Positions 1-57,663 of a stretch of DNA of 57,663 nt are shown in pieces. Under the pieces are notes generated by a model. That model had not been told where the DNA came from. It ran no database searches and saw nothing but the letters and a program-made list of their open reading frames with translations. Position 1 is the first letter of the stretch. Every line of letters starts with the position of its first letter. Origin of the DNA: an uncultured Clostridia bacterium (GTDB lineage Bacteria > Bacillota > Clostridia > Christensenellales > Borkfalkiaceae); the NCBI GenBank assembly GCA_944328495.1, contig CALVHR010000012.1:1-57663 (forward strand), given 5' to 3'. The translations under genes were made by a program, and so were the position numbers.

Positions 1-75
1 ACCAACGAGCCTTACAAAATCATTCTTCCTGAATAATTTTCCCTTTATCTGCTTGACTTTTCATAGCTGGTCTTT

Positions 76-915
76 TTATTTAATTCCCGTTACGACGATC
101 CCTTCCACAAAAAAACGCTGCATCGCAAACAAGACTATGACCATCGGGATCGCAAACATGGCACTGCCCGCCATCGTCGATTTCCAGTCCACCGCATACG
201 CCGTGCGCAAGTTGTACAGCGCCAAAGATAACGTGTGCTGCTCTTTTTTTACGAGGTAAATGCTCGGCGCTAGATAATCGCTCCAAATGGATGTGAACAA
301 AAATATAAAGAGCGTTGCAAACACCGGCATCATGTTCGGCATGAGTATTTTGATAAGGATGCCCACAGAAGAACAGCCGTCGATCTTCGCCGCTTCGTCC
401 AGGTCGCGCGGGATGCCCATCATAAACTGGCGCAACATAAATATGTTGTATGCGCTGCCCCCGAAAGCCGGAATAATGAGCGGCAGCCGCGTGCCGATCC
501 AGCCGAGAAACTTGAAGATGACAAACGCCGGTACCATCGTGACCACCCACGGCAGCATCATGGTCGCCATCAGCACTGTCCATGCTATGCCTTTGCCCTT
601 TGCGTTGAAACGCGAAAAACCATACGCAACGCATGTCGAGCCGCACATATTCAATGCTGTCGCAGTAACGAGGATCAGCATCGTGTTTCCGAATGCGCGC
701 GGGAATTCCATCTCTTTGAACGCATACGAATAATTGGAAAACGCAAATGTTTCGGGGAACAATTTTGGCGGCAAAGCAAAGATCGCGTCGTTGGTCGGCT
801 GAAAAGAGGTCAGCACCATATACACGAACGGAAAACAGAACAACACCGAAAGCAATATGCATATCAGATGCAATGCGATCTGCCTTAGAGTTTTTTGAGT
901 CTTTATCTTTTGCAT
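76..915 (-). CDS. Sugar ABC transporter permease, MalG/CUT1 family
   Basis: Inner-membrane permease of a CUT1 carbohydrate importer (279 aa). It begins MQKIKTQKTLRQIALHL, followed by a hydrophobic segment and then LTSFQPTND, the usual MalG-type periplasmic loop. About six membrane segments are visible, and the cytoplasmic ATPase-contact (EAA) loop reads EAAKIDGCSSVG...ILMP. The open frame extends to 1020 inside the upstream permease, but the ATG at 915 gives a normal family N-terminus and lies 4 bases after the upstream stop. It is the last visible gene of the transporter operon; bases 1-75 downstream show no gene and no clear terminator. The substrate cannot be told from sequence. Confidence 0.93.
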   Translation of the reverse strand: MQKIKTQKTLRQIALHLICILLSVLFCFPFVYMVLTSFQPTNDAIFALPPKLFPETFAFSNYSYAFKEMEFPRAFGNTMLILVTATALNMCGSTCVAYGFSRFNAKGKGIAWTVLMATMMLPWVVTMVPAFVIFKFLGWIGTRLPLIIPAFGGSAYNIFMLRQFMMGIPRDLDEAAKIDGCSSVGILIKILMPNMMPVFATLFIFLFTSIWSDYLAPSIYLVKKEQHTLSLALYNLRTAYAVDWKSTMAGSAMFAIPMVIVLFAMQRFFVEGIVVTGIK

Positions 916-919
916 TCCG

Positions 920-1810
920 TCAATCCCCCATGTAATACACTTTCCGCAGCGTGAGTTTAAAAAACAGGAGCGTAAAGACAGAAATGATCGCAAACACGAC
1001 CCATGCCTGTGCCGAAGCATATCCCATGCCCAGTCCGCCGAACGCGTTGTCCATGATCGACATCGACATGGTATAGGTGTAATAGTTATCCTTGATCAGC
1101 AGTTCGATTTCCGCATATGCCTGCAACGAATTGATAAAACCCGTCACGCTGAGAAAAAACAGACTCGGGCTGATCATGGGAATAGTTATGAACCAAAGTT
1201 TTTGGATGGGGGAGATCCCGTCCAGCTCGCTCGCCTCCACAATATCGCGCGGGACTCCCTGCAGCGCCGCAAGGAGGATGACCATCCACGGCCCGATCAT
1301 GCCCATCGTATTGATCAGCAATACCGACAGCATCGCATATTGCGGACGCCCGAAATCGATCCTGCCGCAACCCATCATCTCAAACAAATTGACGATCAGT
1401 CCGCGATCCTGGTATACGAGAAGATTCCACAAAAGCGCAGAACTTACGGCGGGAATGATCGCGGGAATATATACGAGAACACGATAGCCGTTGCGAAATG
1501 CCAGTTTTTTATTCAACAGCAGCGCCACCAGCAACGATGCCACAAGAGATAACGCAACCTTGCAGACCGAATACAAAAACGTGTTGAAGATCGAGCGCAG
1601 AAAGCGGGAATCGGACGTAAATATATCGGTAAAATTTAAGAATCCGATAAAACGCCAGCTCCTTGTGAACATTGTACTGATCTTGACCGACGTAAAACAC
1701 ATTACGAGCGAAAGCACCATCGGAACGAGCGTAAAAGCGGCGAACGCAACCATCCAAGGGCTGATGAACAGCCAAAATTTCGTGCTTTCCCTCAAACGGA
1801 TTTCTCGCAT
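920..1810 (-). CDS. Sugar ABC transporter permease, MalF/CUT1 family
   Basis: Partner permease (296 aa). The N-terminus MREIRLRESTKFWLFISP leads into six predicted membrane helices, and the EAA loop reads EASELDGISPIQ...ITIP. The ATG at 1810 overlaps the stop of the upstream binding-protein gene as TAATG, which implies translational coupling and decides the start; the longer open frame to 1912 would run into that gene. Together with the 76-915 gene it should form the membrane channel for substrate delivered by the 1810-3246 lipoprotein. Confidence 0.93.
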   Translation of the reverse strand: MREIRLRESTKFWLFISPWMVAFAAFTLVPMVLSLVMCFTSVKISTMFTRSWRFIGFLNFTDIFTSDSRFLRSIFNTFLYSVCKVALSLVASLLVALLLNKKLAFRNGYRVLVYIPAIIPAVSSALLWNLLVYQDRGLIVNLFEMMGCGRIDFGRPQYAMLSVLLINTMGMIGPWMVILLAALQGVPRDIVEASELDGISPIQKLWFITIPMISPSLFFLSVTGFINSLQAYAEIELLIKDNYYTYTMSMSIMDNAFGGLGMGYASAQAWVVFAIISVFTLLFFKLTLRKVYYMGD

Positions 1811-3246
1811 TACAGCCTCTCCAAGAAATTTTTGATCTGCTGATCGATACTGCTCTTGCAACGCAGAAGCGCTTCGGATGCGCTCAGCCGCGAAGATGCG
1901 TTCGAATCCCATGTCTTTCCGTATTCCAGTCCGAAAATACGCGTCATCGACGATGTATCGATGTACGGGCTGTAACGCAGCGTTTTTGCGTTCGATGTAA
2001 TGTTAAAGAAATAATTGTTAAGCTCGCGCTGTTGTTCGTCGTCTGTCTGCAAAAACGCATCTCCGGAAGCGATCGTGCGGTTTCCGGGCAAATTGTAAGT
2101 ATCACCCGAACGCACCGTCTGCATCGATCCCGTCGTCAGAATGAATTCCAGGAACTTATACGCCACATACGGGTATTGTGTGTCGCTCTTGATCGCGATC
2201 CCCACGGGGCTCGTCGCACTGTACGGCTCCATATCTGCCTGCGGCATAGGCGGCGGCGCGACGCCGATGTCAAACGTTGCATCGTACCACCCGTACGCCT
2301 GCCATGCCCAACGGCCGTACCAAACTACCGATACATCCCCGTTTTTAAATCCCTGTCCGCTGCTGATACTGTTTACGTCCAGAGGCACCGCGCTCTTCAT
2401 TTCTCCGAACTGATAATTCGTAAGATGCTGGAATGCCGCGATCACGTTCGGATCTTCACCGTTAAAAGTTTTTCCGTCTTCGCTGAACAGACTCGATCCC
2501 GTCTGCTGTACCCATTCCATGACATGGACCCAGGGCAAATAATCAAACAGAGTACCGTATCGCACCAGGTTCCCCGAGCCGTCGAATTGCGCCAGCTCAT
2601 GACAGAACAGTTCGTTCTGCGCCCATGTCATCGGCTCGCTCTCGCTCGGATAATTTGTTCCTTCCTCGACCGGATACCCCACGACATCCTTCAAAGGCGT
2701 GCTATGCGTCGCATCGTATTCGTCGATATGCGATTTGTTATACACCATCACAAAATCCGATGTGATATCTTTACAAAACGCATACAGATCTCCTTCCCCG
2801 AGCGTGCCCGTTTCCGCATCGTACCGATATCCGTCGTTCGCCGCCCAAAGATCTTCCTCCGCAAGCAATTCGCTCTCTTCCAAATACGGCGATAAGTTTA
2901 AAACCAGATCGTCCACAAGAAATTGCTGGATCTCCCCTTGCTCAATATAGAACAGATCGGGCGCATTCCCTGCTCCGAAATACGACTTCAAATTGTTGAA
3001 GTAGTCGCCCGCGATCAATTCAACGTCGACCGTCCAGTTCGGATATACCTGCCCGAAACTTTCCGCAAGATTTTCAAATTTTTCCAGTTCGTCCCAAACA
3101 TAAAAATTTATCTGGGCACTCTCCGATATATCCGTCTCTTCATTGCCGCCGTTCCCTCCGCCGACATTATTTGAACAACCCGAAAGAATAAATCCGAAAG
3201 CTGCCAGCGTCGCCAGCACGACCGATACTATTTTTTTGCGTTTCAT
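1810..3246 (-). CDS. Extracellular sugar-binding lipoprotein of ABC transporter
   Basis: Substrate-binding lipoprotein (478 aa), family 1 solute-binding fold. The signal peptide ends in a lipobox ILSGC with Cys24, followed by a Gly/Asn-rich linker and the mature domain from about residue 45 (INFYVWDELEKFENLAESF). The hinge/ligand region includes GDVSVVWYGRWAW, typical of CUT1 binding proteins. The start at 3246 is set by AGGAGG seven bases upstream; the open frame continues to 3462 without a ribosome site. It is the first gene of the operon and is transcribed away from the AraC gene at 3420. The ligand is unknown. Confidence 0.93.
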   Translation of the reverse strand: MKRKKIVSVVLATLAAFGFILSGCSNNVGGGNGGNEETDISESAQINFYVWDELEKFENLAESFGQVYPNWTVDVELIAGDYFNNLKSYFGAGNAPDLFYIEQGEIQQFLVDDLVLNLSPYLEESELLAEEDLWAANDGYRYDAETGTLGEGDLYAFCKDITSDFVMVYNKSHIDEYDATHSTPLKDVVGYPVEEGTNYPSESEPMTWAQNELFCHELAQFDGSGNLVRYGTLFDYLPWVHVMEWVQQTGSSLFSEDGKTFNGEDPNVIAAFQHLTNYQFGEMKSAVPLDVNSISSGQGFKNGDVSVVWYGRWAWQAYGWYDATFDIGVAPPPMPQADMEPYSATSPVGIAIKSDTQYPYVAYKFLEFILTTGSMQTVRSGDTYNLPGNRTIASGDAFLQTDDEQQRELNNYFFNITSNAKTLRYSPYIDTSSMTRIFGLEYGKTWDSNASSRLSASEALLRCKSSIDQQIKNFLERL

Positions 3247-3271
3247 GCACTTACCTCCTTTTTTCTCTCTT

Positions 3272-3300
3272 ATACTATCATCAAAATTACACCTCGTCAA
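3272..3300 (-). promoter_or_regulatory. Promoter of transporter operon 3246-76
   Basis: Minus-strand -35 TTGACG (3295-3300), 17-base spacer, -10 TAGTAT (3272-3277). Transcription would start near 3265, about 19 bases before the start codon. Confidence 0.6.
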
Positions 3301-3385
3301 GACCGTTTTTTGATTTTTGTTCACTTTTTCTTCAAGAATATGCAAAAAAAATTTCATTATTTGCAAGCAAAAAAATGAACCGTAT

Positions 3386-3413
3386 TGATTTTCGGACAAG
3401 TGTATATTATAAT
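3386..3413 (+). promoter_or_regulatory. Promoter of araC-type gene at 3420 (leaderless)
   Basis: Plus-strand -35 TTGATT (3386-3391), 16-base spacer, -10 TATAAT (3408-3413). The predicted first transcribed base is 3420, which is the A of the ATG. No Shine-Dalgarno sequence precedes this ATG. Confidence 0.55.
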
Positions 3414-3419
3414 AGAGCC

Positions 3420-4337
3420 ATGGATATACGAAAATTGCGGACGGATTGCGCATTCCTCCCAAAATCTTATTACAAAAAGAGCTTCGATCGCTCTTTCGAT
3501 ATGTGGTACCATACCCATGACTATCTTGAAATCATGTACTGCAACAGCGGTAATTTTATATTTTCTACCCTCGGAAAAGACAAAAAAGTCAATTATACCA
3601 AAGAGGTAAAACGCGGCGACATTGTCGTCATTTTCGGTGACGTCTACCACAAGATCGAAGTCGATGCTGCCGCGAACGCTTCCAACATCGAATTGGAAAT
3701 CTCGCCGCGCGATCCCTCCTCCATGCACATAGACTTCCACGCTCTGCTGCAATGCTTTCCGACTCTCAAAGAAATGTTTTCTCTGCCCGAAGGGTTTATT
3801 ATCCTGCCCGATATTTCCAATTTTTCCAAAACTTTTAATCTGCTTGTCAAATACGCTGACGTACACGATCTCAACGAATCTTTATGTATGCAGCAATGTT
3901 TGCTGTATCAGACCTTTTTGGAACTGATCCCCTGCTATAAAAATTTTATACAGAAAAACGTGGGCGTCATCTACTTGAAAAAAGCATTGGATTATATCAA
4001 TTTACATCTGAACGAAAATATCTCCGTATGCGAGATCGCACGCCTTTCCGGCGTTTCAAAAAGTTACCTCGAACGTCTTTTTAAACAGCGCTTCAAAAAA
4101 ACGATCCTGCGCTATATTATGGATAAGAAAATCGAATTCATTAAGTTTGCACTGCTGAATACAAACGACCCTGTCGAAGACCTGCGAAAACGTTACGGAT
4201 TCAACAGCAAAACACAACTCGTCTACGAATTCAAGCGCCGCGAAAATTGCACGCCCATCCAGTTTCGCACATTCAACCGAAACAAAAACTTTACCGGGAC
4301 ACAAGACGATTACCTCGAAAATTCATTCCAAGGCTGA
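3420..4337 (+). CDS. AraC-family transcriptional regulator
   Basis: DNA-binding regulator (305 aa). The N-terminal half is a cupin-like sensing domain (MWYHTHDYLEIMYCNSGN, then KRGDIVVIFGDVYHKIE). The C-terminal ~100 residues hold two helix-turn-helix motifs (ISVCEIARLSGVSKSYLERL and the second around PVEDLRKRYGFNSKTQL). The frame opens at 3375, but that start would lie upstream of the -35/-10 elements, so ATG 3420 is preferred. It diverges from the sugar transporter at 3246 and probably activates it in response to the sugar. The second HTH lacks the commonest family residues (GF.d.syF), so it is somewhat divergent. Confidence 0.9.
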   Translation: MDIRKLRTDCAFLPKSYYKKSFDRSFDMWYHTHDYLEIMYCNSGNFIFSTLGKDKKVNYTKEVKRGDIVVIFGDVYHKIEVDAAANASNIELEISPRDPSSMHIDFHALLQCFPTLKEMFSLPEGFIILPDISNFSKTFNLLVKYADVHDLNESLCMQQCLLYQTFLELIPCYKNFIQKNVGVIYLKKALDYINLHLNENISVCEIARLSGVSKSYLERLFKQRFKKTILRYIMDKKIEFIKFALLNTNDPVEDLRKRYGFNSKTQLVYEFKRRENCTPIQFRTFNRNKNFTGTQDDYLENSFQG

Positions 4338-4466
4338 CGGTTTTTGCTCATCCGTTCCGATCAAAATATTTTTTTTGCAACTCCTGTTGCTTTTCTTTAA
4401 ATCATCCATCCGAAAAGCGGATTTTGTCTGCGGCGGCATGCCTAAGACTTCCTGAAATATCCAAAC

Positions 4467-4506
4467 AAAAAATCCTGACGATTGTTTCGTCAGGATTTTT
4501 TGTTTT
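4467..4506. terminator. Bidirectional terminator between convergent genes
   Basis: A 15-base perfect stem (4467-4481 with 4487-4501, core ATCCTGACGA/TCGTCAGGAT) with a five-base loop. It has a T-run on the plus strand and an A-run on the other side, so it can stop both the araC transcript and the minus-strand lipoprotein operon ending at 4571. Confidence 0.85.
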
Positions 4507-4570
4507 TTCGTTCGGATGCATTGCGCGGCAGCGGAATCTTACCGCGATCACGCGCTTTTGCATAGAACTT

Positions 4571-6634
4571 TTATACGATCGGGCTGATTAACTCATAATT
4601 ACGCGCATACATGCCGATATTGAACGACGCAAGCCCCACATACGCCTCGGTAAGCCCGATCCCGCACGGATCATTCAAAAGCGCGACACATTCCCCGTTG
4701 CAATAAAGAGCATATTCATCTCCCGCACGATCGATCGCCAGATTCACGGTGTTTCCGCCCTGATATGCTTCGGGAGAGGCAAGGGTATAATCCAGCACCG
4801 TCCAGTCATTATTATATTCACCGTTCGTAAAGGTCACATAACCCAACCCGACGCCGCTCATCTGCGCGCCGTTCCCGAAAGCATCGACATAAAAGAACAG
4901 ACCGTTTCCTTCGCGCGAAGTGAGCTTTAATCCGAATTTTCCCCACATCTCGCCGTTATAAACGGCAAGCGCGCCGATCTCTGCCTCTGCATACAACCGA
5001 TTTGCCGAACTGCGGTACATATAAATATCGTTGTCCGACTCATTCGATGTCATATAAATATATGCGTTTTGCGTGCCGTCGTCATGCTCCAGCGACCAAA
5101 CCGTTTTGGCTTTCAGCATCCCGCCGTCGCCCCAAAAACGTCCGTACTGCGAATAATCGCTTTGCACCAGCTTTCCGTCCCGCAGCCGCATATACGAATA
5201 CGGCGCATCGCTTTCTGTCCCCAATTCTTTATACCAACGCGTATGCGAATGGACATTTTGATTGGTAAGCGCAAAAGCGATCGCTGTCTCTCCTTCGGGC
5301 ATCTGCGAAGCCGGGATGCGTATTTCCGCTTTATAGCCGCCCGCCGCACCTTCGCCGGCCTTGCACAGCGAAACGGCCGTTCCGATCGTGCCGGTTACAT
5401 CCGTTTTCCATACTCCTCCGTCCGCAATGAACGTTTCGGCCGAACCGCCCGCACGCAGAACGACGCGCAGGCTTTTATCCTGTACAACGTCGTTCCTGCC
5501 GTATGGCGCCACGATCAGCTCAATGCCGTCCTGCGAACAGACATATTCGTCCTGCACAACAACTTGCGCCGTAAGCCCGCCGCTTTGCCCGAATGACCAT
5601 TCGGATACGGCATACCCCCCGTCCGCACAGACGCTCAGGCCATATCCGTTCCCCGTCATTTGCAAATTTTCCGAAACATCTCCTTCCAATACCGCACAGT
5701 CCGCTCGATAGGACAAAGATATGCGTATTTGTTCGGCAAGCAAGTGACCTAATCGGAGTTCGGACAAAGCATCCCAATGCTTTCGATCCGTACTGTCAAG
5801 ATCATTGGTAAGCCCCGCAGAGACCGAGTCGACCCAGTAATTGCGCCCGTCCTGCTCTTTGTGCAAAACTTTTGCTTGATTGATTTTATCATAATTGACG
5901 TAATACTTTGAAATCCCCGCGTCGATAAACGCTATACCGTTTTCGGGCGCATGATCGGAAAAAGCTTCGCGCACGCTTTGGGAAAATTCGGACAAATACG
6001 TTCCATACCCCGCATAATCATATCGGGCATCGCTCTCCCCCTGCACGAAACAAAAAGCGGAAATTTCAAACGTGATGCCGCTCTCTTCCAGCATGCCTAT
6101 GGCATCCGTAAAAAACGACATCATTTGCGCATAATACCTTCCGCCGTCCGGATTCCATTCCCGCGCAATGCCGTAATTTCCGGCGCCGCCGAATTTGATG
6201 AGATACGTCGTTTCGTTCGGATAGCGCTGTGAAAAATATTCCGCGATCCCTATCTCTGGTCCGAAACAGCCCGCCGTATACCCTTCCGCCGATGCAACGC
6301 CCTGCCCGAGCCGAACAGGCTCAAATGCCGCATTTTCGGTATTTTGCAGGGTCGGTTTGAGCATGTTGCGATACAAAATCTGTACGTTATTGTATCCTTC
6401 CGAGTATTCGGCGTATTTTTCATCGCTCACGCGATCTTTCCTGCGCGGATCGGCAAGATGATAAGAATACGAATATCCCGCGCAGTTGTCCCCGCCCGCG
6501 AGCAGCACTACGCGCGCGGGTTTTTCCTCCTGCACGGCCGGCACTGCATTTATTTCTCCTGAGGGCGCAGCGCATCCGACAAGAAACAGAACGGCAACCA
6601 AAGCGGCAACCGCCGCCGCGATCAAACGTTTCAT
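4571..6634 (-). CDS. SASA/SGNH-type esterase-like lipoprotein with altered nucleophile block
   Basis: Exported lipoprotein (687 aa); lipobox FLVGC, Cys21. Residues ~41-300 match the sialate O-acetylesterase (SASA, CE6-like) layout: block I LLAGGDNCAG (45-53), GPE at 125-127, QGESD at 198-202 and RKHW with His286. In active relatives block I reads GQSN with the nucleophile Ser; here that position is Asp49, so catalysis by the usual mechanism is doubtful. Residues ~330-470 look like a CBM9/DOMON-type beta-sandwich (YKAEIRIPASQMP), and the last ~150 residues like a LamG/concanavalin domain. It is the final gene of a three-lipoprotein operon, starting 1 base after the stop of the 6636 gene. It may be a glycan-binding pseudo-esterase or an enzyme with different chemistry. 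Confidence 0.75.
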   Translation of the reverse strand: MKRLIAAAVAALVAVLFLVGCAAPSGEINAVPAVQEEKPARVVLLAGGDNCAGYSYSYHLADPRRKDRVSDEKYAEYSEGYNNVQILYRNMLKPTLQNTENAAFEPVRLGQGVASAEGYTAGCFGPEIGIAEYFSQRYPNETTYLIKFGGAGNYGIAREWNPDGGRYYAQMMSFFTDAIGMLEESGITFEISAFCFVQGESDARYDYAGYGTYLSEFSQSVREAFSDHAPENGIAFIDAGISKYYVNYDKINQAKVLHKEQDGRNYWVDSVSAGLTNDLDSTDRKHWDALSELRLGHLLAEQIRISLSYRADCAVLEGDVSENLQMTGNGYGLSVCADGGYAVSEWSFGQSGGLTAQVVVQDEYVCSQDGIELIVAPYGRNDVVQDKSLRVVLRAGGSAETFIADGGVWKTDVTGTIGTAVSLCKAGEGAAGGYKAEIRIPASQMPEGETAIAFALTNQNVHSHTRWYKELGTESDAPYSYMRLRDGKLVQSDYSQYGRFWGDGGMLKAKTVWSLEHDDGTQNAYIYMTSNESDNDIYMYRSSANRLYAEAEIGALAVYNGEMWGKFGLKLTSREGNGLFFYVDAFGNGAQMSGVGLGYVTFTNGEYNNDWTVLDYTLASPEAYQGGNTVNLAIDRAGDEYALYCNGECVALLNDPCGIGLTEAYVGLASFNIGMYARNYELISPIV

Positions 6635-6635
6635 T

Positions 6636-7847
6636 TCATCGCGCCCCCGTCATTTCCGGAGAAGCAAATAACCCGACAAGGGTTTCCAGATCATATTTCA
6701 ATTCCCCGCCCTCAAAAAGCGCCGTCATTGTGTCCAGATCGATCTGGATATTTGTCTGCACCTGCGTATATTCATCGACGCAAAAAGCGATATACGAACC
6801 GAACATCGGACACATCAGCCGCGACAAAGTGCTCTGCCCGTGCACCGAAAACTTGCACTGTAATTGTTCCGAAAGGATTTTACACGCTTCCAGATGTTCC
6901 ATTACCGTATCTTTGCTGCTTCCGCTCACAACGATTTTTGCGATATCGATCCCCTGCGCTTCCATGAATTTAGCCATTGCAACGATCTGCCCGGCACTCA
7001 TCTGCACGCTCGCATGCACCGACAGCAGCACCTCGGCTCCCATCGCATGAATTTCATCCGTAAAAGCCCTTTGTTTTTCCAATACTGCGGGATCGGCGCA
7101 TATTTCGGCAGGATTTGCCGAAACAAAGCTCATGTCAAACCCCTTTGCTTCCCAATAGGCGCGGTACTGCGTCAGGCTCGCCCTCGTGTCGTACGACCAC
7201 AGGAACGCCTGCAAATCCACCGCCGCCGCCCCCGCTTCCACGGAAAGCCGCAACAGATCTGCCATGTCGTCAAACGTAAGATTCTGCGGTCCGAACATGC
7301 TCACGTTGTAAGCGATCGCCAAAACGGGCAGGTCGGTGCAATACATGATTTTCTGCAATGCTTCCAGCGTCCTGTCTTCCTTTTGCAGGCAGGAAACATA
7401 TACCATGAATCCGTATGCTCCGTTTGCTTCCGCACTGCGGATCGCGCGCACCGCATCTTCCGTCGTATTTTCCAATATCATCGCGCAGATCATTTTATCG
7501 AGGCCCGCAAACGACGGGCGCGGACGCGTCGGATCGATCGTGACCTCCGTCGAAATTTCCCTCTCTATGTATTCCGTCTTTTCCATGCCGCAATAACGGC
7601 ATACGCTGCGGAGCACATTCTCCTGCGTTCCGTCCGAAAACTGCACAAATTCATGGTCCGTCTTCGGCGTAAAGCTGTCGCGCTTGACATATCCGTCCGA
7701 ATAAACCGTTTCGGTGTACCCTTCGGTCAGGCAAGTCGGATCCACGACAGTCTTCGATACCGCTTCACGCGTACTTTGCGTCTCGCATCCGATCAAGAGC
7801 GCGCAAACCAACACACACACCAGTAAACAAATCAGTGATTTTTTCAT
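6636..7847 (-). CDS. Exported type I 3-dehydroquinate dehydratase-like lipoprotein
   Basis: Lipoprotein (403 aa) with lipobox LLIGC, Cys21. Residues ~37-90 form a small Cys-rich domain (CLTEGYTE ... VCRYCGMEK) of the kind found in clostridial surface proteins. Residues ~117-395 align with the type I dehydroquinase (AroD) TIM barrel: SVHAS with His278, DIAKIVVSG with Lys304 (the Schiff-base position), and STLSRL...FGSYIAF with Arg343, in the canonical order and spacing. The AroD residues that hold the quinate ring, in the E-x-R motif and the FRS strand, are not conserved (AYGFMVYV and LAIAYN). An exported enzyme of this fold cannot serve shikimate synthesis, so a different extracellular substrate or a binding role is inferred. 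It lies between a GLUG adhesin-like gene (21-base gap) and the esterase-like gene. Confidence 0.75.
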   Translation of the reverse strand: MKKSLICLLVCVLVCALLIGCETQSTREAVSKTVVDPTCLTEGYTETVYSDGYVKRDSFTPKTDHEFVQFSDGTQENVLRSVCRYCGMEKTEYIEREISTEVTIDPTRPRPSFAGLDKMICAMILENTTEDAVRAIRSAEANGAYGFMVYVSCLQKEDRTLEALQKIMYCTDLPVLAIAYNVSMFGPQNLTFDDMADLLRLSVEAGAAAVDLQAFLWSYDTRASLTQYRAYWEAKGFDMSFVSANPAEICADPAVLEKQRAFTDEIHAMGAEVLLSVHASVQMSAGQIVAMAKFMEAQGIDIAKIVVSGSSKDTVMEHLEACKILSEQLQCKFSVHGQSTLSRLMCPMFGSYIAFCVDEYTQVQTNIQIDLDTMTALFEGGELKYDLETLVGLFASPEMTGAR

Positions 7848-7868
7848 TTCCCGCTTCCCTTCTGCCGA

Positions 7869-10712
7869 TCACGAATGGTTTACATTTTCATAGACGCCCG
7901 TTTCTCCGACCGTATCATATCCGATGATATAATCGATCATCGTACAATCTTCTCCGGCTGCCAGGTAACTGCCCCAATTTTCGCAATACGTCACTTTCCC
8001 GACATTGTACCCCACAATGCACCCTACGCTGACCGTGCCTTCCGTTGCCGAAGTGCTGACCACGGCACGATTGACGCATTCTGTTACCTCGCCGCCGCTC
8101 GAGTGCGCATAGCCGACAATGCCGCCGACGCGATACAATCCTGCAACATCGCCTTCATTTTCGCATCCCGAAAGGACGGAACCGTAGTTGCTTCCCGCTA
8201 TACCGCCTACGCCGCCGCTCTCGCCGCCGATGCCCGTGATCCTGCCGAAATTTTTACAGTCGGTGACGGGACAATCCGATCCGTTCATTCCGACGATTCC
8301 GCCGATCCAGTAACCTTCGCCGTTCTCCGATACAAATACCTGTGCGTTGTTTTCACATCCCGATACCGCGCCGCGGTTATATCCCGATATCCCCGCAACG
8401 GCAAAACTTCCGCTGACCGTTCCGCTTGCCGAACAGTCGGATATCTGCGCGCCGTTGTTGTATCCCGCGATCCCGCCAACATCTTCGTTTGCTTTGACCG
8501 TACCGTTAAAATTACAGCCGCTCACAATGCTCGCGTTGCCTTCCGTAGAGCTGCCCAACGCACAGCAACCCACGATCCCGCCGACATAACGGACGCCTTC
8601 CGCCGTACCGCCGGAAATACAATCGGTCACCGTTCCGCCGTTGCGCAAATATCCTACCGCGCCTCCGACATAATCTCCTGCCGTAACTTTCCCGTAATTG
8701 GAACAAGCACGGATCTCGGTAACAAAGTTATTTCCGATAATGCCGCCCGTACCGCAATGCGTTTCCGCCGTACCGCGCACTGTTCCGTAATTGACGCATT
8801 TTTCAAACACCGCGCCGCTGCCGCTCAAGCCCGCAATGCCGCCCGCGCCGCCGTTGTTGGACAGCGCCTGCGCGCCGATAAAGATGTTCGCATAGTTGAC
8901 GCATTCGATAATGTCGCCGATCGCCGACCCGCTCTTATAATTATACCCGACGATCCCGCCTGCGGCATTGCTTGCTTTGACCGACCCGTACGCAACCGAC
9001 CCGCGAATATCTTTCCCGCCGTTGCAGCCGATCAACGCTCCCACGTTATTTGCGGACGTATCGATATCCGCCGTCGCCGCACAATTTACGATCTCGGCGT
9101 AATTCATCCCGACAAGCAGCCCAACGTAATTGGCCGTTGTGCTGCCTCCGGCGATCGTCCCCGTCACCGCCAAATCATAAATTTTTCCCGAGGCGCTGTT
9201 GAAAAGGCCCTGCCTTCCTCCCGCGACGGCAATATTTATGTTATATATCGTCTTGCCGTTCCCGTCCAGCTCGCCCGCAAATGCCGTCGCGCTTGTTCCG
9301 CCGCCGATTCCGCTCCACGCCTGTCCGCCCAGATCGAGCGACTCGGACAACAAAAAGTATGTACCCGCGTAATAAGAATTTTCCGCCGCGCTTTCTTTCA
9401 GATAAGCCAGCTCTTCGGCGCTCGCGATCACATACGGCGCTTCCTGTGTTCCGTCCCCCGAAGAAAAACCGGCCGCGGCGTCTCCGCTCCAAACGCTTCG
9501 CGCGTATGCGATGCTGTGCCCGTCTTCCGCAGACCCGACAAAGACGCCCGCTCCCGTTCCGACCAGACTTTCCATGGCAAGCTCGCCCGCACGATAAACC
9601 AGCGCCGACGCCTCGCACAAAGAAATATTTCCGAAATTGCTTCCCGCTATGCCGCCGACATTTTCCCTTCCCCGCACCGAACCCCGCACCGTACAATCTG
9701 CTATCGTACCGCTGTTGATCGCGGCGATCCCGCCGACATTTTCCGCGCCCGCAACGTCCGCTTGCACATTGAGGCCCGTCAAATTGCCCGCAAAATTCCC
9801 GAACAGCCCGACACAATTTGCCGAATCAGCCGTCAGCGCATAAGTGATCGTATGCCCTTTCCCGTCCAGGTCGCCCGCAAACGCGTAATCCGCATTTCCG
9901 ATCGGCTCTTGCCCGCTGAGAGTCAGATCTGCCGCCAATTCGAAATAATTGCCCGCGTACTCCTGCCCTGCGGCGACCGTTTCCGATAAATATTCAATAT
10001 CCTCTTTTTGCGAAATTTTATAAGCATTTTCTTCCGTGCCGCCGCCCGCTTTCAAAACATAACCGTAAACTGCCGTGTACCGCGTCTCCTGCTCTACCGC
10101 CGGCAATGCCTCTCCCAATGCATATTCTTCTTTGTCATGGCTCCATCCAGTAAGCACCCGATCCAACATCTGCGTCACCGATTCGGCGGCGACTTGCTCC
10201 GTAAACTGCGGGATTTCCCCATACGCATATTCCGACGCATGCACTCCACCGTTTCCTGCGTCGAAATATACTTTGTAACTGCGCAGCGTCTGCGAATAAA
10301 CGGCGTACAGATCCATGTTCTCCGTCGCAGTGAGCGCCTCCTCCGCTTCTTCGCCGCGCTGCTTGCTCCAACCCGAAAACGTATAATCGTATTGCGCCGT
10401 AGATTCCCTCGTCGGCTCTTCTCCGCCGTATTCGATCGTTGACCCTTCCTCAAACCGATCGCGGCCGAGCAGCGTGATCCCGTCCCAATCATAAAAGCTT
10501 ATTTCATAATATGTGGTGGCTTCCCCCGTCGGATCCCCCTCAGAAATATCGGTACCGCCGCCCGAAGGTTTGCTTTCATTCGGATCATTCACGGAAGGGG
10601 CATCCGTCCCTTGCGTTTTCTCCCCCTCACCGCACGCGGCAAAAGCAAACACTGCACATATACAGATCAGTAACATCAATATGCACGCGCACAATTTTTT
10701 CCTGCTTTGCAT
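7869..10712 (-). CDS. GLUG-repeat surface lipoprotein
   Basis: Large lipoprotein (947 aa); lipobox AFAAC, Cys27, then a Gly/Ser/Pro/Asp linker. Residues ~65-220 contain two InlB/Flg_new-type repeats (ISFYDWDGITLL...YTFSGWSK and YKVYFDAGNGG...LTGWSHD). From ~230 to the end there are two blocks introduced by a YKISQKEDIEYL/YVIASAEELAYL motif, each followed by GLUG repeats of the form GGIAGxNxGxIxxC, at least a dozen in all, with no enzymatic motif. Such beta-helical arrays are usually adhesins or glycan-binding scaffolds. The start at 10712 has GGAGG upstream; the frame extends to 10778 without support. It is the first gene of the operon and diverges from the araC gene at 10850. Confidence 0.85.
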   Translation of the reverse strand: MQSRKKLCACILMLLICICAVFAFAACGEGEKTQGTDAPSVNDPNESKPSGGGTDISEGDPTGEATTYYEISFYDWDGITLLGRDRFEEGSTIEYGGEEPTRESTAQYDYTFSGWSKQRGEEAEEALTATENMDLYAVYSQTLRSYKVYFDAGNGGVHASEYAYGEIPQFTEQVAAESVTQMLDRVLTGWSHDKEEYALGEALPAVEQETRYTAVYGYVLKAGGGTEENAYKISQKEDIEYLSETVAAGQEYAGNYFELAADLTLSGQEPIGNADYAFAGDLDGKGHTITYALTADSANCVGLFGNFAGNLTGLNVQADVAGAENVGGIAAINSGTIADCTVRGSVRGRENVGGIAGSNFGNISLCEASALVYRAGELAMESLVGTGAGVFVGSAEDGHSIAYARSVWSGDAAAGFSSGDGTQEAPYVIASAEELAYLKESAAENSYYAGTYFLLSESLDLGGQAWSGIGGGTSATAFAGELDGNGKTIYNINIAVAGGRQGLFNSASGKIYDLAVTGTIAGGSTTANYVGLLVGMNYAEIVNCAATADIDTSANNVGALIGCNGGKDIRGSVAYGSVKASNAAGGIVGYNYKSGSAIGDIIECVNYANIFIGAQALSNNGGAGGIAGLSGSGAVFEKCVNYGTVRGTAETHCGTGGIIGNNFVTEIRACSNYGKVTAGDYVGGAVGYLRNGGTVTDCISGGTAEGVRYVGGIVGCCALGSSTEGNASIVSGCNFNGTVKANEDVGGIAGYNNGAQISDCSASGTVSGSFAVAGISGYNRGAVSGCENNAQVFVSENGEGYWIGGIVGMNGSDCPVTDCKNFGRITGIGGESGGVGGIAGSNYGSVLSGCENEGDVAGLYRVGGIVGYAHSSGGEVTECVNRAVVSTSATEGTVSVGCIVGYNVGKVTYCENWGSYLAAGEDCTMIDYIIGYDTVGETGVYENVNHS

Positions 10713-10743
10713 TTCAATCCTCCGATTTATTAAATCTTTTACT

Positions 10744-10772
10744 ATTATAATCGAAATTTGAGATCGGTTCAA
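10744..10772 (-). promoter_or_regulatory. Promoter of lipoprotein operon 10712-4571
   Basis: Minus-strand -35 TTGAAC (10767-10772), 17-base spacer, -10 TATAAT (10744-10749). The start would be near 10737, leaving a 25-base leader that carries the GGAGG ribosome site. Confidence 0.7.
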
Positions 10773-10813
10773 TAGCATTTATTTGCTTATTTTTAACATT
10801 TTCTATATACCCG

Positions 10814-10842
10814 TTGACTTCCTTTATCCGCTGTGATATCAT
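10814..10842 (+). promoter_or_regulatory. Promoter of araC-type gene at 10850 (leaderless)
   Basis: Plus-strand -35 TTGACT (10814-10819), 17-base spacer, -10 TATCAT (10837-10842). The predicted +1 is 10849-10850, the first base of the ATG. The -10 lies back-to-back with the divergent operon promoter about 70 bases away. Confidence 0.65.
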
Positions 10843-10849
10843 ACTGTTT

Positions 10850-11614
10850 ATGAATACTGTCTTCGAAAACATTATCATTTCCGATATAATCGTCTGCTGC
10901 GATATCCGTACCGCTCCGCAAGAGAAGCGAATTATCAAAAACAGGTCCAGCCACGGACTGATCTTTTCCACCTGCGGAAAAGTGAATTATTTTCATGGGA
11001 ATAAGCGCTTTTATACCGACCCGACCCATCTCCTTTTTATCCCTGCCGGCATTTCTTATTCTCTCGAAGGTGAGCGTGAAGATGTCAGCTATGTTCTGAA
11101 TTTTAAATGCAACATCCCCTTTGATGAAATCCTGCAACTGGAAATGCCCGGGCCGGACACCCTCGACGACGCTGAAAAAGCTGTAGAAATTTTTAACCAA
11201 AAATATTTTTATTGGCAAACCTCTGTCCGCGCTCAACTTTACCGGATATTTGTGTCGCTTTATCAAAAAAATACAAACATTCCTCCGAAACATATCATAA
11301 ATTGCATAATGTTTTTACAATCCAACCTGGGAAATCCCGAACTTTCCAACGACATGATCGCACAGCATGCAAACATCAGCACGATCTATCTGCAAAAAGA
11401 ATTCATACGCTATTTCGGCATTTCTCCGCACCGTTATCTGCAAAATCTGCGCATCTCACGCGCAAAAAACCTGCTGATCTCCCACCAGATGAGCATTACC
11501 GAAATCTGCTTTGCAACGGGTTACACGAGCGTTTATCATTTTTCACGGATGTTTAAACGCCTGACAGGGCTTTCGCCTTCTGCGTACCGCAAAAAAAATA
11601 TTTACGCTCTTTGA
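10850..11614 (+). CDS. AraC-family transcriptional regulator
   Basis: Regulator of 254 aa with an N-terminal cupin-type sensor (SHGLIFSTCGKVNYFHG, then TDPTHLLFIPAGISYSLEG) and a C-terminal AraC DNA-binding domain: first HTH SNDMIAQHANISTIYLQKEF, second HTH MSITEICFATGYTSVYHFSR, ending RLTGLSPSAYRK, a very typical family signature. The frame opens at 10814 with a TTG that is itself the -35 box, so ATG 10850 is chosen. It probably controls the divergent three-lipoprotein operon. Confidence 0.93.
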   Translation: MNTVFENIIISDIIVCCDIRTAPQEKRIIKNRSSHGLIFSTCGKVNYFHGNKRFYTDPTHLLFIPAGISYSLEGEREDVSYVLNFKCNIPFDEILQLEMPGPDTLDDAEKAVEIFNQKYFYWQTSVRAQLYRIFVSLYQKNTNIPPKHIINCIMFLQSNLGNPELSNDMIAQHANISTIYLQKEFIRYFGISPHRYLQNLRISRAKNLLISHQMSITEICFATGYTSVYHFSRMFKRLTGLSPSAYRKKNIYAL

Positions 11615-11715
11615 TCGTTCTCTGTCCGCCGCCGTGACATTTCCCGGATTTTACCCAAAATTTTCGGGAGCATCGCCGGCACGCATCGTTTTCACTCAAT
11701 TACAATGCTTGACAA

Positions 11716-11751
11716 AACAAATCCCGGGGACTGCCGTCCCCGGGATTTGTT
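11716..11751. terminator. Bidirectional terminator
   Basis: A 16-base perfect stem (11716-11731 with 11736-11751) and a TGCC loop, GC core TCCCGGGGAC/GTCCCCGGGA. The minus strand continues as TTTGTTTTGTC, a better U-tract than the plus side. It separates the convergent araC gene and the sialidase-like gene. Confidence 0.8.
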
Positions 11752-11815
11752 ATTTGAGGTAAGAAACAAAAACTTCTTCATGCTGCCGCAGGAAACTGCG
11801 GCGGTTTAAGATCGC

Positions 11816-13570
11816 TTATTGGCTGCTTTCGGCATCGATTCCCAACAGTATCGCGTCGGTTGCGACATCAACCGTATCTCCGGCTTCGAAATATGCAACG
11901 TAACAATAGTATGCCTGTGCCACGTCTACCCCGGGATTGCTGATATCTTTGACCAACAACGTCCAATCGGCCGACACCGCACGTGACGAGCTGGCGAGCA
12001 GCAAGAGATAGCCGTCTTCGATCACTTGAACCTGCGCCGCTTCAAGAACTTTGTCCGATAAATAGGTCATGCCGACAAAAGCATTCGGTACAAACTGATC
12101 CCACACATGCTGCGTACGATCGGAAAAGATCTTATTTCCTTGCCGAACCTCTTCCAATGTTGCGCCGACAGGCGTACGGATCGCCGCCTTTGCGTCTTGC
12201 AGCGTTTTCCCCTCTTGGTACACTTCGCTTTGCCGCAACAAGTCATCCAATACGTCTATCTCTGTATATCCCTGCCGCGCAAAATTGTGCGAAAAGAATG
12301 CCCATTCTCCGCTTGAAAGTATCGTCGGCTTATTCATCTTTAAGCCGTCGCAAACACGTTCGGCAGGAGATATTTCAAACTTCGACAGATCTTCCGACCC
12401 GTTGATCGATATCCCCGGATTGGAGATCTTTGCGTTCCATATCCCGACAAATTTATCGCCGCTCGAATAATTCGTTTGGTTCCACCACAGCCAAAGATTT
12501 CCTTCTCCGTCATAAAACAGACTCAACCGGCTGCCCAAAGTTACGATCTTTCCCGCCAAAACATCCTCTTCGGTAAACTTTGCAAACAAAATCTCCCTTG
12601 CGCACTTTTGATTTCCGGCAAGATTCCTTTGGAAACTCCCGCGCTCCCGATCGTAGATCACATAAATAAATCCGTCACCGTCTTCTGTCCCGTCCGGATA
12701 AGATACTTCGCTCCGCTCGTCCAATACGAGCCCTCCCTCAAACGTCTGTCCTCCGTCACGGGATATGAGCGCCGTGAGATTATTTCTGCCCACAAAATTT
12801 ACATGATTTACAAGCAAAATGTTTCCGCTTTTTAACGTACGGATAAAAAATCGGGAACACGGTCCGCCCAAACCGCTGTCTTTCCCTTGTGTCCACGACA
12901 ATCCTCCGTCATAGGAATAACTTACCCCGATCCCATAATACGTCCGAACATACATCGATACGGTACCGTCTTTTCGCTCGATAAACATATGCTCGTCAAA
13001 ACACCGCTCGGGCATATTTACCCCGCCTAAACGAATAAACGTCTTGCCTGCGTCGTTGGTTTTATACATGAAAGCCAGGCGTTTCTTACTCTTTGAGTGC
13101 ACATTCGGAGACACTTTCAGCCCGCTTGCCCAAACCGCAATCGGGAATACCCAAGCTCCCGTTGAAAGCACCGTCGGCTTGTTCAGCATGATCTCTTTCC
13201 CGATTACAAAAGGTTTGCTCCATGTCAGCTCTTTTGCATCAGGATCGTCGCAAACGGATGCATATACGGCAAATTGCGGCATCACGTTCCAAAAAAACCA
13301 TAAACGCCCGAGCGGATCGATCCAAAGCCCCCCGTCAAAACAGCGGCTTTTTTCCCCGTCGTACGCCGCAACGATAGGCTCGCTCCACGTATTGCCGTCG
13401 TCTTCGCTCTTTATCACGACACAATAATTTCCGAAATCTTCTTTGATCCCTCCGCTATAAAATGCGGCAAAAAGACTTCCTCCGCTTGTTTTTTCGATCG
13501 AAGGGATCCCTTGCCACAACCTTTTTTTCTCATAAAACTTTTGAAGAGCTTTCTTGTCAGTAATCAGCAT
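11816..13570 (-). CDS. Sialidase-superfamily (BNR/Asp-box) protein
   Basis: Beta-propeller protein (584 aa) without a signal peptide, so probably cytoplasmic. Four Asp-box motifs are visible: SEDDGNTW (55-62), TNDAGKTF (171-178), SYDGGLSW (219-226) and SRDGGQTF (270-277). A conserved sialidase-like segment EVSYPDGTEDGDGFIYVIYD follows. The C-terminal ~180 residues, beyond the propeller core, are not recognised. Many proteins of this BNR_2 group are annotated exo-sialidases, but the Arg triad cannot be assigned with confidence from sequence alone. The start has GAGGTG upstream. It lies downstream of the lyase/propeller genes of the large operon, but a stem-loop intervenes. Confidence 0.75.
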   Translation of the reverse strand: MLITDKKALQKFYEKKRLWQGIPSIEKTSGGSLFAAFYSGGIKEDFGNYCVVIKSEDDGNTWSEPIVAAYDGEKSRCFDGGLWIDPLGRLWFFWNVMPQFAVYASVCDDPDAKELTWSKPFVIGKEIMLNKPTVLSTGAWVFPIAVWASGLKVSPNVHSKSKKRLAFMYKTNDAGKTFIRLGGVNMPERCFDEHMFIERKDGTVSMYVRTYYGIGVSYSYDGGLSWTQGKDSGLGGPCSRFFIRTLKSGNILLVNHVNFVGRNNLTALISRDGGQTFEGGLVLDERSEVSYPDGTEDGDGFIYVIYDRERGSFQRNLAGNQKCAREILFAKFTEEDVLAGKIVTLGSRLSLFYDGEGNLWLWWNQTNYSSGDKFVGIWNAKISNPGISINGSEDLSKFEISPAERVCDGLKMNKPTILSSGEWAFFSHNFARQGYTEIDVLDDLLRQSEVYQEGKTLQDAKAAIRTPVGATLEEVRQGNKIFSDRTQHVWDQFVPNAFVGMTYLSDKVLEAAQVQVIEDGYLLLLASSSRAVSADWTLLVKDISNPGVDVAQAYYCYVAYFEAGDTVDVATDAILLGIDAESSQ

Positions 13571-13586
13571 TGTTCACCTCTTCATT

Positions 13587-13615
13587 ATTATAACAAAAAA
13601 ATATGCCGTTTTCTA
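13587..13615 (-). promoter_or_regulatory. Possible promoter of sialidase-like gene
   Basis: A minus-strand -10 TATAAT (13587-13592) with a weak -35 TAGAAA (13610-13615) at 17 bases, inside a strongly AT-rich stretch (13590-13680). The -35 match is poor. The rest of the 336-base gap to 13906 holds only the hairpin listed separately. Confidence 0.35.
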
Positions 13616-13789
13616 TAACAAAATTGTTTTTTCAAAATCAATTACTCGTAATTTTAAAAAATACTATTTTTTTTGCTTCCCATGACCAGGTTTTCAATGC
13701 GCCGCAGTATAAGCAAACGGTTTTTTAAGCATGCTCACAAAAAACTGTATTCGGCAAAATTTTATAGTTCAAGATCGAATGCATAACAA

Positions 13790-13829
13790 ACGGCCTCAAC
13801 CGTACTCTTATGAGTTCGGTTGAGGCCGT
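13790..13829 (-). terminator. Terminator-like hairpin at end of the large operon
   Basis: A 13-base perfect stem (13790-13802 with 13817-13829), extended inside the loop by ACTC/GAGT. On the minus strand it is followed by TTTGTTATG, a weak U-tract. It probably ends the operon running from 35011 to 13907, perhaps with read-through into the sialidase-like gene. Confidence 0.55.
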
Positions 13830-13906
13830 CCTTGGTATATGAAAACCCCATAAATTCAACACTGTTTTTTGTGCACGCCGTTACTTTCGATATACCTGCC
13901 CTTTGC

Positions 13907-15100
13907 TTATAAAAATTTTTGGGGATCAAACCACGAAAGCCGAATGCTTTTCCTGTCCACCGTATAAGACATGCCGATGGCGTTTTTGTCGAGATATTGC
14001 ACGAACGGATAAAAACAACTCGACTTCATGTCTGCCTGCAAGACAGGCGTGCTCGCGGCAATATCGTCCGTGTTCACTTTCACGATGCCGATATGTTCCC
14101 GATCAACAGGGGCATGGACCAGATATAAATTCCCCGCATACACGATAAAGTCGCTTCTCGATTGACAGTCCGCGATCAAAACCGGCTTCTCCCACTTTTT
14201 TCCGATAAGATCATAGGCCGTCAAAAAACCGTACGGGACTTCATCCTGCTGCCGTACAAAATAATAACATTTATCGCCGTAAACGTATGCCGCGTTCTCC
14301 CATTTGGATTCGTTGTCGAAATCAGGCTGCGAAACATACTCCCAAGTCAAAAAATCACACGTCTTGATGATGCAGTTAAAATCACCGCTGTAAGCGCCCG
14401 TATAATAATAGACTTTGCCCTGCTCTTGCCTTTGCGTAAACTTTTGCATGATCCCGATATCGCTGTACATTGTTTTATACGGCAGTCCGTTTTCGGTCAT
14501 TGCATTCTGTATTCCGCTCGTACTGAAATCATTGGTGATCTCCCCCACGCGGAACCGATTGACCTCCACCGGCCCGAGTTCTCCGCTTTGCACCGAGAAC
14601 GATCGGCACAGTCTGTAATACTGATCATCCGCTTTTGCCGTCCACATCACATACAGCGTATCATCGTCTTTTTTTGCCAGAATGGTATCGTACAGCGCGT
14701 ATATATGTTTTCCGTACAGATCGTCGCCGACCGTCTGGATATCCAAGTAAACTTTATCCTGCGGATTGCTCCGATGACAATATACCAGGCGCGCCGTTTG
14801 GTTCAACGGATCTTCTTTCGAAGCTTTGGTGTTTGCATAATACGTCATATAAATTTTGTCGCCGATCGTACAAAAGGTGGAAACGTGCACCATTTGATCC
14901 GCTTTTTCGCCTTTGCGCGCATCTCCTTTTTTTTCAAAATCGGAAATGCGGTTGGCTTCGATCGCCTCTGCAAATCGCGCACCTCTTTCCGCTGCTTCCG
15001 CCGCGACTTGATCCGTTATGACGGCGGCAGGCTCCGAAATCGGACTGCCGGATATCCCGCTGCCCACATTCTCTGAGTAATCGGTGGAAAATCCCCGCAT
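13907..15100 (-). CDS. Beta-propeller protein, sialidase/GH43-like, function unknown
   Basis: A 397-aa protein with no signal peptide. Repeated beta-blade patterns can be seen (GDKIYMTYYANT, DTLYVMWTAKAD, GKVYYYTGAYSGD, GDKCYYFVRQQDE, GNLYLVHAPVD), consistent with a five-bladed propeller of the sialidase/GH43-like type, but no diagnostic Asp-box or catalytic signature is present. The ATG at 15100 has GGAAAGAGGAAAG upstream; an earlier TTG at 15124 overlaps the previous stop and is less likely. It directly follows the DapA/NanA-family lyase gene, which suggests a role with the same sugar acid. Confidence 0.6.
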   Translation of the reverse strand: MRGFSTDYSENVGSGISGSPISEPAAVITDQVAAEAAERGARFAEAIEANRISDFEKKGDARKGEKADQMVHVSTFCTIGDKIYMTYYANTKASKEDPLNQTARLVYCHRSNPQDKVYLDIQTVGDDLYGKHIYALYDTILAKKDDDTLYVMWTAKADDQYYRLCRSFSVQSGELGPVEVNRFRVGEITNDFSTSGIQNAMTENGLPYKTMYSDIGIMQKFTQRQEQGKVYYYTGAYSGDFNCIIKTCDFLTWEYVSQPDFDNESKWENAAYVYGDKCYYFVRQQDEVPYGFLTAYDLIGKKWEKPVLIADCQSRSDFIVYAGNLYLVHAPVDREHIGIVKVNTDDIAASTPVLQADMKSSCFYPFVQYLDKNAIGMSYTVDRKSIRLSWFDPQKFL

Positions 15101-15120
15101 CTTTCTTTCCTCTTTCCAAA

Positions 15121-16035
15121 TCAAATATATCCGTAATGGCGAAGCGTTGCTTTGAGCCGATCCATCGTTTCTTTCGGAAGTTCGGACAAAACCGGTTTAC
15201 GGCAATATCCCGCATCGATGCCGCGCAGTTTTAAACCCTCTTTAATGATTTGCAGCCACAATATATCGCCGTTCGAATCGGGCACCGAGAAAAGATGCAG
15301 ATACGGCCAGACTTCTTTTTCCTGCGCTTTCATCGCTTTTGCGACGTCTTTTTCCTTCGCGGCTTTGTAGACCGCCACGTTTTCCTTCGGAAAGAGGTTG
15401 CCCGTTCCGCACACCCAGCCGTCCGACCAGCAACTCAAACATTCGACCGGACAAACGTCATACCCGTAGAACAGCCCGAAATTATCGTCGGTAAGACGTC
15501 TCAAATTCTGCTGACGGTATACGTCCGCCTGGCGCTCTTTGACTGCGTCCACGCATCCCTCGTTGTATAGCTTTGCGATAAATTCGTCACTGAGCAATAC
15601 CGTCGAATAATAGGGATTATGATAGAGCATCACGGGAATGTCGATCGAATCGTGTATTGTCTTGTAATGCTCAAACAGCTCTTTTTCGTTCGGAGCCATG
15701 TACCAAGGCGTTACCGCCATGATCCCGTCCGCCCCGTCCGACTCCGCCGCCTTTGACATTTCCACCACGTCTTTGGTGCGGTACGCACCCGTCGACGCAA
15801 CGACTTTGATCCCGTACTCGTGCCCCGCTTTGATATAGGCCGCATTGACGGCGATCTGCTCCTCTTTCGTGAGCGCGATCATTTCTCCCGTCGAACCGGA
15901 CGGGATGATGCCCGTCACGCCGTTTTTCCCCAAAAATTCGGCAATTTCGCGGATCGCATCAAAATTGATGCTCTCGTCTTTGTTAAACGGGGTGATCACC
16001 GGTATGTAAATACCTTCCAATTTTTGCCTTGCCAT
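15121..16035 (-). CDS. DapA/NanA-family aldolase (sugar-acid or sialate lyase)
   Basis: Class I aldolase TIM barrel (304 aa), full family length. GSTGE at 47-51 binds the keto-acid carboxylate, Tyr138 sits in LYHNPYYS, and the Schiff-base Lys166 in DAVKERQAD. The family includes dihydrodipicolinate synthase, N-acetylneuraminate lyase and 2-keto-3-deoxy sugar-acid aldolases. The location in a glycan operon beside sialidase-like and oxidoreductase genes argues for a catabolic lyase rather than lysine synthesis. AGGAG lies eight bases upstream of the start. Confidence 0.85.
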   Translation of the reverse strand: MARQKLEGIYIPVITPFNKDESINFDAIREIAEFLGKNGVTGIIPSGSTGEMIALTKEEQIAVNAAYIKAGHEYGIKVVASTGAYRTKDVVEMSKAAESDGADGIMAVTPWYMAPNEKELFEHYKTIHDSIDIPVMLYHNPYYSTVLLSDEFIAKLYNEGCVDAVKERQADVYRQQNLRRLTDDNFGLFYGYDVCPVECLSCWSDGWVCGTGNLFPKENVAVYKAAKEKDVAKAMKAQEKEVWPYLHLFSVPDSNGDILWLQIIKEGLKLRGIDAGYCRKPVLSELPKETMDRLKATLRHYGYI

Positions 16036-16082
16036 TTTAAATCTCCTAAAAATTGTATTTTAATATCGTTTTGACACAATAT

Positions 16083-17747
16083 TCAGATAATTTCATATTG
16101 ACGGAAAACTTCTTCCAGCTCCCGCGCACCGCTGCGATGATTCGCAAGATCGGGATGTCCCGTAGAAGAGCGCACCGTCGTGTAAAAATATGCTTTGACT
16201 TTCTCGTCGCCGAACGAAGACACAACGTCTCGGATAGCGTTTTTGCAATTTGTGTTTGTGGCAACAAAACCATATGTGCAAAGAATGAGCGCATCCGGAT
16301 TTTGCTCGCGAATGCCGTGCAACATCTGGGTATATGCTTCCCGGAACAGCCTCGTTTCGTCGGCGCTGTCGAATACGCCTCCCGAAACATCATTGGCGCC
16401 GAGATTAATGACGATGACATCCGCCCCGCCGATTTGAACGACCTCGTCGCTCATTGTGTTGAGCTTATCGTATTTGTTGACCCAGCTCCACGCCGTGGAA
16501 CCGTTATTTCCCCTGTACACGCCCCAGCCGCTCGCCGCCATTACGTTGAGCTCCGCGCCTATCTTGTTCGCCAACAAAGCATGATACGCGAGGTTCCCGT
16601 CCGTATTTTCACTGGTCATGGATCCGCCGTCTTCCAAGTTACCGTAGCCGCAACTGTACGAATCCCCGTAGACATCGATGCGAAGGGATGGTTTGTCCGA
16701 ACAATATCCGAAATACCCGTCCGTCTTCAGTTCTTTCAACCCGACCGAATCCATCCTGGTCGAACCGCGCTGAAAAGCCGTGCGCTTGCGCACCTTTACC
16801 GTATGCCATCCTTCAATCAGCCCGCTGACCAGAGTATATTCGCGCTCCTCCTTTTCGGCAAGACGGATGACGCGCTCCGAATCCAGCGGTACGACCTCCG
16901 TCATGCTCTCCCCGTCCAAAAAGACGCTCAGATACGCGACATACGTGTCCGACGAAGGGCGCAGCATGTTCACTTTGAGCTCCGTTCCGAAGAAAGTTAC
17001 GTCGAAACCCGACGCCGAAAAGTAGAACATCTGCGCGCCGAGCGACGCATCAAAGTTTCCGCGCCCGTAAAAATTGATACGCGGCTCCGTCTTCCCCGTC
17101 AATGCAATGGAGCGCTCAGAGGAATTCACCGCCCCGACTTTTACGCGCAACGTAACGCCGTCCTTTGCGGCGGTCACATAGGTCACGCCCTCGGCAACGG
17201 GAGTGATCACGCCGCTACCGTCGACTGTCGCGACGGACGTATCTTCGCTTACAAAACTTACCCCCGCCCGCTCTGCGCAAGGGAACTGCACCGTATTGCC
17301 GAGCGCAACGGAAACAACGTCCTGCGTGAGAGTAAATCCGCCTTCCTCCGGCGTATCTTCGGGTTCGGTCTCAATGCCTGTCACCTCCACGGAAAGGGTC
17401 GCCTTTGCCCCGTCCGACGCCGTCGCCGTCACGACAGCCGAGCCCGCCTGCAACCCTTTGACCCGCGCTTTGTTCGGCCGAATGCTCGCAGAAGGTACGG
17501 TCAGCTGCACCGTCGTTTCGGGATCGGCTTCCCATTGAACGGCATAATCGGTCCAGTTCTCGTCGAACACGGCAAGAACGTCCGCGCTGCGCCCTACCCG
17601 TACCGTTACCGAATCTTCTTCAAAACGGATGCCGCTGTGGACGTCCGCGCCTTCCTCTTGATCTTTCGCACAGCCGACGCCCGCCGCCAAAGCAAGCGAC
17701 AGCATGCTTGCGAGCAAACAAGCCACGATCCTCCTGTTTTGCGCCAT
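16083..17747 (-). CDS. Exported CE2-like SGNH carbohydrate esterase with Big2 domains
   Basis: Lipoprotein (554 aa), lipobox AGVGC with Cys26. Residues ~40-125 and ~138-205 are bacterial Ig-like (Big_2) domains. Residues ~215-340 form the jelly-roll typical of CE2 acetyl-esterases, and ~355-554 the SGNH hydrolase: GDSYSCGYG with nucleophile Ser363, GAND at 450-453, and GHPDLANH at 530-537 with the catalytic His. It probably removes acetyl groups from glycans outside the cell. Gene order (25-base gap to the SIS gene, 47 to the aldolase) places it inside the operon. Confidence 0.85.
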   Translation of the reverse strand: MAQNRRIVACLLASMLSLALAAGVGCAKDQEEGADVHSGIRFEEDSVTVRVGRSADVLAVFDENWTDYAVQWEADPETTVQLTVPSASIRPNKARVKGLQAGSAVVTATASDGAKATLSVEVTGIETEPEDTPEEGGFTLTQDVVSVALGNTVQFPCAERAGVSFVSEDTSVATVDGSGVITPVAEGVTYVTAAKDGVTLRVKVGAVNSSERSIALTGKTEPRINFYGRGNFDASLGAQMFYFSASGFDVTFFGTELKVNMLRPSSDTYVAYLSVFLDGESMTEVVPLDSERVIRLAEKEEREYTLVSGLIEGWHTVKVRKRTAFQRGSTRMDSVGLKELKTDGYFGYCSDKPSLRIDVYGDSYSCGYGNLEDGGSMTSENTDGNLAYHALLANKIGAELNVMAASGWGVYRGNNGSTAWSWVNKYDKLNTMSDEVVQIGGADVIVINLGANDVSGGVFDSADETRLFREAYTQMLHGIREQNPDALILCTYGFVATNTNCKNAIRDVVSSFGDEKVKAYFYTTVRSSTGHPDLANHRSGARELEEVFRQYEII

Positions 17748-17771
17748 TTCCCCCTCCCGTTGCGACCGCTC

Positions 17772-18530
17772 TCACAGCATCTTGACACGGCTGCGATATT
17801 TTTCGATCAGCCGCTTGTTCTGCGCATCCCCGCCGGGCACATTTGCGCTCTTCCAAACGGGAGGCGCGATCCCCTTTTCAAGACACTTCCTTACGCACGC
17901 GATCTCCAACTGATGCGCAATATAAAAATCGGCGATGTTCGACACGGGCCCGATCGGCGTGCCGAACCCCGGCACGTTGACAACGGCGTCCCCGACGGGA
18001 TTGAAATCGTCGATGCGAATATCTGCGTAATCAAACAGATTTTTGCCGTTCGGATGACGGATGGAATGATCTTTCGGCATTTGCTCCTGCCAGGCGCTGC
18101 TTGCGACCGCGATGATCTTGCAGCCTCTCTTCTTTGCCTCTTCGGCGCAATCGATCGTCGCCGGATTGATGCCTATGTTGTGAAAAATTATCAGCAAATC
18201 GCCTTCCCGCAAGTCGTAATAGCGCAGGATCGCCGACCCGTAGTTGACCGTGCGTTCCAGTTCGAGATATTTCAGCGCCTGATTGAAAACGGACAATCCC
18301 GTTTCCATGATCGGGTTGATGTTCGCCAAACCGCCCGCACGGAAAAACATCTCGCCGACCGGAAGCGTGGTATGCCCGCCGCCCCCGTACACGCTGATCA
18401 GCCGATCTTGTCCGATCGCTTCCGCCATCAGTTCGGCCGCCGCTTCGATGTTCGTCTGCTGCGTCTCATCGATTTGCCGCAAATTTTTTAAAACCGCCTC
18501 AAAATAGCCGTAATCGTCTTTCATTTTCAT
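17772..18530 (-). CDS. SIS-domain sugar-phosphate-binding protein (UPF0309-like)
   Basis: A 252-aa SIS fold protein. LISVYGGGGHTTLPVGEMFFRAGG (given here in part: YGGGGHTTLPVGE, ~48-60) and GDLLIIFHNIGINPATID form the phosphosugar-binding loops, followed by GCKIIAVASSAW. It matches the UPF0309 type, usually found with N-acetyl-sugar or sugar-acid genes, probably as an isomerase or a deaminase-like sugar-phosphate enzyme. A second ATG six bases downstream (18524) has better spacing from GGGAG and may be the true start. Confidence 0.8.
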   Translation of the reverse strand: MKMKDDYGYFEAVLKNLRQIDETQQTNIEAAAELMAEAIGQDRLISVYGGGGHTTLPVGEMFFRAGGLANINPIMETGLSVFNQALKYLELERTVNYGSAILRYYDLREGDLLIIFHNIGINPATIDCAEEAKKRGCKIIAVASSAWQEQMPKDHSIRHPNGKNLFDYADIRIDDFNPVGDAVVNVPGFGTPIGPVSNIADFYIAHQLEIACVRKCLEKGIAPPVWKSANVPGGDAQNKRLIEKYRSRVKML

Positions 18531-18564
18531 CTTCTCCCTGCTTTATATAACATTTCTTTGTCTT

Positions 18565-19665
18565 TTACAAATACACGACCTTGCCCGTGGAAATGCTTTC
18601 ATAGCAAGCATTGACCACATCCATGATCGGGCGATATTTGTCCAGTGAAACCGCCATATCGCCTTCGAATTTTTCCCCGTTGATCTGTTTGATAAAGTTA
18701 CGAAGAAATAACTTGCGAACATCGTTGAATTGCGGATCCGCTCCCCAGACCTCATATGTCAGTTCCGGTTTGGCCTGAAAGGCGTACAGCGCGGAACCGT
18801 ACAGGTCGACAAGGGCACAGGCGCGATCGCCGAATACCGAACATTCCACCTCCACACAGCGCGGATAGTGTGAAAAATCATCCGAAATGCGTTTGAATAA
18901 TTTCTTTTCACGGTTCGCATAGGAAGGATCCAAAGAAATGACCACGCCGTTTTTCAGTTTTCCGATGATCGTGAGAAGATCTTCCACTTCGGCGTCTTCC
19001 CGAATGGAAGGCGCCGCTTCCGCATACACACATTCGTAGTCGCTCTCAAACAAAAAGCGTGCCAGATCGAAAATATGCGGATGATCGGTGAGCGCCCCGC
19101 CGCGGAATCGCCTGCTGCCCGGCCAAAGCGGAACACGTTTGCCGTAACTCGCTTCGGCGTCATTCATCCACGTGTTCCACCACATCGGGAAATGCGAATA
19201 ATTAAATGCGTTAAATGACTGCACTTTGCCCAGCGCCCCGGAACGGATGAGTTCTTTCAGCCGATACACTTCCGCATGCCAGCGCATCTCCAACTCGATG
19301 GAGCAGACAATTTTATGCTCGGCGCTCAGGCGAATCATTTCGTCATACTCGCTCATATCCAATGAAGGCACCTTCATCGATATCACATGGATCCCGCGCT
19401 CTGCGCACATCCTGAATTCTTCCATATGCCTGTGATTCGCGCCGCCGCAAACGCACGCCTCGATCTCCGGATGCGCTTCCAGCATTTCTCTGTCCGAATA
19501 ATATACGGGAATATCCCCGTACTTTTTTAGGTTCAAAATCTCGTAATAGCGCGGCGCGACGGATATGGCAACTACATTTGCCCGCTCTTCGCGCAGCAAA
19601 GCATCCATCAGATACGGAGCATGCCCGTTTTCAAACATCATCACCGCAAAATTCACTTTCTTCAT
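18565..19665 (-). CDS. Gfo/Idh/MocA-family NAD(P)-dependent oxidoreductase
   Basis: A 366-aa dehydrogenase. The N-terminal Rossmann half runs to about residue 120 (VNFAVMMFENGHAPYL; EACVCGGANHRHMEE); the catalytic-Lys region reads SMKVPSLDM in place of the common EKP. The C-terminal half carries RFRGGALTDHPHIFDLARFL, matching the family GG.l.D.g.H..d motif, with His as the likely substrate-binding residue. The dinucleotide loop is atypical (no clear GxGxxG). It probably oxidises or epimerises a sugar from the imported glycan. Confidence 0.8.
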   Translation of the reverse strand: MKKVNFAVMMFENGHAPYLMDALLREERANVVAISVAPRYYEILNLKKYGDIPVYYSDREMLEAHPEIEACVCGGANHRHMEEFRMCAERGIHVISMKVPSLDMSEYDEMIRLSAEHKIVCSIELEMRWHAEVYRLKELIRSGALGKVQSFNAFNYSHFPMWWNTWMNDAEASYGKRVPLWPGSRRFRGGALTDHPHIFDLARFLFESDYECVYAEAAPSIREDAEVEDLLTIIGKLKNGVVISLDPSYANREKKLFKRISDDFSHYPRCVEVECSVFGDRACALVDLYGSALYAFQAKPELTYEVWGADPQFNDVRKLFLRNFIKQINGEKFEGDMAVSLDKYRPIMDVVNACYESISTGKVVYL

Positions 19666-19704
19666 CGCAACCTCTCCCTTGATAAGCCCTCCGCTTTTCC
19701 GCGG

Positions 19705-20445
19705 TCACTGTCCCGAACGGGCAAACACCCGTCCGTCTGCATCCACTGCGGCAAGCGCCATTGAAAGCCATGCATTGAGGGAAGACTCTTCCTCCGCCCA
19801 TTTTCCGGCATCGATTTTACCTGTCAGGATTTGATATATGCAATCGGCCATCGTCGTTTGCAACGGGGACAGCCCGTATGTAAACATGCTTATATCGGTA
19901 TGCACATCCAATCCGTTTTCGCCAAACAAATAGATCGCCTCGGATTCTATCTTCCTGCCGACAGGTTGGTCGCACCCCATGCCTTCTGTCCCGAATATTG
20001 CATGTTTCCTCTGCCAACGCGTCCCTTCCGGCAACGCGGACGTCAATTCGAGCGTCGCCACAGTATCGTTTTGCATGTGACAGATACAGTTGATCGCTTC
20101 GCCGTTACGGAACGCAACCATATGCGACGGCCGTGACGATAACAACATGCACGCTGTGTCCAGCTCCATAAAAAGGAGGCGTTCGAATCCGAACGACCGC
20201 GGCACGGCGCACGTCTGTTTCGAAGCGCAAAGCTCGCCGATCCGCGGCGCCACTTTGCACGCAAGATTGCGAAGCCGCGGATCGCTTCGCCAAAAATACA
20301 GCGGTATGCTTTTCCCGTCATATTCCAAGCGATCCGTCAATCCGCCTTCGCCCGCCAAAACCAATCGCCAAGGCCCGACCCCTTTGATTTCGTTCACCTC
20401 TAAAAGTTCTTTCACCCCTTCTTCGACGGTCGTGATCTTTTTCAT
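19705..20445 (-). CDS. Gfo/Idh C-terminal-domain-like protein without Rossmann domain
   Basis: A 246-aa protein that I do not recognise as a named family. Residues ~90-210 (MVAFRNGEAINCICHMQND; VATLELTSALPEG; HAIFGTEGMGCDQPVG; EAIYLFGENG) resemble the C-terminal substrate domain of Gfo/Idh oxidoreductases, including the G-E-G-x pattern near residue 153. There is no nucleotide-binding half. It sits directly upstream of a full Gfo/Idh gene (39-base gap), so it may form a heteromer with that protein. The function is inferred from resemblance and position only. Confidence 0.5.
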   Translation of the reverse strand: MKKITTVEEGVKELLEVNEIKGVGPWRLVLAGEGGLTDRLEYDGKSIPLYFWRSDPRLRNLACKVAPRIGELCASKQTCAVPRSFGFERLLFMELDTACMLLSSRPSHMVAFRNGEAINCICHMQNDTVATLELTSALPEGTRWQRKHAIFGTEGMGCDQPVGRKIESEAIYLFGENGLDVHTDISMFTYGLSPLQTTMADCIYQILTGKIDAGKWAEEESSLNAWLSMALAAVDADGRVFARSGQ

Positions 20446-20469
20446 GCAAGCTCCTTTTTCCGTTTATTG

Positions 20470-21504
20470 TCACTTTTTTTTCAATACGCGCCTGTAATTT
20501 TGACCGATCCTGTCCCACAAGCCGATCGGATCGGGCGCCGCAAGCTTGGTGCCGTACCCGCCGCGGTACGTCCACACGCCCAACCTGTCGACTCCGAGCT
20601 TTTCATACATGTCCACGGTGCGGTCGATCTGTTCAAAGGTATCGGGCTGTTGGTAATACCCCATCAGCCAGCGCTCCGACTGTTTTCCGTATTTTTTCGC
20701 GACGGCAACCGTGCGCTCGGCGATCTGCCTGAAAAAAGTTTCCGGAAGCGACCATTTGAGAATTGTCGTAGAAAAAACATCAAAGTACGGACACGCCGCG
20801 ACCTTATCCCAATTGTCGTATCCGCGCTGTTCCGTCAGATAGTAATCGTTGAGCGTTGCATGTACGCAGCAAGTGATTTCCAGGTCGGAGTTAAACGCCT
20901 TTAATGCCGCCGATACATCCGACAGCGTCTTCAACGCTTCCCGCCATCGGAATTGCTTTATATCGTCATTCATTACGCGCGGCATCTCATACCCGTAATA
21001 CTCTTGAAATTTGCGCATGCATTCGGGACAGCGGCAAGCCCAGTCCTCTCCCGGCCCGCCTGTGATCGACGCATAAGACTTTGGCAACGCAAAATGCGGT
21101 TCATCCCAGAAAAATCCGTCTACGCCGCATTCCCGCGCCAATGACAGACTGACTTCCGTCAAATGGTCGCGGAATGCTTCGGATATAAAACAAGCCGCAT
21201 TGAGCGTTTCCCCTGTCAGTGCGGAAACCTGCCTGTGACGAATGTTGTTTTGCAAAAACAAACTCACGTTTTCACCGCCGAAAAACTTGCCGAAGCCCCA
21301 CAGATCGGCAATGCAGCGAAGGCCTTGCCTGTGCGCCTCCCGTACAATGTTTTTTATGTTCGGAAACCAAAAATCGATGTCGAATTCGGTAATGGCGAGG
21401 ATGACCGTATCGCATCCGTGCCCGCGCATCTCCGCAAAATCTTTTTCTGCGTGTTCTGCGTAATTGAATCCGTAATAACTGACCGCTGTGTGTTTGATTG
21501 ACAT
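20470..21504 (-). CDS. TIM-barrel glycoside-hydrolase-like protein
   Basis: A 344-aa cytoplasmic protein. SYYGFNYAEHAEKDFAEM and GCDTVILAITEFD mark the first strands of a (beta/alpha)8 barrel. GFFWDEPHFALP (~134-145) carries acidic residues at a typical catalytic strand end, and CRCPECMRKFQEYYGYEMP is the Cys-rich helix common in GH42/GHL-type barrels. WTYRGGYGTK lies near the C-terminus. The family is not identified. The start is chosen at ATG 21504 with GGGAGAGGG upstream; the frame extends to 21609 inside the preceding gene. Confidence 0.6.
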   Translation of the reverse strand: MSIKHTAVSYYGFNYAEHAEKDFAEMRGHGCDTVILAITEFDIDFWFPNIKNIVREAHRQGLRCIADLWGFGKFFGGENVSLFLQNNIRHRQVSALTGETLNAACFISEAFRDHLTEVSLSLARECGVDGFFWDEPHFALPKSYASITGGPGEDWACRCPECMRKFQEYYGYEMPRVMNDDIKQFRWREALKTLSDVSAALKAFNSDLEITCCVHATLNDYYLTEQRGYDNWDKVAACPYFDVFSTTILKWSLPETFFRQIAERTVAVAKKYGKQSERWLMGYYQQPDTFEQIDRTVDMYEKLGVDRLGVWTYRGGYGTKLAAPDPIGLWDRIGQNYRRVLKKK

Positions 21505-21521
21505 ACCCTCTCCCCCGTCTT

Positions 21522-23537
21522 TTATAGCAAAGCGTTGCGCCAGCCTGCGATCCTGTCTGCAACTTTTTCGCCGTTTTCGATACCGTTGTTCATGATCACG
21601 AACCCGCATTCGTTGCTGATGCGCTCAAACTCGTCGATCATCGTTCTGCGTTCTTCCACCGTGTAATAATTATCATAATACTGTATCAGCATGAATCGAT
21701 AAAACAAGCTCTCCGCTTCCAAACGCGACAGCAGCTTATCATAATACTCCCGATCCGTGTCGCGGAATTTTGCAACGGATGCATATCCGTTTTCGAAAAT
21801 TTCCTGGATCTTCAAAATGATCTCATACGGCCAGTACTTCGGATTCATCACGCGGCGATGCGGATCGCCGTCATAATTTTGCTCTTTCTCGATGTACGTC
21901 CTGTAATGCATCTGCAGCAGGTCCCAATATTCCTGGATGCAATCGCGCCCTTCTTTGTAATAATTTTCCATGAATTCGTCGACAAGGTCCGCATAGCTTT
22001 GATCGATGTCCCACATCAGCTGCGAACGGATCCAGTTATCCATTTTGATAAACGGCGTGCCCGTCGTAGGCGTCGGCCCTTGATTGAATATGTCGATGAA
22101 TCCGTAATCATAATAAATTTTCAGATTGTCATACGTCGAAAACCACGAAGGATAGGGCGTAACGTATGTACCGAAATCGGCGCGGTAATCCCAAACCGCA
22201 AGATTCTTCGCCACGGATGCCCACCCGAGCAGAACTTTGCGGGAAATCGAATTATACTCCTCATCCAGCAAATCGTACATGTAGTTGGCGTCGACAGGCG
22301 CATAGCGGACCATCACATTGTCGCGGGCAACCACCGATTCGTCGATCGGAATATATTTCCCCGTATTTTCGTCCACAATGTACTCGCCGTTCTCGTCTTT
22401 CTTGCACGGCGGCTCGAAAAAGGACAGATACGCAAACGTACAAAGATATATGGTGCGTTCGGGACAATTCTCCTGCTGCCAATCGGCAACCGCGTCGGCA
22501 ACGGCATTCACCGCACGCATCATGACGCCGCTCGCCGTGTATTTCTCTATTTCGGCGATGCTTTCCGGATAATTCGCGATCAGCGGCGTGTCCATGATCC
22601 CGAGCTGAAAGACCGTTTTGGTCGATTCGGGGATGATATAGTTGTTGATCAGATTATACACGAGCGTCCAAAACATACCGTGTTTGCCGCTGTTATAGTC
22701 TTCTTCGCTCCAATCCCCTTTCTCGTAATTGATGCTGTCGTTATAAAGCGTCGTATAACAGATCTGTACCTTATCCCCGCCGTTGTCGTAATACCAGCGC
22801 GGATATTTTTCAATATATTGATCGGTCGGCAGAAGCTGCAGACACAGCGACTGGTCGTTCAGAGAGCTCCACCAGCTCCCGCCCGTGTTTGCAAGAATGT
22901 TGCCGTTCAAACGCAAACGGTCGGCCGACGACGCATTCACGCGCGTTTCGCTGCTGTATGCCGCCCTCGATTCGAACGAAGGCTTGTCGCTCATGTCAAA
23001 TTTCATCAGCTTGACGGACGGCTCTTTTGCGATCTGTATCTCATCCTCTGCATAGTAACGATATCCGAGATTGTATTCCAAGAATTCATAGGTCCCGTAC
23101 AGCGCCCCGTAATTTCCCGAAGACGCTATGACGACATCGTCATCGACCGTTTTGATGATGTATCCGCTCGTCCCGAGCCCCTCGGGCAGCTGAATGCCGG
23201 ATGCGGCAAACAGCGCGGTATTCCCTATGGAAATATATTTCCCGGATGCATCGTAATCGCCGTCGCTGATGATTTCTAATTTGATCGCCGATGCCATCTC
23301 AAAGAAATAGACCAGCTCTTGCGCCGCCTGCGCCTCGATCGGCGTGCTTTCCTCGGAAAGAAGTATTTTGTAATCGGTCTTGCCGTTCGCATACAGATCG
23401 ATATCCGTATATTCGATCTTCTGCTCTTGCCCTTCCGAAGGAGGCGCCGCCGTTTCTTCTTCCTTTGTGCAAGCCGTCATGCCGAACATTAAAATGAAGC
23501 ACAACGCCAGACATATATATGATTTGATTTTTTTCAT
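21522..23537 (-). CDS. DUF4838 (GH163-like) lipoprotein
   Basis: Exported lipoprotein (671 aa), lipobox MTAC with Cys23. Residues ~50-165 form a GH20b/alpha-glucuronidase-N-like domain (TPIEAQAAQELVYFFEMASA, then GNYGALYGTYEFLEYNLGYRYYAEDE). Residues ~170-650 match the DUF4838 barrel (WADR-like NGNILANTGGSWW; LCTFAYLSFFEPP; DNVMVRYAPVDANYMYDL; LAVWDYRADFGTY). DUF4838 contains GH163 endo-beta-N-acetylglucosaminidases acting on complex N-glycans; whether this member has that activity is unproven. It lies in an operon with a CE2 esterase, a lyase and a CUT1 transporter. Confidence 0.75.
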   Translation of the reverse strand: MKKIKSYICLALCFILMFGMTACTKEEETAAPPSEGQEQKIEYTDIDLYANGKTDYKILLSEESTPIEAQAAQELVYFFEMASAIKLEIISDGDYDASGKYISIGNTALFAASGIQLPEGLGTSGYIIKTVDDDVVIASSGNYGALYGTYEFLEYNLGYRYYAEDEIQIAKEPSVKLMKFDMSDKPSFESRAAYSSETRVNASSADRLRLNGNILANTGGSWWSSLNDQSLCLQLLPTDQYIEKYPRWYYDNGGDKVQICYTTLYNDSINYEKGDWSEEDYNSGKHGMFWTLVYNLINNYIIPESTKTVFQLGIMDTPLIANYPESIAEIEKYTASGVMMRAVNAVADAVADWQQENCPERTIYLCTFAYLSFFEPPCKKDENGEYIVDENTGKYIPIDESVVARDNVMVRYAPVDANYMYDLLDEEYNSISRKVLLGWASVAKNLAVWDYRADFGTYVTPYPSWFSTYDNLKIYYDYGFIDIFNQGPTPTTGTPFIKMDNWIRSQLMWDIDQSYADLVDEFMENYYKEGRDCIQEYWDLLQMHYRTYIEKEQNYDGDPHRRVMNPKYWPYEIILKIQEIFENGYASVAKFRDTDREYYDKLLSRLEAESLFYRFMLIQYYDNYYTVEERRTMIDEFERISNECGFVIMNNGIENGEKVADRIAGWRNALL

Positions 23538-23582
23538 GTCCCTTATCCTCGCATTAATTCAGTCGACTCCGTTTTGACAACG

Positions 23583-26402
23583 TTACGATACCGTAATCGT
23601 TCCCTTCGACAAAACATACGTGTAATTGCTGCCGTACGCGTAATAGTAAACGATATATTTGCCCGCATTTTCAAAAGTGTATTGCAGGGTATCGTCCACT
23701 TCCGTCATGCCTCCGTTCGGATTTTTAACGAAAACGTATATCTTGACGTCTCCTTCACTCACGGCACGCATCTTCGGCAGCCGGATCGTACTGCCGACTT
23801 CCGCTTTATCCTGCCACTGTCCTTCCAGCGTGACAACAGGTTTTGCTTTGTCCATGATCACGATCTCGTAACTTAACGTGCGCGTGTTTCCCGTTTTGTC
23901 CGAAGCAGTATAGACGACTTTGTATTCGCCTGTTTCCGAAGCGATAAACGATCGTGCCGTCGCGGCGCTTTGCTGCTCCAAAACGACCTTGCTTCCATAC
24001 AAGACCTCAACCGACGCGTCTTTTACCGCGGCATCCATCACGTCATACGCATACGCCGCAGGGATAATGACGGTATCGCCCTTTTCTCCCGTCTGACGCG
24101 TTTCATCCCGCAGCTGAATGCCCGGTTTGATCGTATCGTCGCCGTCATTTCTGAACTTTGTATGGCCGCAAAGATTGGTCACGGAAAGTCCCGCTTCACC
24201 GCTCACCCCTTCCATACCGATCGTGAGATACACCTTGCCCGACGTAAATCCTTCAAAGATGCTGCCGTCCGCATAACTTTCCAGCTGCCCGACCGCATTG
24301 TTCGAAATCATGATATCCTTTTCGTTGAGAAGATCCAGATAGAATGTCTTGCCCGAACCGAAGACGTTGTCGATTTCTATGTCCTTTCCGCACACATTCA
24401 TGATGCTCTTTCCGCTCGTCTTTTGTACGGCAAAGCTCACCGACTGCGATACATCATGAATATCCGTCAGGGTAATCACCATTTCCGAAAGACGATTGTA
24501 CTGATCGGGAACTTCGATATAAAGTCGGAAATTTTCGGAAGGCAGAGGATTGACAAACTCGATCTCCGCCCGATCGGCGCTCGTCGTATAAATCGCCTCT
24601 CCGCTTTCGGAAAACACGACATTCACATTTCCGTCATTGTTATAAAAATATTGCGCCGATGTCTGCGGGTTGTAGATCGGGACGGGCCCGAGTATGCATT
24701 CCGTAACACCTGCCGGATCAAAGACACAGCCGGCACGCAGTTTCACGGTCACGCTGCCCGACTCTGCGGTCGGAACGTAAAGGCCGTCGCTGCCGAGTTT
24801 GAAAAACTCGCCGTCATTCTCTTTTATGTAAATTTCTTTTTTTGCGGGCATTCCGTTTTCGTCGGAAAAATAATCGATCGCTTCAAAATCCGCAAAAACG
24901 TACGGTACCTGCGTGGAGAAAATCGGCGGAAGATTGGGCGCGGTCAACAACGGCTCCTTGGTTAAAACGCAATCGACGAAATATACAAGGTCCACTGTCC
25001 GCAAATAATCCTTTACCGTATAAACCACTTGGTAATACCCCTGTTTATCGGCAAAAAATGCGTCCGAAATTTCCCTCTTTTCTCCGTTTTTGACAACGCT
25101 TGTTTCATATACCGCGTATCCGCTGCCTCCTTCCACTTCCGCTTTCGGCAACCGCACCGTTTCCCCGACGCGTACACAAGACGGCAGCTCACTCGAAAAA
25201 TTCATTTGCAGATCACGGACGCGGCTCATCACGCTGAATCGGAACTCCCGAACGACCGTATCCCCGAAAATATCGGTGACAGAATATTCAAAACTGTACT
25301 GTCCCGCTTCTTCGGGCATGATGCTTCCGTTCTCCACAGCGATCTCCGAACGCGACCCGTCACGGTATATATACGCTTTTTTCTCGATCGCATCTTCGGA
25401 AACGACGCCGAATTTCGGACTGCCGCACTTTACGTTGTACATTCGGTACGGCGTTCCCGCTTCCCCGTAGGGAAGTTCCTGTTCCGTAAACGGCTCGTTC
25501 AACGTGATTTCCGTACTCCCGTCATTCTCGATCGTTTCCTGCGTAAAATCGATCCCGTTGAACCCGACAAAATAAACCCCTGTTTCATTGTTGCGTATCC
25601 CTTTGATCGTAACGCTGATATACGCCTCGTCCGCGGAAAAGCCCGTCCACAGCGGTTCGCCCGCGTTGATGCTGTATGCCCTGTCGTCGAAGTCGCGGAC
25701 GATCTCCTTTACGCCGCCGTGCGTGGGATAGCCGTAATAAGCGCGCGTTCCGTAGTCAAGAAAAAAGCTCGCCGTCGAAATGTAATTTCCGAATCGAACG
25801 TTGAGTCCCGAAAAATTGGAATGGCAAGGCAATCCGAACTTCTCGCTCATTTCCCCCTTGCTGACAAGATATCCCGCGGACACTTGCCCGTTGGCATTTC
25901 CCCGATAGGAAGTAACGTAGTTGACGTCCGGACGAACATTGAGCGACATCACCAAAAAGTTGGATGCATCGTACGCATCCGTAAGCGTGATCTCGACGGA
26001 CGTCAGCGGATACTCGTACCCGTATTCGACATTGGTAGTGACATCTTTTCCGCGCTGCTCCGGCAAAACGACAAATTCCAAAAACGCTTCTTCCTTATTC
26101 CATTGCGAAACGTTCACGGCATTTTTAAAGCGGATCGTCGTATCGTTGCGGTTGGAGGACTGCAATTTCAGCCCGTGCAGATCCTCGGCATTCTTGCTCT
26201 CGCCGTAAAAACGGACGGTATCCGCCGCATATTCCGGCACGCTCGCATAATCGGTCAGCACGGTGTTGTCGCTCTTTTCAAACAGGTCGGAAGGTTTTAA
26301 CGACTTCGGACCGTCCGCAGCAAACGCCACGCCGCCGAGCGCCGTTATCAAGAGCAACAGTGCAAATATTACTATAAAAATGATTGCCTTACTTTTTTTC
26401 AT
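23583..26402 (-). CDS. Large exported modular protein (Ig-like and novel beta-sandwich modules)
   Basis: A 939-aa protein with a type I signal peptide (MKKSKAIIF...GVAFA|ADG) and no C-terminal anchor. Residues ~35-300 form a module containing EFVVLP...VEITLTDAYD, then VRDFDDRAYS...WTGFSADEAYISVTIKGI, which is shared with the 1620-aa protein of the same operon. A shorter relative is at ~590-770 (IEFVNPLPS, MVITLTDIHDVS, IFEGFTSGKVYLTIGMEGV). Ig/HYR-type repeats lie at ~330-490 and ~790-935 (GQYSFEYSVTDIFGD; GEYKVVYTASDKTGN). A glycan-binding or scaffold role is inferred. The start at 26402 has GGAG upstream. Confidence 0.7.
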   Translation of the reverse strand: MKKSKAIIFIVIFALLLLITALGGVAFAADGPKSLKPSDLFEKSDNTVLTDYASVPEYAADTVRFYGESKNAEDLHGLKLQSSNRNDTTIRFKNAVNVSQWNKEEAFLEFVVLPEQRGKDVTTNVEYGYEYPLTSVEITLTDAYDASNFLVMSLNVRPDVNYVTSYRGNANGQVSAGYLVSKGEMSEKFGLPCHSNFSGLNVRFGNYISTASFFLDYGTRAYYGYPTHGGVKEIVRDFDDRAYSINAGEPLWTGFSADEAYISVTIKGIRNNETGVYFVGFNGIDFTQETIENDGSTEITLNEPFTEQELPYGEAGTPYRMYNVKCGSPKFGVVSEDAIEKKAYIYRDGSRSEIAVENGSIMPEEAGQYSFEYSVTDIFGDTVVREFRFSVMSRVRDLQMNFSSELPSCVRVGETVRLPKAEVEGGSGYAVYETSVVKNGEKREISDAFFADKQGYYQVVYTVKDYLRTVDLVYFVDCVLTKEPLLTAPNLPPIFSTQVPYVFADFEAIDYFSDENGMPAKKEIYIKENDGEFFKLGSDGLYVPTAESGSVTVKLRAGCVFDPAGVTECILGPVPIYNPQTSAQYFYNNDGNVNVVFSESGEAIYTTSADRAEIEFVNPLPSENFRLYIEVPDQYNRLSEMVITLTDIHDVSQSVSFAVQKTSGKSIMNVCGKDIEIDNVFGSGKTFYLDLLNEKDIMISNNAVGQLESYADGSIFEGFTSGKVYLTIGMEGVSGEAGLSVTNLCGHTKFRNDGDDTIKPGIQLRDETRQTGEKGDTVIIPAAYAYDVMDAAVKDASVEVLYGSKVVLEQQSAATARSFIASETGEYKVVYTASDKTGNTRTLSYEIVIMDKAKPVVTLEGQWQDKAEVGSTIRLPKMRAVSEGDVKIYVFVKNPNGGMTEVDDTLQYTFENAGKYIVYYYAYGSNYTYVLSKGTITVS

Positions 26403-26459
26403 AAAATGTTCTCCGATCACCGCGGCAGCCGTTTATATGCTCCCGCGGCAAAATCTCCT

Positions 26460-27332
26460 TTACCCCTTTAATCCGCCGATGGACATATTCCCCATCATTT
26501 TGTCCTTGAAAATCAAGAACAGCAAAAAGATCGGAAGCGTTGCGATCATACATGCCGCCATAATATGCGGCGAATCGCTGACCGCATTAAAGTTGTTATT
26601 CATAAACTGATACAGCCCGAAGGAAATGGTCGGATAGCTCGGCATGATCAACAGAGGCGTCGTGTAGTCGTTCCAATGCTGAATAAACGTAGTAAGAAAT
26701 AAGACAAGCACAACGTTTCGCGTCTGCGGGATCATGATACGAAACATCACCGTCGCGTGCGACGCCCCGTCGATAAATGCGGCTTCCGCGTATTCCCAGG
26801 AAAGACTTTTGAACGTCCCGTAAAATATCAGAAACGCGACACCCGTAAACCCGCCGCTTTTCAGGATGAGCCCCCAAATGTTGTCATATAGGCCGAGCAG
26901 GCGCAAAATTTCCAGCGTAGACGGCATATTGCCGACGATCGGCAATATCATCGTGACTATGGCGGTCGTATACAATACTTTCGCAAGCCTGAATTTATAC
27001 TTGGCTACGGCATATGCGACCACGCAGTGCGAAAGCACCGAGACCACGGAACATCCGACGGCATACACAATGGTATTCGCAAACATTCCGATCATGTAAA
27101 CGCGCTGCCCCGTCGACCCCACCTCGACATACAGATACTGAAAAGCATCGCCGTAGTTTTTGAACAGCCATTCCTCCGGCCACCCGAACGGGCTTTGAAC
27201 AAAACTCATATTGTCTCGGACCGAAGAGAAAAACATCCATATCAACGGGAACAGCAAACTGATGCAATATATGACAAGGATCACGAAAAACAGCATCGGG
27301 AAAACTTGTCTGTAAATCTTTTCTTTTACCAT
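26460..27332 (-). CDS. Sugar ABC transporter permease, MalG/CUT1 family
   Basis: A 290-aa permease with six membrane helices. It has SSVRDNMSFVQSPFGWP after the first helix and the EAA loop EAAFIDGASHATVMFRIMIP. ATG 27332 with GGAAGG upstream is preferred; the frame runs on to 27416 into the previous gene. It pairs with the 27379-28440 permease and the 28486-30078 binding protein as the transporter of the large operon. Confidence 0.92.
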   Translation of the reverse strand: MVKEKIYRQVFPMLFFVILVIYCISLLFPLIWMFFSSVRDNMSFVQSPFGWPEEWLFKNYGDAFQYLYVEVGSTGQRVYMIGMFANTIVYAVGCSVVSVLSHCVVAYAVAKYKFRLAKVLYTTAIVTMILPIVGNMPSTLEILRLLGLYDNIWGLILKSGGFTGVAFLIFYGTFKSLSWEYAEAAFIDGASHATVMFRIMIPQTRNVVLVLFLTTFIQHWNDYTTPLLIMPSYPTISFGLYQFMNNNFNAVSDSPHIMAACMIATLPIFLLFLIFKDKMMGNMSIGGLKG

Positions 27333-27378
27333 ACGCCACCTTCCAAAATACGATCTTGCACAGACGCACGAGCACCCG

Positions 27379-28440
27379 TCAATATTCGGCATTCGGACCG
27401 AACTTTTCAAGCACATATTTTACCAACAACGTGATCGGCACGGCAACGGCCGTAAAAAGCAATCCCGCCGCCGATGCAAACGGATATTCCGAAATCGGCG
27501 CTTCGTCTGCGACCATGATGAAAAGATAATACCCGAACGTATACGCATTTGCGCTCGCATTTTTACCGAAAAATGCGTAAAGATTTGCCTGATTGGTAAA
27601 AATTCCCGCCACGCCCGTCACCAGAAACACCGTGATCGTGGGGAAGATGAGCGGTATGGTGATGTACCACAGTTCTTCCCACATAGACATCCCGTCCAGC
27701 TTGCCGCTCTCGATCAAAGAATCCGAGATGCGCGCCATTACGCCCGTGTACAGGATGATGTTCGTCCCGAGCGACAGCCACAGGTTATATACGACCACGA
27801 CAGGAAATACCGTTTCGACATTATCAAACAATCGCGGATTCTCCGTGATGCCGAAATGCACGAGCAGCTCGGGCAATCCGAAATTGATGAAATATCTGTA
27901 GACGATGACCATTACGATGCTCGAAATAATGGACGGCAGGAAAAGAAACACCTTGAATGTGTTCGCAAACGGGATCTTTTTATAGACCAGAAACGAACAG
28001 ATGATCTGCAGCGGCATCATTACCAGCCCGAGGGCGTATAGGATCAACGAGTTTTTCGTCGCAAAGATCAGACGTTGATCGGTGGCCAACGCGCTCAAAA
28101 AATCCTTGAAATTCCCCAGCGGATCCGTGTTCCAGACAAAGCCGCCCGATTGTCCGCCGACGCCCCATTCGTATTGCTGAAAGGCAAAGAGAATGGAACG
28201 CACGTTGACGACCAGGTAAAAGATGATGAATACCGTTACGGGATAGACAAGCACACAGAACAGAAACCTGCTTTGCGCGCGCGCCGAATGCCGCAACGTG
28301 CGGCGCTTTTCCTTCTTTCTGCGCGTTTTTTGATGTATTCGCACGGAAAGATCGTAGCACCAATCACTGACACGCATCCTGACCCGTCCCCACAGACGTG
28401 AAAGCCAACCTTCACGTTCTTCGATTTTATTCTTTTTCAT
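27379..28440 (-). CDS. Sugar ABC transporter permease, MalF/CUT1 family
   Basis: A 353-aa permease. The first ~65 residues are a long, strongly basic cytoplasmic extension (around RKKEKRRTLRHSARAQSR), unusual against the ~295-residue norm of its homologue at 42183. Six membrane helices follow; the EAA loop is ESGKLDGMSMWEELWYITIP. The start at 28440 has GGAAGGGATGACAGG upstream. Confidence 0.92.
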   Translation of the reverse strand: MKKNKIEEREGWLSRLWGRVRMRVSDWCYDLSVRIHQKTRRKKEKRRTLRHSARAQSRFLFCVLVYPVTVFIIFYLVVNVRSILFAFQQYEWGVGGQSGGFVWNTDPLGNFKDFLSALATDQRLIFATKNSLILYALGLVMMPLQIICSFLVYKKIPFANTFKVFLFLPSIISSIVMVIVYRYFINFGLPELLVHFGITENPRLFDNVETVFPVVVVYNLWLSLGTNIILYTGVMARISDSLIESGKLDGMSMWEELWYITIPLIFPTITVFLVTGVAGIFTNQANLYAFFGKNASANAYTFGYYLFIMVADEAPISEYPFASAAGLLFTAVAVPITLLVKYVLEKFGPNAEY

Positions 28441-28485
28441 CCTGTCATCCCTTCCTTTGCAAAACACGCCCGTTCGGCAACGCTT

Positions 28486-30078
28486 TTAATACCATTCCGA
28501 AAACTTAGCATCCCAACGCGACTTGCTCGAATATTCCTTCAACCCGCTCCAATACGTATCCGCCGTCAGGCTGCGGTTCCCCAGAAAATCGTTCAGCGGA
28601 TCACTGTATGACGCGCCGTTTTTTGTATAATCCCACGGCCACTCTTCTTCAAAGTAACTCAGGTTCTGATACACCATGTCCGTCTTCGTCATAAACGTTA
28701 CGACATCGACGCGGTCCGAATGGCACGCTTCCCAGCAGGTCTGATAAAATTCCGGCATCGCCTCCAAATCGCTCTTCTGCAACTCGTAATCGTAGGGACG
28801 CACCATCCCCGATTCACGCGTGCACAGCCGCAGCATATCTTCCGAACAGGTGAATGCGATAAACAACTCGGCCAGTTCCTGCTTTTTTGTCTTTTGGCTC
28901 ATAAACACGGCGCCGTTCATCGAAGACCCGTAATACGTCGACCTCGACTCGTTATACATGGCGGATCCTTCGAATTTCGGGAAGGGCATCACGCCGAATC
29001 TCTGCGTCGTGATCTCCGCTTTCGCCTCGTTGTGCCAGTGCCCCCCTTCCAAAAGCATCGCGATCGGATTTTCATCGTCGAGCTTGCTGATGAAATAGGT
29101 CTGCGCATCCATATAAGAATGCAGTCCCGCCTGTCCGTCCTTATAATTTCCGCGCACGATCTTTTCGGTAAAATCAAGCGCAAATTTCTTGCCGCTCATT
29201 CCCTGCAGCAAATATCCCTTTTCTTTTGTGATACGCGTGGGCGATTCGTCACCCGCAAAGGTGTATTCGCCGCTGAAATCCGTCAATATTTTGAAATTAT
29301 CCGCTCCCTCGTTGGAAACCATCAAAGACATGAGCGAATTCGGCGTCATCCCCGCGGAACGGTTTGCCCAGGTGAACGGTATGATCCCCGATTCGACCAT
29401 CCGATCCATAAGCTTTTGAAACTCTCCCCACGTGACCGGCAAACCGTCATCGTATGTATCGGGCAAGCCATCCTGTCCGAGCGACTTTTCTCCGCTCGCG
29501 CCGACCCATTCGATTCTGTCCGCCGTGCTTGCGCTGCCGATGTAGAGGTTGCTGTTCTCGAACACATCGATGCTGTAATTGATCCCGTAAACGGATCCGC
29601 CGAACGGAATCGCATAATATCCGCTGTCCGTCTTGTAATAGTCGTTCATTTCATCGCTGATCTTTTCCGCAATGGACTTGGTTTCGGTACTCCCGCGCAA
29701 GATCTCCGAAAGAGGTTTGTTCATCGTGTCCTCGGATATCGGTTTGAGTTTCCCCTGCGACACAAATTCCATATACCGTATCGGCGCAAAATAGACATCC
29801 TGTGCATTGATATCGATGGAGCTGAGCAAGTCAGTCATGTAAAAAGATTTGGACGGCCGAATGTTGATCTTGTATTCCGGATATACCGACTCAAAAGCTT
29901 CTTTTGCCATATACAGCCAGCTTTCACCGTATCCGCCGTTATAAATCCCGACTTCAAGCTCCATCTCATTCAAATTTTCTTGGTTTTGCGGACCGCCTTG
30001 CCCGCTGCACGAGATCATTGAAAACAAGCAAAGAAAAACCAATACGATCGATAAAATAACATTCCTTTTTTTACTCAT
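28486..30078 (-). CDS. Extracellular sugar-binding lipoprotein of ABC transporter
   Basis: A 530-aa solute-binding lipoprotein with lipobox SMISC, Cys24. The mature protein starts with a short Gln/Asn linker and then LEVGIYNGGYGESWL, the first strand of the family 1 binding fold. DVYFAPIRYMEFVSQGKLKPI and YYAIPFGGSVYGINY match lobe-hinge motifs. At over 500 residues it belongs to the longer complex-oligosaccharide-binding subgroup. Its start at 30078 has GAGGAAG upstream; the frame extends to 30201 without support. Confidence 0.9.
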   Translation of the reverse strand: MSKKRNVILSIVLVFLCLFSMISCSGQGGPQNQENLNEMELEVGIYNGGYGESWLYMAKEAFESVYPEYKINIRPSKSFYMTDLLSSIDINAQDVYFAPIRYMEFVSQGKLKPISEDTMNKPLSEILRGSTETKSIAEKISDEMNDYYKTDSGYYAIPFGGSVYGINYSIDVFENSNLYIGSASTADRIEWVGASGEKSLGQDGLPDTYDDGLPVTWGEFQKLMDRMVESGIIPFTWANRSAGMTPNSLMSLMVSNEGADNFKILTDFSGEYTFAGDESPTRITKEKGYLLQGMSGKKFALDFTEKIVRGNYKDGQAGLHSYMDAQTYFISKLDDENPIAMLLEGGHWHNEAKAEITTQRFGVMPFPKFEGSAMYNESRSTYYGSSMNGAVFMSQKTKKQELAELFIAFTCSEDMLRLCTRESGMVRPYDYELQKSDLEAMPEFYQTCWEACHSDRVDVVTFMTKTDMVYQNLSYFEEEWPWDYTKNGASYSDPLNDFLGNRSLTADTYWSGLKEYSSKSRWDAKFSEWY

Positions 30079-30115
30079 TGACGCTTCCTCTGAAATGAAA
30101 TTTATTGTTCGGACC

Positions 30116-30137
30116 GCAAACGCCGCTTTGCGTTTGC
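30116..30137 (-). promoter_or_regulatory. Intercistronic stem-loop after the first operon gene
   Basis: GCAAACGC (30116-30123) pairs with GCGTTTGC (30130-30137) around a six-base loop, in the 70-base gap between the 1620-aa gene and the binding-protein gene. No U-run follows on the minus strand, so mRNA processing or stabilisation is more likely than termination. Confidence 0.45.
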
Positions 30138-30148
30138 CGACTGCCCTT

Positions 30149-33100
30149 TTAAATTTTGCGCTTGCGCGCCACGGCCACGGCGCAGACTGCAAGTACCGCA
30201 ACGGCTGCCAAAATATATCCCGCTATGCCCGTTCCCGCAGATCCGCCGCATCCGCCGCATCCGCCTTCCTCGGCATTCGTCACGACAATGTCGTATGACA
30301 GCTCACCCGTATTTCCCGCCTCGTCTGTCGCCGTATAAACCACCGTATACGTTCCTTCCTGCGACGGCGTAAACAGATCGGCCACGATCTCTGTTTTCTC
30401 TCCGTTCAGATACACGGAAACCGTATAAGCAAGTTCGGCTCCGGAATTATCCTCCACCGTTGCCAACGGCAAATTCATCGATTGACCGACCGTACCGGTT
30501 GCGGGCTGTTCCCCCTGCAATACGATCGTCGGCTTTTGGGTATCCGACACGTAAAAAGTCTTTTGCAGCTGCACCTTCTCCGCACCCTTGACGACCGTGT
30601 ACATCGCCGTATATTCGCCGACTTCCAGCGGCTTGAATGTCTGTTCCGTCAAAGTCTGCGCAACGCCGCCGAAGGATACTTCGATGCTTACCGCTGCATC
30701 CGAGACCGCGGCGCCCGTGATGTCGGTCACGATGTATTTGCCGAGATCAATGGCGCTTCCCAGCTCGCAGCCGGCAGGATAATCCGCCGTCGTTTCGATC
30801 TGCAGCCAGTACGCGCGCACGTCGATCACGAAAATGTATCGGCCCGTGTACTGTGTATCGGGATCGACGACTTCGCACATGATCCTGTATATTCCGATCT
30901 GCGACAATTGCAGGGAATACTCCGCCGGATCGCCGATTTCGCTGACCGTGCCGTCGGGCGCGGCGACGCTGTACTTAATATCCGTAAGCGATTTGCTGAG
31001 ATCGAACCATTTTGCACTCGCCGAAAACTCCATCCCGGACAAGCTGACCGTTCCGCCCTGCAAAGCCTTGAAATAATGCGTCGTTTCGGTGTTTTCTTCC
31101 GCCTCGTTGGCAACCGCTCCCGCAAGCGTACCCGTTGCGGAAATGACCGGCTGCGAATAGTTCAAAACGATCTCCCGCTCTGCGCTGAACGTGTATTGCT
31201 GCCCGTCTTTGCAGGCATATGTACAAGTATAGCGGAAAATGTACGTCGTCACTTCGTCGAACGAATAGGTCTGCGCATCGTACGGCACAAACGCTCCGCC
31301 TTCTTTTTTGACTTCGACGGTGATGTTTCCCGACGGGATTTCGCCGTCTTTCGCATCGCTGACCAACAGATCTCCCGCGGAAATGACGGGAGCCGCAGCG
31401 CCGTCTTCCCATACGTACCGCTCGGTTATTCCGTCCGCAAACCGATAAGAATACCGAATGACGGTGACCGTTCTGTCCAAAGTCTCCTGCAAACCGAACT
31501 GCCCTGTCGCACAAAGGCGGACGGTGTATTCACCCGCGCTTTCAAAGGCATACCGATACGTTTCGCCCGTCCCGATTTGCAATGAATCGATGAGAACGTC
31601 TTCCCCTTTCATGACGCTCACCGTAAGGGTGATATCCTTTCCGTCCCGATCAAATACCGACGTCGCCATACCGCCGATGTCCAGCGATTCGTTCAGGAAG
31701 ATCTCGTCGGGCATCGTTTCCAAATTCGGTACGATGACGGGCTTTGCTTCCTGACGGCTGTAAATCGTCACGCCGACCACGTGCATCGTCTTGCCGTACT
31801 GGTAGCACACTTCGTACGTACCCGCCTCTTCCGGCGTAAAGCCGCCCGAAGAAGCGTACGGCATCATCTCGACGATCGTTTCCGTTCCTTTCGTGACCTT
31901 GACGTACACGTCGCTGCCCGACGCGATCGCTTTTTCGCCGTCCCAGACATAAGGTTCCGCATAAGTGTACTGTACATTCTCCACGCCGACCGCCGCATTC
32001 GATTCGCCTGCAGCGAACGCGATCGAATTCTGCATCTTATCTCCGCCCGCCGAAATGATCGTATACGATGCCGTTCTGCCCTCCGTCACGCCGTAAACGG
32101 TTACAGATAAAATCACTTCGTCCGAAACAAACCCGGACCAGGGCGCACCCGCTTCGTTTATCGGCTGCAAAGGATCGCTGTTTTTGTCGCGGATCCCGTA
32201 TGCCACGTCAAAATCGCGCACCATCCAACGATATCCTTGCGTTTCCGCATCTCTGCCTTCGACAAAAGTCGGCGCTTCCGTATGCCCGTAATTGATATAG
32301 ACCGCGTTCGTATTTTTGTCGTAATATAATTTGATCGATCCGTGATTTCCGTTTGCAACGGCGTTGCCTCTTTCATCCACCGCACTCGAACGGTTCGAAT
32401 ATCCGTCGAACGTATACGGGATTACTGCCGCTTTTCCGTATGCAAGGACAGACGCATCCTGTGCCGAAAGCCCGTAAAGCCCGCCGAAATTCTGCCCCGT
32501 CGCCGCCGCCGTCGCCATGGTCGTCATGGATCCGTCCTGTACGCGCGGATGCAGGTCGATGCTTACCTTGCTGCTAGGATCGTGCGCATCCGTCAATGTG
32601 ACGATCATCTGTCTGAAATCGCCCGTAAACGTCGACGTGTCCGTCGCCCTCTCCGCATATACGGAAGGCGTCACGATAAATTCGAAAAATTCATTGTCGA
32701 TGCTGATATCGTTCAGATCGATCGTCTTGGTATAAGTGACGGTGCTCCCTTCGCTTCCCGTGACGCGAATGCCGTTGTATGCACCCTGCCCGATCGTACT
32801 GTCCTTCTTTGCCGTCAGCTCACTGTCCGAAGAGACGGTCGCGCCGTCGCCCGCAACAAATGCTCCGTCGAAATCATATTCCGTTACTTCCGGCTCTTCC
32901 GCCACGATCGCCGTCTCCGCAAACGGTTCCGTCAAAAGGTCGGAATAATATTCCACCGTATAGGTGCCCGTCACATCCAGCGTTACGGCAAGCTTCTCGC
33001 TCCAAAGCACGTCGGACGCCGATTCGATCTTTCGGCCTGCGGGATCTTTTACGATCACATAATACATTGCCGACTGTTCCCGATCGACGATCCAGCCTTC

Positions 33101-35011
33101 GTGACAGTTATACACCGTCAGCCCGGGCACAGGGATGGTCTGCCCTTTGCAGGAAACAACGGACTCTTGTGCCCGAACGGGCTTGACGGTCTGCACCGCT
33201 TCTCCGTTTTTATCCACCGCAAGCGATCTTCCGTCGATGGCGTATATGGTGTATGCCGCCGTTCTTCCTTCCGCGACCGCCCCGACCTCTATGCTGATCG
33301 TAACATCTTCTTCGCCGAATCCTTCAAAGACCGCCGTATCCTCTCCCAGCGCTTCGTCAAAGTCCCTGATCAGCCAGCGATACACCGTCTTATTGTTTTC
33401 ATCGACAAACGACCGCATATTCTCCGCGTTCTTCCTGCCGAAATCCGTGTACAGCGCGTTTTCCCAAGCGTCATAATACAGTGCAAAACGCGTATGATTT
33501 CCGTCCATCACCATGGTCCCGTTTTCATCGATAAACGCGTCGCTCGTCTGTGAATATAAATGCCCGTTGGAACCCAGCGAATATGCGGCAAACGTCTGCG
33601 GCAACAGGCCGTCCCCCGCCGTGAGCAGCGTTTGCTCCCCGCCGGCCGCCGTCACGATCATACTATTGCATGCCAGCTCGCCGTCATAAAAACTCGAATT
33701 CGTGTACGTTTTCTTTGTATCGCTCTTGCCGACGCGTATATCCACCGCCTTTCCCGAAGAGCTCTCCATCCGCACCGTCAATTGTTCAAAATCCGGGCTG
33801 TATGCCCCCGCGGCAGACGTTTTGGGCGTACTCGGATCGATGCTGAATTCTACCAGCTTGTCAAGCGCCGTGTTGTCATTCAGGCGCACTGCCTGATCGT
33901 AGGTGACCGTCCCGCCTGCCTGCGCACTCGTAACATGCACGCCGTTGAACATATCGTACGAAAACGAGTCTTCCGACGCTGCCATCGATTTTCCCATGAC
34001 TTCGGTCACCAGTATGCGGCCCTGCGCCGTCGGTGTCGGTGTGCCGCCCTTCGCATTTTCCATAAAAGTAATGGAAAGACGCATTGCGCTCGCTTCCTCT
34101 TCGCTCAGTTCCAACGCCGGCGACTGCATCCCCGCATTGTAAATATGCGTGAGCGATTGCACGGTGTAGCGATACAGCGGGCTTTCTTCCGTTCCGATAT
34201 TGACCTGCGGCGAATATCCCAGATGCGTAAACCCGGCGTTCGTATAAACCGTGTTGTCGTATCGCGCCGTTCCGTCCGCATTCGTTCCTCCGATCATCTC
34301 AAAATAAATGCCGAGCGGAGAATCGTTGTCCGTCATTTTTGTGCCGCTTTCATCCCTGTAATTGCCGATGCTTTCCGGCACTTCGCCGTTCGGCCCGTAG
34401 CCGGTCCCGAGAACCGCGCCCGTGTTGTTGACATACCCTAAACCGTTGTTTCCGTAGTTTATGCCCGTATATATGATCCGCTCCTGCTTCGTATTCGTCG
34501 TATCTGCCAACGAAGTCGACTGCATATGCTTTTCATAATATGTGGATACACCGACGTGATAATCGTTCGTCTGCGCTCTGTTTACAAAGAAAACAGAGAA
34601 ATATTTGTTCGGATCGGCCACCGATGTAAACCTCACCACAAAATTCGGCTCCGCATACTCCGTACCCGCCGTCGTCGGAAAAAGAAATTTGATTACCGCC
34701 TCTTCCGCATTCTTATTCCATAAATCGACCGTTTCCGAATACACCGCGGTATCTCCGTCTTTGCCCGCGATCATAACCCCTTGCGTGCCTTTCACTTCCT
34801 GCTTATATGTAACGGCTGCCGATCCCCCGACCGAATTGCTCCATGCCTGATTGTCTTCCGCTATGACCGCCCCGCCTGACGCCGCAAACAATGACGCGGT
34901 GTTTGCATAGGAAACATTTTTGACACATACGCCGATCACTGCGATCAGCATGCTCAAAAATATCGCAATACACAAAAATCGCATTGTTCTGTTCCTGACT
35001 GACTCCTTCAT
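30149..35011 (-). CDS. Giant modular surface protein with Cys-containing C-terminal anchor
   Basis: A 1620-aa exported protein with signal sequence (~1-36). There are two clear and one N-terminal divergent copies of a ~270-300-residue module. Each copy contains GxTVTYxxxVxLND, xxEFxVxPS, LTVRMESSSG or IVTLTDAHDPS, then W(L/M)(I/V)RDFDxAxGED and VxGVxEGRTASYTI. From ~1030 on there are Ig/HYR-like repeats ending GTYTVVYTATDEAGNTGELSYDIVV. The C-terminus is GGCGGCGGSAG, a hydrophobic helix, then ARKRKI: a sorting-type tripartite tail. It is the first gene of the operon, and GGAGGAGG precedes the start. The likely role is cell-surface glycan capture; no catalytic motif is recognised. Confidence 0.75.
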   Translation of the reverse strand: MKESVRNRTMRFLCIAIFLSMLIAVIGVCVKNVSYANTASLFAASGGAVIAEDNQAWSNSVGGSAAVTYKQEVKGTQGVMIAGKDGDTAVYSETVDLWNKNAEEAVIKFLFPTTAGTEYAEPNFVVRFTSVADPNKYFSVFFVNRAQTNDYHVGVSTYYEKHMQSTSLADTTNTKQERIIYTGINYGNNGLGYVNNTGAVLGTGYGPNGEVPESIGNYRDESGTKMTDNDSPLGIYFEMIGGTNADGTARYDNTVYTNAGFTHLGYSPQVNIGTEESPLYRYTVQSLTHIYNAGMQSPALELSEEEASAMRLSITFMENAKGGTPTPTAQGRILVTEVMGKSMAASEDSFSYDMFNGVHVTSAQAGGTVTYDQAVRLNDNTALDKLVEFSIDPSTPKTSAAGAYSPDFEQLTVRMESSSGKAVDIRVGKSDTKKTYTNSSFYDGELACNSMIVTAAGGEQTLLTAGDGLLPQTFAAYSLGSNGHLYSQTSDAFIDENGTMVMDGNHTRFALYYDAWENALYTDFGRKNAENMRSFVDENNKTVYRWLIRDFDEALGEDTAVFEGFGEEDVTISIEVGAVAEGRTAAYTIYAIDGRSLAVDKNGEAVQTVKPVRAQESVVSCKGQTIPVPGLTVYNCHEGWIVDREQSAMYYVIVKDPAGRKIESASDVLWSEKLAVTLDVTGTYTVEYYSDLLTEPFAETAIVAEEPEVTEYDFDGAFVAGDGATVSSDSELTAKKDSTIGQGAYNGIRVTGSEGSTVTYTKTIDLNDISIDNEFFEFIVTPSVYAERATDTSTFTGDFRQMIVTLTDAHDPSSKVSIDLHPRVQDGSMTTMATAAATGQNFGGLYGLSAQDASVLAYGKAAVIPYTFDGYSNRSSAVDERGNAVANGNHGSIKLYYDKNTNAVYINYGHTEAPTFVEGRDAETQGYRWMVRDFDVAYGIRDKNSDPLQPINEAGAPWSGFVSDEVILSVTVYGVTEGRTASYTIISAGGDKMQNSIAFAAGESNAAVGVENVQYTYAEPYVWDGEKAIASGSDVYVKVTKGTETIVEMMPYASSGGFTPEEAGTYEVCYQYGKTMHVVGVTIYSRQEAKPVIVPNLETMPDEIFLNESLDIGGMATSVFDRDGKDITLTVSVMKGEDVLIDSLQIGTGETYRYAFESAGEYTVRLCATGQFGLQETLDRTVTVIRYSYRFADGITERYVWEDGAAAPVISAGDLLVSDAKDGEIPSGNITVEVKKEGGAFVPYDAQTYSFDEVTTYIFRYTCTYACKDGQQYTFSAEREIVLNYSQPVISATGTLAGAVANEAEENTETTHYFKALQGGTVSLSGMEFSASAKWFDLSKSLTDIKYSVAAPDGTVSEIGDPAEYSLQLSQIGIYRIMCEVVDPDTQYTGRYIFVIDVRAYWLQIETTADYPAGCELGSAIDLGKYIVTDITGAAVSDAAVSIEVSFGGVAQTLTEQTFKPLEVGEYTAMYTVVKGAEKVQLQKTFYVSDTQKPTIVLQGEQPATGTVGQSMNLPLATVEDNSGAELAYTVSVYLNGEKTEIVADLFTPSQEGTYTVVYTATDEAGNTGELSYDIVVTNAEEGGCGGCGGSAGTGIAGYILAAVAVLAVCAVAVARKRKI

Positions 35012-35052
35012 TTTCCTCCTCCCGATCGATATCTTTTCTTGTTTTCCGCCAT
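35008..35052 (-). CDS. Possible 14-residue leader peptide coupled to the surface-protein gene
   Basis: A short ORF, MAENKKRYRSGGGK, in the mRNA leader. Its stop TGA overlaps the start codon of the 1620-aa gene (ATGA), and its Gly codons encode that gene's Shine-Dalgarno sequence. GGCGGGAA precedes its ATG. It may be a coupling or leader peptide; equally, it may be a chance product of the ribosome site. Confidence 0.3.
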   Translation of the reverse strand: MAENKKRYRSGGGK

Positions 35053-35107
35053 TTCCCGCCCGCCGTTTGTCGGTGTTGTCTGGCGTATCTCAAACAAATC
35101 TAACTGT

Positions 35108-35136
35108 ATTATAAAGGCATCTTTTTGCCATGTCAA
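35108..35136 (-). promoter_or_regulatory. Consensus promoter of the large operon 35011-13907
   Basis: Minus-strand -35 TTGACA (35131-35136), 17-base spacer, -10 TATAAT (35108-35113): a perfect consensus. The start would be near 35101, giving a ~90-base leader. Confidence 0.85.
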
Positions 35137-35155
35137 GGTGCTTTTTGAAAAAAAA

Positions 35156-35180
35156 CTGTAACAAACAGTCTTTGTTACAG
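35156..35180. promoter_or_regulatory. Operator for the GntR/LacI-type hybrid regulator
   Basis: A perfect 10-base inverted repeat, CTGTAACAAA-N5-TTTGTTACAG, between the divergent promoters. It is 19 bases upstream of the operon -35 and 6 bases upstream of the regulator's own -35, well placed to control both. The repressor assignment is by position. Confidence 0.65.
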
Positions 35181-35186
35181 AATCGT

Positions 35187-35215
35187 TTGACAATGTTTGC
35201 GAAAGATTTTATAAT
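35187..35215 (+). promoter_or_regulatory. Consensus promoter of the GntR-type regulator
   Basis: Plus-strand -35 TTGACA (35187-35192), 17-base spacer, -10 TATAAT (35210-35215). Predicted start near 35222. Confidence 0.8.
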
Positions 35216-35248
35216 ATATAAAAAAGGAGAAAAGGCGGCCGAAGAAAC

Positions 35249-35272
35249 ATGTCGGAAAGACCGCCGTTATAA
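35249..35272 (+). CDS. Possible 7-residue upstream ORF
   Basis: MSERPPL and stop, ending 4 bases before the regulator's ATG and in another frame. A GGAGAAAAGG stretch lies upstream, whereas the regulator ATG itself has only a weak site, so reinitiation is possible. Speculative. Confidence 0.25.
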   Translation: MSERPPL

Positions 35273-35276
35273 ACCG

Positions 35277-36383
35277 ATGGGTGATTCTTCGCACAGAAAA
35301 TATATAACGGAACTTCTCCGCCGTGAAATCGCGGACGGAAAGCTCGGCGTATCGGGAGCCGAATTTTATACCGTACGCGAACTTGCCGAAAAATACAGCC
35401 TTTCGCCGATGACCGCACAAAGCATTTTTAAGGAACTCGCTGCGTACAAAGTCATCACTCTTGTCGGGAAAAAATATTATCTGACCAACGGTCCGATGGA
35501 TAAAACATCGCCTTTATCCTTGCATCGCGAAAAAACAAACCGGATCGGGTTCCATACCAACGATCTGACCAATCCGTATTTGTCGCTGATCGCGGCAGAG
35601 ACAGAAAAATATGCGCGAAATATCGGGTACAGCGTGATCATCCAAAGCAGCATGAACGACATGTCAACCGAAACGCAAATCCTGGAAAATTTTTTCCGTC
35701 TCAACGTGTGCGGAATTATTTCCTGTCCGAACAAAGGTGTCGGACTGACGGATGTGTATCGGAATTATCCTCTGCCCTACGTCTTCCTTTCACACAGCGT
35801 TGCCGGCGTAAACGCAGATTTTATCTGCGTCAATAATATACTTGCGGGGAAAAGCGTCGCAAAAACTTTGCTCGATCACGGTTACAAAACTTTCGTATAT
35901 GTGACCGAACAACCCCTGGAAACGGCACTGCACGATCAGCGTTTTCTCGGATTTCGGCTCGAATTGAACGAACACGGCATCGATTTCGGCCAAAACGGGA
36001 TCATGCTTATGGACTCGAGCATGTCCCATGCGAATCTGATTGTTCGTCGTTTCATCTCCGCGCACGAACGGCCGATCGGCTTTTTTTGCAGACATGACCT
36101 TTTGGCTGTCAATCTCCTGAATATTTGCCTGAAAAACAACATCGATATCCCGAACGATGTGGGGATCATCGGGTTTGACAATCTTTCGCTGACCGAACAG
36201 ATCAAACCTTCCCTTTCCACGATCGATTATAACACCCGCGAACTGACAAAGCTTGCCGTGCAAACATTACTCGCCCGAATTCACGACCCCTCCCATCCCA
36301 CGGCCGTGACAATGGTCAACCCGATCCTTTTAACCAGAACGAGTTCTGCTCGCCTGATCGAAAAACAGGACCCCGATTTATAA
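35277..36383 (+). CDS. GntR-type DNA-binding, LacI-type sensing hybrid regulator (AraR-like)
   Basis: A 368-aa regulator. Residues ~1-72 are a GntR winged helix (HRKYITELLRREIADGKLG; VRELAEKYSLSPMTAQSIFKEL). Residues ~82-365 are a LacI/ribose-binding-type periplasmic-binding fold (RIGFHTNDLTNPYLSLIAAE; VGIIGFDNLSLTEQIKPSLS). This architecture is that of AraR-like repressors that respond to free sugars. The upstream frame continues to 35130 but crosses the promoter, so ATG 35277 is used. It diverges from the large glycan operon and probably represses it. Confidence 0.9.
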   Translation: MGDSSHRKYITELLRREIADGKLGVSGAEFYTVRELAEKYSLSPMTAQSIFKELAAYKVITLVGKKYYLTNGPMDKTSPLSLHREKTNRIGFHTNDLTNPYLSLIAAETEKYARNIGYSVIIQSSMNDMSTETQILENFFRLNVCGIISCPNKGVGLTDVYRNYPLPYVFLSHSVAGVNADFICVNNILAGKSVAKTLLDHGYKTFVYVTEQPLETALHDQRFLGFRLELNEHGIDFGQNGIMLMDSSMSHANLIVRRFISAHERPIGFFCRHDLLAVNLLNICLKNNIDIPNDVGIIGFDNLSLTEQIKPSLSTIDYNTRELTKLAVQTLLARIHDPSHPTAVTMVNPILLTRTSSARLIEKQDPDL

Positions 36384-36416
36384 TCCCTGACACTCAGAAT
36401 ATTGAAAAAACAAAAC

Positions 36417-36459
36417 AAAAAGCTCCCGGGACATAAAATTTATGTCCCGGGAGCTTTTT
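36417..36459 (+). terminator. Terminator of the GntR-type regulator gene
   Basis: A long near-perfect palindrome: arms AAAAAGCTCCCGGGACATAAA and its complement meet at 36438, followed by TTTTT. The rest of the gap to 36613 shows no ORF or RNA that I can support. Confidence 0.8.
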
Positions 36460-36613
36460 CCACAAACAGAACCTTTGAACTTTTCTGCAAATATAAAACC
36501 AAATACATTGCAAAAAAAACAACCTCAACTACCCTCTTTTAGAAATTCAGCTGAGATTGTGCTTGGCAGGCAGAAACCATACTAATGCGGACTATCCGCG
36601 GGTTTTACTTTAC

Positions 36614-36664
36614 AAAAAAACAGCCGGAGCGCGCATCGCCTTTGTGCGCTCCGGCTGTTTTTTT
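36614..36664 (-). terminator. Strong terminator of the LacI-controlled operon
   Basis: Arms AAAAAAACAGCCGGAGCGC (36614-36632) and the complementary strand ending GCTCCGGCTGTTTTTTT (36648-36664). U-runs on both strands make it bidirectional. It lies 14 bases past the stop of the last small ORF. Confidence 0.85.
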
Positions 36665-36677
36665 GTTTTCCTTGATT

Positions 36678-36830
36678 TTATACGACTTTGACCGTTACGG
36701 GAGCCCCGTACAATCTGTAACAAATATCGTTGCCCTCTTCACGATTTAACTTAACATCCACGTACGGCAAAAAGCGAATATCACCATCCCCTTTTTCATT
36801 ATACTGCTCCTCTGTCTTAACGATAACCAT
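36678..36830 (-). CDS. 50-residue protein at operon end, function unknown
   Basis: An ORF of 50 aa beginning MVIVKTEEQYNEKGDGD and ending RLYGAPVTVKVV, with an alternating charged/hydrophobic pattern suggesting a small beta-rich fold. Its ATG lies inside the last codons of the kinase gene (14-base overlap), and its stop is 14 bases before the operon terminator, so it is the last cistron. The local ribosome site is weak; coupling to the kinase is likely. I recognise no family. Confidence 0.5.
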   Translation of the reverse strand: MVIVKTEEQYNEKGDGDIRFLPYVDVKLNREEGNDICYRLYGAPVTVKVV

Positions 36831-37755
36831 AATTACTGCACATAATCGCTTCCGCCTCCTCCTTTGTCGGAATCGATACGGCCGCTCCCTTTCTGGAAAC
36901 TGTTATCGCCGAACAGGCAGAAGCAAACTCCAAAGAATCTTCAATATTTTCTCCCAGCGCTTTTTTCAGAGCAAGTGCCCCTATGAACGTATCCCCCGCG
37001 GATGTCGTATCCACCGCATTTACTTTTTTAGCCGCAATCTTGATAAACTTTTTTCCGTTATAATAGCAAGAGCCTTTTGCGCCCAGTGTTATCACCGCTT
37101 CTTTTACTCCCTCGGTTATAAAAAAACGCCCCGCATTTAACAAATCTTTGTCCGTTTTTAAGGGTATGCCGGAAATGATTTCCGTTTCCGTTTCGTTCAG
37201 CACAAGAAGATCCACGTTTTTTAAAAAGTCAGGCCCGATTTTTATTGCCGGCGCAGGATTTAAAACCGTGTACATTTTTTTGCGCTTGGCGAAAGCGAGC
37301 CCCTCTTTTACGGCATCGGCGCTGATTTCCAACTGCGACAAGAATATGTCGCCTTCTGCGGCATTTTGATCCAAAACATCCACATAATCGCAGAATCGGA
37401 CCAAATCGTTTGCTCCGCCGTCAACTATGAGGTAATTATCCTTTCTGCATTCATCCAAAACAATAAAACAAACACCGCTGTTGCTGTTCTCATGCGTTTT
37501 CAGCATAGAAACATCGACGCCGAAATTTTGCAAAGAATTTTTTAACTGCGAGCCGAACAGATCTTTGCCGATCGCGCCGAGAAACATGACCTTCCGAGCG
37601 CCGAGTTTTTTGCAAGCGACAGCCTGATTTGCACCTTTTCCGCCCTGCGTTGTCATGAAACCGTGCCCCTTTAAAGACTCCCCAAGCTTGGGCAGCCTTT
37701 TTGCAGAAATCACAAGATCGACGTTGATGCTCCCGAAAACAAAAATTTTTTGCAT
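36817..37755 (-). CDS. Ribokinase-family (PfkB) sugar kinase
   Basis: A 312-aa PfkB kinase: GSINVDLV at the N-terminus, the GGKGANQA sugar-binding motif (38-45), NETE (187-190, Mg/phosphate site) and DTTSAGDTF (249-257) with catalytic Asp255. The usual DTTGAGD has Ser in place of Gly. It phosphorylates a free pentose or ketopentose with ATP. With the FucI-type isomerase and RPE gene in the same operon, D-ribulose to D-ribulose-5-P is the proposed reaction; ribose would be the default for the family. Confidence 0.85.
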   Translation of the reverse strand: MQKIFVFGSINVDLVISAKRLPKLGESLKGHGFMTTQGGKGANQAVACKKLGARKVMFLGAIGKDLFGSQLKNSLQNFGVDVSMLKTHENSNSGVCFIVLDECRKDNYLIVDGGANDLVRFCDYVDVLDQNAAEGDIFLSQLEISADAVKEGLAFAKRKKMYTVLNPAPAIKIGPDFLKNVDLLVLNETETEIISGIPLKTDKDLLNAGRFFITEGVKEAVITLGAKGSCYYNGKKFIKIAAKKVNAVDTTSAGDTFIGALALKKALGENIEDSLEFASACSAITVSRKGAAVSIPTKEEAEAIMCSNYGYR

Positions 37756-37756
37756 T

Positions 37757-38425
37757 TTATTTTATACACTCTCTCAGTTTTATCAAATTATCGTTCAATG
37801 TTCCGTTTTTACTGAAAATACTGCTTGTCCCTGCGACAAAGATATCTGCGCCGTTTTCACGCATGATTTTTCCGATTTCAAAACTGACGGATCCGTCCGT
37901 CTCGATCTGCACATCACCATATCCGCGGTCATTGAGAAAGCTTCGCGCATCCTTAATTTTTTGCAATGTCTGCGGCACGATTTTTTGCCCGGCAAACCCC
38001 GGATTTACCGTCATGATAAGAACAAAATCGATATCCGGCAGCAGATATTCAATGGAACAAAGCGGAGTCGCAGGATTTAAAGCGACCCCCGCCAACGCGC
38101 CCTTTTCGCGTATTTTGGAAATACATCTTTGAATATGCGGCGTACTTTCAAAGTGGACGGATACCATGTCCCCGCTTCGGATATCAAACCAATCCAGTTT
38201 ATCCTGCGGATTTTCCACCATAAAATGATAATCGAAAGGAATATCCGTCAGGCTCCTCACTTGCCGCATGATACAATCGCTCAATGTAAAATTCGGCACG
38301 AAATGTCCGTCCATGACATCGATATGCAGATATTCTACTTTATTTTTCTCAAATATATCGAGTGTTTCCCGCAATCTTGTAAAATCGGCACACATCATCG
38401 ACGGAGCGACTTTGCCCTTATCCAT
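37757..38425 (-). CDS. rpe: Ribulose-phosphate 3-epimerase family protein
   Basis: A 222-aa TIM barrel of normal RPE length. Metal and catalytic residues are all present: His34 and Asp36 (EYLHIDVMDGHFVPN), His67 (FDYHFMVENP) and Asp177 (QIETDGSV). MTVNPGFAGQ matches the phosphate/loop motif. It interconverts D-ribulose-5-P and D-xylulose-5-P; allulose-6-phosphate epimerases share the same motifs, so the exact substrate is open. It lies 1 base upstream of the kinase gene. Confidence 0.85.
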   Translation of the reverse strand: MDKGKVAPSMMCADFTRLRETLDIFEKNKVEYLHIDVMDGHFVPNFTLSDCIMRQVRSLTDIPFDYHFMVENPQDKLDWFDIRSGDMVSVHFESTPHIQRCISKIREKGALAGVALNPATPLCSIEYLLPDIDFVLIMTVNPGFAGQKIVPQTLQKIKDARSFLNDRGYGDVQIETDGSVSFEIGKIMRENGADIFVAGTSSIFSKNGTLNDNLIKLRECIK

Positions 38426-38440
38426 AATTGCCCTCCCCGT

Positions 38441-40201
38441 TTATTTATAAAGCGGCCCGAAATCGCGGCAAGCCATAAAATCTGCACTTTGGCTTCCCTG
38501 ATCGCCATAAGAAGACCATACATGCGGACGAAAGATACGTTCGGCGGGAACATTATGTAAACTCACGGGAATACGCAGCATGCTTGCGAGCGTGATCGCC
38601 CTGTCGCCGATATGACCGTAAGTAAAACAGCTGTGATTTGCGCCCCAGCCCGCCATCACGCTGTAAACGTCTTTGCAGCCGCCTTTATCGATCAAATTCG
38701 GCACAAAAAAAGTAGACGGCCAAGCCCTGTCAGTACGCTTTTCAATAACATCGGTGATTTCTGCCGGCAGATCTACCGTGTATCCTTCCACGATCTGCAA
38801 CACAGGGCCAAGTTTGTTCACCCTGTTCAGCCGCATCATTGTGACGGGCATCTCCCGCCTCGTTACAAAATGACTGGAAAATCCACCCCCTTTAAAATAT
38901 TCGAGATTTGCAGGATAATAAATCACTTTATCCAGAGTAGCACGAATGTCTTTTTCTGTGACCTTCCACCACGGTTTCATTTCTGCCTTTCCGTTTTCGA
39001 CCATTTCGCCGGCCGCATCCAGAGCGGCAGAACCGCTGTTATTGAGATGTATGAACCCGTTCTTCGCCCTGCCTGTCAATGTTTTGCCCGTAACGCGCTT
39101 GACAGCTTCCGGGCTCCAATAAGTTCGCACGTCCGCAAAGGCGCTGGCCTGATTCGTCAGAAGCTTTTGAAACAGCATGGTAAGCCCATTCAGTGTATCG
39201 TTTTCAGTGGCAATGATATACGGCTCCCTTTTCCCGTTCCAATCAAAGGAAGAATTTATGATACTTTCGGCAAAATCGGCGTTCGGCATATAATCCGTCC
39301 ACTGTCGCTGCCCCTGAAAACCGCCGCAAATCGCCCCCTTACCCAGACTCTCTTCATAATACCCCTTCTCTCTCAACTTTGGATTGCCCTGAAAAATATC
39401 TTTCAGGATCACCGCCATTTTTACAGAGTATTCCCAGTCAGTATCCAGCTGTTCGCGGCTGTGACGCAAATCGGGCGGATTGTATACCTCTTCACCCTCG
39501 GTTATATTTTCTCTGACCCACGTCATCGCCTTTTGATATTCTTCTTCCGCATAGATCTTCTTCTGGATACGCCTGTTTATCTCAGACATATCCATCCATT
39601 CGGCACGCATGCCCAAATACTGCTGCAACAGCATCGGATCGAGCATGCTGCCCGGAATACCCATCGAGACGTTTCCGATCGCAATGTAACTGCCGTTTTT
39701 CATTTGTGCAACTGCCGTAGCTGCCCGCGCAAACAACAGAATTTTTTCTTCCACGTCTTCGGGAATAGAGTCGTCGTTCAAGTCCTTTACGTCTTTTCCG
39801 TAAATCGAAAACGCAGGCAGTCCCCTTTCCGCATAAGCGCTCATGGCGCAGGCGAGATATACTGCTCCGGGTCGCTCCGTGCCGTTGAACCCCCAAACCG
39901 CCTTTAAAGTATGCGGATTCATGTCAATGGTTTCGGTACCGAAACAAAAGATAGGCGTCACCGATATCGTAGCAGTCACTCCTTCTGCGGCAAACTTCTC
40001 GTCTACCCTCACCGCTTCCGCCGCACACGTTATCGTCGTATCCGGAATCAGGCACTGCACCGGAGTACCGTCAGAATAAAACACATTGGATTCAATGAGC
40101 TTTTTCACGGCTTTTGCCATGCTGAACGCTTTGCCCTCCGTTTTATATCTTACGCTGTCGCGACCATCATTGAGCGGCCTTATACCGATTTTTCCTTTCA
40201 T
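38441..40201 (-). CDS. fucI: L-fucose/D-arabinose isomerase
   Basis: A 586-aa protein aligning over its whole length with FucI (E. coli enzyme 591 aa): IGIRP at the start, GTETIDM, WGFNGTERPGAVYLA, FQGQRQWTDYMPN, SSFDWNG, FADVRTYWSPEA and SVMAGWGANH. The Mn ligands are present: Glu333, Asp357, His523. The enzyme converts L-fucose to L-fuculose and also D-arabinose to D-ribulose. No fuculokinase or fuculose-phosphate aldolase is present here, while a ribokinase-type kinase and an RPE are, which favours D-arabinose as substrate. GGAG precedes the start. Confidence 0.92.
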   Translation of the reverse strand: MKGKIGIRPLNDGRDSVRYKTEGKAFSMAKAVKKLIESNVFYSDGTPVQCLIPDTTITCAAEAVRVDEKFAAEGVTATISVTPIFCFGTETIDMNPHTLKAVWGFNGTERPGAVYLACAMSAYAERGLPAFSIYGKDVKDLNDDSIPEDVEEKILLFARAATAVAQMKNGSYIAIGNVSMGIPGSMLDPMLLQQYLGMRAEWMDMSEINRRIQKKIYAEEEYQKAMTWVRENITEGEEVYNPPDLRHSREQLDTDWEYSVKMAVILKDIFQGNPKLREKGYYEESLGKGAICGGFQGQRQWTDYMPNADFAESIINSSFDWNGKREPYIIATENDTLNGLTMLFQKLLTNQASAFADVRTYWSPEAVKRVTGKTLTGRAKNGFIHLNNSGSAALDAAGEMVENGKAEMKPWWKVTEKDIRATLDKVIYYPANLEYFKGGGFSSHFVTRREMPVTMMRLNRVNKLGPVLQIVEGYTVDLPAEITDVIEKRTDRAWPSTFFVPNLIDKGGCKDVYSVMAGWGANHSCFTYGHIGDRAITLASMLRIPVSLHNVPAERIFRPHVWSSYGDQGSQSADFMACRDFGPLYK

Positions 40202-40213
40202 ATACGTTTTCTC

Positions 40214-41296
40214 CTATCTGTCAAAAAGCTTTTCTCTGGGCGGCAACGGTTTGAATTTTACGTGCGGTTCACTCTGATACCAGAATGCTACGGACGCAAC
40301 GTCTTCGCTCAAATGTTTGTATTTTTTACGATCGGTTTGCCAGCCGATTGTATCCACGGTAACCTTGATATCCTTTTCAAATCCTATACAGTCCTCAATG
40401 TGGAACCTGTACATGCTCAGCTTTTTCGGGCTCTCTCCGTTTCCGACAAATACTGCGGGGACACCGATATAAGGCGTGCTGTAAACAACTTCACTGCTTC
40501 CGGGTATTACACCGTACGCTCCGAAATTCCATGCCCCGCCAAAGTAGTCCTCCGTTCCGTTATCGCATATCGTGGGATACTTGTCGTCTCCGTCGATAAA
40601 GAATTTAACTTCTCCTTCCCCCCACCAACCGCTGTTGAGAACAGTCCATGCAAGGTATGTCCCTACATACACGCCCCTTCCTTGTACATTGTCCAAAATG
40701 ACATGGCGCGGATACTCTTCGCTCGTAACGCTCCTGCGATATACCGCGTGAAAATAACACGCGTCATCCGAAATCGGTTCCGCATGATATAAAACCTTAT
40801 ATGCCACGATCTCACTGAACGTATCCCCGCGGTTTTCGAGTTCGATCCTCGCTCTTTTTCGAAACGGCATCGACCAGTAAGCGTTCAGCCCTCGATACGG
40901 CGCAACCACGACCGGCAGGGAATTCACGGTGTGCGGCACTCCGTCATGCCCCATACAGAAAAATGCTCCCAGCGGACACTCTACCGACGGTTCTGTTTCT
41001 TCGTCCCAGAAAATCCGTATGATCATTTCCGAAAATCGCTGTCTGTCGGTAGTGATAAATATATTTTTTATCGTTCCGCTGCCAGAAATGTCCGCAATGT
41101 TAAATTTTTCGCCGGGTGCCATGCGTTTGAAAGGGTTCACCTTCCAGCCTTCACCATGCGAATATTTCCCCCAAAAAGCGTCTTTCGGCAGATCTGAAGG
41201 CTTTGCCGTCGCTCCCTTTCCCTTTTCCCCCGTAGGGTTTTCGGCTGATATCATTCTCGTAACAATACCGCCCTTGTAAGCAAGATCATCAAGCAT
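40214..41296 (-). CDS. GH172 (DUF2961) glycoside hydrolase
   Basis: A 360-aa protein with no signal peptide, so cytoplasmic. DUF2961 signatures: GSGTIKNIFIT, CPLGAFFCMGHDG, NAYWSMPFRKRARIELENRG, GWWGEGEVKFFIDGD and GTEDYFGGAW. The acidic pair Glu227/Glu229 and Glu249 lie at the positions expected of the acid/base and nucleophile. GH172 contains difructose-dianhydride enzymes and exo-alpha-D-arabinofuranosidases; the downstream D-arabinose-type pathway favours the latter. Cytoplasmic location suggests it cleaves imported oligosaccharides. Confidence 0.88.
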   Translation of the reverse strand: MLDDLAYKGGIVTRMISAENPTGEKGKGATAKPSDLPKDAFWGKYSHGEGWKVNPFKRMAPGEKFNIADISGSGTIKNIFITTDRQRFSEMIIRIFWDEETEPSVECPLGAFFCMGHDGVPHTVNSLPVVVAPYRGLNAYWSMPFRKRARIELENRGDTFSEIVAYKVLYHAEPISDDACYFHAVYRRSVTSEEYPRHVILDNVQGRGVYVGTYLAWTVLNSGWWGEGEVKFFIDGDDKYPTICDNGTEDYFGGAWNFGAYGVIPGSSEVVYSTPYIGVPAVFVGNGESPKKLSMYRFHIEDCIGFEKDIKVTVDTIGWQTDRKKYKHLSEDVASVAFWYQSEPHVKFKPLPPREKLFDR

Positions 41297-41308
41297 ATAT
41301 CCTCTCCT

Positions 41309-42181
41309 TTATTTCAAACCTGAAATGGCTATACCTTCCACCAATTTCTTCTGAAAGATGAAAAAAAGTATCAGCGGCGGGATCATCGCAATAATACAGG
41401 ACGCGATCACGACGCCATAGTCATGTGAATTTACCGACTTTAACATATACAGTATTTGCGATACCTGCGTCAGCGTTCCTTCGTTCTCGGTTATCACCAG
41501 TGTGGGCCAAATATATGAATTCCAAGAGCCCAAAAACGCGCCAACACCTATGATGATCATGGGCGTTACCGATAAAGGAACAAAAATTGAAATGAGTATC
41601 TTCAAACGGCTCGCCCCGTCAAGCATTGCCGCTTCCTCAACGCTGTCCGGAATATTTAAAAAATACTGTCGGAAAAAAAAGATGCTGTAAGAATTGGCCA
41701 TGCCCGGAACAAATAACACGAAAATTGTGTTGATCATATTCAGTTCGGAAACGACCTTGATAGACGTCAGCTGAATGGCAATGCCCGGAACAAACATGAA
41801 AAACAGCAAATAGGTGAAAATTACGTTCTTAAATTTGAAATTAAAACGGGCAAAACCATACGCGGCAAGCATGTTGATCAATATGGAAAAGAAACAGTTA
41901 CAAGATGCTACCACGAAAGTGGAAAGCAGAGCATTTAAAAACCTTCCCCCGTTTACGTCCACCTTGAATACTTCTTGAAAATTATCCCAGCAGGGCTTTT
42001 CCGGAAACCACGAGATACTTCCTCCCACTTCCGACATTTTAAAAACTTCCCTGCCGTCTTTCAAGGAATAGGGCAAAGACCATATCAACGGGAAGAGGAA
42101 CAGCGCGATCACCAAAACGGCTATGACAATATAAACCGCTTCTTTTATCTTTTTTTTATAATGCGTGCAAAATCCTTTCAT
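41309..42181 (-). CDS. Sugar ABC transporter permease, MalG/CUT1 family
   Basis: A 290-aa permease with six helices. SLPYSLKDGREVFKM follows the first helix, and the EAA loop reads EAAMLDGASRLKILISIFVP. It starts 1 base after the stop of the partner permease, with GGAGG upstream. It belongs to the LacI-controlled transporter with binding protein 51044-52393. Confidence 0.93.
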   Translation of the reverse strand: MKGFCTHYKKKIKEAVYIVIAVLVIALFLFPLIWSLPYSLKDGREVFKMSEVGGSISWFPEKPCWDNFQEVFKVDVNGGRFLNALLSTFVVASCNCFFSILINMLAAYGFARFNFKFKNVIFTYLLFFMFVPGIAIQLTSIKVVSELNMINTIFVLFVPGMANSYSIFFFRQYFLNIPDSVEEAAMLDGASRLKILISIFVPLSVTPMIIIGVGAFLGSWNSYIWPTLVITENEGTLTQVSQILYMLKSVNSHDYGVVIASCIIAMIPPLILFFIFQKKLVEGIAISGLK

Positions 42182-42182
42182 T

Positions 42183-43094
42183 TCAAGCGTCCTCCGACTT
42201 TTTCGATTGCAGAAAGAAAAATGCCAGTGAATTGAGCGTCGCTATCACGACGAGAATGATAAGAGAACCGGCAATCGAAACATTTCGCGGCGCACCGCTG
42301 CCGTCATTAAAAAGCCTGTACAGATACAGCACGGGAGTCAGCGTTTTATTTGCCGGACCGCCGCCCGTGATCATCAACGGCAAATCGAGCATTTGCAGTT
42401 TACCTGTCAACTGTGTGGACAGCAAAAAAATGAAAGTGTTTTTAAGATTCGGCATCGTAATATTGAATATCACGCGGAAAACCCCGGCGCCGTCGATCGC
42501 GGCCGCCTCGTAATATTCACGCGGAATGCTGAGCATGCCTGCAAGCATGATCAATGTACTGCCGCCCAACCCCAACCATAGATCGCTGACGATTATGCTT
42601 ACGTACGGCCAAATTCCGTCCACCCCGAAAACGATCGGATCCAAATCGGCAATGATCATCAAATTCGCAAAAAGCCCGCCTCTGTGGTTTGTAAGGAGGT
42701 GATAAATAATCGATACGATGACACTCGAAACGAGGGAAGGAAGGTAGACGATCACCTTTAACGCACCCGAAAACCCGCGCGTGGATTTTTTGACGAGCTG
42801 CGCAAGCAAAAAGGACAAAAACAATTGCAAAGCCACTCCCACGACAGCCATACCGATCACATTGCCGAACGACTGCAGGAAAACAGGCGCCTTAAAAATA
42901 TAATCAAAATTGGAAAGTCCTACCCAATCCCCCGTGTTGTAATCGCGAAAAGATCGCAAAACCGCCATGACCAGCGGAATACAGGCAAACACAGTAAGCA
43001 TCAAAACCGCCGGCAAAACGTACAAATAGCCCAAATTATCCTGATTCCTGTATTTTCTGCCGTTTTTTTGGGTCACGCTCCGTTCTTTTATCAT
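42183..43094 (-). CDS. Sugar ABC transporter permease, MalF/CUT1 family
   Basis: A 303-aa permease; EAA loop EAAAIDGAGVFRVIFNITMP. Two ATGs are available: 43100 would put GGGA directly against the codon, while 43094 leaves six bases, so 43094 is preferred. A 13-base-pair stem-loop lies just upstream of the ribosome site. Confidence 0.92.
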   Translation of the reverse strand: MIKERSVTQKNGRKYRNQDNLGYLYVLPAVLMLTVFACIPLVMAVLRSFRDYNTGDWVGLSNFDYIFKAPVFLQSFGNVIGMAVVGVALQLFLSFLLAQLVKKSTRGFSGALKVIVYLPSLVSSVIVSIIYHLLTNHRGGLFANLMIIADLDPIVFGVDGIWPYVSIIVSDLWLGLGGSTLIMLAGMLSIPREYYEAAAIDGAGVFRVIFNITMPNLKNTFIFLLSTQLTGKLQMLDLPLMITGGGPANKTLTPVLYLYRLFNDGSGAPRNVSIAGSLIILVVIATLNSLAFFFLQSKKSEDA

Positions 43095-43107
43095 GTTCAT
43101 TCCCTTT

Positions 43108-43140
43108 TGTCATCGGAGGGAAGCATGCCCTCCGATGACA
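43108..43140 (-). promoter_or_regulatory. Intercistronic stem-loop before the permease pair
   Basis: A perfect 13-base stem, TGTCATCGGAGGG with CCCTCCGATGACA, and a 7-base loop, in the 54-base gap between the surface-protein gene and the permeases. No U-run follows on the minus strand (AAAAGGGA), so a processing or stability element is favoured over a terminator. Confidence 0.5.
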
Positions 43141-43148
43141 ACACACAA

Positions 43149-46100
43149 TTATTTTGCTTTTTTTCTGACAAAAAGCGCCAAAGCCACTGCTGCTGCGACC
43201 GCAAACCCGATCGCCCCGCCGACCGCTGAAATTTCGGAGTTGCAACCTCCGCCGCCCTCATCCGTATCGCCGTCCGAATCGGAAGGAATATTTTCGGGAA
43301 CTACGGTCATTTGCACCGTATCGGTCAGTACACTGTCCAAAAACTTGTAAGAAACGGTAATCTCGGCTGTCCCTTCCGCTTTTGCAATGATAAACGAACC
43401 CGTAATCGATACAACGTTTTTCGGTTCACAGGATATATCGTAGCCCGACATGATCCTTTCTTTTTCGCCGTTTTCGTACACCAGATACACTTCGAAATCG
43501 ACAAGATCGTTCATCGGCAGTTCAGCTTCTCCGTTGATTTTCAATTCCACCGCTTCTACAAAAATTGTTTTTGTTAAAGAACAATCGTCGATTTGAATGC
43601 CCATACCCTGCATCGGATCCCCGGTCAGCCGCAGATATACTCTGTACGTTCCCGGTGTCGCACTAAATATATGCGAAATTTTCTGATACCCTCCTGCACC
43701 CGCAGAAGAATCGGCTGTCGTATAGGTATTTTCCCGGCTCTCTTCCCCGTCTTCCAACCTGACGGCACCGATCACCGCCGTCCCTCCGTTTTGGAACTTA
43801 TTGATATAAGCGGAGAACGTATAATAATCTGCTTCTCCTATCACGACGTCTTGGTAAATATAAGAATAACTGTCGGGCGTAATGAGCGGATTGACGGAAG
43901 GCGCTATCATAAACAGGTTTCCTCTGCCCGTTCTTGCGTAATCCCCCGACACAACAAAATCGTGTCCGCCGTCGCTGGTTTTATCGATCTTCCATTCGCG
44001 AACTTCCGCATCCTCGAACCCTCCGTCGACCAGGAGGTTATCGCCGTCGATACTCACAAGACTGCTTCCGATCACTGCGCTGCCGTTATAATGCGCTACG
44101 ACATATATGTTTGCCTGCCCGTTTTTCCTTGCCAGGGCGAAATATTTGCCGAGCCTGCTGTAAATATTAAGGACTTCCGGATCGTCGGTATACACATCAA
44201 TATAATCCGCCGCGATCTCTGTACCATCATTTCGCGTCAGCGTATAATCCACCTCAACATAGCTTTCTGTATTTACCTCACCGCCCAATTTTACGCTTAC
44301 CCCCCGCAAGCCGAAAGTCTCGCCCTCCGCTACGGTAATTGCAGGAATTGTAAACTGCTTCGAATAGCCGAACATATCAATTTGCAGGGTAATGCTCGCA
44401 GTGCCCTTACCCGCCGCGACAATTTTGTTATCCACGATCTTGAACACGCTTTCGTCGTCCGAGATGATCGTATAAAAATCTTCCGCCGTTATATTTTTGA
44501 GCATACCGTTGGAAAGATCCGCGTACAGCGTAAACTCCAGCATCTCGTTTTCTGCGGGCTGATTTTCAGCGATAAATATGATGTTTTCCGTTTCGGCGAC
44601 CTTCTTCACCGAAAGATCGTCCACCTGATACCCTGTTTCGTAGAAGCCTGCCTCCGCAAAGGATATGGCAGACAGGTACAAAATGACCCGCACGGTTTCT
44701 CTTTCTCCGGAATTAAAATGCCAAACGTACTGTTCATAAAGCCCCGTGATCGCCCCGAACGACTGACTGTCAATAAACGTCCCCATCGGCTGCACGGGAT
44801 CCATGACGGCAAGAATAATGGGCGCGCAAATATTTCCCGATCCCCATTTTTTTGCAAAATAGGAAAACTCGTACCAAGTATTCGGCTCAACGGTGATATC
44901 CTGATACACGCCTATATCGGTTCCGGGGACGATTTGTGCGTTTGCCGAAGCCAGCCAAATGTTATTATTTCCGCTGTTGCTCAAATTCCCGCCGCCGTCC
45001 ACACCGACGTTCGCAGTCGCATTCCCCTGAACACTTACCCATCCGCGGTCTGCCACGGAGGAAAAAGGCTGTTTGATTATAGCCATCGAGTCTTCAAATC
45101 CCGCATTTTTCAGAAGTTCATTCCCGTCCGTAAGAGAAACCTCTTCGCCCATATTGATTTCTTGCAGGGAAACGGAATCGATACAATATCCCCCTGAAAT
45201 TTGTGCCGAACCTTCCGTTTCGATCGCAATCTTTAAAGAGGTGTTCTCTCCGCTGTAAAACGCCAAAGACACCTTTTCATATACTTCGCCGATATCTTCG
45301 CTTGTCAGACTGCTGATAAACGCATCGGAATGAATTGGCTTTACACCGTATGCAAGAGGAGAAACCGTTCCGACTTTTTTAACATAAAAAGACAGCCTGT
45401 ACAACTTTTTGCTTTCGACCGTCACGCTTTGATTCAGTACAGCGCTTCCCCCTTCCGAAGCCGCAATGTAGGCGCAATCCTGCCCTTCATAAGCGTCGCC
45501 GTCGGAACGTATCTCGCTTCCCGTTCCCGTCCACGGAGCAGAAGTATCGTCGATCAGCTCCTGATTTTCAAATCCTCCGTCAAGGACCAGCTCCTCATAT
45601 CGGCCCAGTTCATACAAACAAACAGCGTCTATATGATATCCGACATTTCCGACCTCCGCGAATTCTTTTGTTTCAAGTTCGAAAAGTATTCGCAAGGAAG
45701 TCGCATTTTCACTCGAAAACTGCATGACGACCTGCCTGTAAGAGCCCGTACCCTCGCAGACATACTCTTCGGAAAAAGTATTTTCCTTGTCGGCAAACCC
45801 GTATTTTAAAGGAGAAATAACATTGCCGGCATTCCATTTTTTGATATAAAAAGATAATTCGTACTCGGTATTTTCTTTGAGCGTGACATCCTGATACATC
45901 TGCATTTTGAGCCCCGCACTAAGATAGTCGGCGGCACCTGCCCAAAACATATTGGCTGTCCCTTCAAACGGCTCCGAGTATCCCGTTATCGCCGAATCGT
46001 CAATCCCCATCCCCGGATACGGAGCGCCCAAATCTTGTCCGCTTACAACGCCCCACCTGATCGGACTGCCAAGCACCGCGCCGTTTTCAAATGAACCATC

Positions 46101-46241
46101 CGCAATGAGATTTTCTCCCACTTTGACGAAATCATCCTGCGCTTTTGCCGAAGTCGGTATAAGACACAACCCTGCGATACAGAGCGTTAAGAGAATCAAT
46201 AAACATCCCAAAATGATTTGTCTGAATTTACTTTGTGCCAT
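43149..46241 (-). CDS. CBM4/9-type multi-module surface protein with Cys C-terminal anchor
   Basis: A 1030-aa exported protein; signal peptide to about residue 33 (SAKA|QDDF). Four jelly-roll carbohydrate-binding-like modules, each introduced by NLIADGSFE, LVLDGGFE, LLKNAGFE or LLVDGGFE and ending with a GYHIDAVCLYE/GYQIDDLSVKK-type strand. Ig-like segments lie at ~600-740 and ~910-990. The tail is DEGGGGCNSE, a hydrophobic helix, then VRKKAK. Its ATG overlaps the upstream stop as TAATG, so it is coupled to the 820-aa relative. It probably holds polysaccharide at the cell surface for the GH and transporter genes. Confidence 0.78.
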   Translation of the reverse strand: MAQSKFRQIILGCLLILLTLCIAGLCLIPTSAKAQDDFVKVGENLIADGSFENGAVLGSPIRWGVVSGQDLGAPYPGMGIDDSAITGYSEPFEGTANMFWAGAADYLSAGLKMQMYQDVTLKENTEYELSFYIKKWNAGNVISPLKYGFADKENTFSEEYVCEGTGSYRQVVMQFSSENATSLRILFELETKEFAEVGNVGYHIDAVCLYELGRYEELVLDGGFENQELIDDTSAPWTGTGSEIRSDGDAYEGQDCAYIAASEGGSAVLNQSVTVESKKLYRLSFYVKKVGTVSPLAYGVKPIHSDAFISSLTSEDIGEVYEKVSLAFYSGENTSLKIAIETEGSAQISGGYCIDSVSLQEINMGEEVSLTDGNELLKNAGFEDSMAIIKQPFSSVADRGWVSVQGNATANVGVDGGGNLSNSGNNNIWLASANAQIVPGTDIGVYQDITVEPNTWYEFSYFAKKWGSGNICAPIILAVMDPVQPMGTFIDSQSFGAITGLYEQYVWHFNSGERETVRVILYLSAISFAEAGFYETGYQVDDLSVKKVAETENIIFIAENQPAENEMLEFTLYADLSNGMLKNITAEDFYTIISDDESVFKIVDNKIVAAGKGTASITLQIDMFGYSKQFTIPAITVAEGETFGLRGVSVKLGGEVNTESYVEVDYTLTRNDGTEIAADYIDVYTDDPEVLNIYSRLGKYFALARKNGQANIYVVAHYNGSAVIGSSLVSIDGDNLLVDGGFEDAEVREWKIDKTSDGGHDFVVSGDYARTGRGNLFMIAPSVNPLITPDSYSYIYQDVVIGEADYYTFSAYINKFQNGGTAVIGAVRLEDGEESRENTYTTADSSAGAGGYQKISHIFSATPGTYRVYLRLTGDPMQGMGIQIDDCSLTKTIFVEAVELKINGEAELPMNDLVDFEVYLVYENGEKERIMSGYDISCEPKNVVSITGSFIIAKAEGTAEITVSYKFLDSVLTDTVQMTVVPENIPSDSDGDTDEGGGGCNSEISAVGGAIGFAVAAAVALALFVRKKAK

Positions 46242-48703
46242 TATTTCGCTCCTTTCCTTTTCTTTATGAAAATCACTGCTGTCCCCAGCAAAGCAAAACA
46301 ACCAATTCCGACAGGACCTATGCTTGCATTACAGCCGGAACTGTTGTCCGAATCATCCCCCGCAGGATCCTCAACCTGTCCGTCGCCGACGGGGGGGTGC
46401 ACTTCCATTTCTTCGAACACTGCCGTGATAACGCTGTCCTGCGTAAGTATAAAGGTATTTCCCTCGATCGCTTTGCCGTTGACGCAGATCTCTTTGAGTT
46501 CGTACCCTTCCGCAGGCGTTGCGGTCACGGTTATCTCCGTGCCGGCGGCAAGGCTGTTCCCTTCCGGAGAAATGCTTATTTGCCCGTTGACGATTTCCCC
46601 GACCGTTACGGCGTATTGGATCTTTTCGAACACTGCCGTGATAACGCTGTCCTGTGTAAGTATAAAGGTATTTCCCTCGATCACTTTGCCGTTGACGCAG
46701 ATCTCTTTGAGTTCGTACCCTTCCGCAGGCGTTGCGGTCACGGTTATCTCCGTGCCGGCGGCAAGGCTGTTCCCTTCCGGAGAAATGCTTATTTGCCCGT
46801 TGACGATTTCCCCGACCGTTACGGCGTATTGGATCTTTTCGAACACTGCCGTGATAACGCTGTCCTCCGCAAGCACAAAGGTATTTCCCTCGATCGCTTT
46901 GCCGTTGACGCAGACCTCTTTGAGTTCGTACCCTTCCGCAGGCGCGGCGGTCACGGTTATCTCCGTGCCTTCAACAAAACTGTTCCCTTCCGGAAAAATA
47001 CTTATTTGCCCGTTGACGATCTCCCCGACCGTTACGGCGTACTCACTCGCCTCTTTGAGGGAAATTTCATCCACATGGAAACCCGTATCATACCCTCCGT
47101 TTGTCTCTTTCGGCAACGAATTATTGTAGATAAATATCCTTATTTTCGTCAAATCGCCCGTATTGAAGATATAAGTTAATTTTTGATAATTCTGTGTTTG
47201 CCCGAACGTATATGTACGGGAATCTACCGCTTCATCCGGCGTTTCCGATGAAGAATCGGAGTATCCATAGACCACGGGGGCTACAATGTTGTTCATATCC
47301 CATTTCTTGATATTGAACGTAAACTTATAATATGTATTCGGCTTTACGGCCACATCCTGGTAGATTCCGAGTTTTGTATTTTCAGCAAACGAACCGACCG
47401 AACATATAAACGCATTTGCCGTTCCTTCATACGCCGAAATATTGCCGGGAAATGTATCCACGCCGACACCCGTTGCCGCAAACGATCTCCATGACGTATC
47501 CGCAGAGAGAGTACGCGGAGAAGCCTCAAATCCGCCGTCGGTTATGTATTCCATATCTTCTTTTTCAAAGAGCGAAATCAGATCGAAATGGAATCCCGTG
47601 CCGTATCCGTCCGCTTCTGCTTTCGATATGCAGTCGGTATACAAAAATACCCTTATTTCCGTAAGTTCGGCATTATAAAAGTCAAATTTCACTTCTTGGA
47701 AAGTTCCCAACGGGTTTTGATAGATAATTTCTTTAACCGCCGCAAAGGGATCAGACGCATTCGGATCTGCATAGCCTAAGTGAATGGCTCCCACCTTATT
47801 CCCTTCTGCCCATTTTTTGATGTGTGCAGAAAGCTGATACGTCTTTCCCGCCTGTACTGTAACGTCCTGATAAATGCCGTTTTTCTTCCCTGCCAAATTG
47901 TCGTTGGATGCTTCCATCCATACAGAGCCGACCCCTTCATAAGACGCCGTACCCGCTCTGTCCCAGCCGAGCACGGCATCGGGGAACATAGTCCACGGAG
48001 AAGAATTTTGGTCGATTGTCTCCTGCGTTTCAAAGGACGCATCGCTCAAAAGATTTGTCCGATTCACTTTTTCCAAAGAAACTTCGTCGAGATGAAAGCC
48101 GATTTCACCCGCAACGTTGACATCCGCGGTTAGAAAAGAAAACAAAATCCTGACATTGGATAAATTCCCGCTGTTGAAATTTAAACGAAACGGCTTATAT
48201 GTTCCGCCAAGCGCGCCGCTTTCCACTGTTTGGCGCATTGTATAATCAAAAGTATCTTCTGCGGCAATACCATAATCAAACGCGGGAGTGTTGTTTCCAT
48301 CCGCCCATTTTTTCAGCCAAAACGACAGCATATATTCGGTGTTTTTTTCCACTGCAATATCTTGATACAGTTTTATCGGCGTCCCCGTCTGCAAATAACT
48401 GCCCGCTCCCGCCATAAATACGTTTGCAGTGCCTTGTTTCGAATTTACGTTTGCTTCCCAATTATCGACTCCGATACCCGGCGCCATTGCCCCGACATCC
48501 AAAGCTGTAACAGCCTGCCAGGCATACTCCTCTCCCAAAGATGAACTTTGCTCAAAAGAACCGTCCGCTACGAGATTTTTTCCGCTTGTACAATACTGCT
48601 CGGCATTTACAGATGTTGTATGCGATATCATGAATAATACACCGCACGAAAATACCGCCGCCAATAGAATTACCCAAAGATTGCGAATCTTACTTTTTAT
48701 CAT
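46241..48703 (-). CDS. CBM4/9-type surface protein with InlB-like triple repeat and Cys anchor
   Basis: An 820-aa exported protein; signal peptide ending SVNA|EQY. Three jelly-roll modules start with NLVADGSFE, NLLSDASFE and EYITDGGFE. Three consecutive 71-residue repeats (YAVTVGEIVNGQISI...EGYELKEICVNG...VITAVFEKI) of the InlB/Flg_new stem type follow at ~553-765. The tail is SSGCNAS, hydrophobic helix, KKRKGAK. The repeats act as a stalk between the binding modules and the membrane anchor. GGGGGGAAG lies upstream of the start. Confidence 0.8.
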   Translation of the reverse strand: MIKSKIRNLWVILLAAVFSCGVLFMISHTTSVNAEQYCTSGKNLVADGSFEQSSSLGEEYAWQAVTALDVGAMAPGIGVDNWEANVNSKQGTANVFMAGAGSYLQTGTPIKLYQDIAVEKNTEYMLSFWLKKWADGNNTPAFDYGIAAEDTFDYTMRQTVESGALGGTYKPFRLNFNSGNLSNVRILFSFLTADVNVAGEIGFHLDEVSLEKVNRTNLLSDASFETQETIDQNSSPWTMFPDAVLGWDRAGTASYEGVGSVWMEASNDNLAGKKNGIYQDVTVQAGKTYQLSAHIKKWAEGNKVGAIHLGYADPNASDPFAAVKEIIYQNPLGTFQEVKFDFYNAELTEIRVFLYTDCISKAEADGYGTGFHFDLISLFEKEDMEYITDGGFEASPRTLSADTSWRSFAATGVGVDTFPGNISAYEGTANAFICSVGSFAENTKLGIYQDVAVKPNTYYKFTFNIKKWDMNNIVAPVVYGYSDSSSETPDEAVDSRTYTFGQTQNYQKLTYIFNTGDLTKIRIFIYNNSLPKETNGGYDTGFHVDEISLKEASEYAVTVGEIVNGQISIFPEGNSFVEGTEITVTAAPAEGYELKEVCVNGKAIEGNTFVLAEDSVITAVFEKIQYAVTVGEIVNGQISISPEGNSLAAGTEITVTATPAEGYELKEICVNGKVIEGNTFILTQDSVITAVFEKIQYAVTVGEIVNGQISISPEGNSLAAGTEITVTATPAEGYELKEICVNGKAIEGNTFILTQDSVITAVFEEMEVHPPVGDGQVEDPAGDDSDNSSGCNASIGPVGIGCFALLGTAVIFIKKRKGAK
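46412..47050. repeat. Three tandem 213-bp coding repeats
   Basis: Unit starts at 46412, 46625 and 46838, exactly 213 bases apart. Units 1 and 2 are almost identical in DNA; unit 3 differs at scattered sites. They encode the 71-residue stalk repeats of the 820-aa protein, so copy-number change would keep the frame. Confidence 0.9.
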
Positions 48704-48748
48704 TTTCTTCCCCCCTTAATAAAGATTTTTTGTTTGGTTCTGCCGCTG

Positions 48749-51031
48749 TTATGCGTCAAACGTGAGCATGACAACCTTCCTGGACGGCAGCGGCAGATTC
48801 AATTCCGCAATGCCGTTATTTATTACAGCCGAATATCCGCTCTGATCGGACGCGATCACACCCGAATCTACGCCATAAAGACTGCCTGTATTTAGATCAA
48901 AATCGAAAGCAATGTCATTTTCAGTGATATTGCACAGGAACAGAGCGATCTTTCCGTTATATTGAAAGGCGGATACGACCACACTGTCGACAGAAGTCGT
49001 CCCCGAATAATCCTGTCCGCGAATATTCGCCGCATCCATACGATAAACGTAATAATCGTATTCTGTTTTGCCGGTATTGAGCGTCGGTGCCGGCATCATT
49101 TCACCCCAAACGAGGAAATCTTTTCCGTACGTCATTCTTGCCGCCGCCAGCTCGCCCGCAAACGCAAGCATGTCCTCATCATAATATTCGGGTAACGGAT
49201 AGCCGCGCGTGCTTTTCAGCGTATTTTCGTAATTGTATTCCGGAATGCCGCCGTTGAGCGCCGTAAACGCCATCGTATGGTAATACGCTCCCCCCATACT
49301 CGTTTCGGGGATCATATAGCCATCCAGCCTTACGCCGGTATATTCCTTGTAGACATATTCAAACAGGTGAACCTTTTCGGCACTTCCGTTTTCCACGAGG
49401 TTTAAAATCCGCATTGCTTCCATCTGCGAAAGCGCCTGCGCATTTGCCCGCGTCTGATAAAAATCAATATACGGAATATATTGCTCGCTGATAAGTTCTT
49501 GGCCGTAAACGCCGCCCTTGCTCCGCGCATAATCGGAAAAAATCTTCATCTGTGCCTTCGATTCCCCGACAATGTTGATCCTGTTTCCGTGCGCATGATT
49601 TTTATCGAAACACTGTTTGGGCAGGCCCGCCGCAAAACCTACGTCGTGATAGATCCCTCCGAAATTTGCCTGTTCCACATAGATTTGATCTTTGGACAGC
49701 TGCGTGAGCGTATACTCGTCGCAAGAAGGGCAAATTTCATAATATACTTCCTCCCAGTTGTAATAATAATACTCCGACTCATCGTAGTTGATCATAGCGT
49801 TGTCTATAAACGTCTGATTATTGTTATACTGAGATTTGAGATAAAAAGACGGAAATTCAAACATGATATAGCGATCGCCGTATGCGTCCATCATGTTGTA
49901 AAAATTAGTCGTTTTGGCGTTTTGCAGCCACGTCTGATACACCCTTTCGTCTGCGTTGCCGCCGGCGATCGTCGTACCGCTGAGCGTAATGAACAAATAT
50001 TCTCCGGGTATTTCGGACTTTATCAATTCATACGCCCGCTCGGTACCGGTAGTGTTGTCATTGAGAAAACAAAAATTGGTAAGAGTGGTGTTTTCATAAA
50101 ACTCTTTGTTGATGTCGCTTCTGTTTACGTTTTTGCCCTTTGCGCACCAGGGCTGTTGTATTGCCCATTCCTTATATCTGTCTGCGGCTTCGTACCAAGT
50201 CCCGCGGGTGAGGTTTGCGATGACCGTGTCATAACCGAATTGAATGTCTTTTCCGTCAAAATTTTGCGCAAAGTGCCATACGGAAGCGCGCAAATCACCG
50301 TCTTGCCCTGTAAAAGTAAAACTCTTCATCCCGTCCGAACTGTCCTCGGTCTGCATATAAAATCCGCCTTCGTCTTGGGAATAATACGCCTGAAATTGCA
50401 TGGGATATTCCCATCCGGAAGGGTAAAAACCGTCCGTTCTGCCGATCCCCTGATAATTCCCGTTGAAATTCTCGACGGGATTATGGAATACATACCCCGT
50501 TACGAAAGGAGATAAGAAGCAATCCTTCTCTTTGCTGTCTAACGACTTGATCCCGTTTATGATCGGATATTCCACAGCATATACGGGCTTTCCCGCAGAA
50601 TTGCCGCCAATATGCAAGTTGTTGAATATCAATTCCCCGCTATCTTTGGCGAGAGAAACCTCCGCCGACGCAGTATGCCCCGTATCAAAGCCCCATGTAA
50701 AACACAATTTAATCAAATCTGCCGAGTCTTCCGCAACTTCATAGGAAAAAGTCTTGGGAGATTCATATTGCTCGGCCGCGTTGCCGATATATGTCATGCG
50801 AATGACCGCCATATCTTCTTCCGCACCGTCTTTCGTCAGATACAGATCGGCTTCTTTGTTATAAAGTTCGCTGATTCCGCCCGTCTGCTTATTTATGACA
50901 GCGCGCATTTTCCCGTTTTCCAATATGATCCGCTGATCGATTTTAAGCGACAAATCACTTTTCCCTCCCGAACAGCCAAATAAAGTGATACTCATACATA
51001 AAGCAAGAATGATCGATATGATTTTTTTCAC
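48749..51031 (-). CDS. DUF6259-like glycosidase lipoprotein
   Basis: A 760-aa lipoprotein, lipobox LFGC with Cys20, starting with GTG after AGGAG. The N-terminal ~270 residues are a beta-sandwich (ILENGKMRAVINKQTGGISELY). The central part is a TIM barrel with GIYHDVGFAAGLPKQCFD, KNHAHGNR, SKAQMKIFSDYARSKGGVYGQELISEQYIPYIDFYQ, and a small C-terminal beta domain follows. This matches the DUF6259 group of presumed glycoside hydrolases; catalytic residues are not established. As an exported protein of the D-arabinose-type operon it is a candidate for the polymer- or oligosaccharide-cleaving step. Confidence 0.65.
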   Translation of the reverse strand: MKKIISIILALCMSITLFGCSGGKSDLSLKIDQRIILENGKMRAVINKQTGGISELYNKEADLYLTKDGAEEDMAVIRMTYIGNAAEQYESPKTFSYEVAEDSADLIKLCFTWGFDTGHTASAEVSLAKDSGELIFNNLHIGGNSAGKPVYAVEYPIINGIKSLDSKEKDCFLSPFVTGYVFHNPVENFNGNYQGIGRTDGFYPSGWEYPMQFQAYYSQDEGGFYMQTEDSSDGMKSFTFTGQDGDLRASVWHFAQNFDGKDIQFGYDTVIANLTRGTWYEAADRYKEWAIQQPWCAKGKNVNRSDINKEFYENTTLTNFCFLNDNTTGTERAYELIKSEIPGEYLFITLSGTTIAGGNADERVYQTWLQNAKTTNFYNMMDAYGDRYIMFEFPSFYLKSQYNNNQTFIDNAMINYDESEYYYYNWEEVYYEICPSCDEYTLTQLSKDQIYVEQANFGGIYHDVGFAAGLPKQCFDKNHAHGNRINIVGESKAQMKIFSDYARSKGGVYGQELISEQYIPYIDFYQTRANAQALSQMEAMRILNLVENGSAEKVHLFEYVYKEYTGVRLDGYMIPETSMGGAYYHTMAFTALNGGIPEYNYENTLKSTRGYPLPEYYDEDMLAFAGELAAARMTYGKDFLVWGEMMPAPTLNTGKTEYDYYVYRMDAANIRGQDYSGTTSVDSVVVSAFQYNGKIALFLCNITENDIAFDFDLNTGSLYGVDSGVIASDQSGYSAVINNGIAELNLPLPSRKVVMLTFDA

Positions 51032-51043
51032 AAAACTTTCTCC

Positions 51044-52393
51044 TTACAAATAAGGATTGGGACCATACGAATCCCTCGACATCACTGTGTTTATCGTGGA
51101 TTTCGCAGTCGTCAGCGCACCGGCGTAGACGCTTTCAAAATCCTTGTTGGTGTTTAAAATACACGTTTCAAACATCGCTGCAACCGCATAAGACAGATCG
51201 AACGGGAAACGCACTTCGGGCACGGCATAACTTGCAACCTTTGTTACAGTCTCCGCCCATTCCGGCTTTATATCGTACTCCGCCGTTTCCATATAATTCA
51301 GCACACTTTCCCTGACAGGAACTTTCCCCATATGCTCCACCTTAAAATATTCGGCGCTTCTTGCAACGTCATCCGCAGCCATCCATTCGATAAATTTCCA
51401 AGCCGCATCTTGCTTGGCTTGCGATGACTGTGCCGAAATGCCAAACGTCCAACCGCCGTTGGTTGCGGTGCATTTTGTATCGTCCCCGTCCTTCGTGGGA
51501 ATCGTGCTGATACCGATGAATTCGACTGCCTCCGGATACTGTTCGTACAGCAGAGAAATGTTCCAGCTGCCGCCCCAGCACATGATCGCAGTTTCATCTG
51601 CCAAGGAAATTACATTGTCGCCGTATCCGTTGGTCGTTAACGCAGCAGGCGCCGCCCATCCGTTCTTTATACAGGTATAAAAGAATTGTGCTATTTCTTT
51701 GAAGCCCGCCTCATCGATTCGACTCTCCATCCAATCGTCTGAAACCACAAACCCGCCCGTCATATTTTTTTGCAATCCTACCGTTGTCCACGACAGATCC
51801 GCCTGTCCTACGGGCAGCGACAGACAATATCTTCCCCTGCTCAACGTAGGCGCAATTTTTTCACACACGTCGTATAATTCGGCAAACGTCTTCGGCGCGG
51901 AATCATAGCCTGCTTTTTTAAGTACGTCTGTTCGATAATAGAACAATGTGGAAGGTTCTGTATACCATGGATACGCGTAATGTTCGTCTTCAATCTCTAC
52001 CATCTTCCACACGTCGGCCGAAATGTCAGACTTCTGCTCTTCCGTCAAATATTTATCAATGGAAATAATATTGTTCGCTTCCTTTTCCCTGACCAGCGTG
52101 TTGTATGATATTAAGTAAATATCGGGTGAAGTTCCGTTTTCTCTGCCCGTGGTGATTGCTTGCCAATAAAGCTGATCGTCATAGTAAATTTTGAGTTCCA
52201 CATAAATTTCGTCTTGCGATTCGTTGAATTCATCGATCCTGTCTTCGATATACCCGTTTGCCCAGCTCTCGAAATCCTTCGTATAAATTTTGATCTTGGT
52301 TACATCCGGATCGGTATTTGCTTTCGAGCCGCATCCTGCCGCGAACGTTAAAATAAAGGCTATCACAAGCAATATGCTAAGAAATTTTTTCAT
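51044..52393 (-). CDS. Extracellular sugar-binding lipoprotein of ABC transporter
   Basis: A 449-aa family 1 binding lipoprotein; lipobox FAAGC, Cys21. VTKIKIYTKDFESWANGYIEDRIDEFN opens the first lobe (given in part: KIKIYTKDFESW); HYAYPWYTEPSTLFYYRTD and ETAIMCWGGSWNISLL are typical CUT1 ligand-site segments. It supplies the two permeases at 41309-43094, although four genes lie between. GGAG precedes the start. Confidence 0.92.
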   Translation of the reverse strand: MKKFLSILLVIAFILTFAAGCGSKANTDPDVTKIKIYTKDFESWANGYIEDRIDEFNESQDEIYVELKIYYDDQLYWQAITTGRENGTSPDIYLISYNTLVREKEANNIISIDKYLTEEQKSDISADVWKMVEIEDEHYAYPWYTEPSTLFYYRTDVLKKAGYDSAPKTFAELYDVCEKIAPTLSRGRYCLSLPVGQADLSWTTVGLQKNMTGGFVVSDDWMESRIDEAGFKEIAQFFYTCIKNGWAAPAALTTNGYGDNVISLADETAIMCWGGSWNISLLYEQYPEAVEFIGISTIPTKDGDDTKCTATNGGWTFGISAQSSQAKQDAAWKFIEWMAADDVARSAEYFKVEHMGKVPVRESVLNYMETAEYDIKPEWAETVTKVASYAVPEVRFPFDLSYAVAAMFETCILNTNKDFESVYAGALTTAKSTINTVMSRDSYGPNPYL

Positions 52394-52405
52394 TTTTAAA
52401 CTCCT

Positions 52406-53293
52406 TTATAATTTTGATATTTTCTTGAAAAGATCTTCCATAAGTACATCTCTGTCTATGCTGTAAACGTAATCGACCGTCTTTGTTTCGTCAAACGCAA
52501 AATTTCTTTCATCGTTCAAGAACGGACGTTTTTCCTTTTTTACGCGCATAAATTTTCCGTTATCATCCAATACATAAGCAACTGCCGTAACATCCCAAAA
52601 TACTACGCTCCACGGACTGTCCTCACGCTTGGAATGACTTTTAAAAAATTTTGTTTCTTCGATCAGCCAATCGCTTAAACTGTTTTTACCTCCCAACCAA
52701 TACTTCATCTCAGGCTCCGTCGACAAAAATTCGGAAACAACGCCCATGCAGGGAAGCAACGTAAGCTTCACCCCGCTTTTTAAAATGATGTTGGAGGCAA
52801 CAATATCTCCCTGCAGATTGAACTCATTTTGATCGATCCACGAATAAGCATGACAGCCCAGCCATACAACTTCGATCTTTTCTGCTATCTGCGGAGCCAG
52901 CATAAGCGCCGAAGCAACATTTGTGATCGCCGCAATCTCGATAACGTAAAGAGGATCCTCCCTCGTATGCTCCGACGCCTCTTTGATCAGATGCGTTACG
53001 GCAGGCGACGGTACCGCTTGCATGTCTTTTCCCATAAAACGCCTTGCGCCTTTAAATACCAATGATTTGTATTTTTCCTTCCCTGCCAATTTCAAAAGCT
53101 TGATACATGCTTCATAACTTTTATCGATGCTTTCATCGACGGTGTTCGCTCTGTAATTCAAAAACGGTGCGATGTATATTCCCTTAATATTCACCTCTTC
53201 TTCCGACCCGAGCAAATATGAAAGCGCCCACAAATCGTCACATTCGTTATACACATCGCTGTCAATCACCACATCCTTACGTCTGGTTTGCAT
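52406..53293 (-). CDS. Nucleoside-hydrolase-like protein (IUNH superfamily)
   Basis: A 295-aa cytoplasmic protein. The metal-binding N-terminus reads VIDSDVYNECDDLWALSYLL, with Asp11, Asp13, Asp19 and Asp20; the standard nucleoside hydrolase motif DTDPGxDD is two residues shorter. This is the DxDxxNExDD subclass, whose substrates are poorly known. ITNVASALMLAPQIAEKIEVVWLG is a conserved family segment. As first gene of an operon for an arabino-type sugar it may hydrolyse a pentofuranoside rather than a nucleoside. GGAG lies upstream. Confidence 0.75.
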   Translation of the reverse strand: MQTRRKDVVIDSDVYNECDDLWALSYLLGSEEEVNIKGIYIAPFLNYRANTVDESIDKSYEACIKLLKLAGKEKYKSLVFKGARRFMGKDMQAVPSPAVTHLIKEASEHTREDPLYVIEIAAITNVASALMLAPQIAEKIEVVWLGCHAYSWIDQNEFNLQGDIVASNIILKSGVKLTLLPCMGVVSEFLSTEPEMKYWLGGKNSLSDWLIEETKFFKSHSKREDSPWSVVFWDVTAVAYVLDDNGKFMRVKKEKRPFLNDERNFAFDETKTVDYVYSIDRDVLMEDLFKKISKL

Positions 53294-53325
53294 TTATTCT
53301 CCTTTACAATAGGTTATTTTTTCTA

Positions 53326-53373
53326 CCTTTTTGATAAAAATGAAACGTTTCATTTTTAAAAAAATCAAAAAGG
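53326..53373. promoter_or_regulatory. LacI operator before the operon, nested in a larger inverted repeat
   Basis: TGAAACGTTTCA (53341-53352) is a perfect 12-base palindrome of LacI-family type, inside the 106-base gap between lacI and its target operon. Outer arms CCTTTTTGAT (53326-53335) and ATCAAAAAGG (53364-53373) could also form a weak terminator hairpin for lacI. I could not place -35/-10 boxes for the operon with confidence. Confidence 0.75.
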
Positions 53374-53398
53374 CAATTTTCCTTACCTTTCTAAATGA

Positions 53399-54397
53399 TC
53401 ATATAGTTGCAATCGTTTGCCCGTGAACAAGTTTACTATTGAGTATAAATACTTGCTTTTTCAAACTCGGCTCGGCAAGCAACTCAAATAGCCGCTCCAC
53501 TGTTTTTTGCGCTATTTCTGCCATCGGCTGATTCACGATCGTTAATTTCGGGCGATATAAACTCGTGATCATTATATCGTCAAAACCGACGATCGATATG
53601 GTTTTGGGAACAGAAATATTCAGTTCATTGAGCAGATACACACACCCCACGGTGCTTATATAGTTGGCAGCAAAAATTGCCGTTACCTTCTTTTCACTGA
53701 GAATTTCTTTCCCCACTTTATAAGCATAATCGATGCTTTGATTGATCTTATATATTTTCGCATTCTCTTCGCCGATGTTATTATCGTCAAAAGCCCTTTT
53801 AAATCCCTTTAAACGACAGTTGGAGGTATACGCATTATTCCCGTCTACGATGATTGCAATATGCCTGTGTCCCTTTTTTATCACACAATCGGTTACCTCG
53901 TAACTGATCTGCTCGTTATTGGTCAAAATAAAGTCACGATCCACACCTTCCACATAGTTGTCTAAAAATATGACAGGCACATCCACCTCTTCCAGCAATT
54001 TATAGTCTTCCCTTCTGTCCGAAATAGGGAAAATTATCAACGCATCCACTCGGTGAGAAATGAACCAAGATATGCTCTTTTGCTCTTTTTGAATGTCATA
54101 ACTGCTCTCCTTAATAATTGTCGCATATCCTTTCCTGTAAAGTTGTTCTTCTATATCAAATATCATCCGCGAATAAAACAAATTATCCAGGCGCGATACC
54201 AATATGCCCACCGTCTTTGTTTTATTCGTTATAAGCCCCCTCGCGTATTCATCCACATGGTAATTTAATTTTTGAATGGCATCCGCAAGTAGTATCCTGT
54301 TTTTTTCCTTTATAGCGCCGCCGTTTAAGTACTTCGACACCGTTCCCGAGGACAATCCCGTCAAATCGCAAATGTCATGTATCGTTGCTTTTTTCAT
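53399..54397 (-). CDS. LacI-family transcriptional repressor
   Basis: A 332-aa regulator. HTH ATIHDICDLTGLSSGTVSKYLNGG (residues ~3-26), hinge YHVDEYARGLITNKTKTVGILV, then the periplasmic-binding-type sensor (AIIVDGNNAYTSNCRLKGF; ISIVGFDDIMITSLYRPKLT; VNQPMAEIAQKTVERL). It is upstream of, and on the same strand as, the operon beginning at 53293 and is separated from it by the operator. A TTG 12 bases upstream is a poorer start than ATG 54397. It is predicted to repress both itself and the operon. Confidence 0.92.
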   Translation of the reverse strand: MKKATIHDICDLTGLSSGTVSKYLNGGAIKEKNRILLADAIQKLNYHVDEYARGLITNKTKTVGILVSRLDNLFYSRMIFDIEEQLYRKGYATIIKESSYDIQKEQKSISWFISHRVDALIIFPISDRREDYKLLEEVDVPVIFLDNYVEGVDRDFILTNNEQISYEVTDCVIKKGHRHIAIIVDGNNAYTSNCRLKGFKRAFDDNNIGEENAKIYKINQSIDYAYKVGKEILSEKKVTAIFAANYISTVGCVYLLNELNISVPKTISIVGFDDIMITSLYRPKLTIVNQPMAEIAQKTVERLFELLAEPSLKKQVFILNSKLVHGQTIATI

Positions 54398-54412
54398 GAA
54401 TTTTACCAAATA

Positions 54413-54424
54413 TGAAACGATTCA
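54413..54424. promoter_or_regulatory. LacI operator in the lacI leader (autoregulation)
   Basis: TGAAACGATTCA, one mismatch from the perfect palindrome at 53341. It lies between the predicted +1 (~54434) and the start codon, where a bound repressor would block transcription. Confidence 0.65.
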
Positions 54425-54440
54425 TTTTTTTCTTGATTTT

Positions 54441-54469
54441 ATAATAACACGGAAAACCTGCTTTGTCAA
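54441..54469 (-). promoter_or_regulatory. Promoter of lacI
   Basis: Minus-strand -35 TTGACA (54464-54469), 17-base spacer, -10 TATTAT (54441-54446); +1 near 54434. Confidence 0.75.
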
Positions 54470-54533
54470 TACCTGTTTTTAAATTTTTTTGTGATTTGTT
54501 TGGGAGATTAAAGAACAGTCTTGCGCAAAAAAC

Positions 54534-55022
54534 ATGATAAATACTATCGGGAGCGGTATTTTCAATACGACCACACAAACGCGCATGAATGAATTGGAAA
54601 AGCAGTTGGCTGCGATAGACAACAAAATCGAATTAGAAAAATACAGCGAACAGAAAATTCTTTAAAAGGAAAAAGTAACGGCATACATCACAAATGCAAT
54701 CTTGAAAAAGCCAAAAACGCTCATCCATATACTGATCCAAAAAATCATTGTCTACGAAGACAAAATCGAAATCTATTACAATTACACGAACGAAACAAAT
54801 CCCGGGGACGACAGTCCTCGGGATCTTTCTTATTGGCTTGGTTCGGATAGTTCCGTTATACCGGGAAGTAATACAGCAAATCCGAACCAAAATGAAAAGA
54901 ACTACCCGAAAGGTTCGGATAGTTCCGTTATGGTGGACAGAAACCATACAAATCCGAACCCTTCTTTCCGATTTTCGGAAAAGTGGTTCTGCGCTGTCGT
55001 TGATCTGCCTGAAAAACTGTAA
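54534..55022 (+). pseudogene. 3' remnant of a large serine recombinase (copy 1)
   Basis: The frame reads MINTIGSGIFNTTTQTRMNELEKQ, a TAA stop at 54663-54665, then in the same frame EKVTAYITNAILKKPKTLIHILIQKIIVYEDKIEIYYNY (given only as positions 54666-54785) and a Gly/Ser/Asn tail. This is the coiled-coil plus C-terminal region of large serine recombinases; the catalytic and DNA-binding parts are missing. It is closely related to copy 2 (56396-57061) up to ~54936, after which the sequences diverge. The stop corresponds to an ACA codon in copy 2. Confidence 0.75.
54840..54931 (+). repeat. 20-bp direct repeat pair in recombinase remnant 1
   Basis: GGTTCGGATAGTTCCGTTAT at 54840-54859 and 54912-54931, 72 bases apart. 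The same pair with the same spacing occurs in remnant 2. Confidence 0.85.
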
Positions 55023-55028
55023 ACGCGC

Positions 55029-55913
55029 TTATTCTTCGTCGATTTCTTCGTAGTAATAGGAATAATCGATTCCCTTCATGAAAATCTCTCTGTCATCGAT
55101 CTCGGTTGTCAGAGCGTTTTTGATGAGAGAAAAAATATCTCTTCCGTCCACGGGACTTTTTTTCATTGCCGCAAGATAATCCCTCTTATTGATCTTGCTC
55201 CAATCAGTACACTTGCCGAGATTCTTTTTCAGGATCAGATCCAGCCAGATCCGCGTGCTTCTGCCGTTCCCCTCCCGAAAAGGATGCGCCACGTTCATTT
55301 CAATATATTTCTTTACTATGTTTTCCAATGTGTCTTCGGGCATCTTTTCGATCTTCAAAAGATTTTCCTGCAGATACATGGCAGGAGCAAACGCAAAGCC
55401 CCCTTTCGCTATGTTTACCGTACGTATCTGACCGGCAAAATCATACAATCCGCCAAAAATATAAGAATGGATCTGCTGTAATCCCTTTACGGTACCAACC
55501 TCTATATCTTTAATAATACCTGACTCAAAAAGTTCGTATGCCTTTTGCTTGCTCTTTTCATCGATCGTCGTTCCCATATCCGTCAACCATTTTTTGAAAA
55601 CAACGGATTTTTTGCTCGGAACAAGCGCGATCAATGTATTTACGCCGTCTTCGTCTACGACGTCCGTCTTATACTTTTTCCCGTCGCTTGCTGTCAGTTT
55701 CAGTTGTCGACAAATTGTCGACAACTCAGGCTTACGCCTCTTTACTGCGTTCCAATAAGAACGGCTATTTTTACTTTTTGTCAACGCTTCTGCGATATCG
55801 GCGGCACAAAACCACCATTTGGAAGATTGCTCGTCCCAAACGGCTCGCACGGGAATATCGTCAAAAAAACGGATGGATGTTTTAATCACCTTGCTGTCCT
55901 CAACCGAAAACAT
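55029..55913 (-). CDS. BRO-N/Fic fusion protein
   Basis: A 294-aa protein. Residues ~14-105 form a BRO-N (phage antirepressor-type) domain: [23 protein letters not shown], then [18 protein letters not shown]. Residues ~120-290 are a Fic domain with [12 protein letters not shown] and the full catalytic motif [12 protein letters not shown] (210-221), so AMPylation or a related nucleotide transfer is predicted; no inhibitory (S/T)xxxE(G/N) helix is obvious. It lies between two recombinase remnants and has its own promoter, so it is probably a mobile toxin-like or defence gene. Confidence 0.85.
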
Positions 55914-55924
55914 TTCATGCTCTC

Positions 55925-55953
55925 ATTATATTATAAAGAAAAAATTTTTTCAA
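55925..55953 (-). promoter_or_regulatory. Promoter of the Fic gene
   Basis: Minus-strand -35 TTGAAA (55948-55953), 17-base spacer, -10 TATAAT (55925-55930). The predicted +1 (~55918) is only five bases before the ATG at 55913. Confidence 0.6.
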
Positions 55954-56022
55954 GTAAAATTCCAAATCCACTCTTTCAGCGAGAAACAAAACAAATTGCA
56001 CACAATTAAAAAACCGATAATA

Positions 56023-56051
56023 TTGACGCTAATTCAATGACGTGTTATAAT
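56023..56051 (+). promoter_or_regulatory. Promoter of the AT-rich gene at 56082
   Basis: Plus-strand -35 TTGACG (56023-56028), 17-base spacer, -10 TATAAT (56046-56051), +1 near 56058, followed by AGGA before ATG 56082. Confidence 0.65.
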
Positions 56052-56081
56052 GAACATAATAATTTTAGGACGTCAAAAAAT

Positions 56082-56462
56082 ATGGAATATTATATTGAAA
56101 CAGGTTTATCAGGCAGAAAAAGATATAAACTACATGAAATCACTCCCTATAATTTACCAAATTTAAAAAATCAACCTCTAAATAAAGATTGGATTCCTTT
56201 TGCCATAAAAATCATGGATGATTTAGCTGTTGATTTCAACTCTTATAAGTTTTTTTGTGATGTTCTTAAAAACACCCCACCTAGATTTCGCTTTTTCGCG
56301 CTAAATGAAGCTGTATTAGACCTATGCAAACTTCTTGACGAAAGAAGAAACAATAAACTTGCCTTATCTAATATCTTGATGTTACAATTCAGCTTTTGTC
56401 GGATCAAGACCAGCTCAACAGGATCGCAGACGGCGTTATGCGCGTATACGAAAAGAAAATGA
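56082..56462 (+). pseudogene. AT-rich unknown gene, 3'-truncated by recombinase remnant
   Basis: The authentic part runs MEYYIETGLSGRKRYKLHE ... RRNNKLALSNILML (to about 56390), about 103 residues, soluble and not recognised. At ~56396 the DNA changes abruptly into recombinase coding sequence in another frame, so the last ~20 codons to the stop at 56462 are junk. Its base composition is much lower in GC than the region to the left. It has a good promoter and ribosome site, so it was recently functional. Confidence 0.6.
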
Positions 56463-57061
56463 AAGATACGAGCGTTTTATCTCTTTTGGAAAACGAACGC
56501 AAAGAAACCCGCCGCGCTTTGGAAAATATCATGAAAGCGATTGAAAGCGGCATTTTCAATACGACCACACAAACGCGCATGAATGAATTGGAAAAGCAGC
56601 TGACCGATATAGAAGACAAAATAGAACTGGAAAAAAATAACAAACAGAAAATCCTTACAAAAGAAAAAGTGATGGCGTACCTTACAAATGCTATCCTGAA
56701 AAAGCCGAAAACGCTCATCCATACGCTTATCCAAAAAATCATTGTCTACGAAGACAAAATCGAAATTTTTTACAACTACACAGACGAAACAAATCCCGGG
56801 GACGACAGTCCTCGGGATCTTTCTTATTGGCTTGGTTCGGATAGTTCCGTTATACCGGGAAGTAATACAGCAAATCCGAACAAAAATGAAAAGAACTACC
56901 CGAAAGGTTCGGATAGTTCCGTTATGGTGGAACTGAAAGCCGCAAAAACGCACACAATATTATATCAGATAAACAGAACGGAATACTATTGCCTAGTCGA
57001 TTTGCCGCTATCAGATTATCCGCTATACGGCAAACAGTCAGCCAAGAAAGAACTAAGATAA
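56396..57061 (+). pseudogene. 3' remnant of a large serine recombinase (copy 2)
   Basis: The 221-codon frame reads DQDQLNRIADGVMRVYEKK, a coiled-coil (MNELEKQLTDIEDKIELEKN), then LTNAILKKPKTLIHTLIQK, the C-terminal region of large serine recombinases, followed by a tail that differs from copy 1 after ~56930. The serine catalytic domain and zinc domain are absent, and the 5' edge abuts the truncated AT-rich gene. It is unlikely to be expressed as a functional protein. Confidence 0.75.
56834..56925 (+). repeat. 20-bp direct repeat pair in recombinase remnant 2
   Basis: GGTTCGGATAGTTCCGTTAT at 56834-56853 and 56906-56925, again 72 bases apart, identical to the pair at 54840-54931. Confidence 0.85.
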
Positions 57062-57100
57062 TAAGAAATAAGTTGCAATAAAGTATAATTATTCAGAAAT

Positions 57101-57259
57101 ATGTTTATTTTTGTTTGTTTACTAAAACGTATAAACAATATTGAACGAATTAAAGAATATGAATATGAAGTCCATGATGATTATTTAGCATTTTCCCCCA
57201 AAGACTACGAATTCATACAAAACATAAGTAAATATCTGAATGAAAATGATAAATCATAA
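57101..57259 (+). CDS. 52-residue AT-rich ORF, possibly the 3' end of a disrupted gene
   Basis: The ORF begins MFIFVCLLKRINNIER and ends NISKYLNENDKS. It has no clear ribosome site. Composition matches the truncated gene at 56082, so it could be the other half of that gene, split by the recombinase remnant, rather than a gene in its own right. Function unknown. Confidence 0.3.
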   Translation: MFIFVCLLKRINNIERIKEYEYEVHDDYLAFSPKDYEFIQNISKYLNENDKS

Positions 57260-57333
57260 AATGTATTTCAACAATCTTTGATTAGCTACTGTAATAAAGA
57301 CTTATATAATTGAAGAGGTCTGTGTTAAACAAT

Positions 57334-57516
57334 TTAAAATAATGCCTTGCCGCTGGCTTGCTCCGTGCAAACGGCTGTCATTGCGTCTTTATAGATTCGC
57401 TTTGACAGCCGTTTCGCTTGTTCCTTGTTCGGCGGCAAATCGGCATATATGTTTTTGCTTTCGTCGTTGAAGTAAATCACGCTAACGCCAAGCGGAAAAG
57501 CCTTTACATTTTTCAA
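57334..57516 (-). CDS. Small 60-residue protein of mobile-element type
   Basis: A 60-aa protein (MKNVKAFPLGVSVIYFNDES...), starting with TTG after a strong AGGGGG site. It is charged, soluble and Lys-rich (NKEQAKRLSKRIYKDAM). It lies 54 bases downstream of a probable ssb gene on the same strand, as in conjugative elements or prophages. I know no function. A perfect 12-base inverted repeat lies inside it. Confidence 0.55.
   Translation of the reverse strand: MKNVKAFPLGVSVIYFNDESKNIYADLPPNKEQAKRLSKRIYKDAMTAVCTEQASGKALF
57369..57414. repeat. 12-bp perfect inverted repeat inside a small ORF
   Basis: AAACGGCTGTCA (57369-57380) and TGACAGCCGTTT (57403-57414), 22 bases apart, within the 60-residue ORF. 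Confidence 0.8.
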
Positions 57517-57570
57517 AACTTATTCCCCCTAATAGTTGATTAAAGCCCACCCAATCCCACCCGAACGGAA

Positions 57571-57663
57571 TTAGAAAGGCATATCCCCGTCGTCTGCAAT
57601 CTCTATGAGCGTAGGCGGCTTTTTTAATTCTCCCGTGAATTTGTTTACGGGAATATCCTTGCT
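57571..57663 (-). CDS. ssb: Probable single-stranded DNA-binding protein, 3' end only
   Basis: The last 30 codons of a gene that enters from the right edge: residues SKDIPVNKFTGELKKPP, then IEIADDGDMPF and stop. The acidic tip ending D-M-P-F is the conserved SSB C-terminal peptide that recruits replication partners (usually DDDIPF). The OB-fold part is outside the window, so identity rests on this tip alone. It probably belongs to the mobile element to the right. Confidence 0.5.
   Translation of the reverse strand, partial: SKDIPVNKFTGELKKPPTLIEIADDGDMPF

Follow-up and report, generated by a model that had tools for sequence, protein, structure and literature searches.

Gene content and layout of the locus

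The window (the whole 57,663-nucleotide stretch of DNA that was analysed) carries at 36817-54409 a minus-strand operon of 11 genes together with its own lacI gene. The operon encodes an importer, a DUF6259 lipoprotein, two surface proteins, a nucleoside-hydrolase-like (NH-like) protein, a GH172 enzyme, FucI, a ribulose-5-phosphate 3-epimerase (RPE) and a ribokinase-type PfkB kinase. From the NH-like gene to the PfkB gene, the intergenic gaps are -1 to 48 bases, and a terminator-like hairpin (36616..36662; a 20-pair stem plus T runs, from a consensus scan only) marks the operon end 154 bases beyond the PfkB stop. A preliminary description had posited one LacI-controlled operon joining GH172, FucI, PfkB and RPE; every gene it named was found, all on the minus strand.

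The lacI gene (53399..54409, minus strand) encodes a putative RbsR/PurR-like LacI-family repressor (Pfam Peripla_BP_3, 6.1e-25), repression being the presumed direction of control. Its LacI HTH match (26.0 bits) is slightly below the cut-off of 27, its NCBIfam RbsR-like match is also below cut-off, and it shares 45 % identity with its congener counterpart. The gene lies just beyond the range that the preliminary description covered. An operator-like site, ATGAATCGTTTCAT (54412..54425), precedes lacI, downstream of a promoter-like TTGACA-17-TATTAT (54469-54441, consensus scan only), and a second, ATGAAACGTTTCAT (53340..53353), lies between lacI and the first structural gene. The pattern ATGAAWCGTTTCAT has zero-mismatch matches at just these two places in the genome, with two further one-mismatch places elsewhere (C4:30918 and C12:6621). 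The congener (G404) retains LacI-FucI-RPE-PfkB and SBP-DUF6259-PermF-PermG-GH172, plus matching operator-like sites: at its locus (L105), a site identical to that at 54412..54425 is found at 2311, and ATGAAACGTTTCGT, one base different from the site at 53340..53353, is found at 3405 between lacI and fucI.

The importer and its link to GH183 loci

Three minus-strand genes encode the ABC importer: a lipoprotein solute-binding protein (SBP; 51044..52393; SBP_bac_8, 3.4e-26) and the permeases PermF (42183..43100; BPD_transp_1, 1.3e-11) and PermG (41309..42181; BPD_transp_1, 2e-14). All three subunits group with those of loci in Paenibacillus sp. PL91, Bacillus sp. Marseille-Q3570 and G221, a genome of the same class (local support: SBP 0.999, PermF 1.0, PermG 0.998), each of which encodes GH172 plus a GH183 endo-D-arabinanase. 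GH183 was found at 5 of 178 anchored loci (a count that includes L087, the second GH172 locus of the window genome), and three of those five are among the four loci with this importer (p 4e-5). Among 24 loci with a related importer, GH183 is present in 3/4 with this importer vs 0/20 others (p 0.002). The window locus, with the importer present and GH183 absent, was kept out of these counts. By this measure, the importer family appears to track GH183, and we consider it the strongest evidence supporting a D-arabinofuranoside substrate. Two of the GH183 loci, those of G221 and Marseille-Q3570, carry a ribokinase-type kinase, and in their fetched stretches no FucI was seen.

A search for GH183 (DUF4185) that matched PL91 and Marseille-Q3570 returned no matches in the window genome and none in the congener; it repeated, with genomes known to carry GH183, a first search that gave no matches anywhere, controls included. 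GH116 (PF04685) likewise had no matches in the window genome or congener, while PL91 and 3/14 control genomes matched. The window genome assembly is 91 % complete, and absences from it are therefore not absolute.

The GH172 enzyme

The gene at 40214..41296 (minus strand) encodes a GH172 (DUF2961) protein (PF11175, 3.5e-81; 272.6 bits over a cut-off of 27), a predicted exo-alpha-D-arabinofuranosidase in which no signal peptide was seen. As the preliminary description had it, both acidic residues are intact: E227 and E249 align with E270 and E291 of Bifidobacterium dentium alphaFFase1 (7v1v), a member of the same fold family whose two glutamates have catalytic roles (PMC8605356), and they are identical in 162/162 aligned sequences. 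The best solved-structure match is 8ic8, the exo-alpha-D-arabinofuranosidase ExoMA1 (E 1.9e-82), compared with E 3e-30 for alphaFFase1, a difructose anhydride enzyme.

The phylogenetic placement suggested as a check in the preliminary description puts the enzyme with ExoMA1. A split with support of 0.987 sets the window enzyme and ExoMA1 among 148 sequences, apart from a group of 14 that holds alphaFFase1, DgGH172c and BACUNI_00161; although the tree is displayed rooted on alphaFFase1, only this unrooted split is used. However, DgGH172c is an active D-arabinofuranosidase on the alphaFFase1 side, so the tree separates activities poorly; the 148-sequence group is broad, with varied gene contexts, and ExoMA1 is at a tree distance of 2.26 from the window enzyme, alphaFFase1 at 2.66. 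As in the other trees, duplicate sequences were left out; ORFs of 250 aa or less were also omitted (L063 is absent), and the solved-structure rows are partial segments. Active-site W256, a tryptophan shared with the four solved GH172 enzymes, was rejected as a substrate marker, since it does not correlate with linkage to GH183 or FucI (5 W : 6 other vs 77 : 69, p 0.76, with the L109 enzyme, in the tree as L098, counted among the linked).

GH172 is patchy among relatives, with a match in 11 of the 101 genomes of the relatives sample, three of them in the window's own genus (own genome included). A full FucI was absent from the fetched stretch in 143/147 GH172 loci (a count that omits L087; 56/147 stretches were below 15 kb), so the presence of GH172 is not enough to assign the substrate; one locus, L191, has a distant FucI-like match (24 %). 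FucI was within the fetched stretch at 4/147 GH172 loci outside the window genome vs 0.11 expected, a rough base rate calculated for 20 kb of 2 Mb, with loci from two collections treated as a single sampling frame.

Could the operon instead serve alpha-D-fructofuranosides such as difructose anhydride, with GH172 freeing fructose and PfkB acting as a fructokinase? The family does include alphaFFase1 (PMC8605356), and Evansella tamaricis, which belongs to the nearest GH172 clade beyond the genus, has its gene next to an FGGY kinase and not far from a GH32 fructosidase. FucI and RPE would, however, have no role on fructose, the window enzyme is a far better match to ExoMA1, no GH32 match was found among the scanned operon proteins, the kinase scores 300 bits as a ribokinase vs 81 as a fructokinase, and the importer is common to GH183 loci; we regard this use as improbable. 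alphaFFase1 itself also cleaves alpha-D-arabinofuranosides (PMC8605356).

The NH-like protein, surface proteins and DUF6259

The first structural gene (52406..53293, minus strand) encodes the NH-like protein (IU_nuc_hydro, 5.4e-20), of which no other copy was found among the surveyed loci. DSDVYNECDD and EFN are kept, the former two residues longer than DxDxxxDD, which we take to be the Ca-binding motif of nucleoside hydrolases, and a Trp occupies the expected position of the His that is presumably catalytic in these enzymes. Were this protein to free D-ribose in nucleoside or riboside salvage, PfkB would be a plain ribokinase and FucI and RPE would serve minor arabinosides, in keeping with the leading position of the NH-like gene and with the ribokinase and RbsR-like scores of PfkB and LacI. 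Such salvage is very improbable, given the Trp in place of the expected His, the failure to find the gene at the congener locus, a GH172 enzyme and a UgpA/E-type importer left unexplained, and a sugar, ribose, that does not need RPE.

Two further minus-strand genes encode putative membrane-anchored surface proteins. CBM protein b (46241..48703) combines CBM_4_9-like and InlB-type repeats (Pfam) with a signal-like N-terminus and a C-terminal GCN-hydrophobic-KKRK stretch; CBM protein a (43149..about 46241) has CBM_4_9-like repeats (CBM_4_9, 4.2e-12) and a C-terminus of the same kind, a longer TTG start at 46301 being probably overcalled.

The DUF6259 lipoprotein (48749..51031, minus strand; PF19773, 3e-11; lipobox FGC) is a proposed extracellular glycosidase. 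Homologues belong to the congener core (L105), follow immediately on FucI in L048 and, in the Paenibacillus GH183/GH172/FucI operon (L240), stand between PermG and GH183. At L181, a sulfatase, LacI and a GH42 gene stand between DUF6259 and GH172-GH183, and because these intervene, this locus lends weaker support than PL91. In the 398-genome phylum sample, relatives at E 1e-30 were found in the window genome only. A PDB profile search turned up nothing beyond a weak likeness of its N-terminal part to alpha-mannosidase (E 0.3), one homologue scores Glyco_hydro_38C at 6.8e-6, and structure prediction from two sequences gave no usable model (mean pLDDT 29.9). From its gene neighbourhoods, we propose DUF6259 as a candidate unrecognised D-arabinan enzyme.

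The predicted pentose enzymes

The FucI protein (38441..40201, minus strand), the single match in its genome, is a predicted D-arabinose (L-fucose) isomerase (NF008220, 896 bits over a cut-off of 775; TIGR01089, 826 bits, under the cut-off of 850), with the D-arabinose isomerase of B. pallidus (3a9r, 2.2e-239) as its best PDB match. Aligned to E. coli FucI, it keeps E333, D357 and H523, which we take to be the metal ligands, as expected for the full-length FucI with Mn ligands that had been described earlier. A FucI tree was rejected as a substrate test: genes beside FucK/FucA, an AraB-type kinase or GH172 are interleaved in it, so the substrate cannot be read from the sequence of FucI. In a FucI-anchored survey of the 398-genome phylum sample, GH172 was a neighbour in 1/30 other FucI genomes (L218, with an AraB-type kinase).

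RPE (37757..38425, minus strand; TIGR01163, 217.9 bits over 212.6) is a second genome copy, the other rpe being on C18, and this duplication counts in favour of the proposed pathway. Alignment places H34, D36, H67 and D177, presumably the metal ligands, in the protein, in line with the earlier claim of all four. The final gene (36817..37755, minus strand) encodes the ribokinase-type PfkB kinase (TIGR02152, 300.4 bits, barely over the cut-off of 299.65), a proposed D-ribulokinase.

FucK and FucA, said to be absent in the preliminary description, were indeed not found in the genome: there were no class-II aldolase (Aldolase_II) matches, against matches in 12/14 control genomes, and the one FGGY kinase found is GlpK (glycerol kinase), with no FGGY pentulose kinase. 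FucI is therefore without a visible L-fucose route, and PfkB is without an FGGY rival as pentulose kinase, which is why we propose that PfkB may act as the D-ribulokinase. A route from D-arabinose through D-ribulose and D-ribulose-5-phosphate to D-xylulose-5-phosphate would fit the gene set. Use of L-fucose or a beta-L-fucofuranoside, with FucI working on L-fucose, would suit FucI families that accept this sugar and the NCBIfam name (L-fucose isomerase), but with FucK and FucA not found, RPE without a place in the route and the same gene set kept in the congener, it is highly improbable. Scarcely credible is a D-altrose/D-allulose route, in which FucI, an enzyme type that acts on D-altrose, would make D-psicose for phosphorylation by PfkB and epimerization to fructose-6-phosphate: the epimerase does match a D-allulose-6-phosphate model, but at 195.6 bits, below that model's cut-off of 271, whereas the rpe model passes, and we know of no GH172 enzymes for D-altrofuranosides.

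Proposed function and relation to known systems

The ExoMA1 match, the match of FucI to 3a9r, the failure to find FucK and FucA and the clustering of the importer with GH183+GH172 loci support the D-arabinofuranoside substrate of the preliminary description, and the operon quite probably serves, under LacI control, to take up and break down alpha-D-arabinofuranosyl oligosaccharides. The SBP lipoprotein and two permeases would bring these into the cell together with an ATPase whose gene presumably lies elsewhere; in the cytosol, GH172 would free D-arabinose, which FucI would convert to D-ribulose; PfkB may then phosphorylate this to D-ribulose-5-phosphate, and the dedicated RPE would yield D-xylulose-5-phosphate for the pentose phosphate pathway. 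At the surface, the CBM proteins and DUF6259 lipoprotein may bind glycan and perhaps cut it or strip its side groups. Intact D-arabinan as the food does not follow, because searches of the genome and the congener found neither GH183 nor GH116, and oligosaccharides are the likelier food. The polymeric D-arabinan and complete capture-import-cleave system of the preliminary description thus go too far, no extracellular D-arabinanase having been found.

D-Arabinan use has been worked out in Bacteroidota and Actinobacteria (PMC10115798, PMC10509167), and the enzyme families have been noted as wider spread; our literature search found no paper for D-arabinan with Bacillota, nor for DUF6259. The Microbacterium arabinogalactanolyticum D-arabinan PUL (PMC10509167) likewise has an ABC importer, a cytosolic GH172 (ExoMA1) and an isomerase plus kinase leading to D-ribulose-5-phosphate. 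It differs in a secreted GH183 and a cytosolic GH116, neither found in the window genome, while the window adds a dedicated RPE, a PfkB kinase, DUF6259, CBM surface proteins and the NH-like protein. PUL42 of Dysgonomonas gadei (PMC10115798) also pairs GH172 with a strongly produced predicted fucose isomerase, the most abundant carbohydrate-active enzyme of this species on D-arabinan; unlike the window locus, this PUL is from Bacteroidota and carries three GH172 genes along with GH183 enzymes. The Paenibacillus sp. PL91 locus (L184/L240) shares LacI, FucI, GH172, the same-clade importer and DUF6259, but has three GH183 and two GH172 genes, with an AraB-type FGGY kinase in place of the window's PfkB and RPE. 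The G221 locus (L076) shares LacI, a ribokinase-type PfkB, GH172 and the same-clade importer; it has two GH172, GH3, GH116 and GH183, with no FucI or RPE match in two overlapping 20-kb stretches. Such a system is not so unusual for a Firmicute as had been supposed, since Paenibacillus and Bacillus strains and G221 carry fuller versions. The window locus would be a new variant, in another lineage, of the D-arabinan loci described in Bacteroidota and Actinobacteria.

D-Arabinan is the glycan that typifies mycobacteria and their relatives, and D-arabinose is the mirror-image sugar in mycobacterial cell walls. We tentatively raise the possibility, itself rather doubtful, that DUF6259 is an unrecognised GH family of D-arabinan breakdown, a lipoprotein here that replaces the missing GH183/GH116 step and a cytosolic protein beside GH172 and GH183 in Paenibacillus and Bacillus; the operon would in that case be a minimal system for D-arabinan that relies on a new surface enzyme and a D-ribulokinase of the PfkB type. 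With the loci identified here, whole utilization loci reach Paenibacillus, Bacillus and the class of G221, and DUF6259 and a PfkB kinase are nominated as test candidates; if the reading is true, these loci may offer a route to enzymes cutting mycobacterial arabinan and point to a shared niche.

Operon organization and regulation

All genes named in the preliminary description are present and tightly packed on one strand (minus, 36817–54409 including lacI) of a 2.1 Mb genome that is 91 % complete and of which the window is contig C12. The order is LacI, a nucleoside-hydrolase-like (NH-like) protein, a solute-binding lipoprotein (SBP), a DUF6259 lipoprotein, two CBM surface proteins, two ABC permeases, GH172, FucI, RPE and PfkB, with gaps of −1 to 48 bases from the NH-like gene to PfkB and a terminator-like hairpin of 20 pairs 3′ of PfkB. 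A 50-codon frame (36678–36830, minus strand) overlaps the end of PfkB and precedes the terminator. The genome has two exact matches to the operator ATGAAWCGTTTCAT, one before lacI and the other before the first structural gene, and two more sites with one mismatch. As the congener G404 has a matching pair (one member differing by one base) and perfect operators occur only at these two sites, LacI appears to serve mainly this locus.

The NH-like protein (52406–53293) has two additional residues in its Ca motif and Trp at the expected catalytic His, positions that we take to be those of nucleoside hydrolases. At the C-terminus of each CBM protein (43149–48703), GCN(A/S) precedes a hydrophobic segment and a lysine/arginine tail, an arrangement that may be a cysteine-type anchor. 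Elsewhere in the window are a second sugar operon (13907–23537; DHDPS-like, CE2/GDSL, SIS, Gfo/Idh and GH67N/DUF4838), two proteins (1620 and 945 aa; 30149–35011 and 23583–26420) that match no Pfam family and neighbour an ABC importer and, upstream of the operon, a Bro-N domain fused to a Fic domain (55029–55913).

GH172 is patchy among near relatives, with matches in 11/101 sampled genomes and 3/11 in the genus (window genome counted). G404 retains the core at 32–64 % identity (LacI 45 %, FucI 64 %, RPE 56 %, PfkB 46 %, GH172 59 %, SBP 32 %, DUF6259 36 %, permeases 48 and 49 %) in a different gene order. Its locus has no match to the NH-like gene or the two CBM proteins; PfkB and SBP are separated by a protein of 962 aa that carries a CBM_X2 domain, and GH172 is followed by a GH78-like gene. 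The G404 DUF6259 protein has a lipobox, and its reading frame is interrupted (L105:10989–13532) by either assembly error or decay.

A probable pentose route by elimination

FucI keeps E333/D357/H523 and RPE keeps H34/D36/H67/D177, which we take to be the metal ligands previously described as intact. The absence of FucK and FucA was likewise borne out: the window genome (91 % complete) yielded no Aldolase_II, found in 12/14 control genomes, and no FGGY kinase for L-fuculose, L-ribulose or D-xylulose, its single FGGY kinase being a glycerol kinase. It has two RPE genes and one FucI. With Aldolase_II missing and glycerol kinase the sole FGGY member, PfkB (a candidate pentulose kinase, above the ribokinase model cut-off by <1 bit) and RPE, both next to FucI, would be the evident continuation of the pathway. 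We know of no PfkB-type D-ribulokinase; the accessible text of PMC12307932 names D-ribulokinases of the FGGY family and AraB, and the term 'PfkB' is absent from it.

Placement of GH172

Aligned to solved GH172 structures, the window protein keeps both catalytic glutamates, as first described, and the family E–D pair (residue roles from the accessible part of PMC8605356). Its best solved match is the exo-α-D-arabinofuranosidase ExoMA1 (1.9e-82), followed by 8ah3 (6.6e-37; locus 02479, DgGH172c in the portion of PMC10115798 available), BACUNI_00161 (1.1e-35) and the difructose anhydride enzyme alphaFFase1 (3e-30). In a tree of 162 sequences, an unrooted split with 0.987 support places the window protein and ExoMA1 among 148 sequences, opposite alphaFFase1, DgGH172c, BACUNI_00161 and 11 others; a clade of ExoMA1 and DgGH172a separate from alphaFFase1 also appears in the accessible text of PMC10509167. 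The split (148 vs 14) is not sorted by activity: DgGH172c and alphaFFase1 are both active on α-D-arabinofuranosides (PMC10115798 and PMC8605356, respectively, as far as available).

The closest relatives beyond the genus come from Chloroflexi, Verrucomicrobia, Paenibacillaceae and Evansella, the last with an FGGY kinase and a GH32 gene nearby. Outside the window genome, full FucI lay in the fetched stretch of 4/147 GH172 loci (L048, L105, L109 and L184) vs 0.11 expected from a rough base rate, 56 of the 147 stretches being shorter than 15 kb. Given the unsorted split, the Evansella context and the rarity of nearby FucI, GH172 alone is little proof of substrate.

The window genome has a second GH172 gene with both catalytic glutamates (L087:9686–10750; C2:74706–75713, minus strand) in its cell-division (dcw) cluster, 45 bases 3′ of ftsZ and with a Mur ligase gene downstream. 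No other GH172 locus fetched for comparison has an FtsZ match; L111 has a Mur-ligase match.

The importer and the probable substrate

The best evidence on substrate is the importer. When related transporters encoded in the fetched loci were placed in trees (some rows being overlapping fetches of one gene), PermG, PermF and SBP each grouped with counterparts from other loci (support 0.998, 1.0 and 0.999, respectively), forming a clade of five genomes. Two are the window genome and its congener; the others, G221 (same class), Paenibacillus sp. PL91 and Bacillus sp. Marseille-Q3570, each carry both GH172 and GH183 (endo-D-arabinanase). The G221 locus (L076:1–14415; LacI, PfkB, GH172, GH3, GH172, GH116, GH183, SBP, PermF, PermG) is a full D-arabinan-type locus. 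PL91 has GH172, LacI, FucI, an AraB-type kinase, GH172, GH183, SBP, PermF, PermG, DUF6259, GH183, a dehydrogenase and GH183, and Marseille-Q3570 has a ribokinase, SBP, PermF, PermG, Gfo/Idh, DUF6259, a sulfatase, LacI, GH42, GH172 and GH183.

GH183 occurs in 5/178 anchored loci (L076, L113, L179, L181 and L184), three of which belong to the four loci whose importer is of this clade (Fisher p 4e-5). Restricted to the 24 loci that have a related importer, the figures are 3/4 for this clade vs 0/20 for the others (p 0.002). These counts omit the window locus, which has the importer and lacks GH183, and the p-values are guides only, since the test followed sight of the pattern and loci were picked by GH172 or FucI. 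In G476 (same order), a GH183-like frame lies immediately 5′ of GH172 (L113:1–2161).

The earlier proposal of D-arabinan as food gained no support where the intact polymer is concerned: neither GH183, which the same search found in PL91 and Marseille-Q3570, nor GH116 (exo-β-D-arabinofuranosidase) was found in the window genome or congener, so the polymer is no evident food here. In L048 the DUF6259 gene immediately follows FucI; it also belongs to the congener core, and in PL91 it lies between PermG and GH183. The window protein has a lipobox; by eye, those of PL91, L181 and L048 have no signal sequence.

Our literature search, mostly outside subscription papers, found none on D-arabinan in Bacillota or on DUF6259. 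Microbacterium D-arabinan loci with GH172, GH183, a GH116 gene, an isomerase and a kinase are described in the available text of PMC10509167, which also reports such enzymes from mycobacteria and phages as well as from other microbes. With an importer clade common to loci carrying GH183 and GH172, and a FucI–PfkB–RPE route reached by elimination, uptake and catabolism of D-arabinofuranosides is a supported and probable role for this operon. The oligosaccharides would be either released by neighbours or produced outside the cell by the DUF6259 lipoprotein, in its presumed function.
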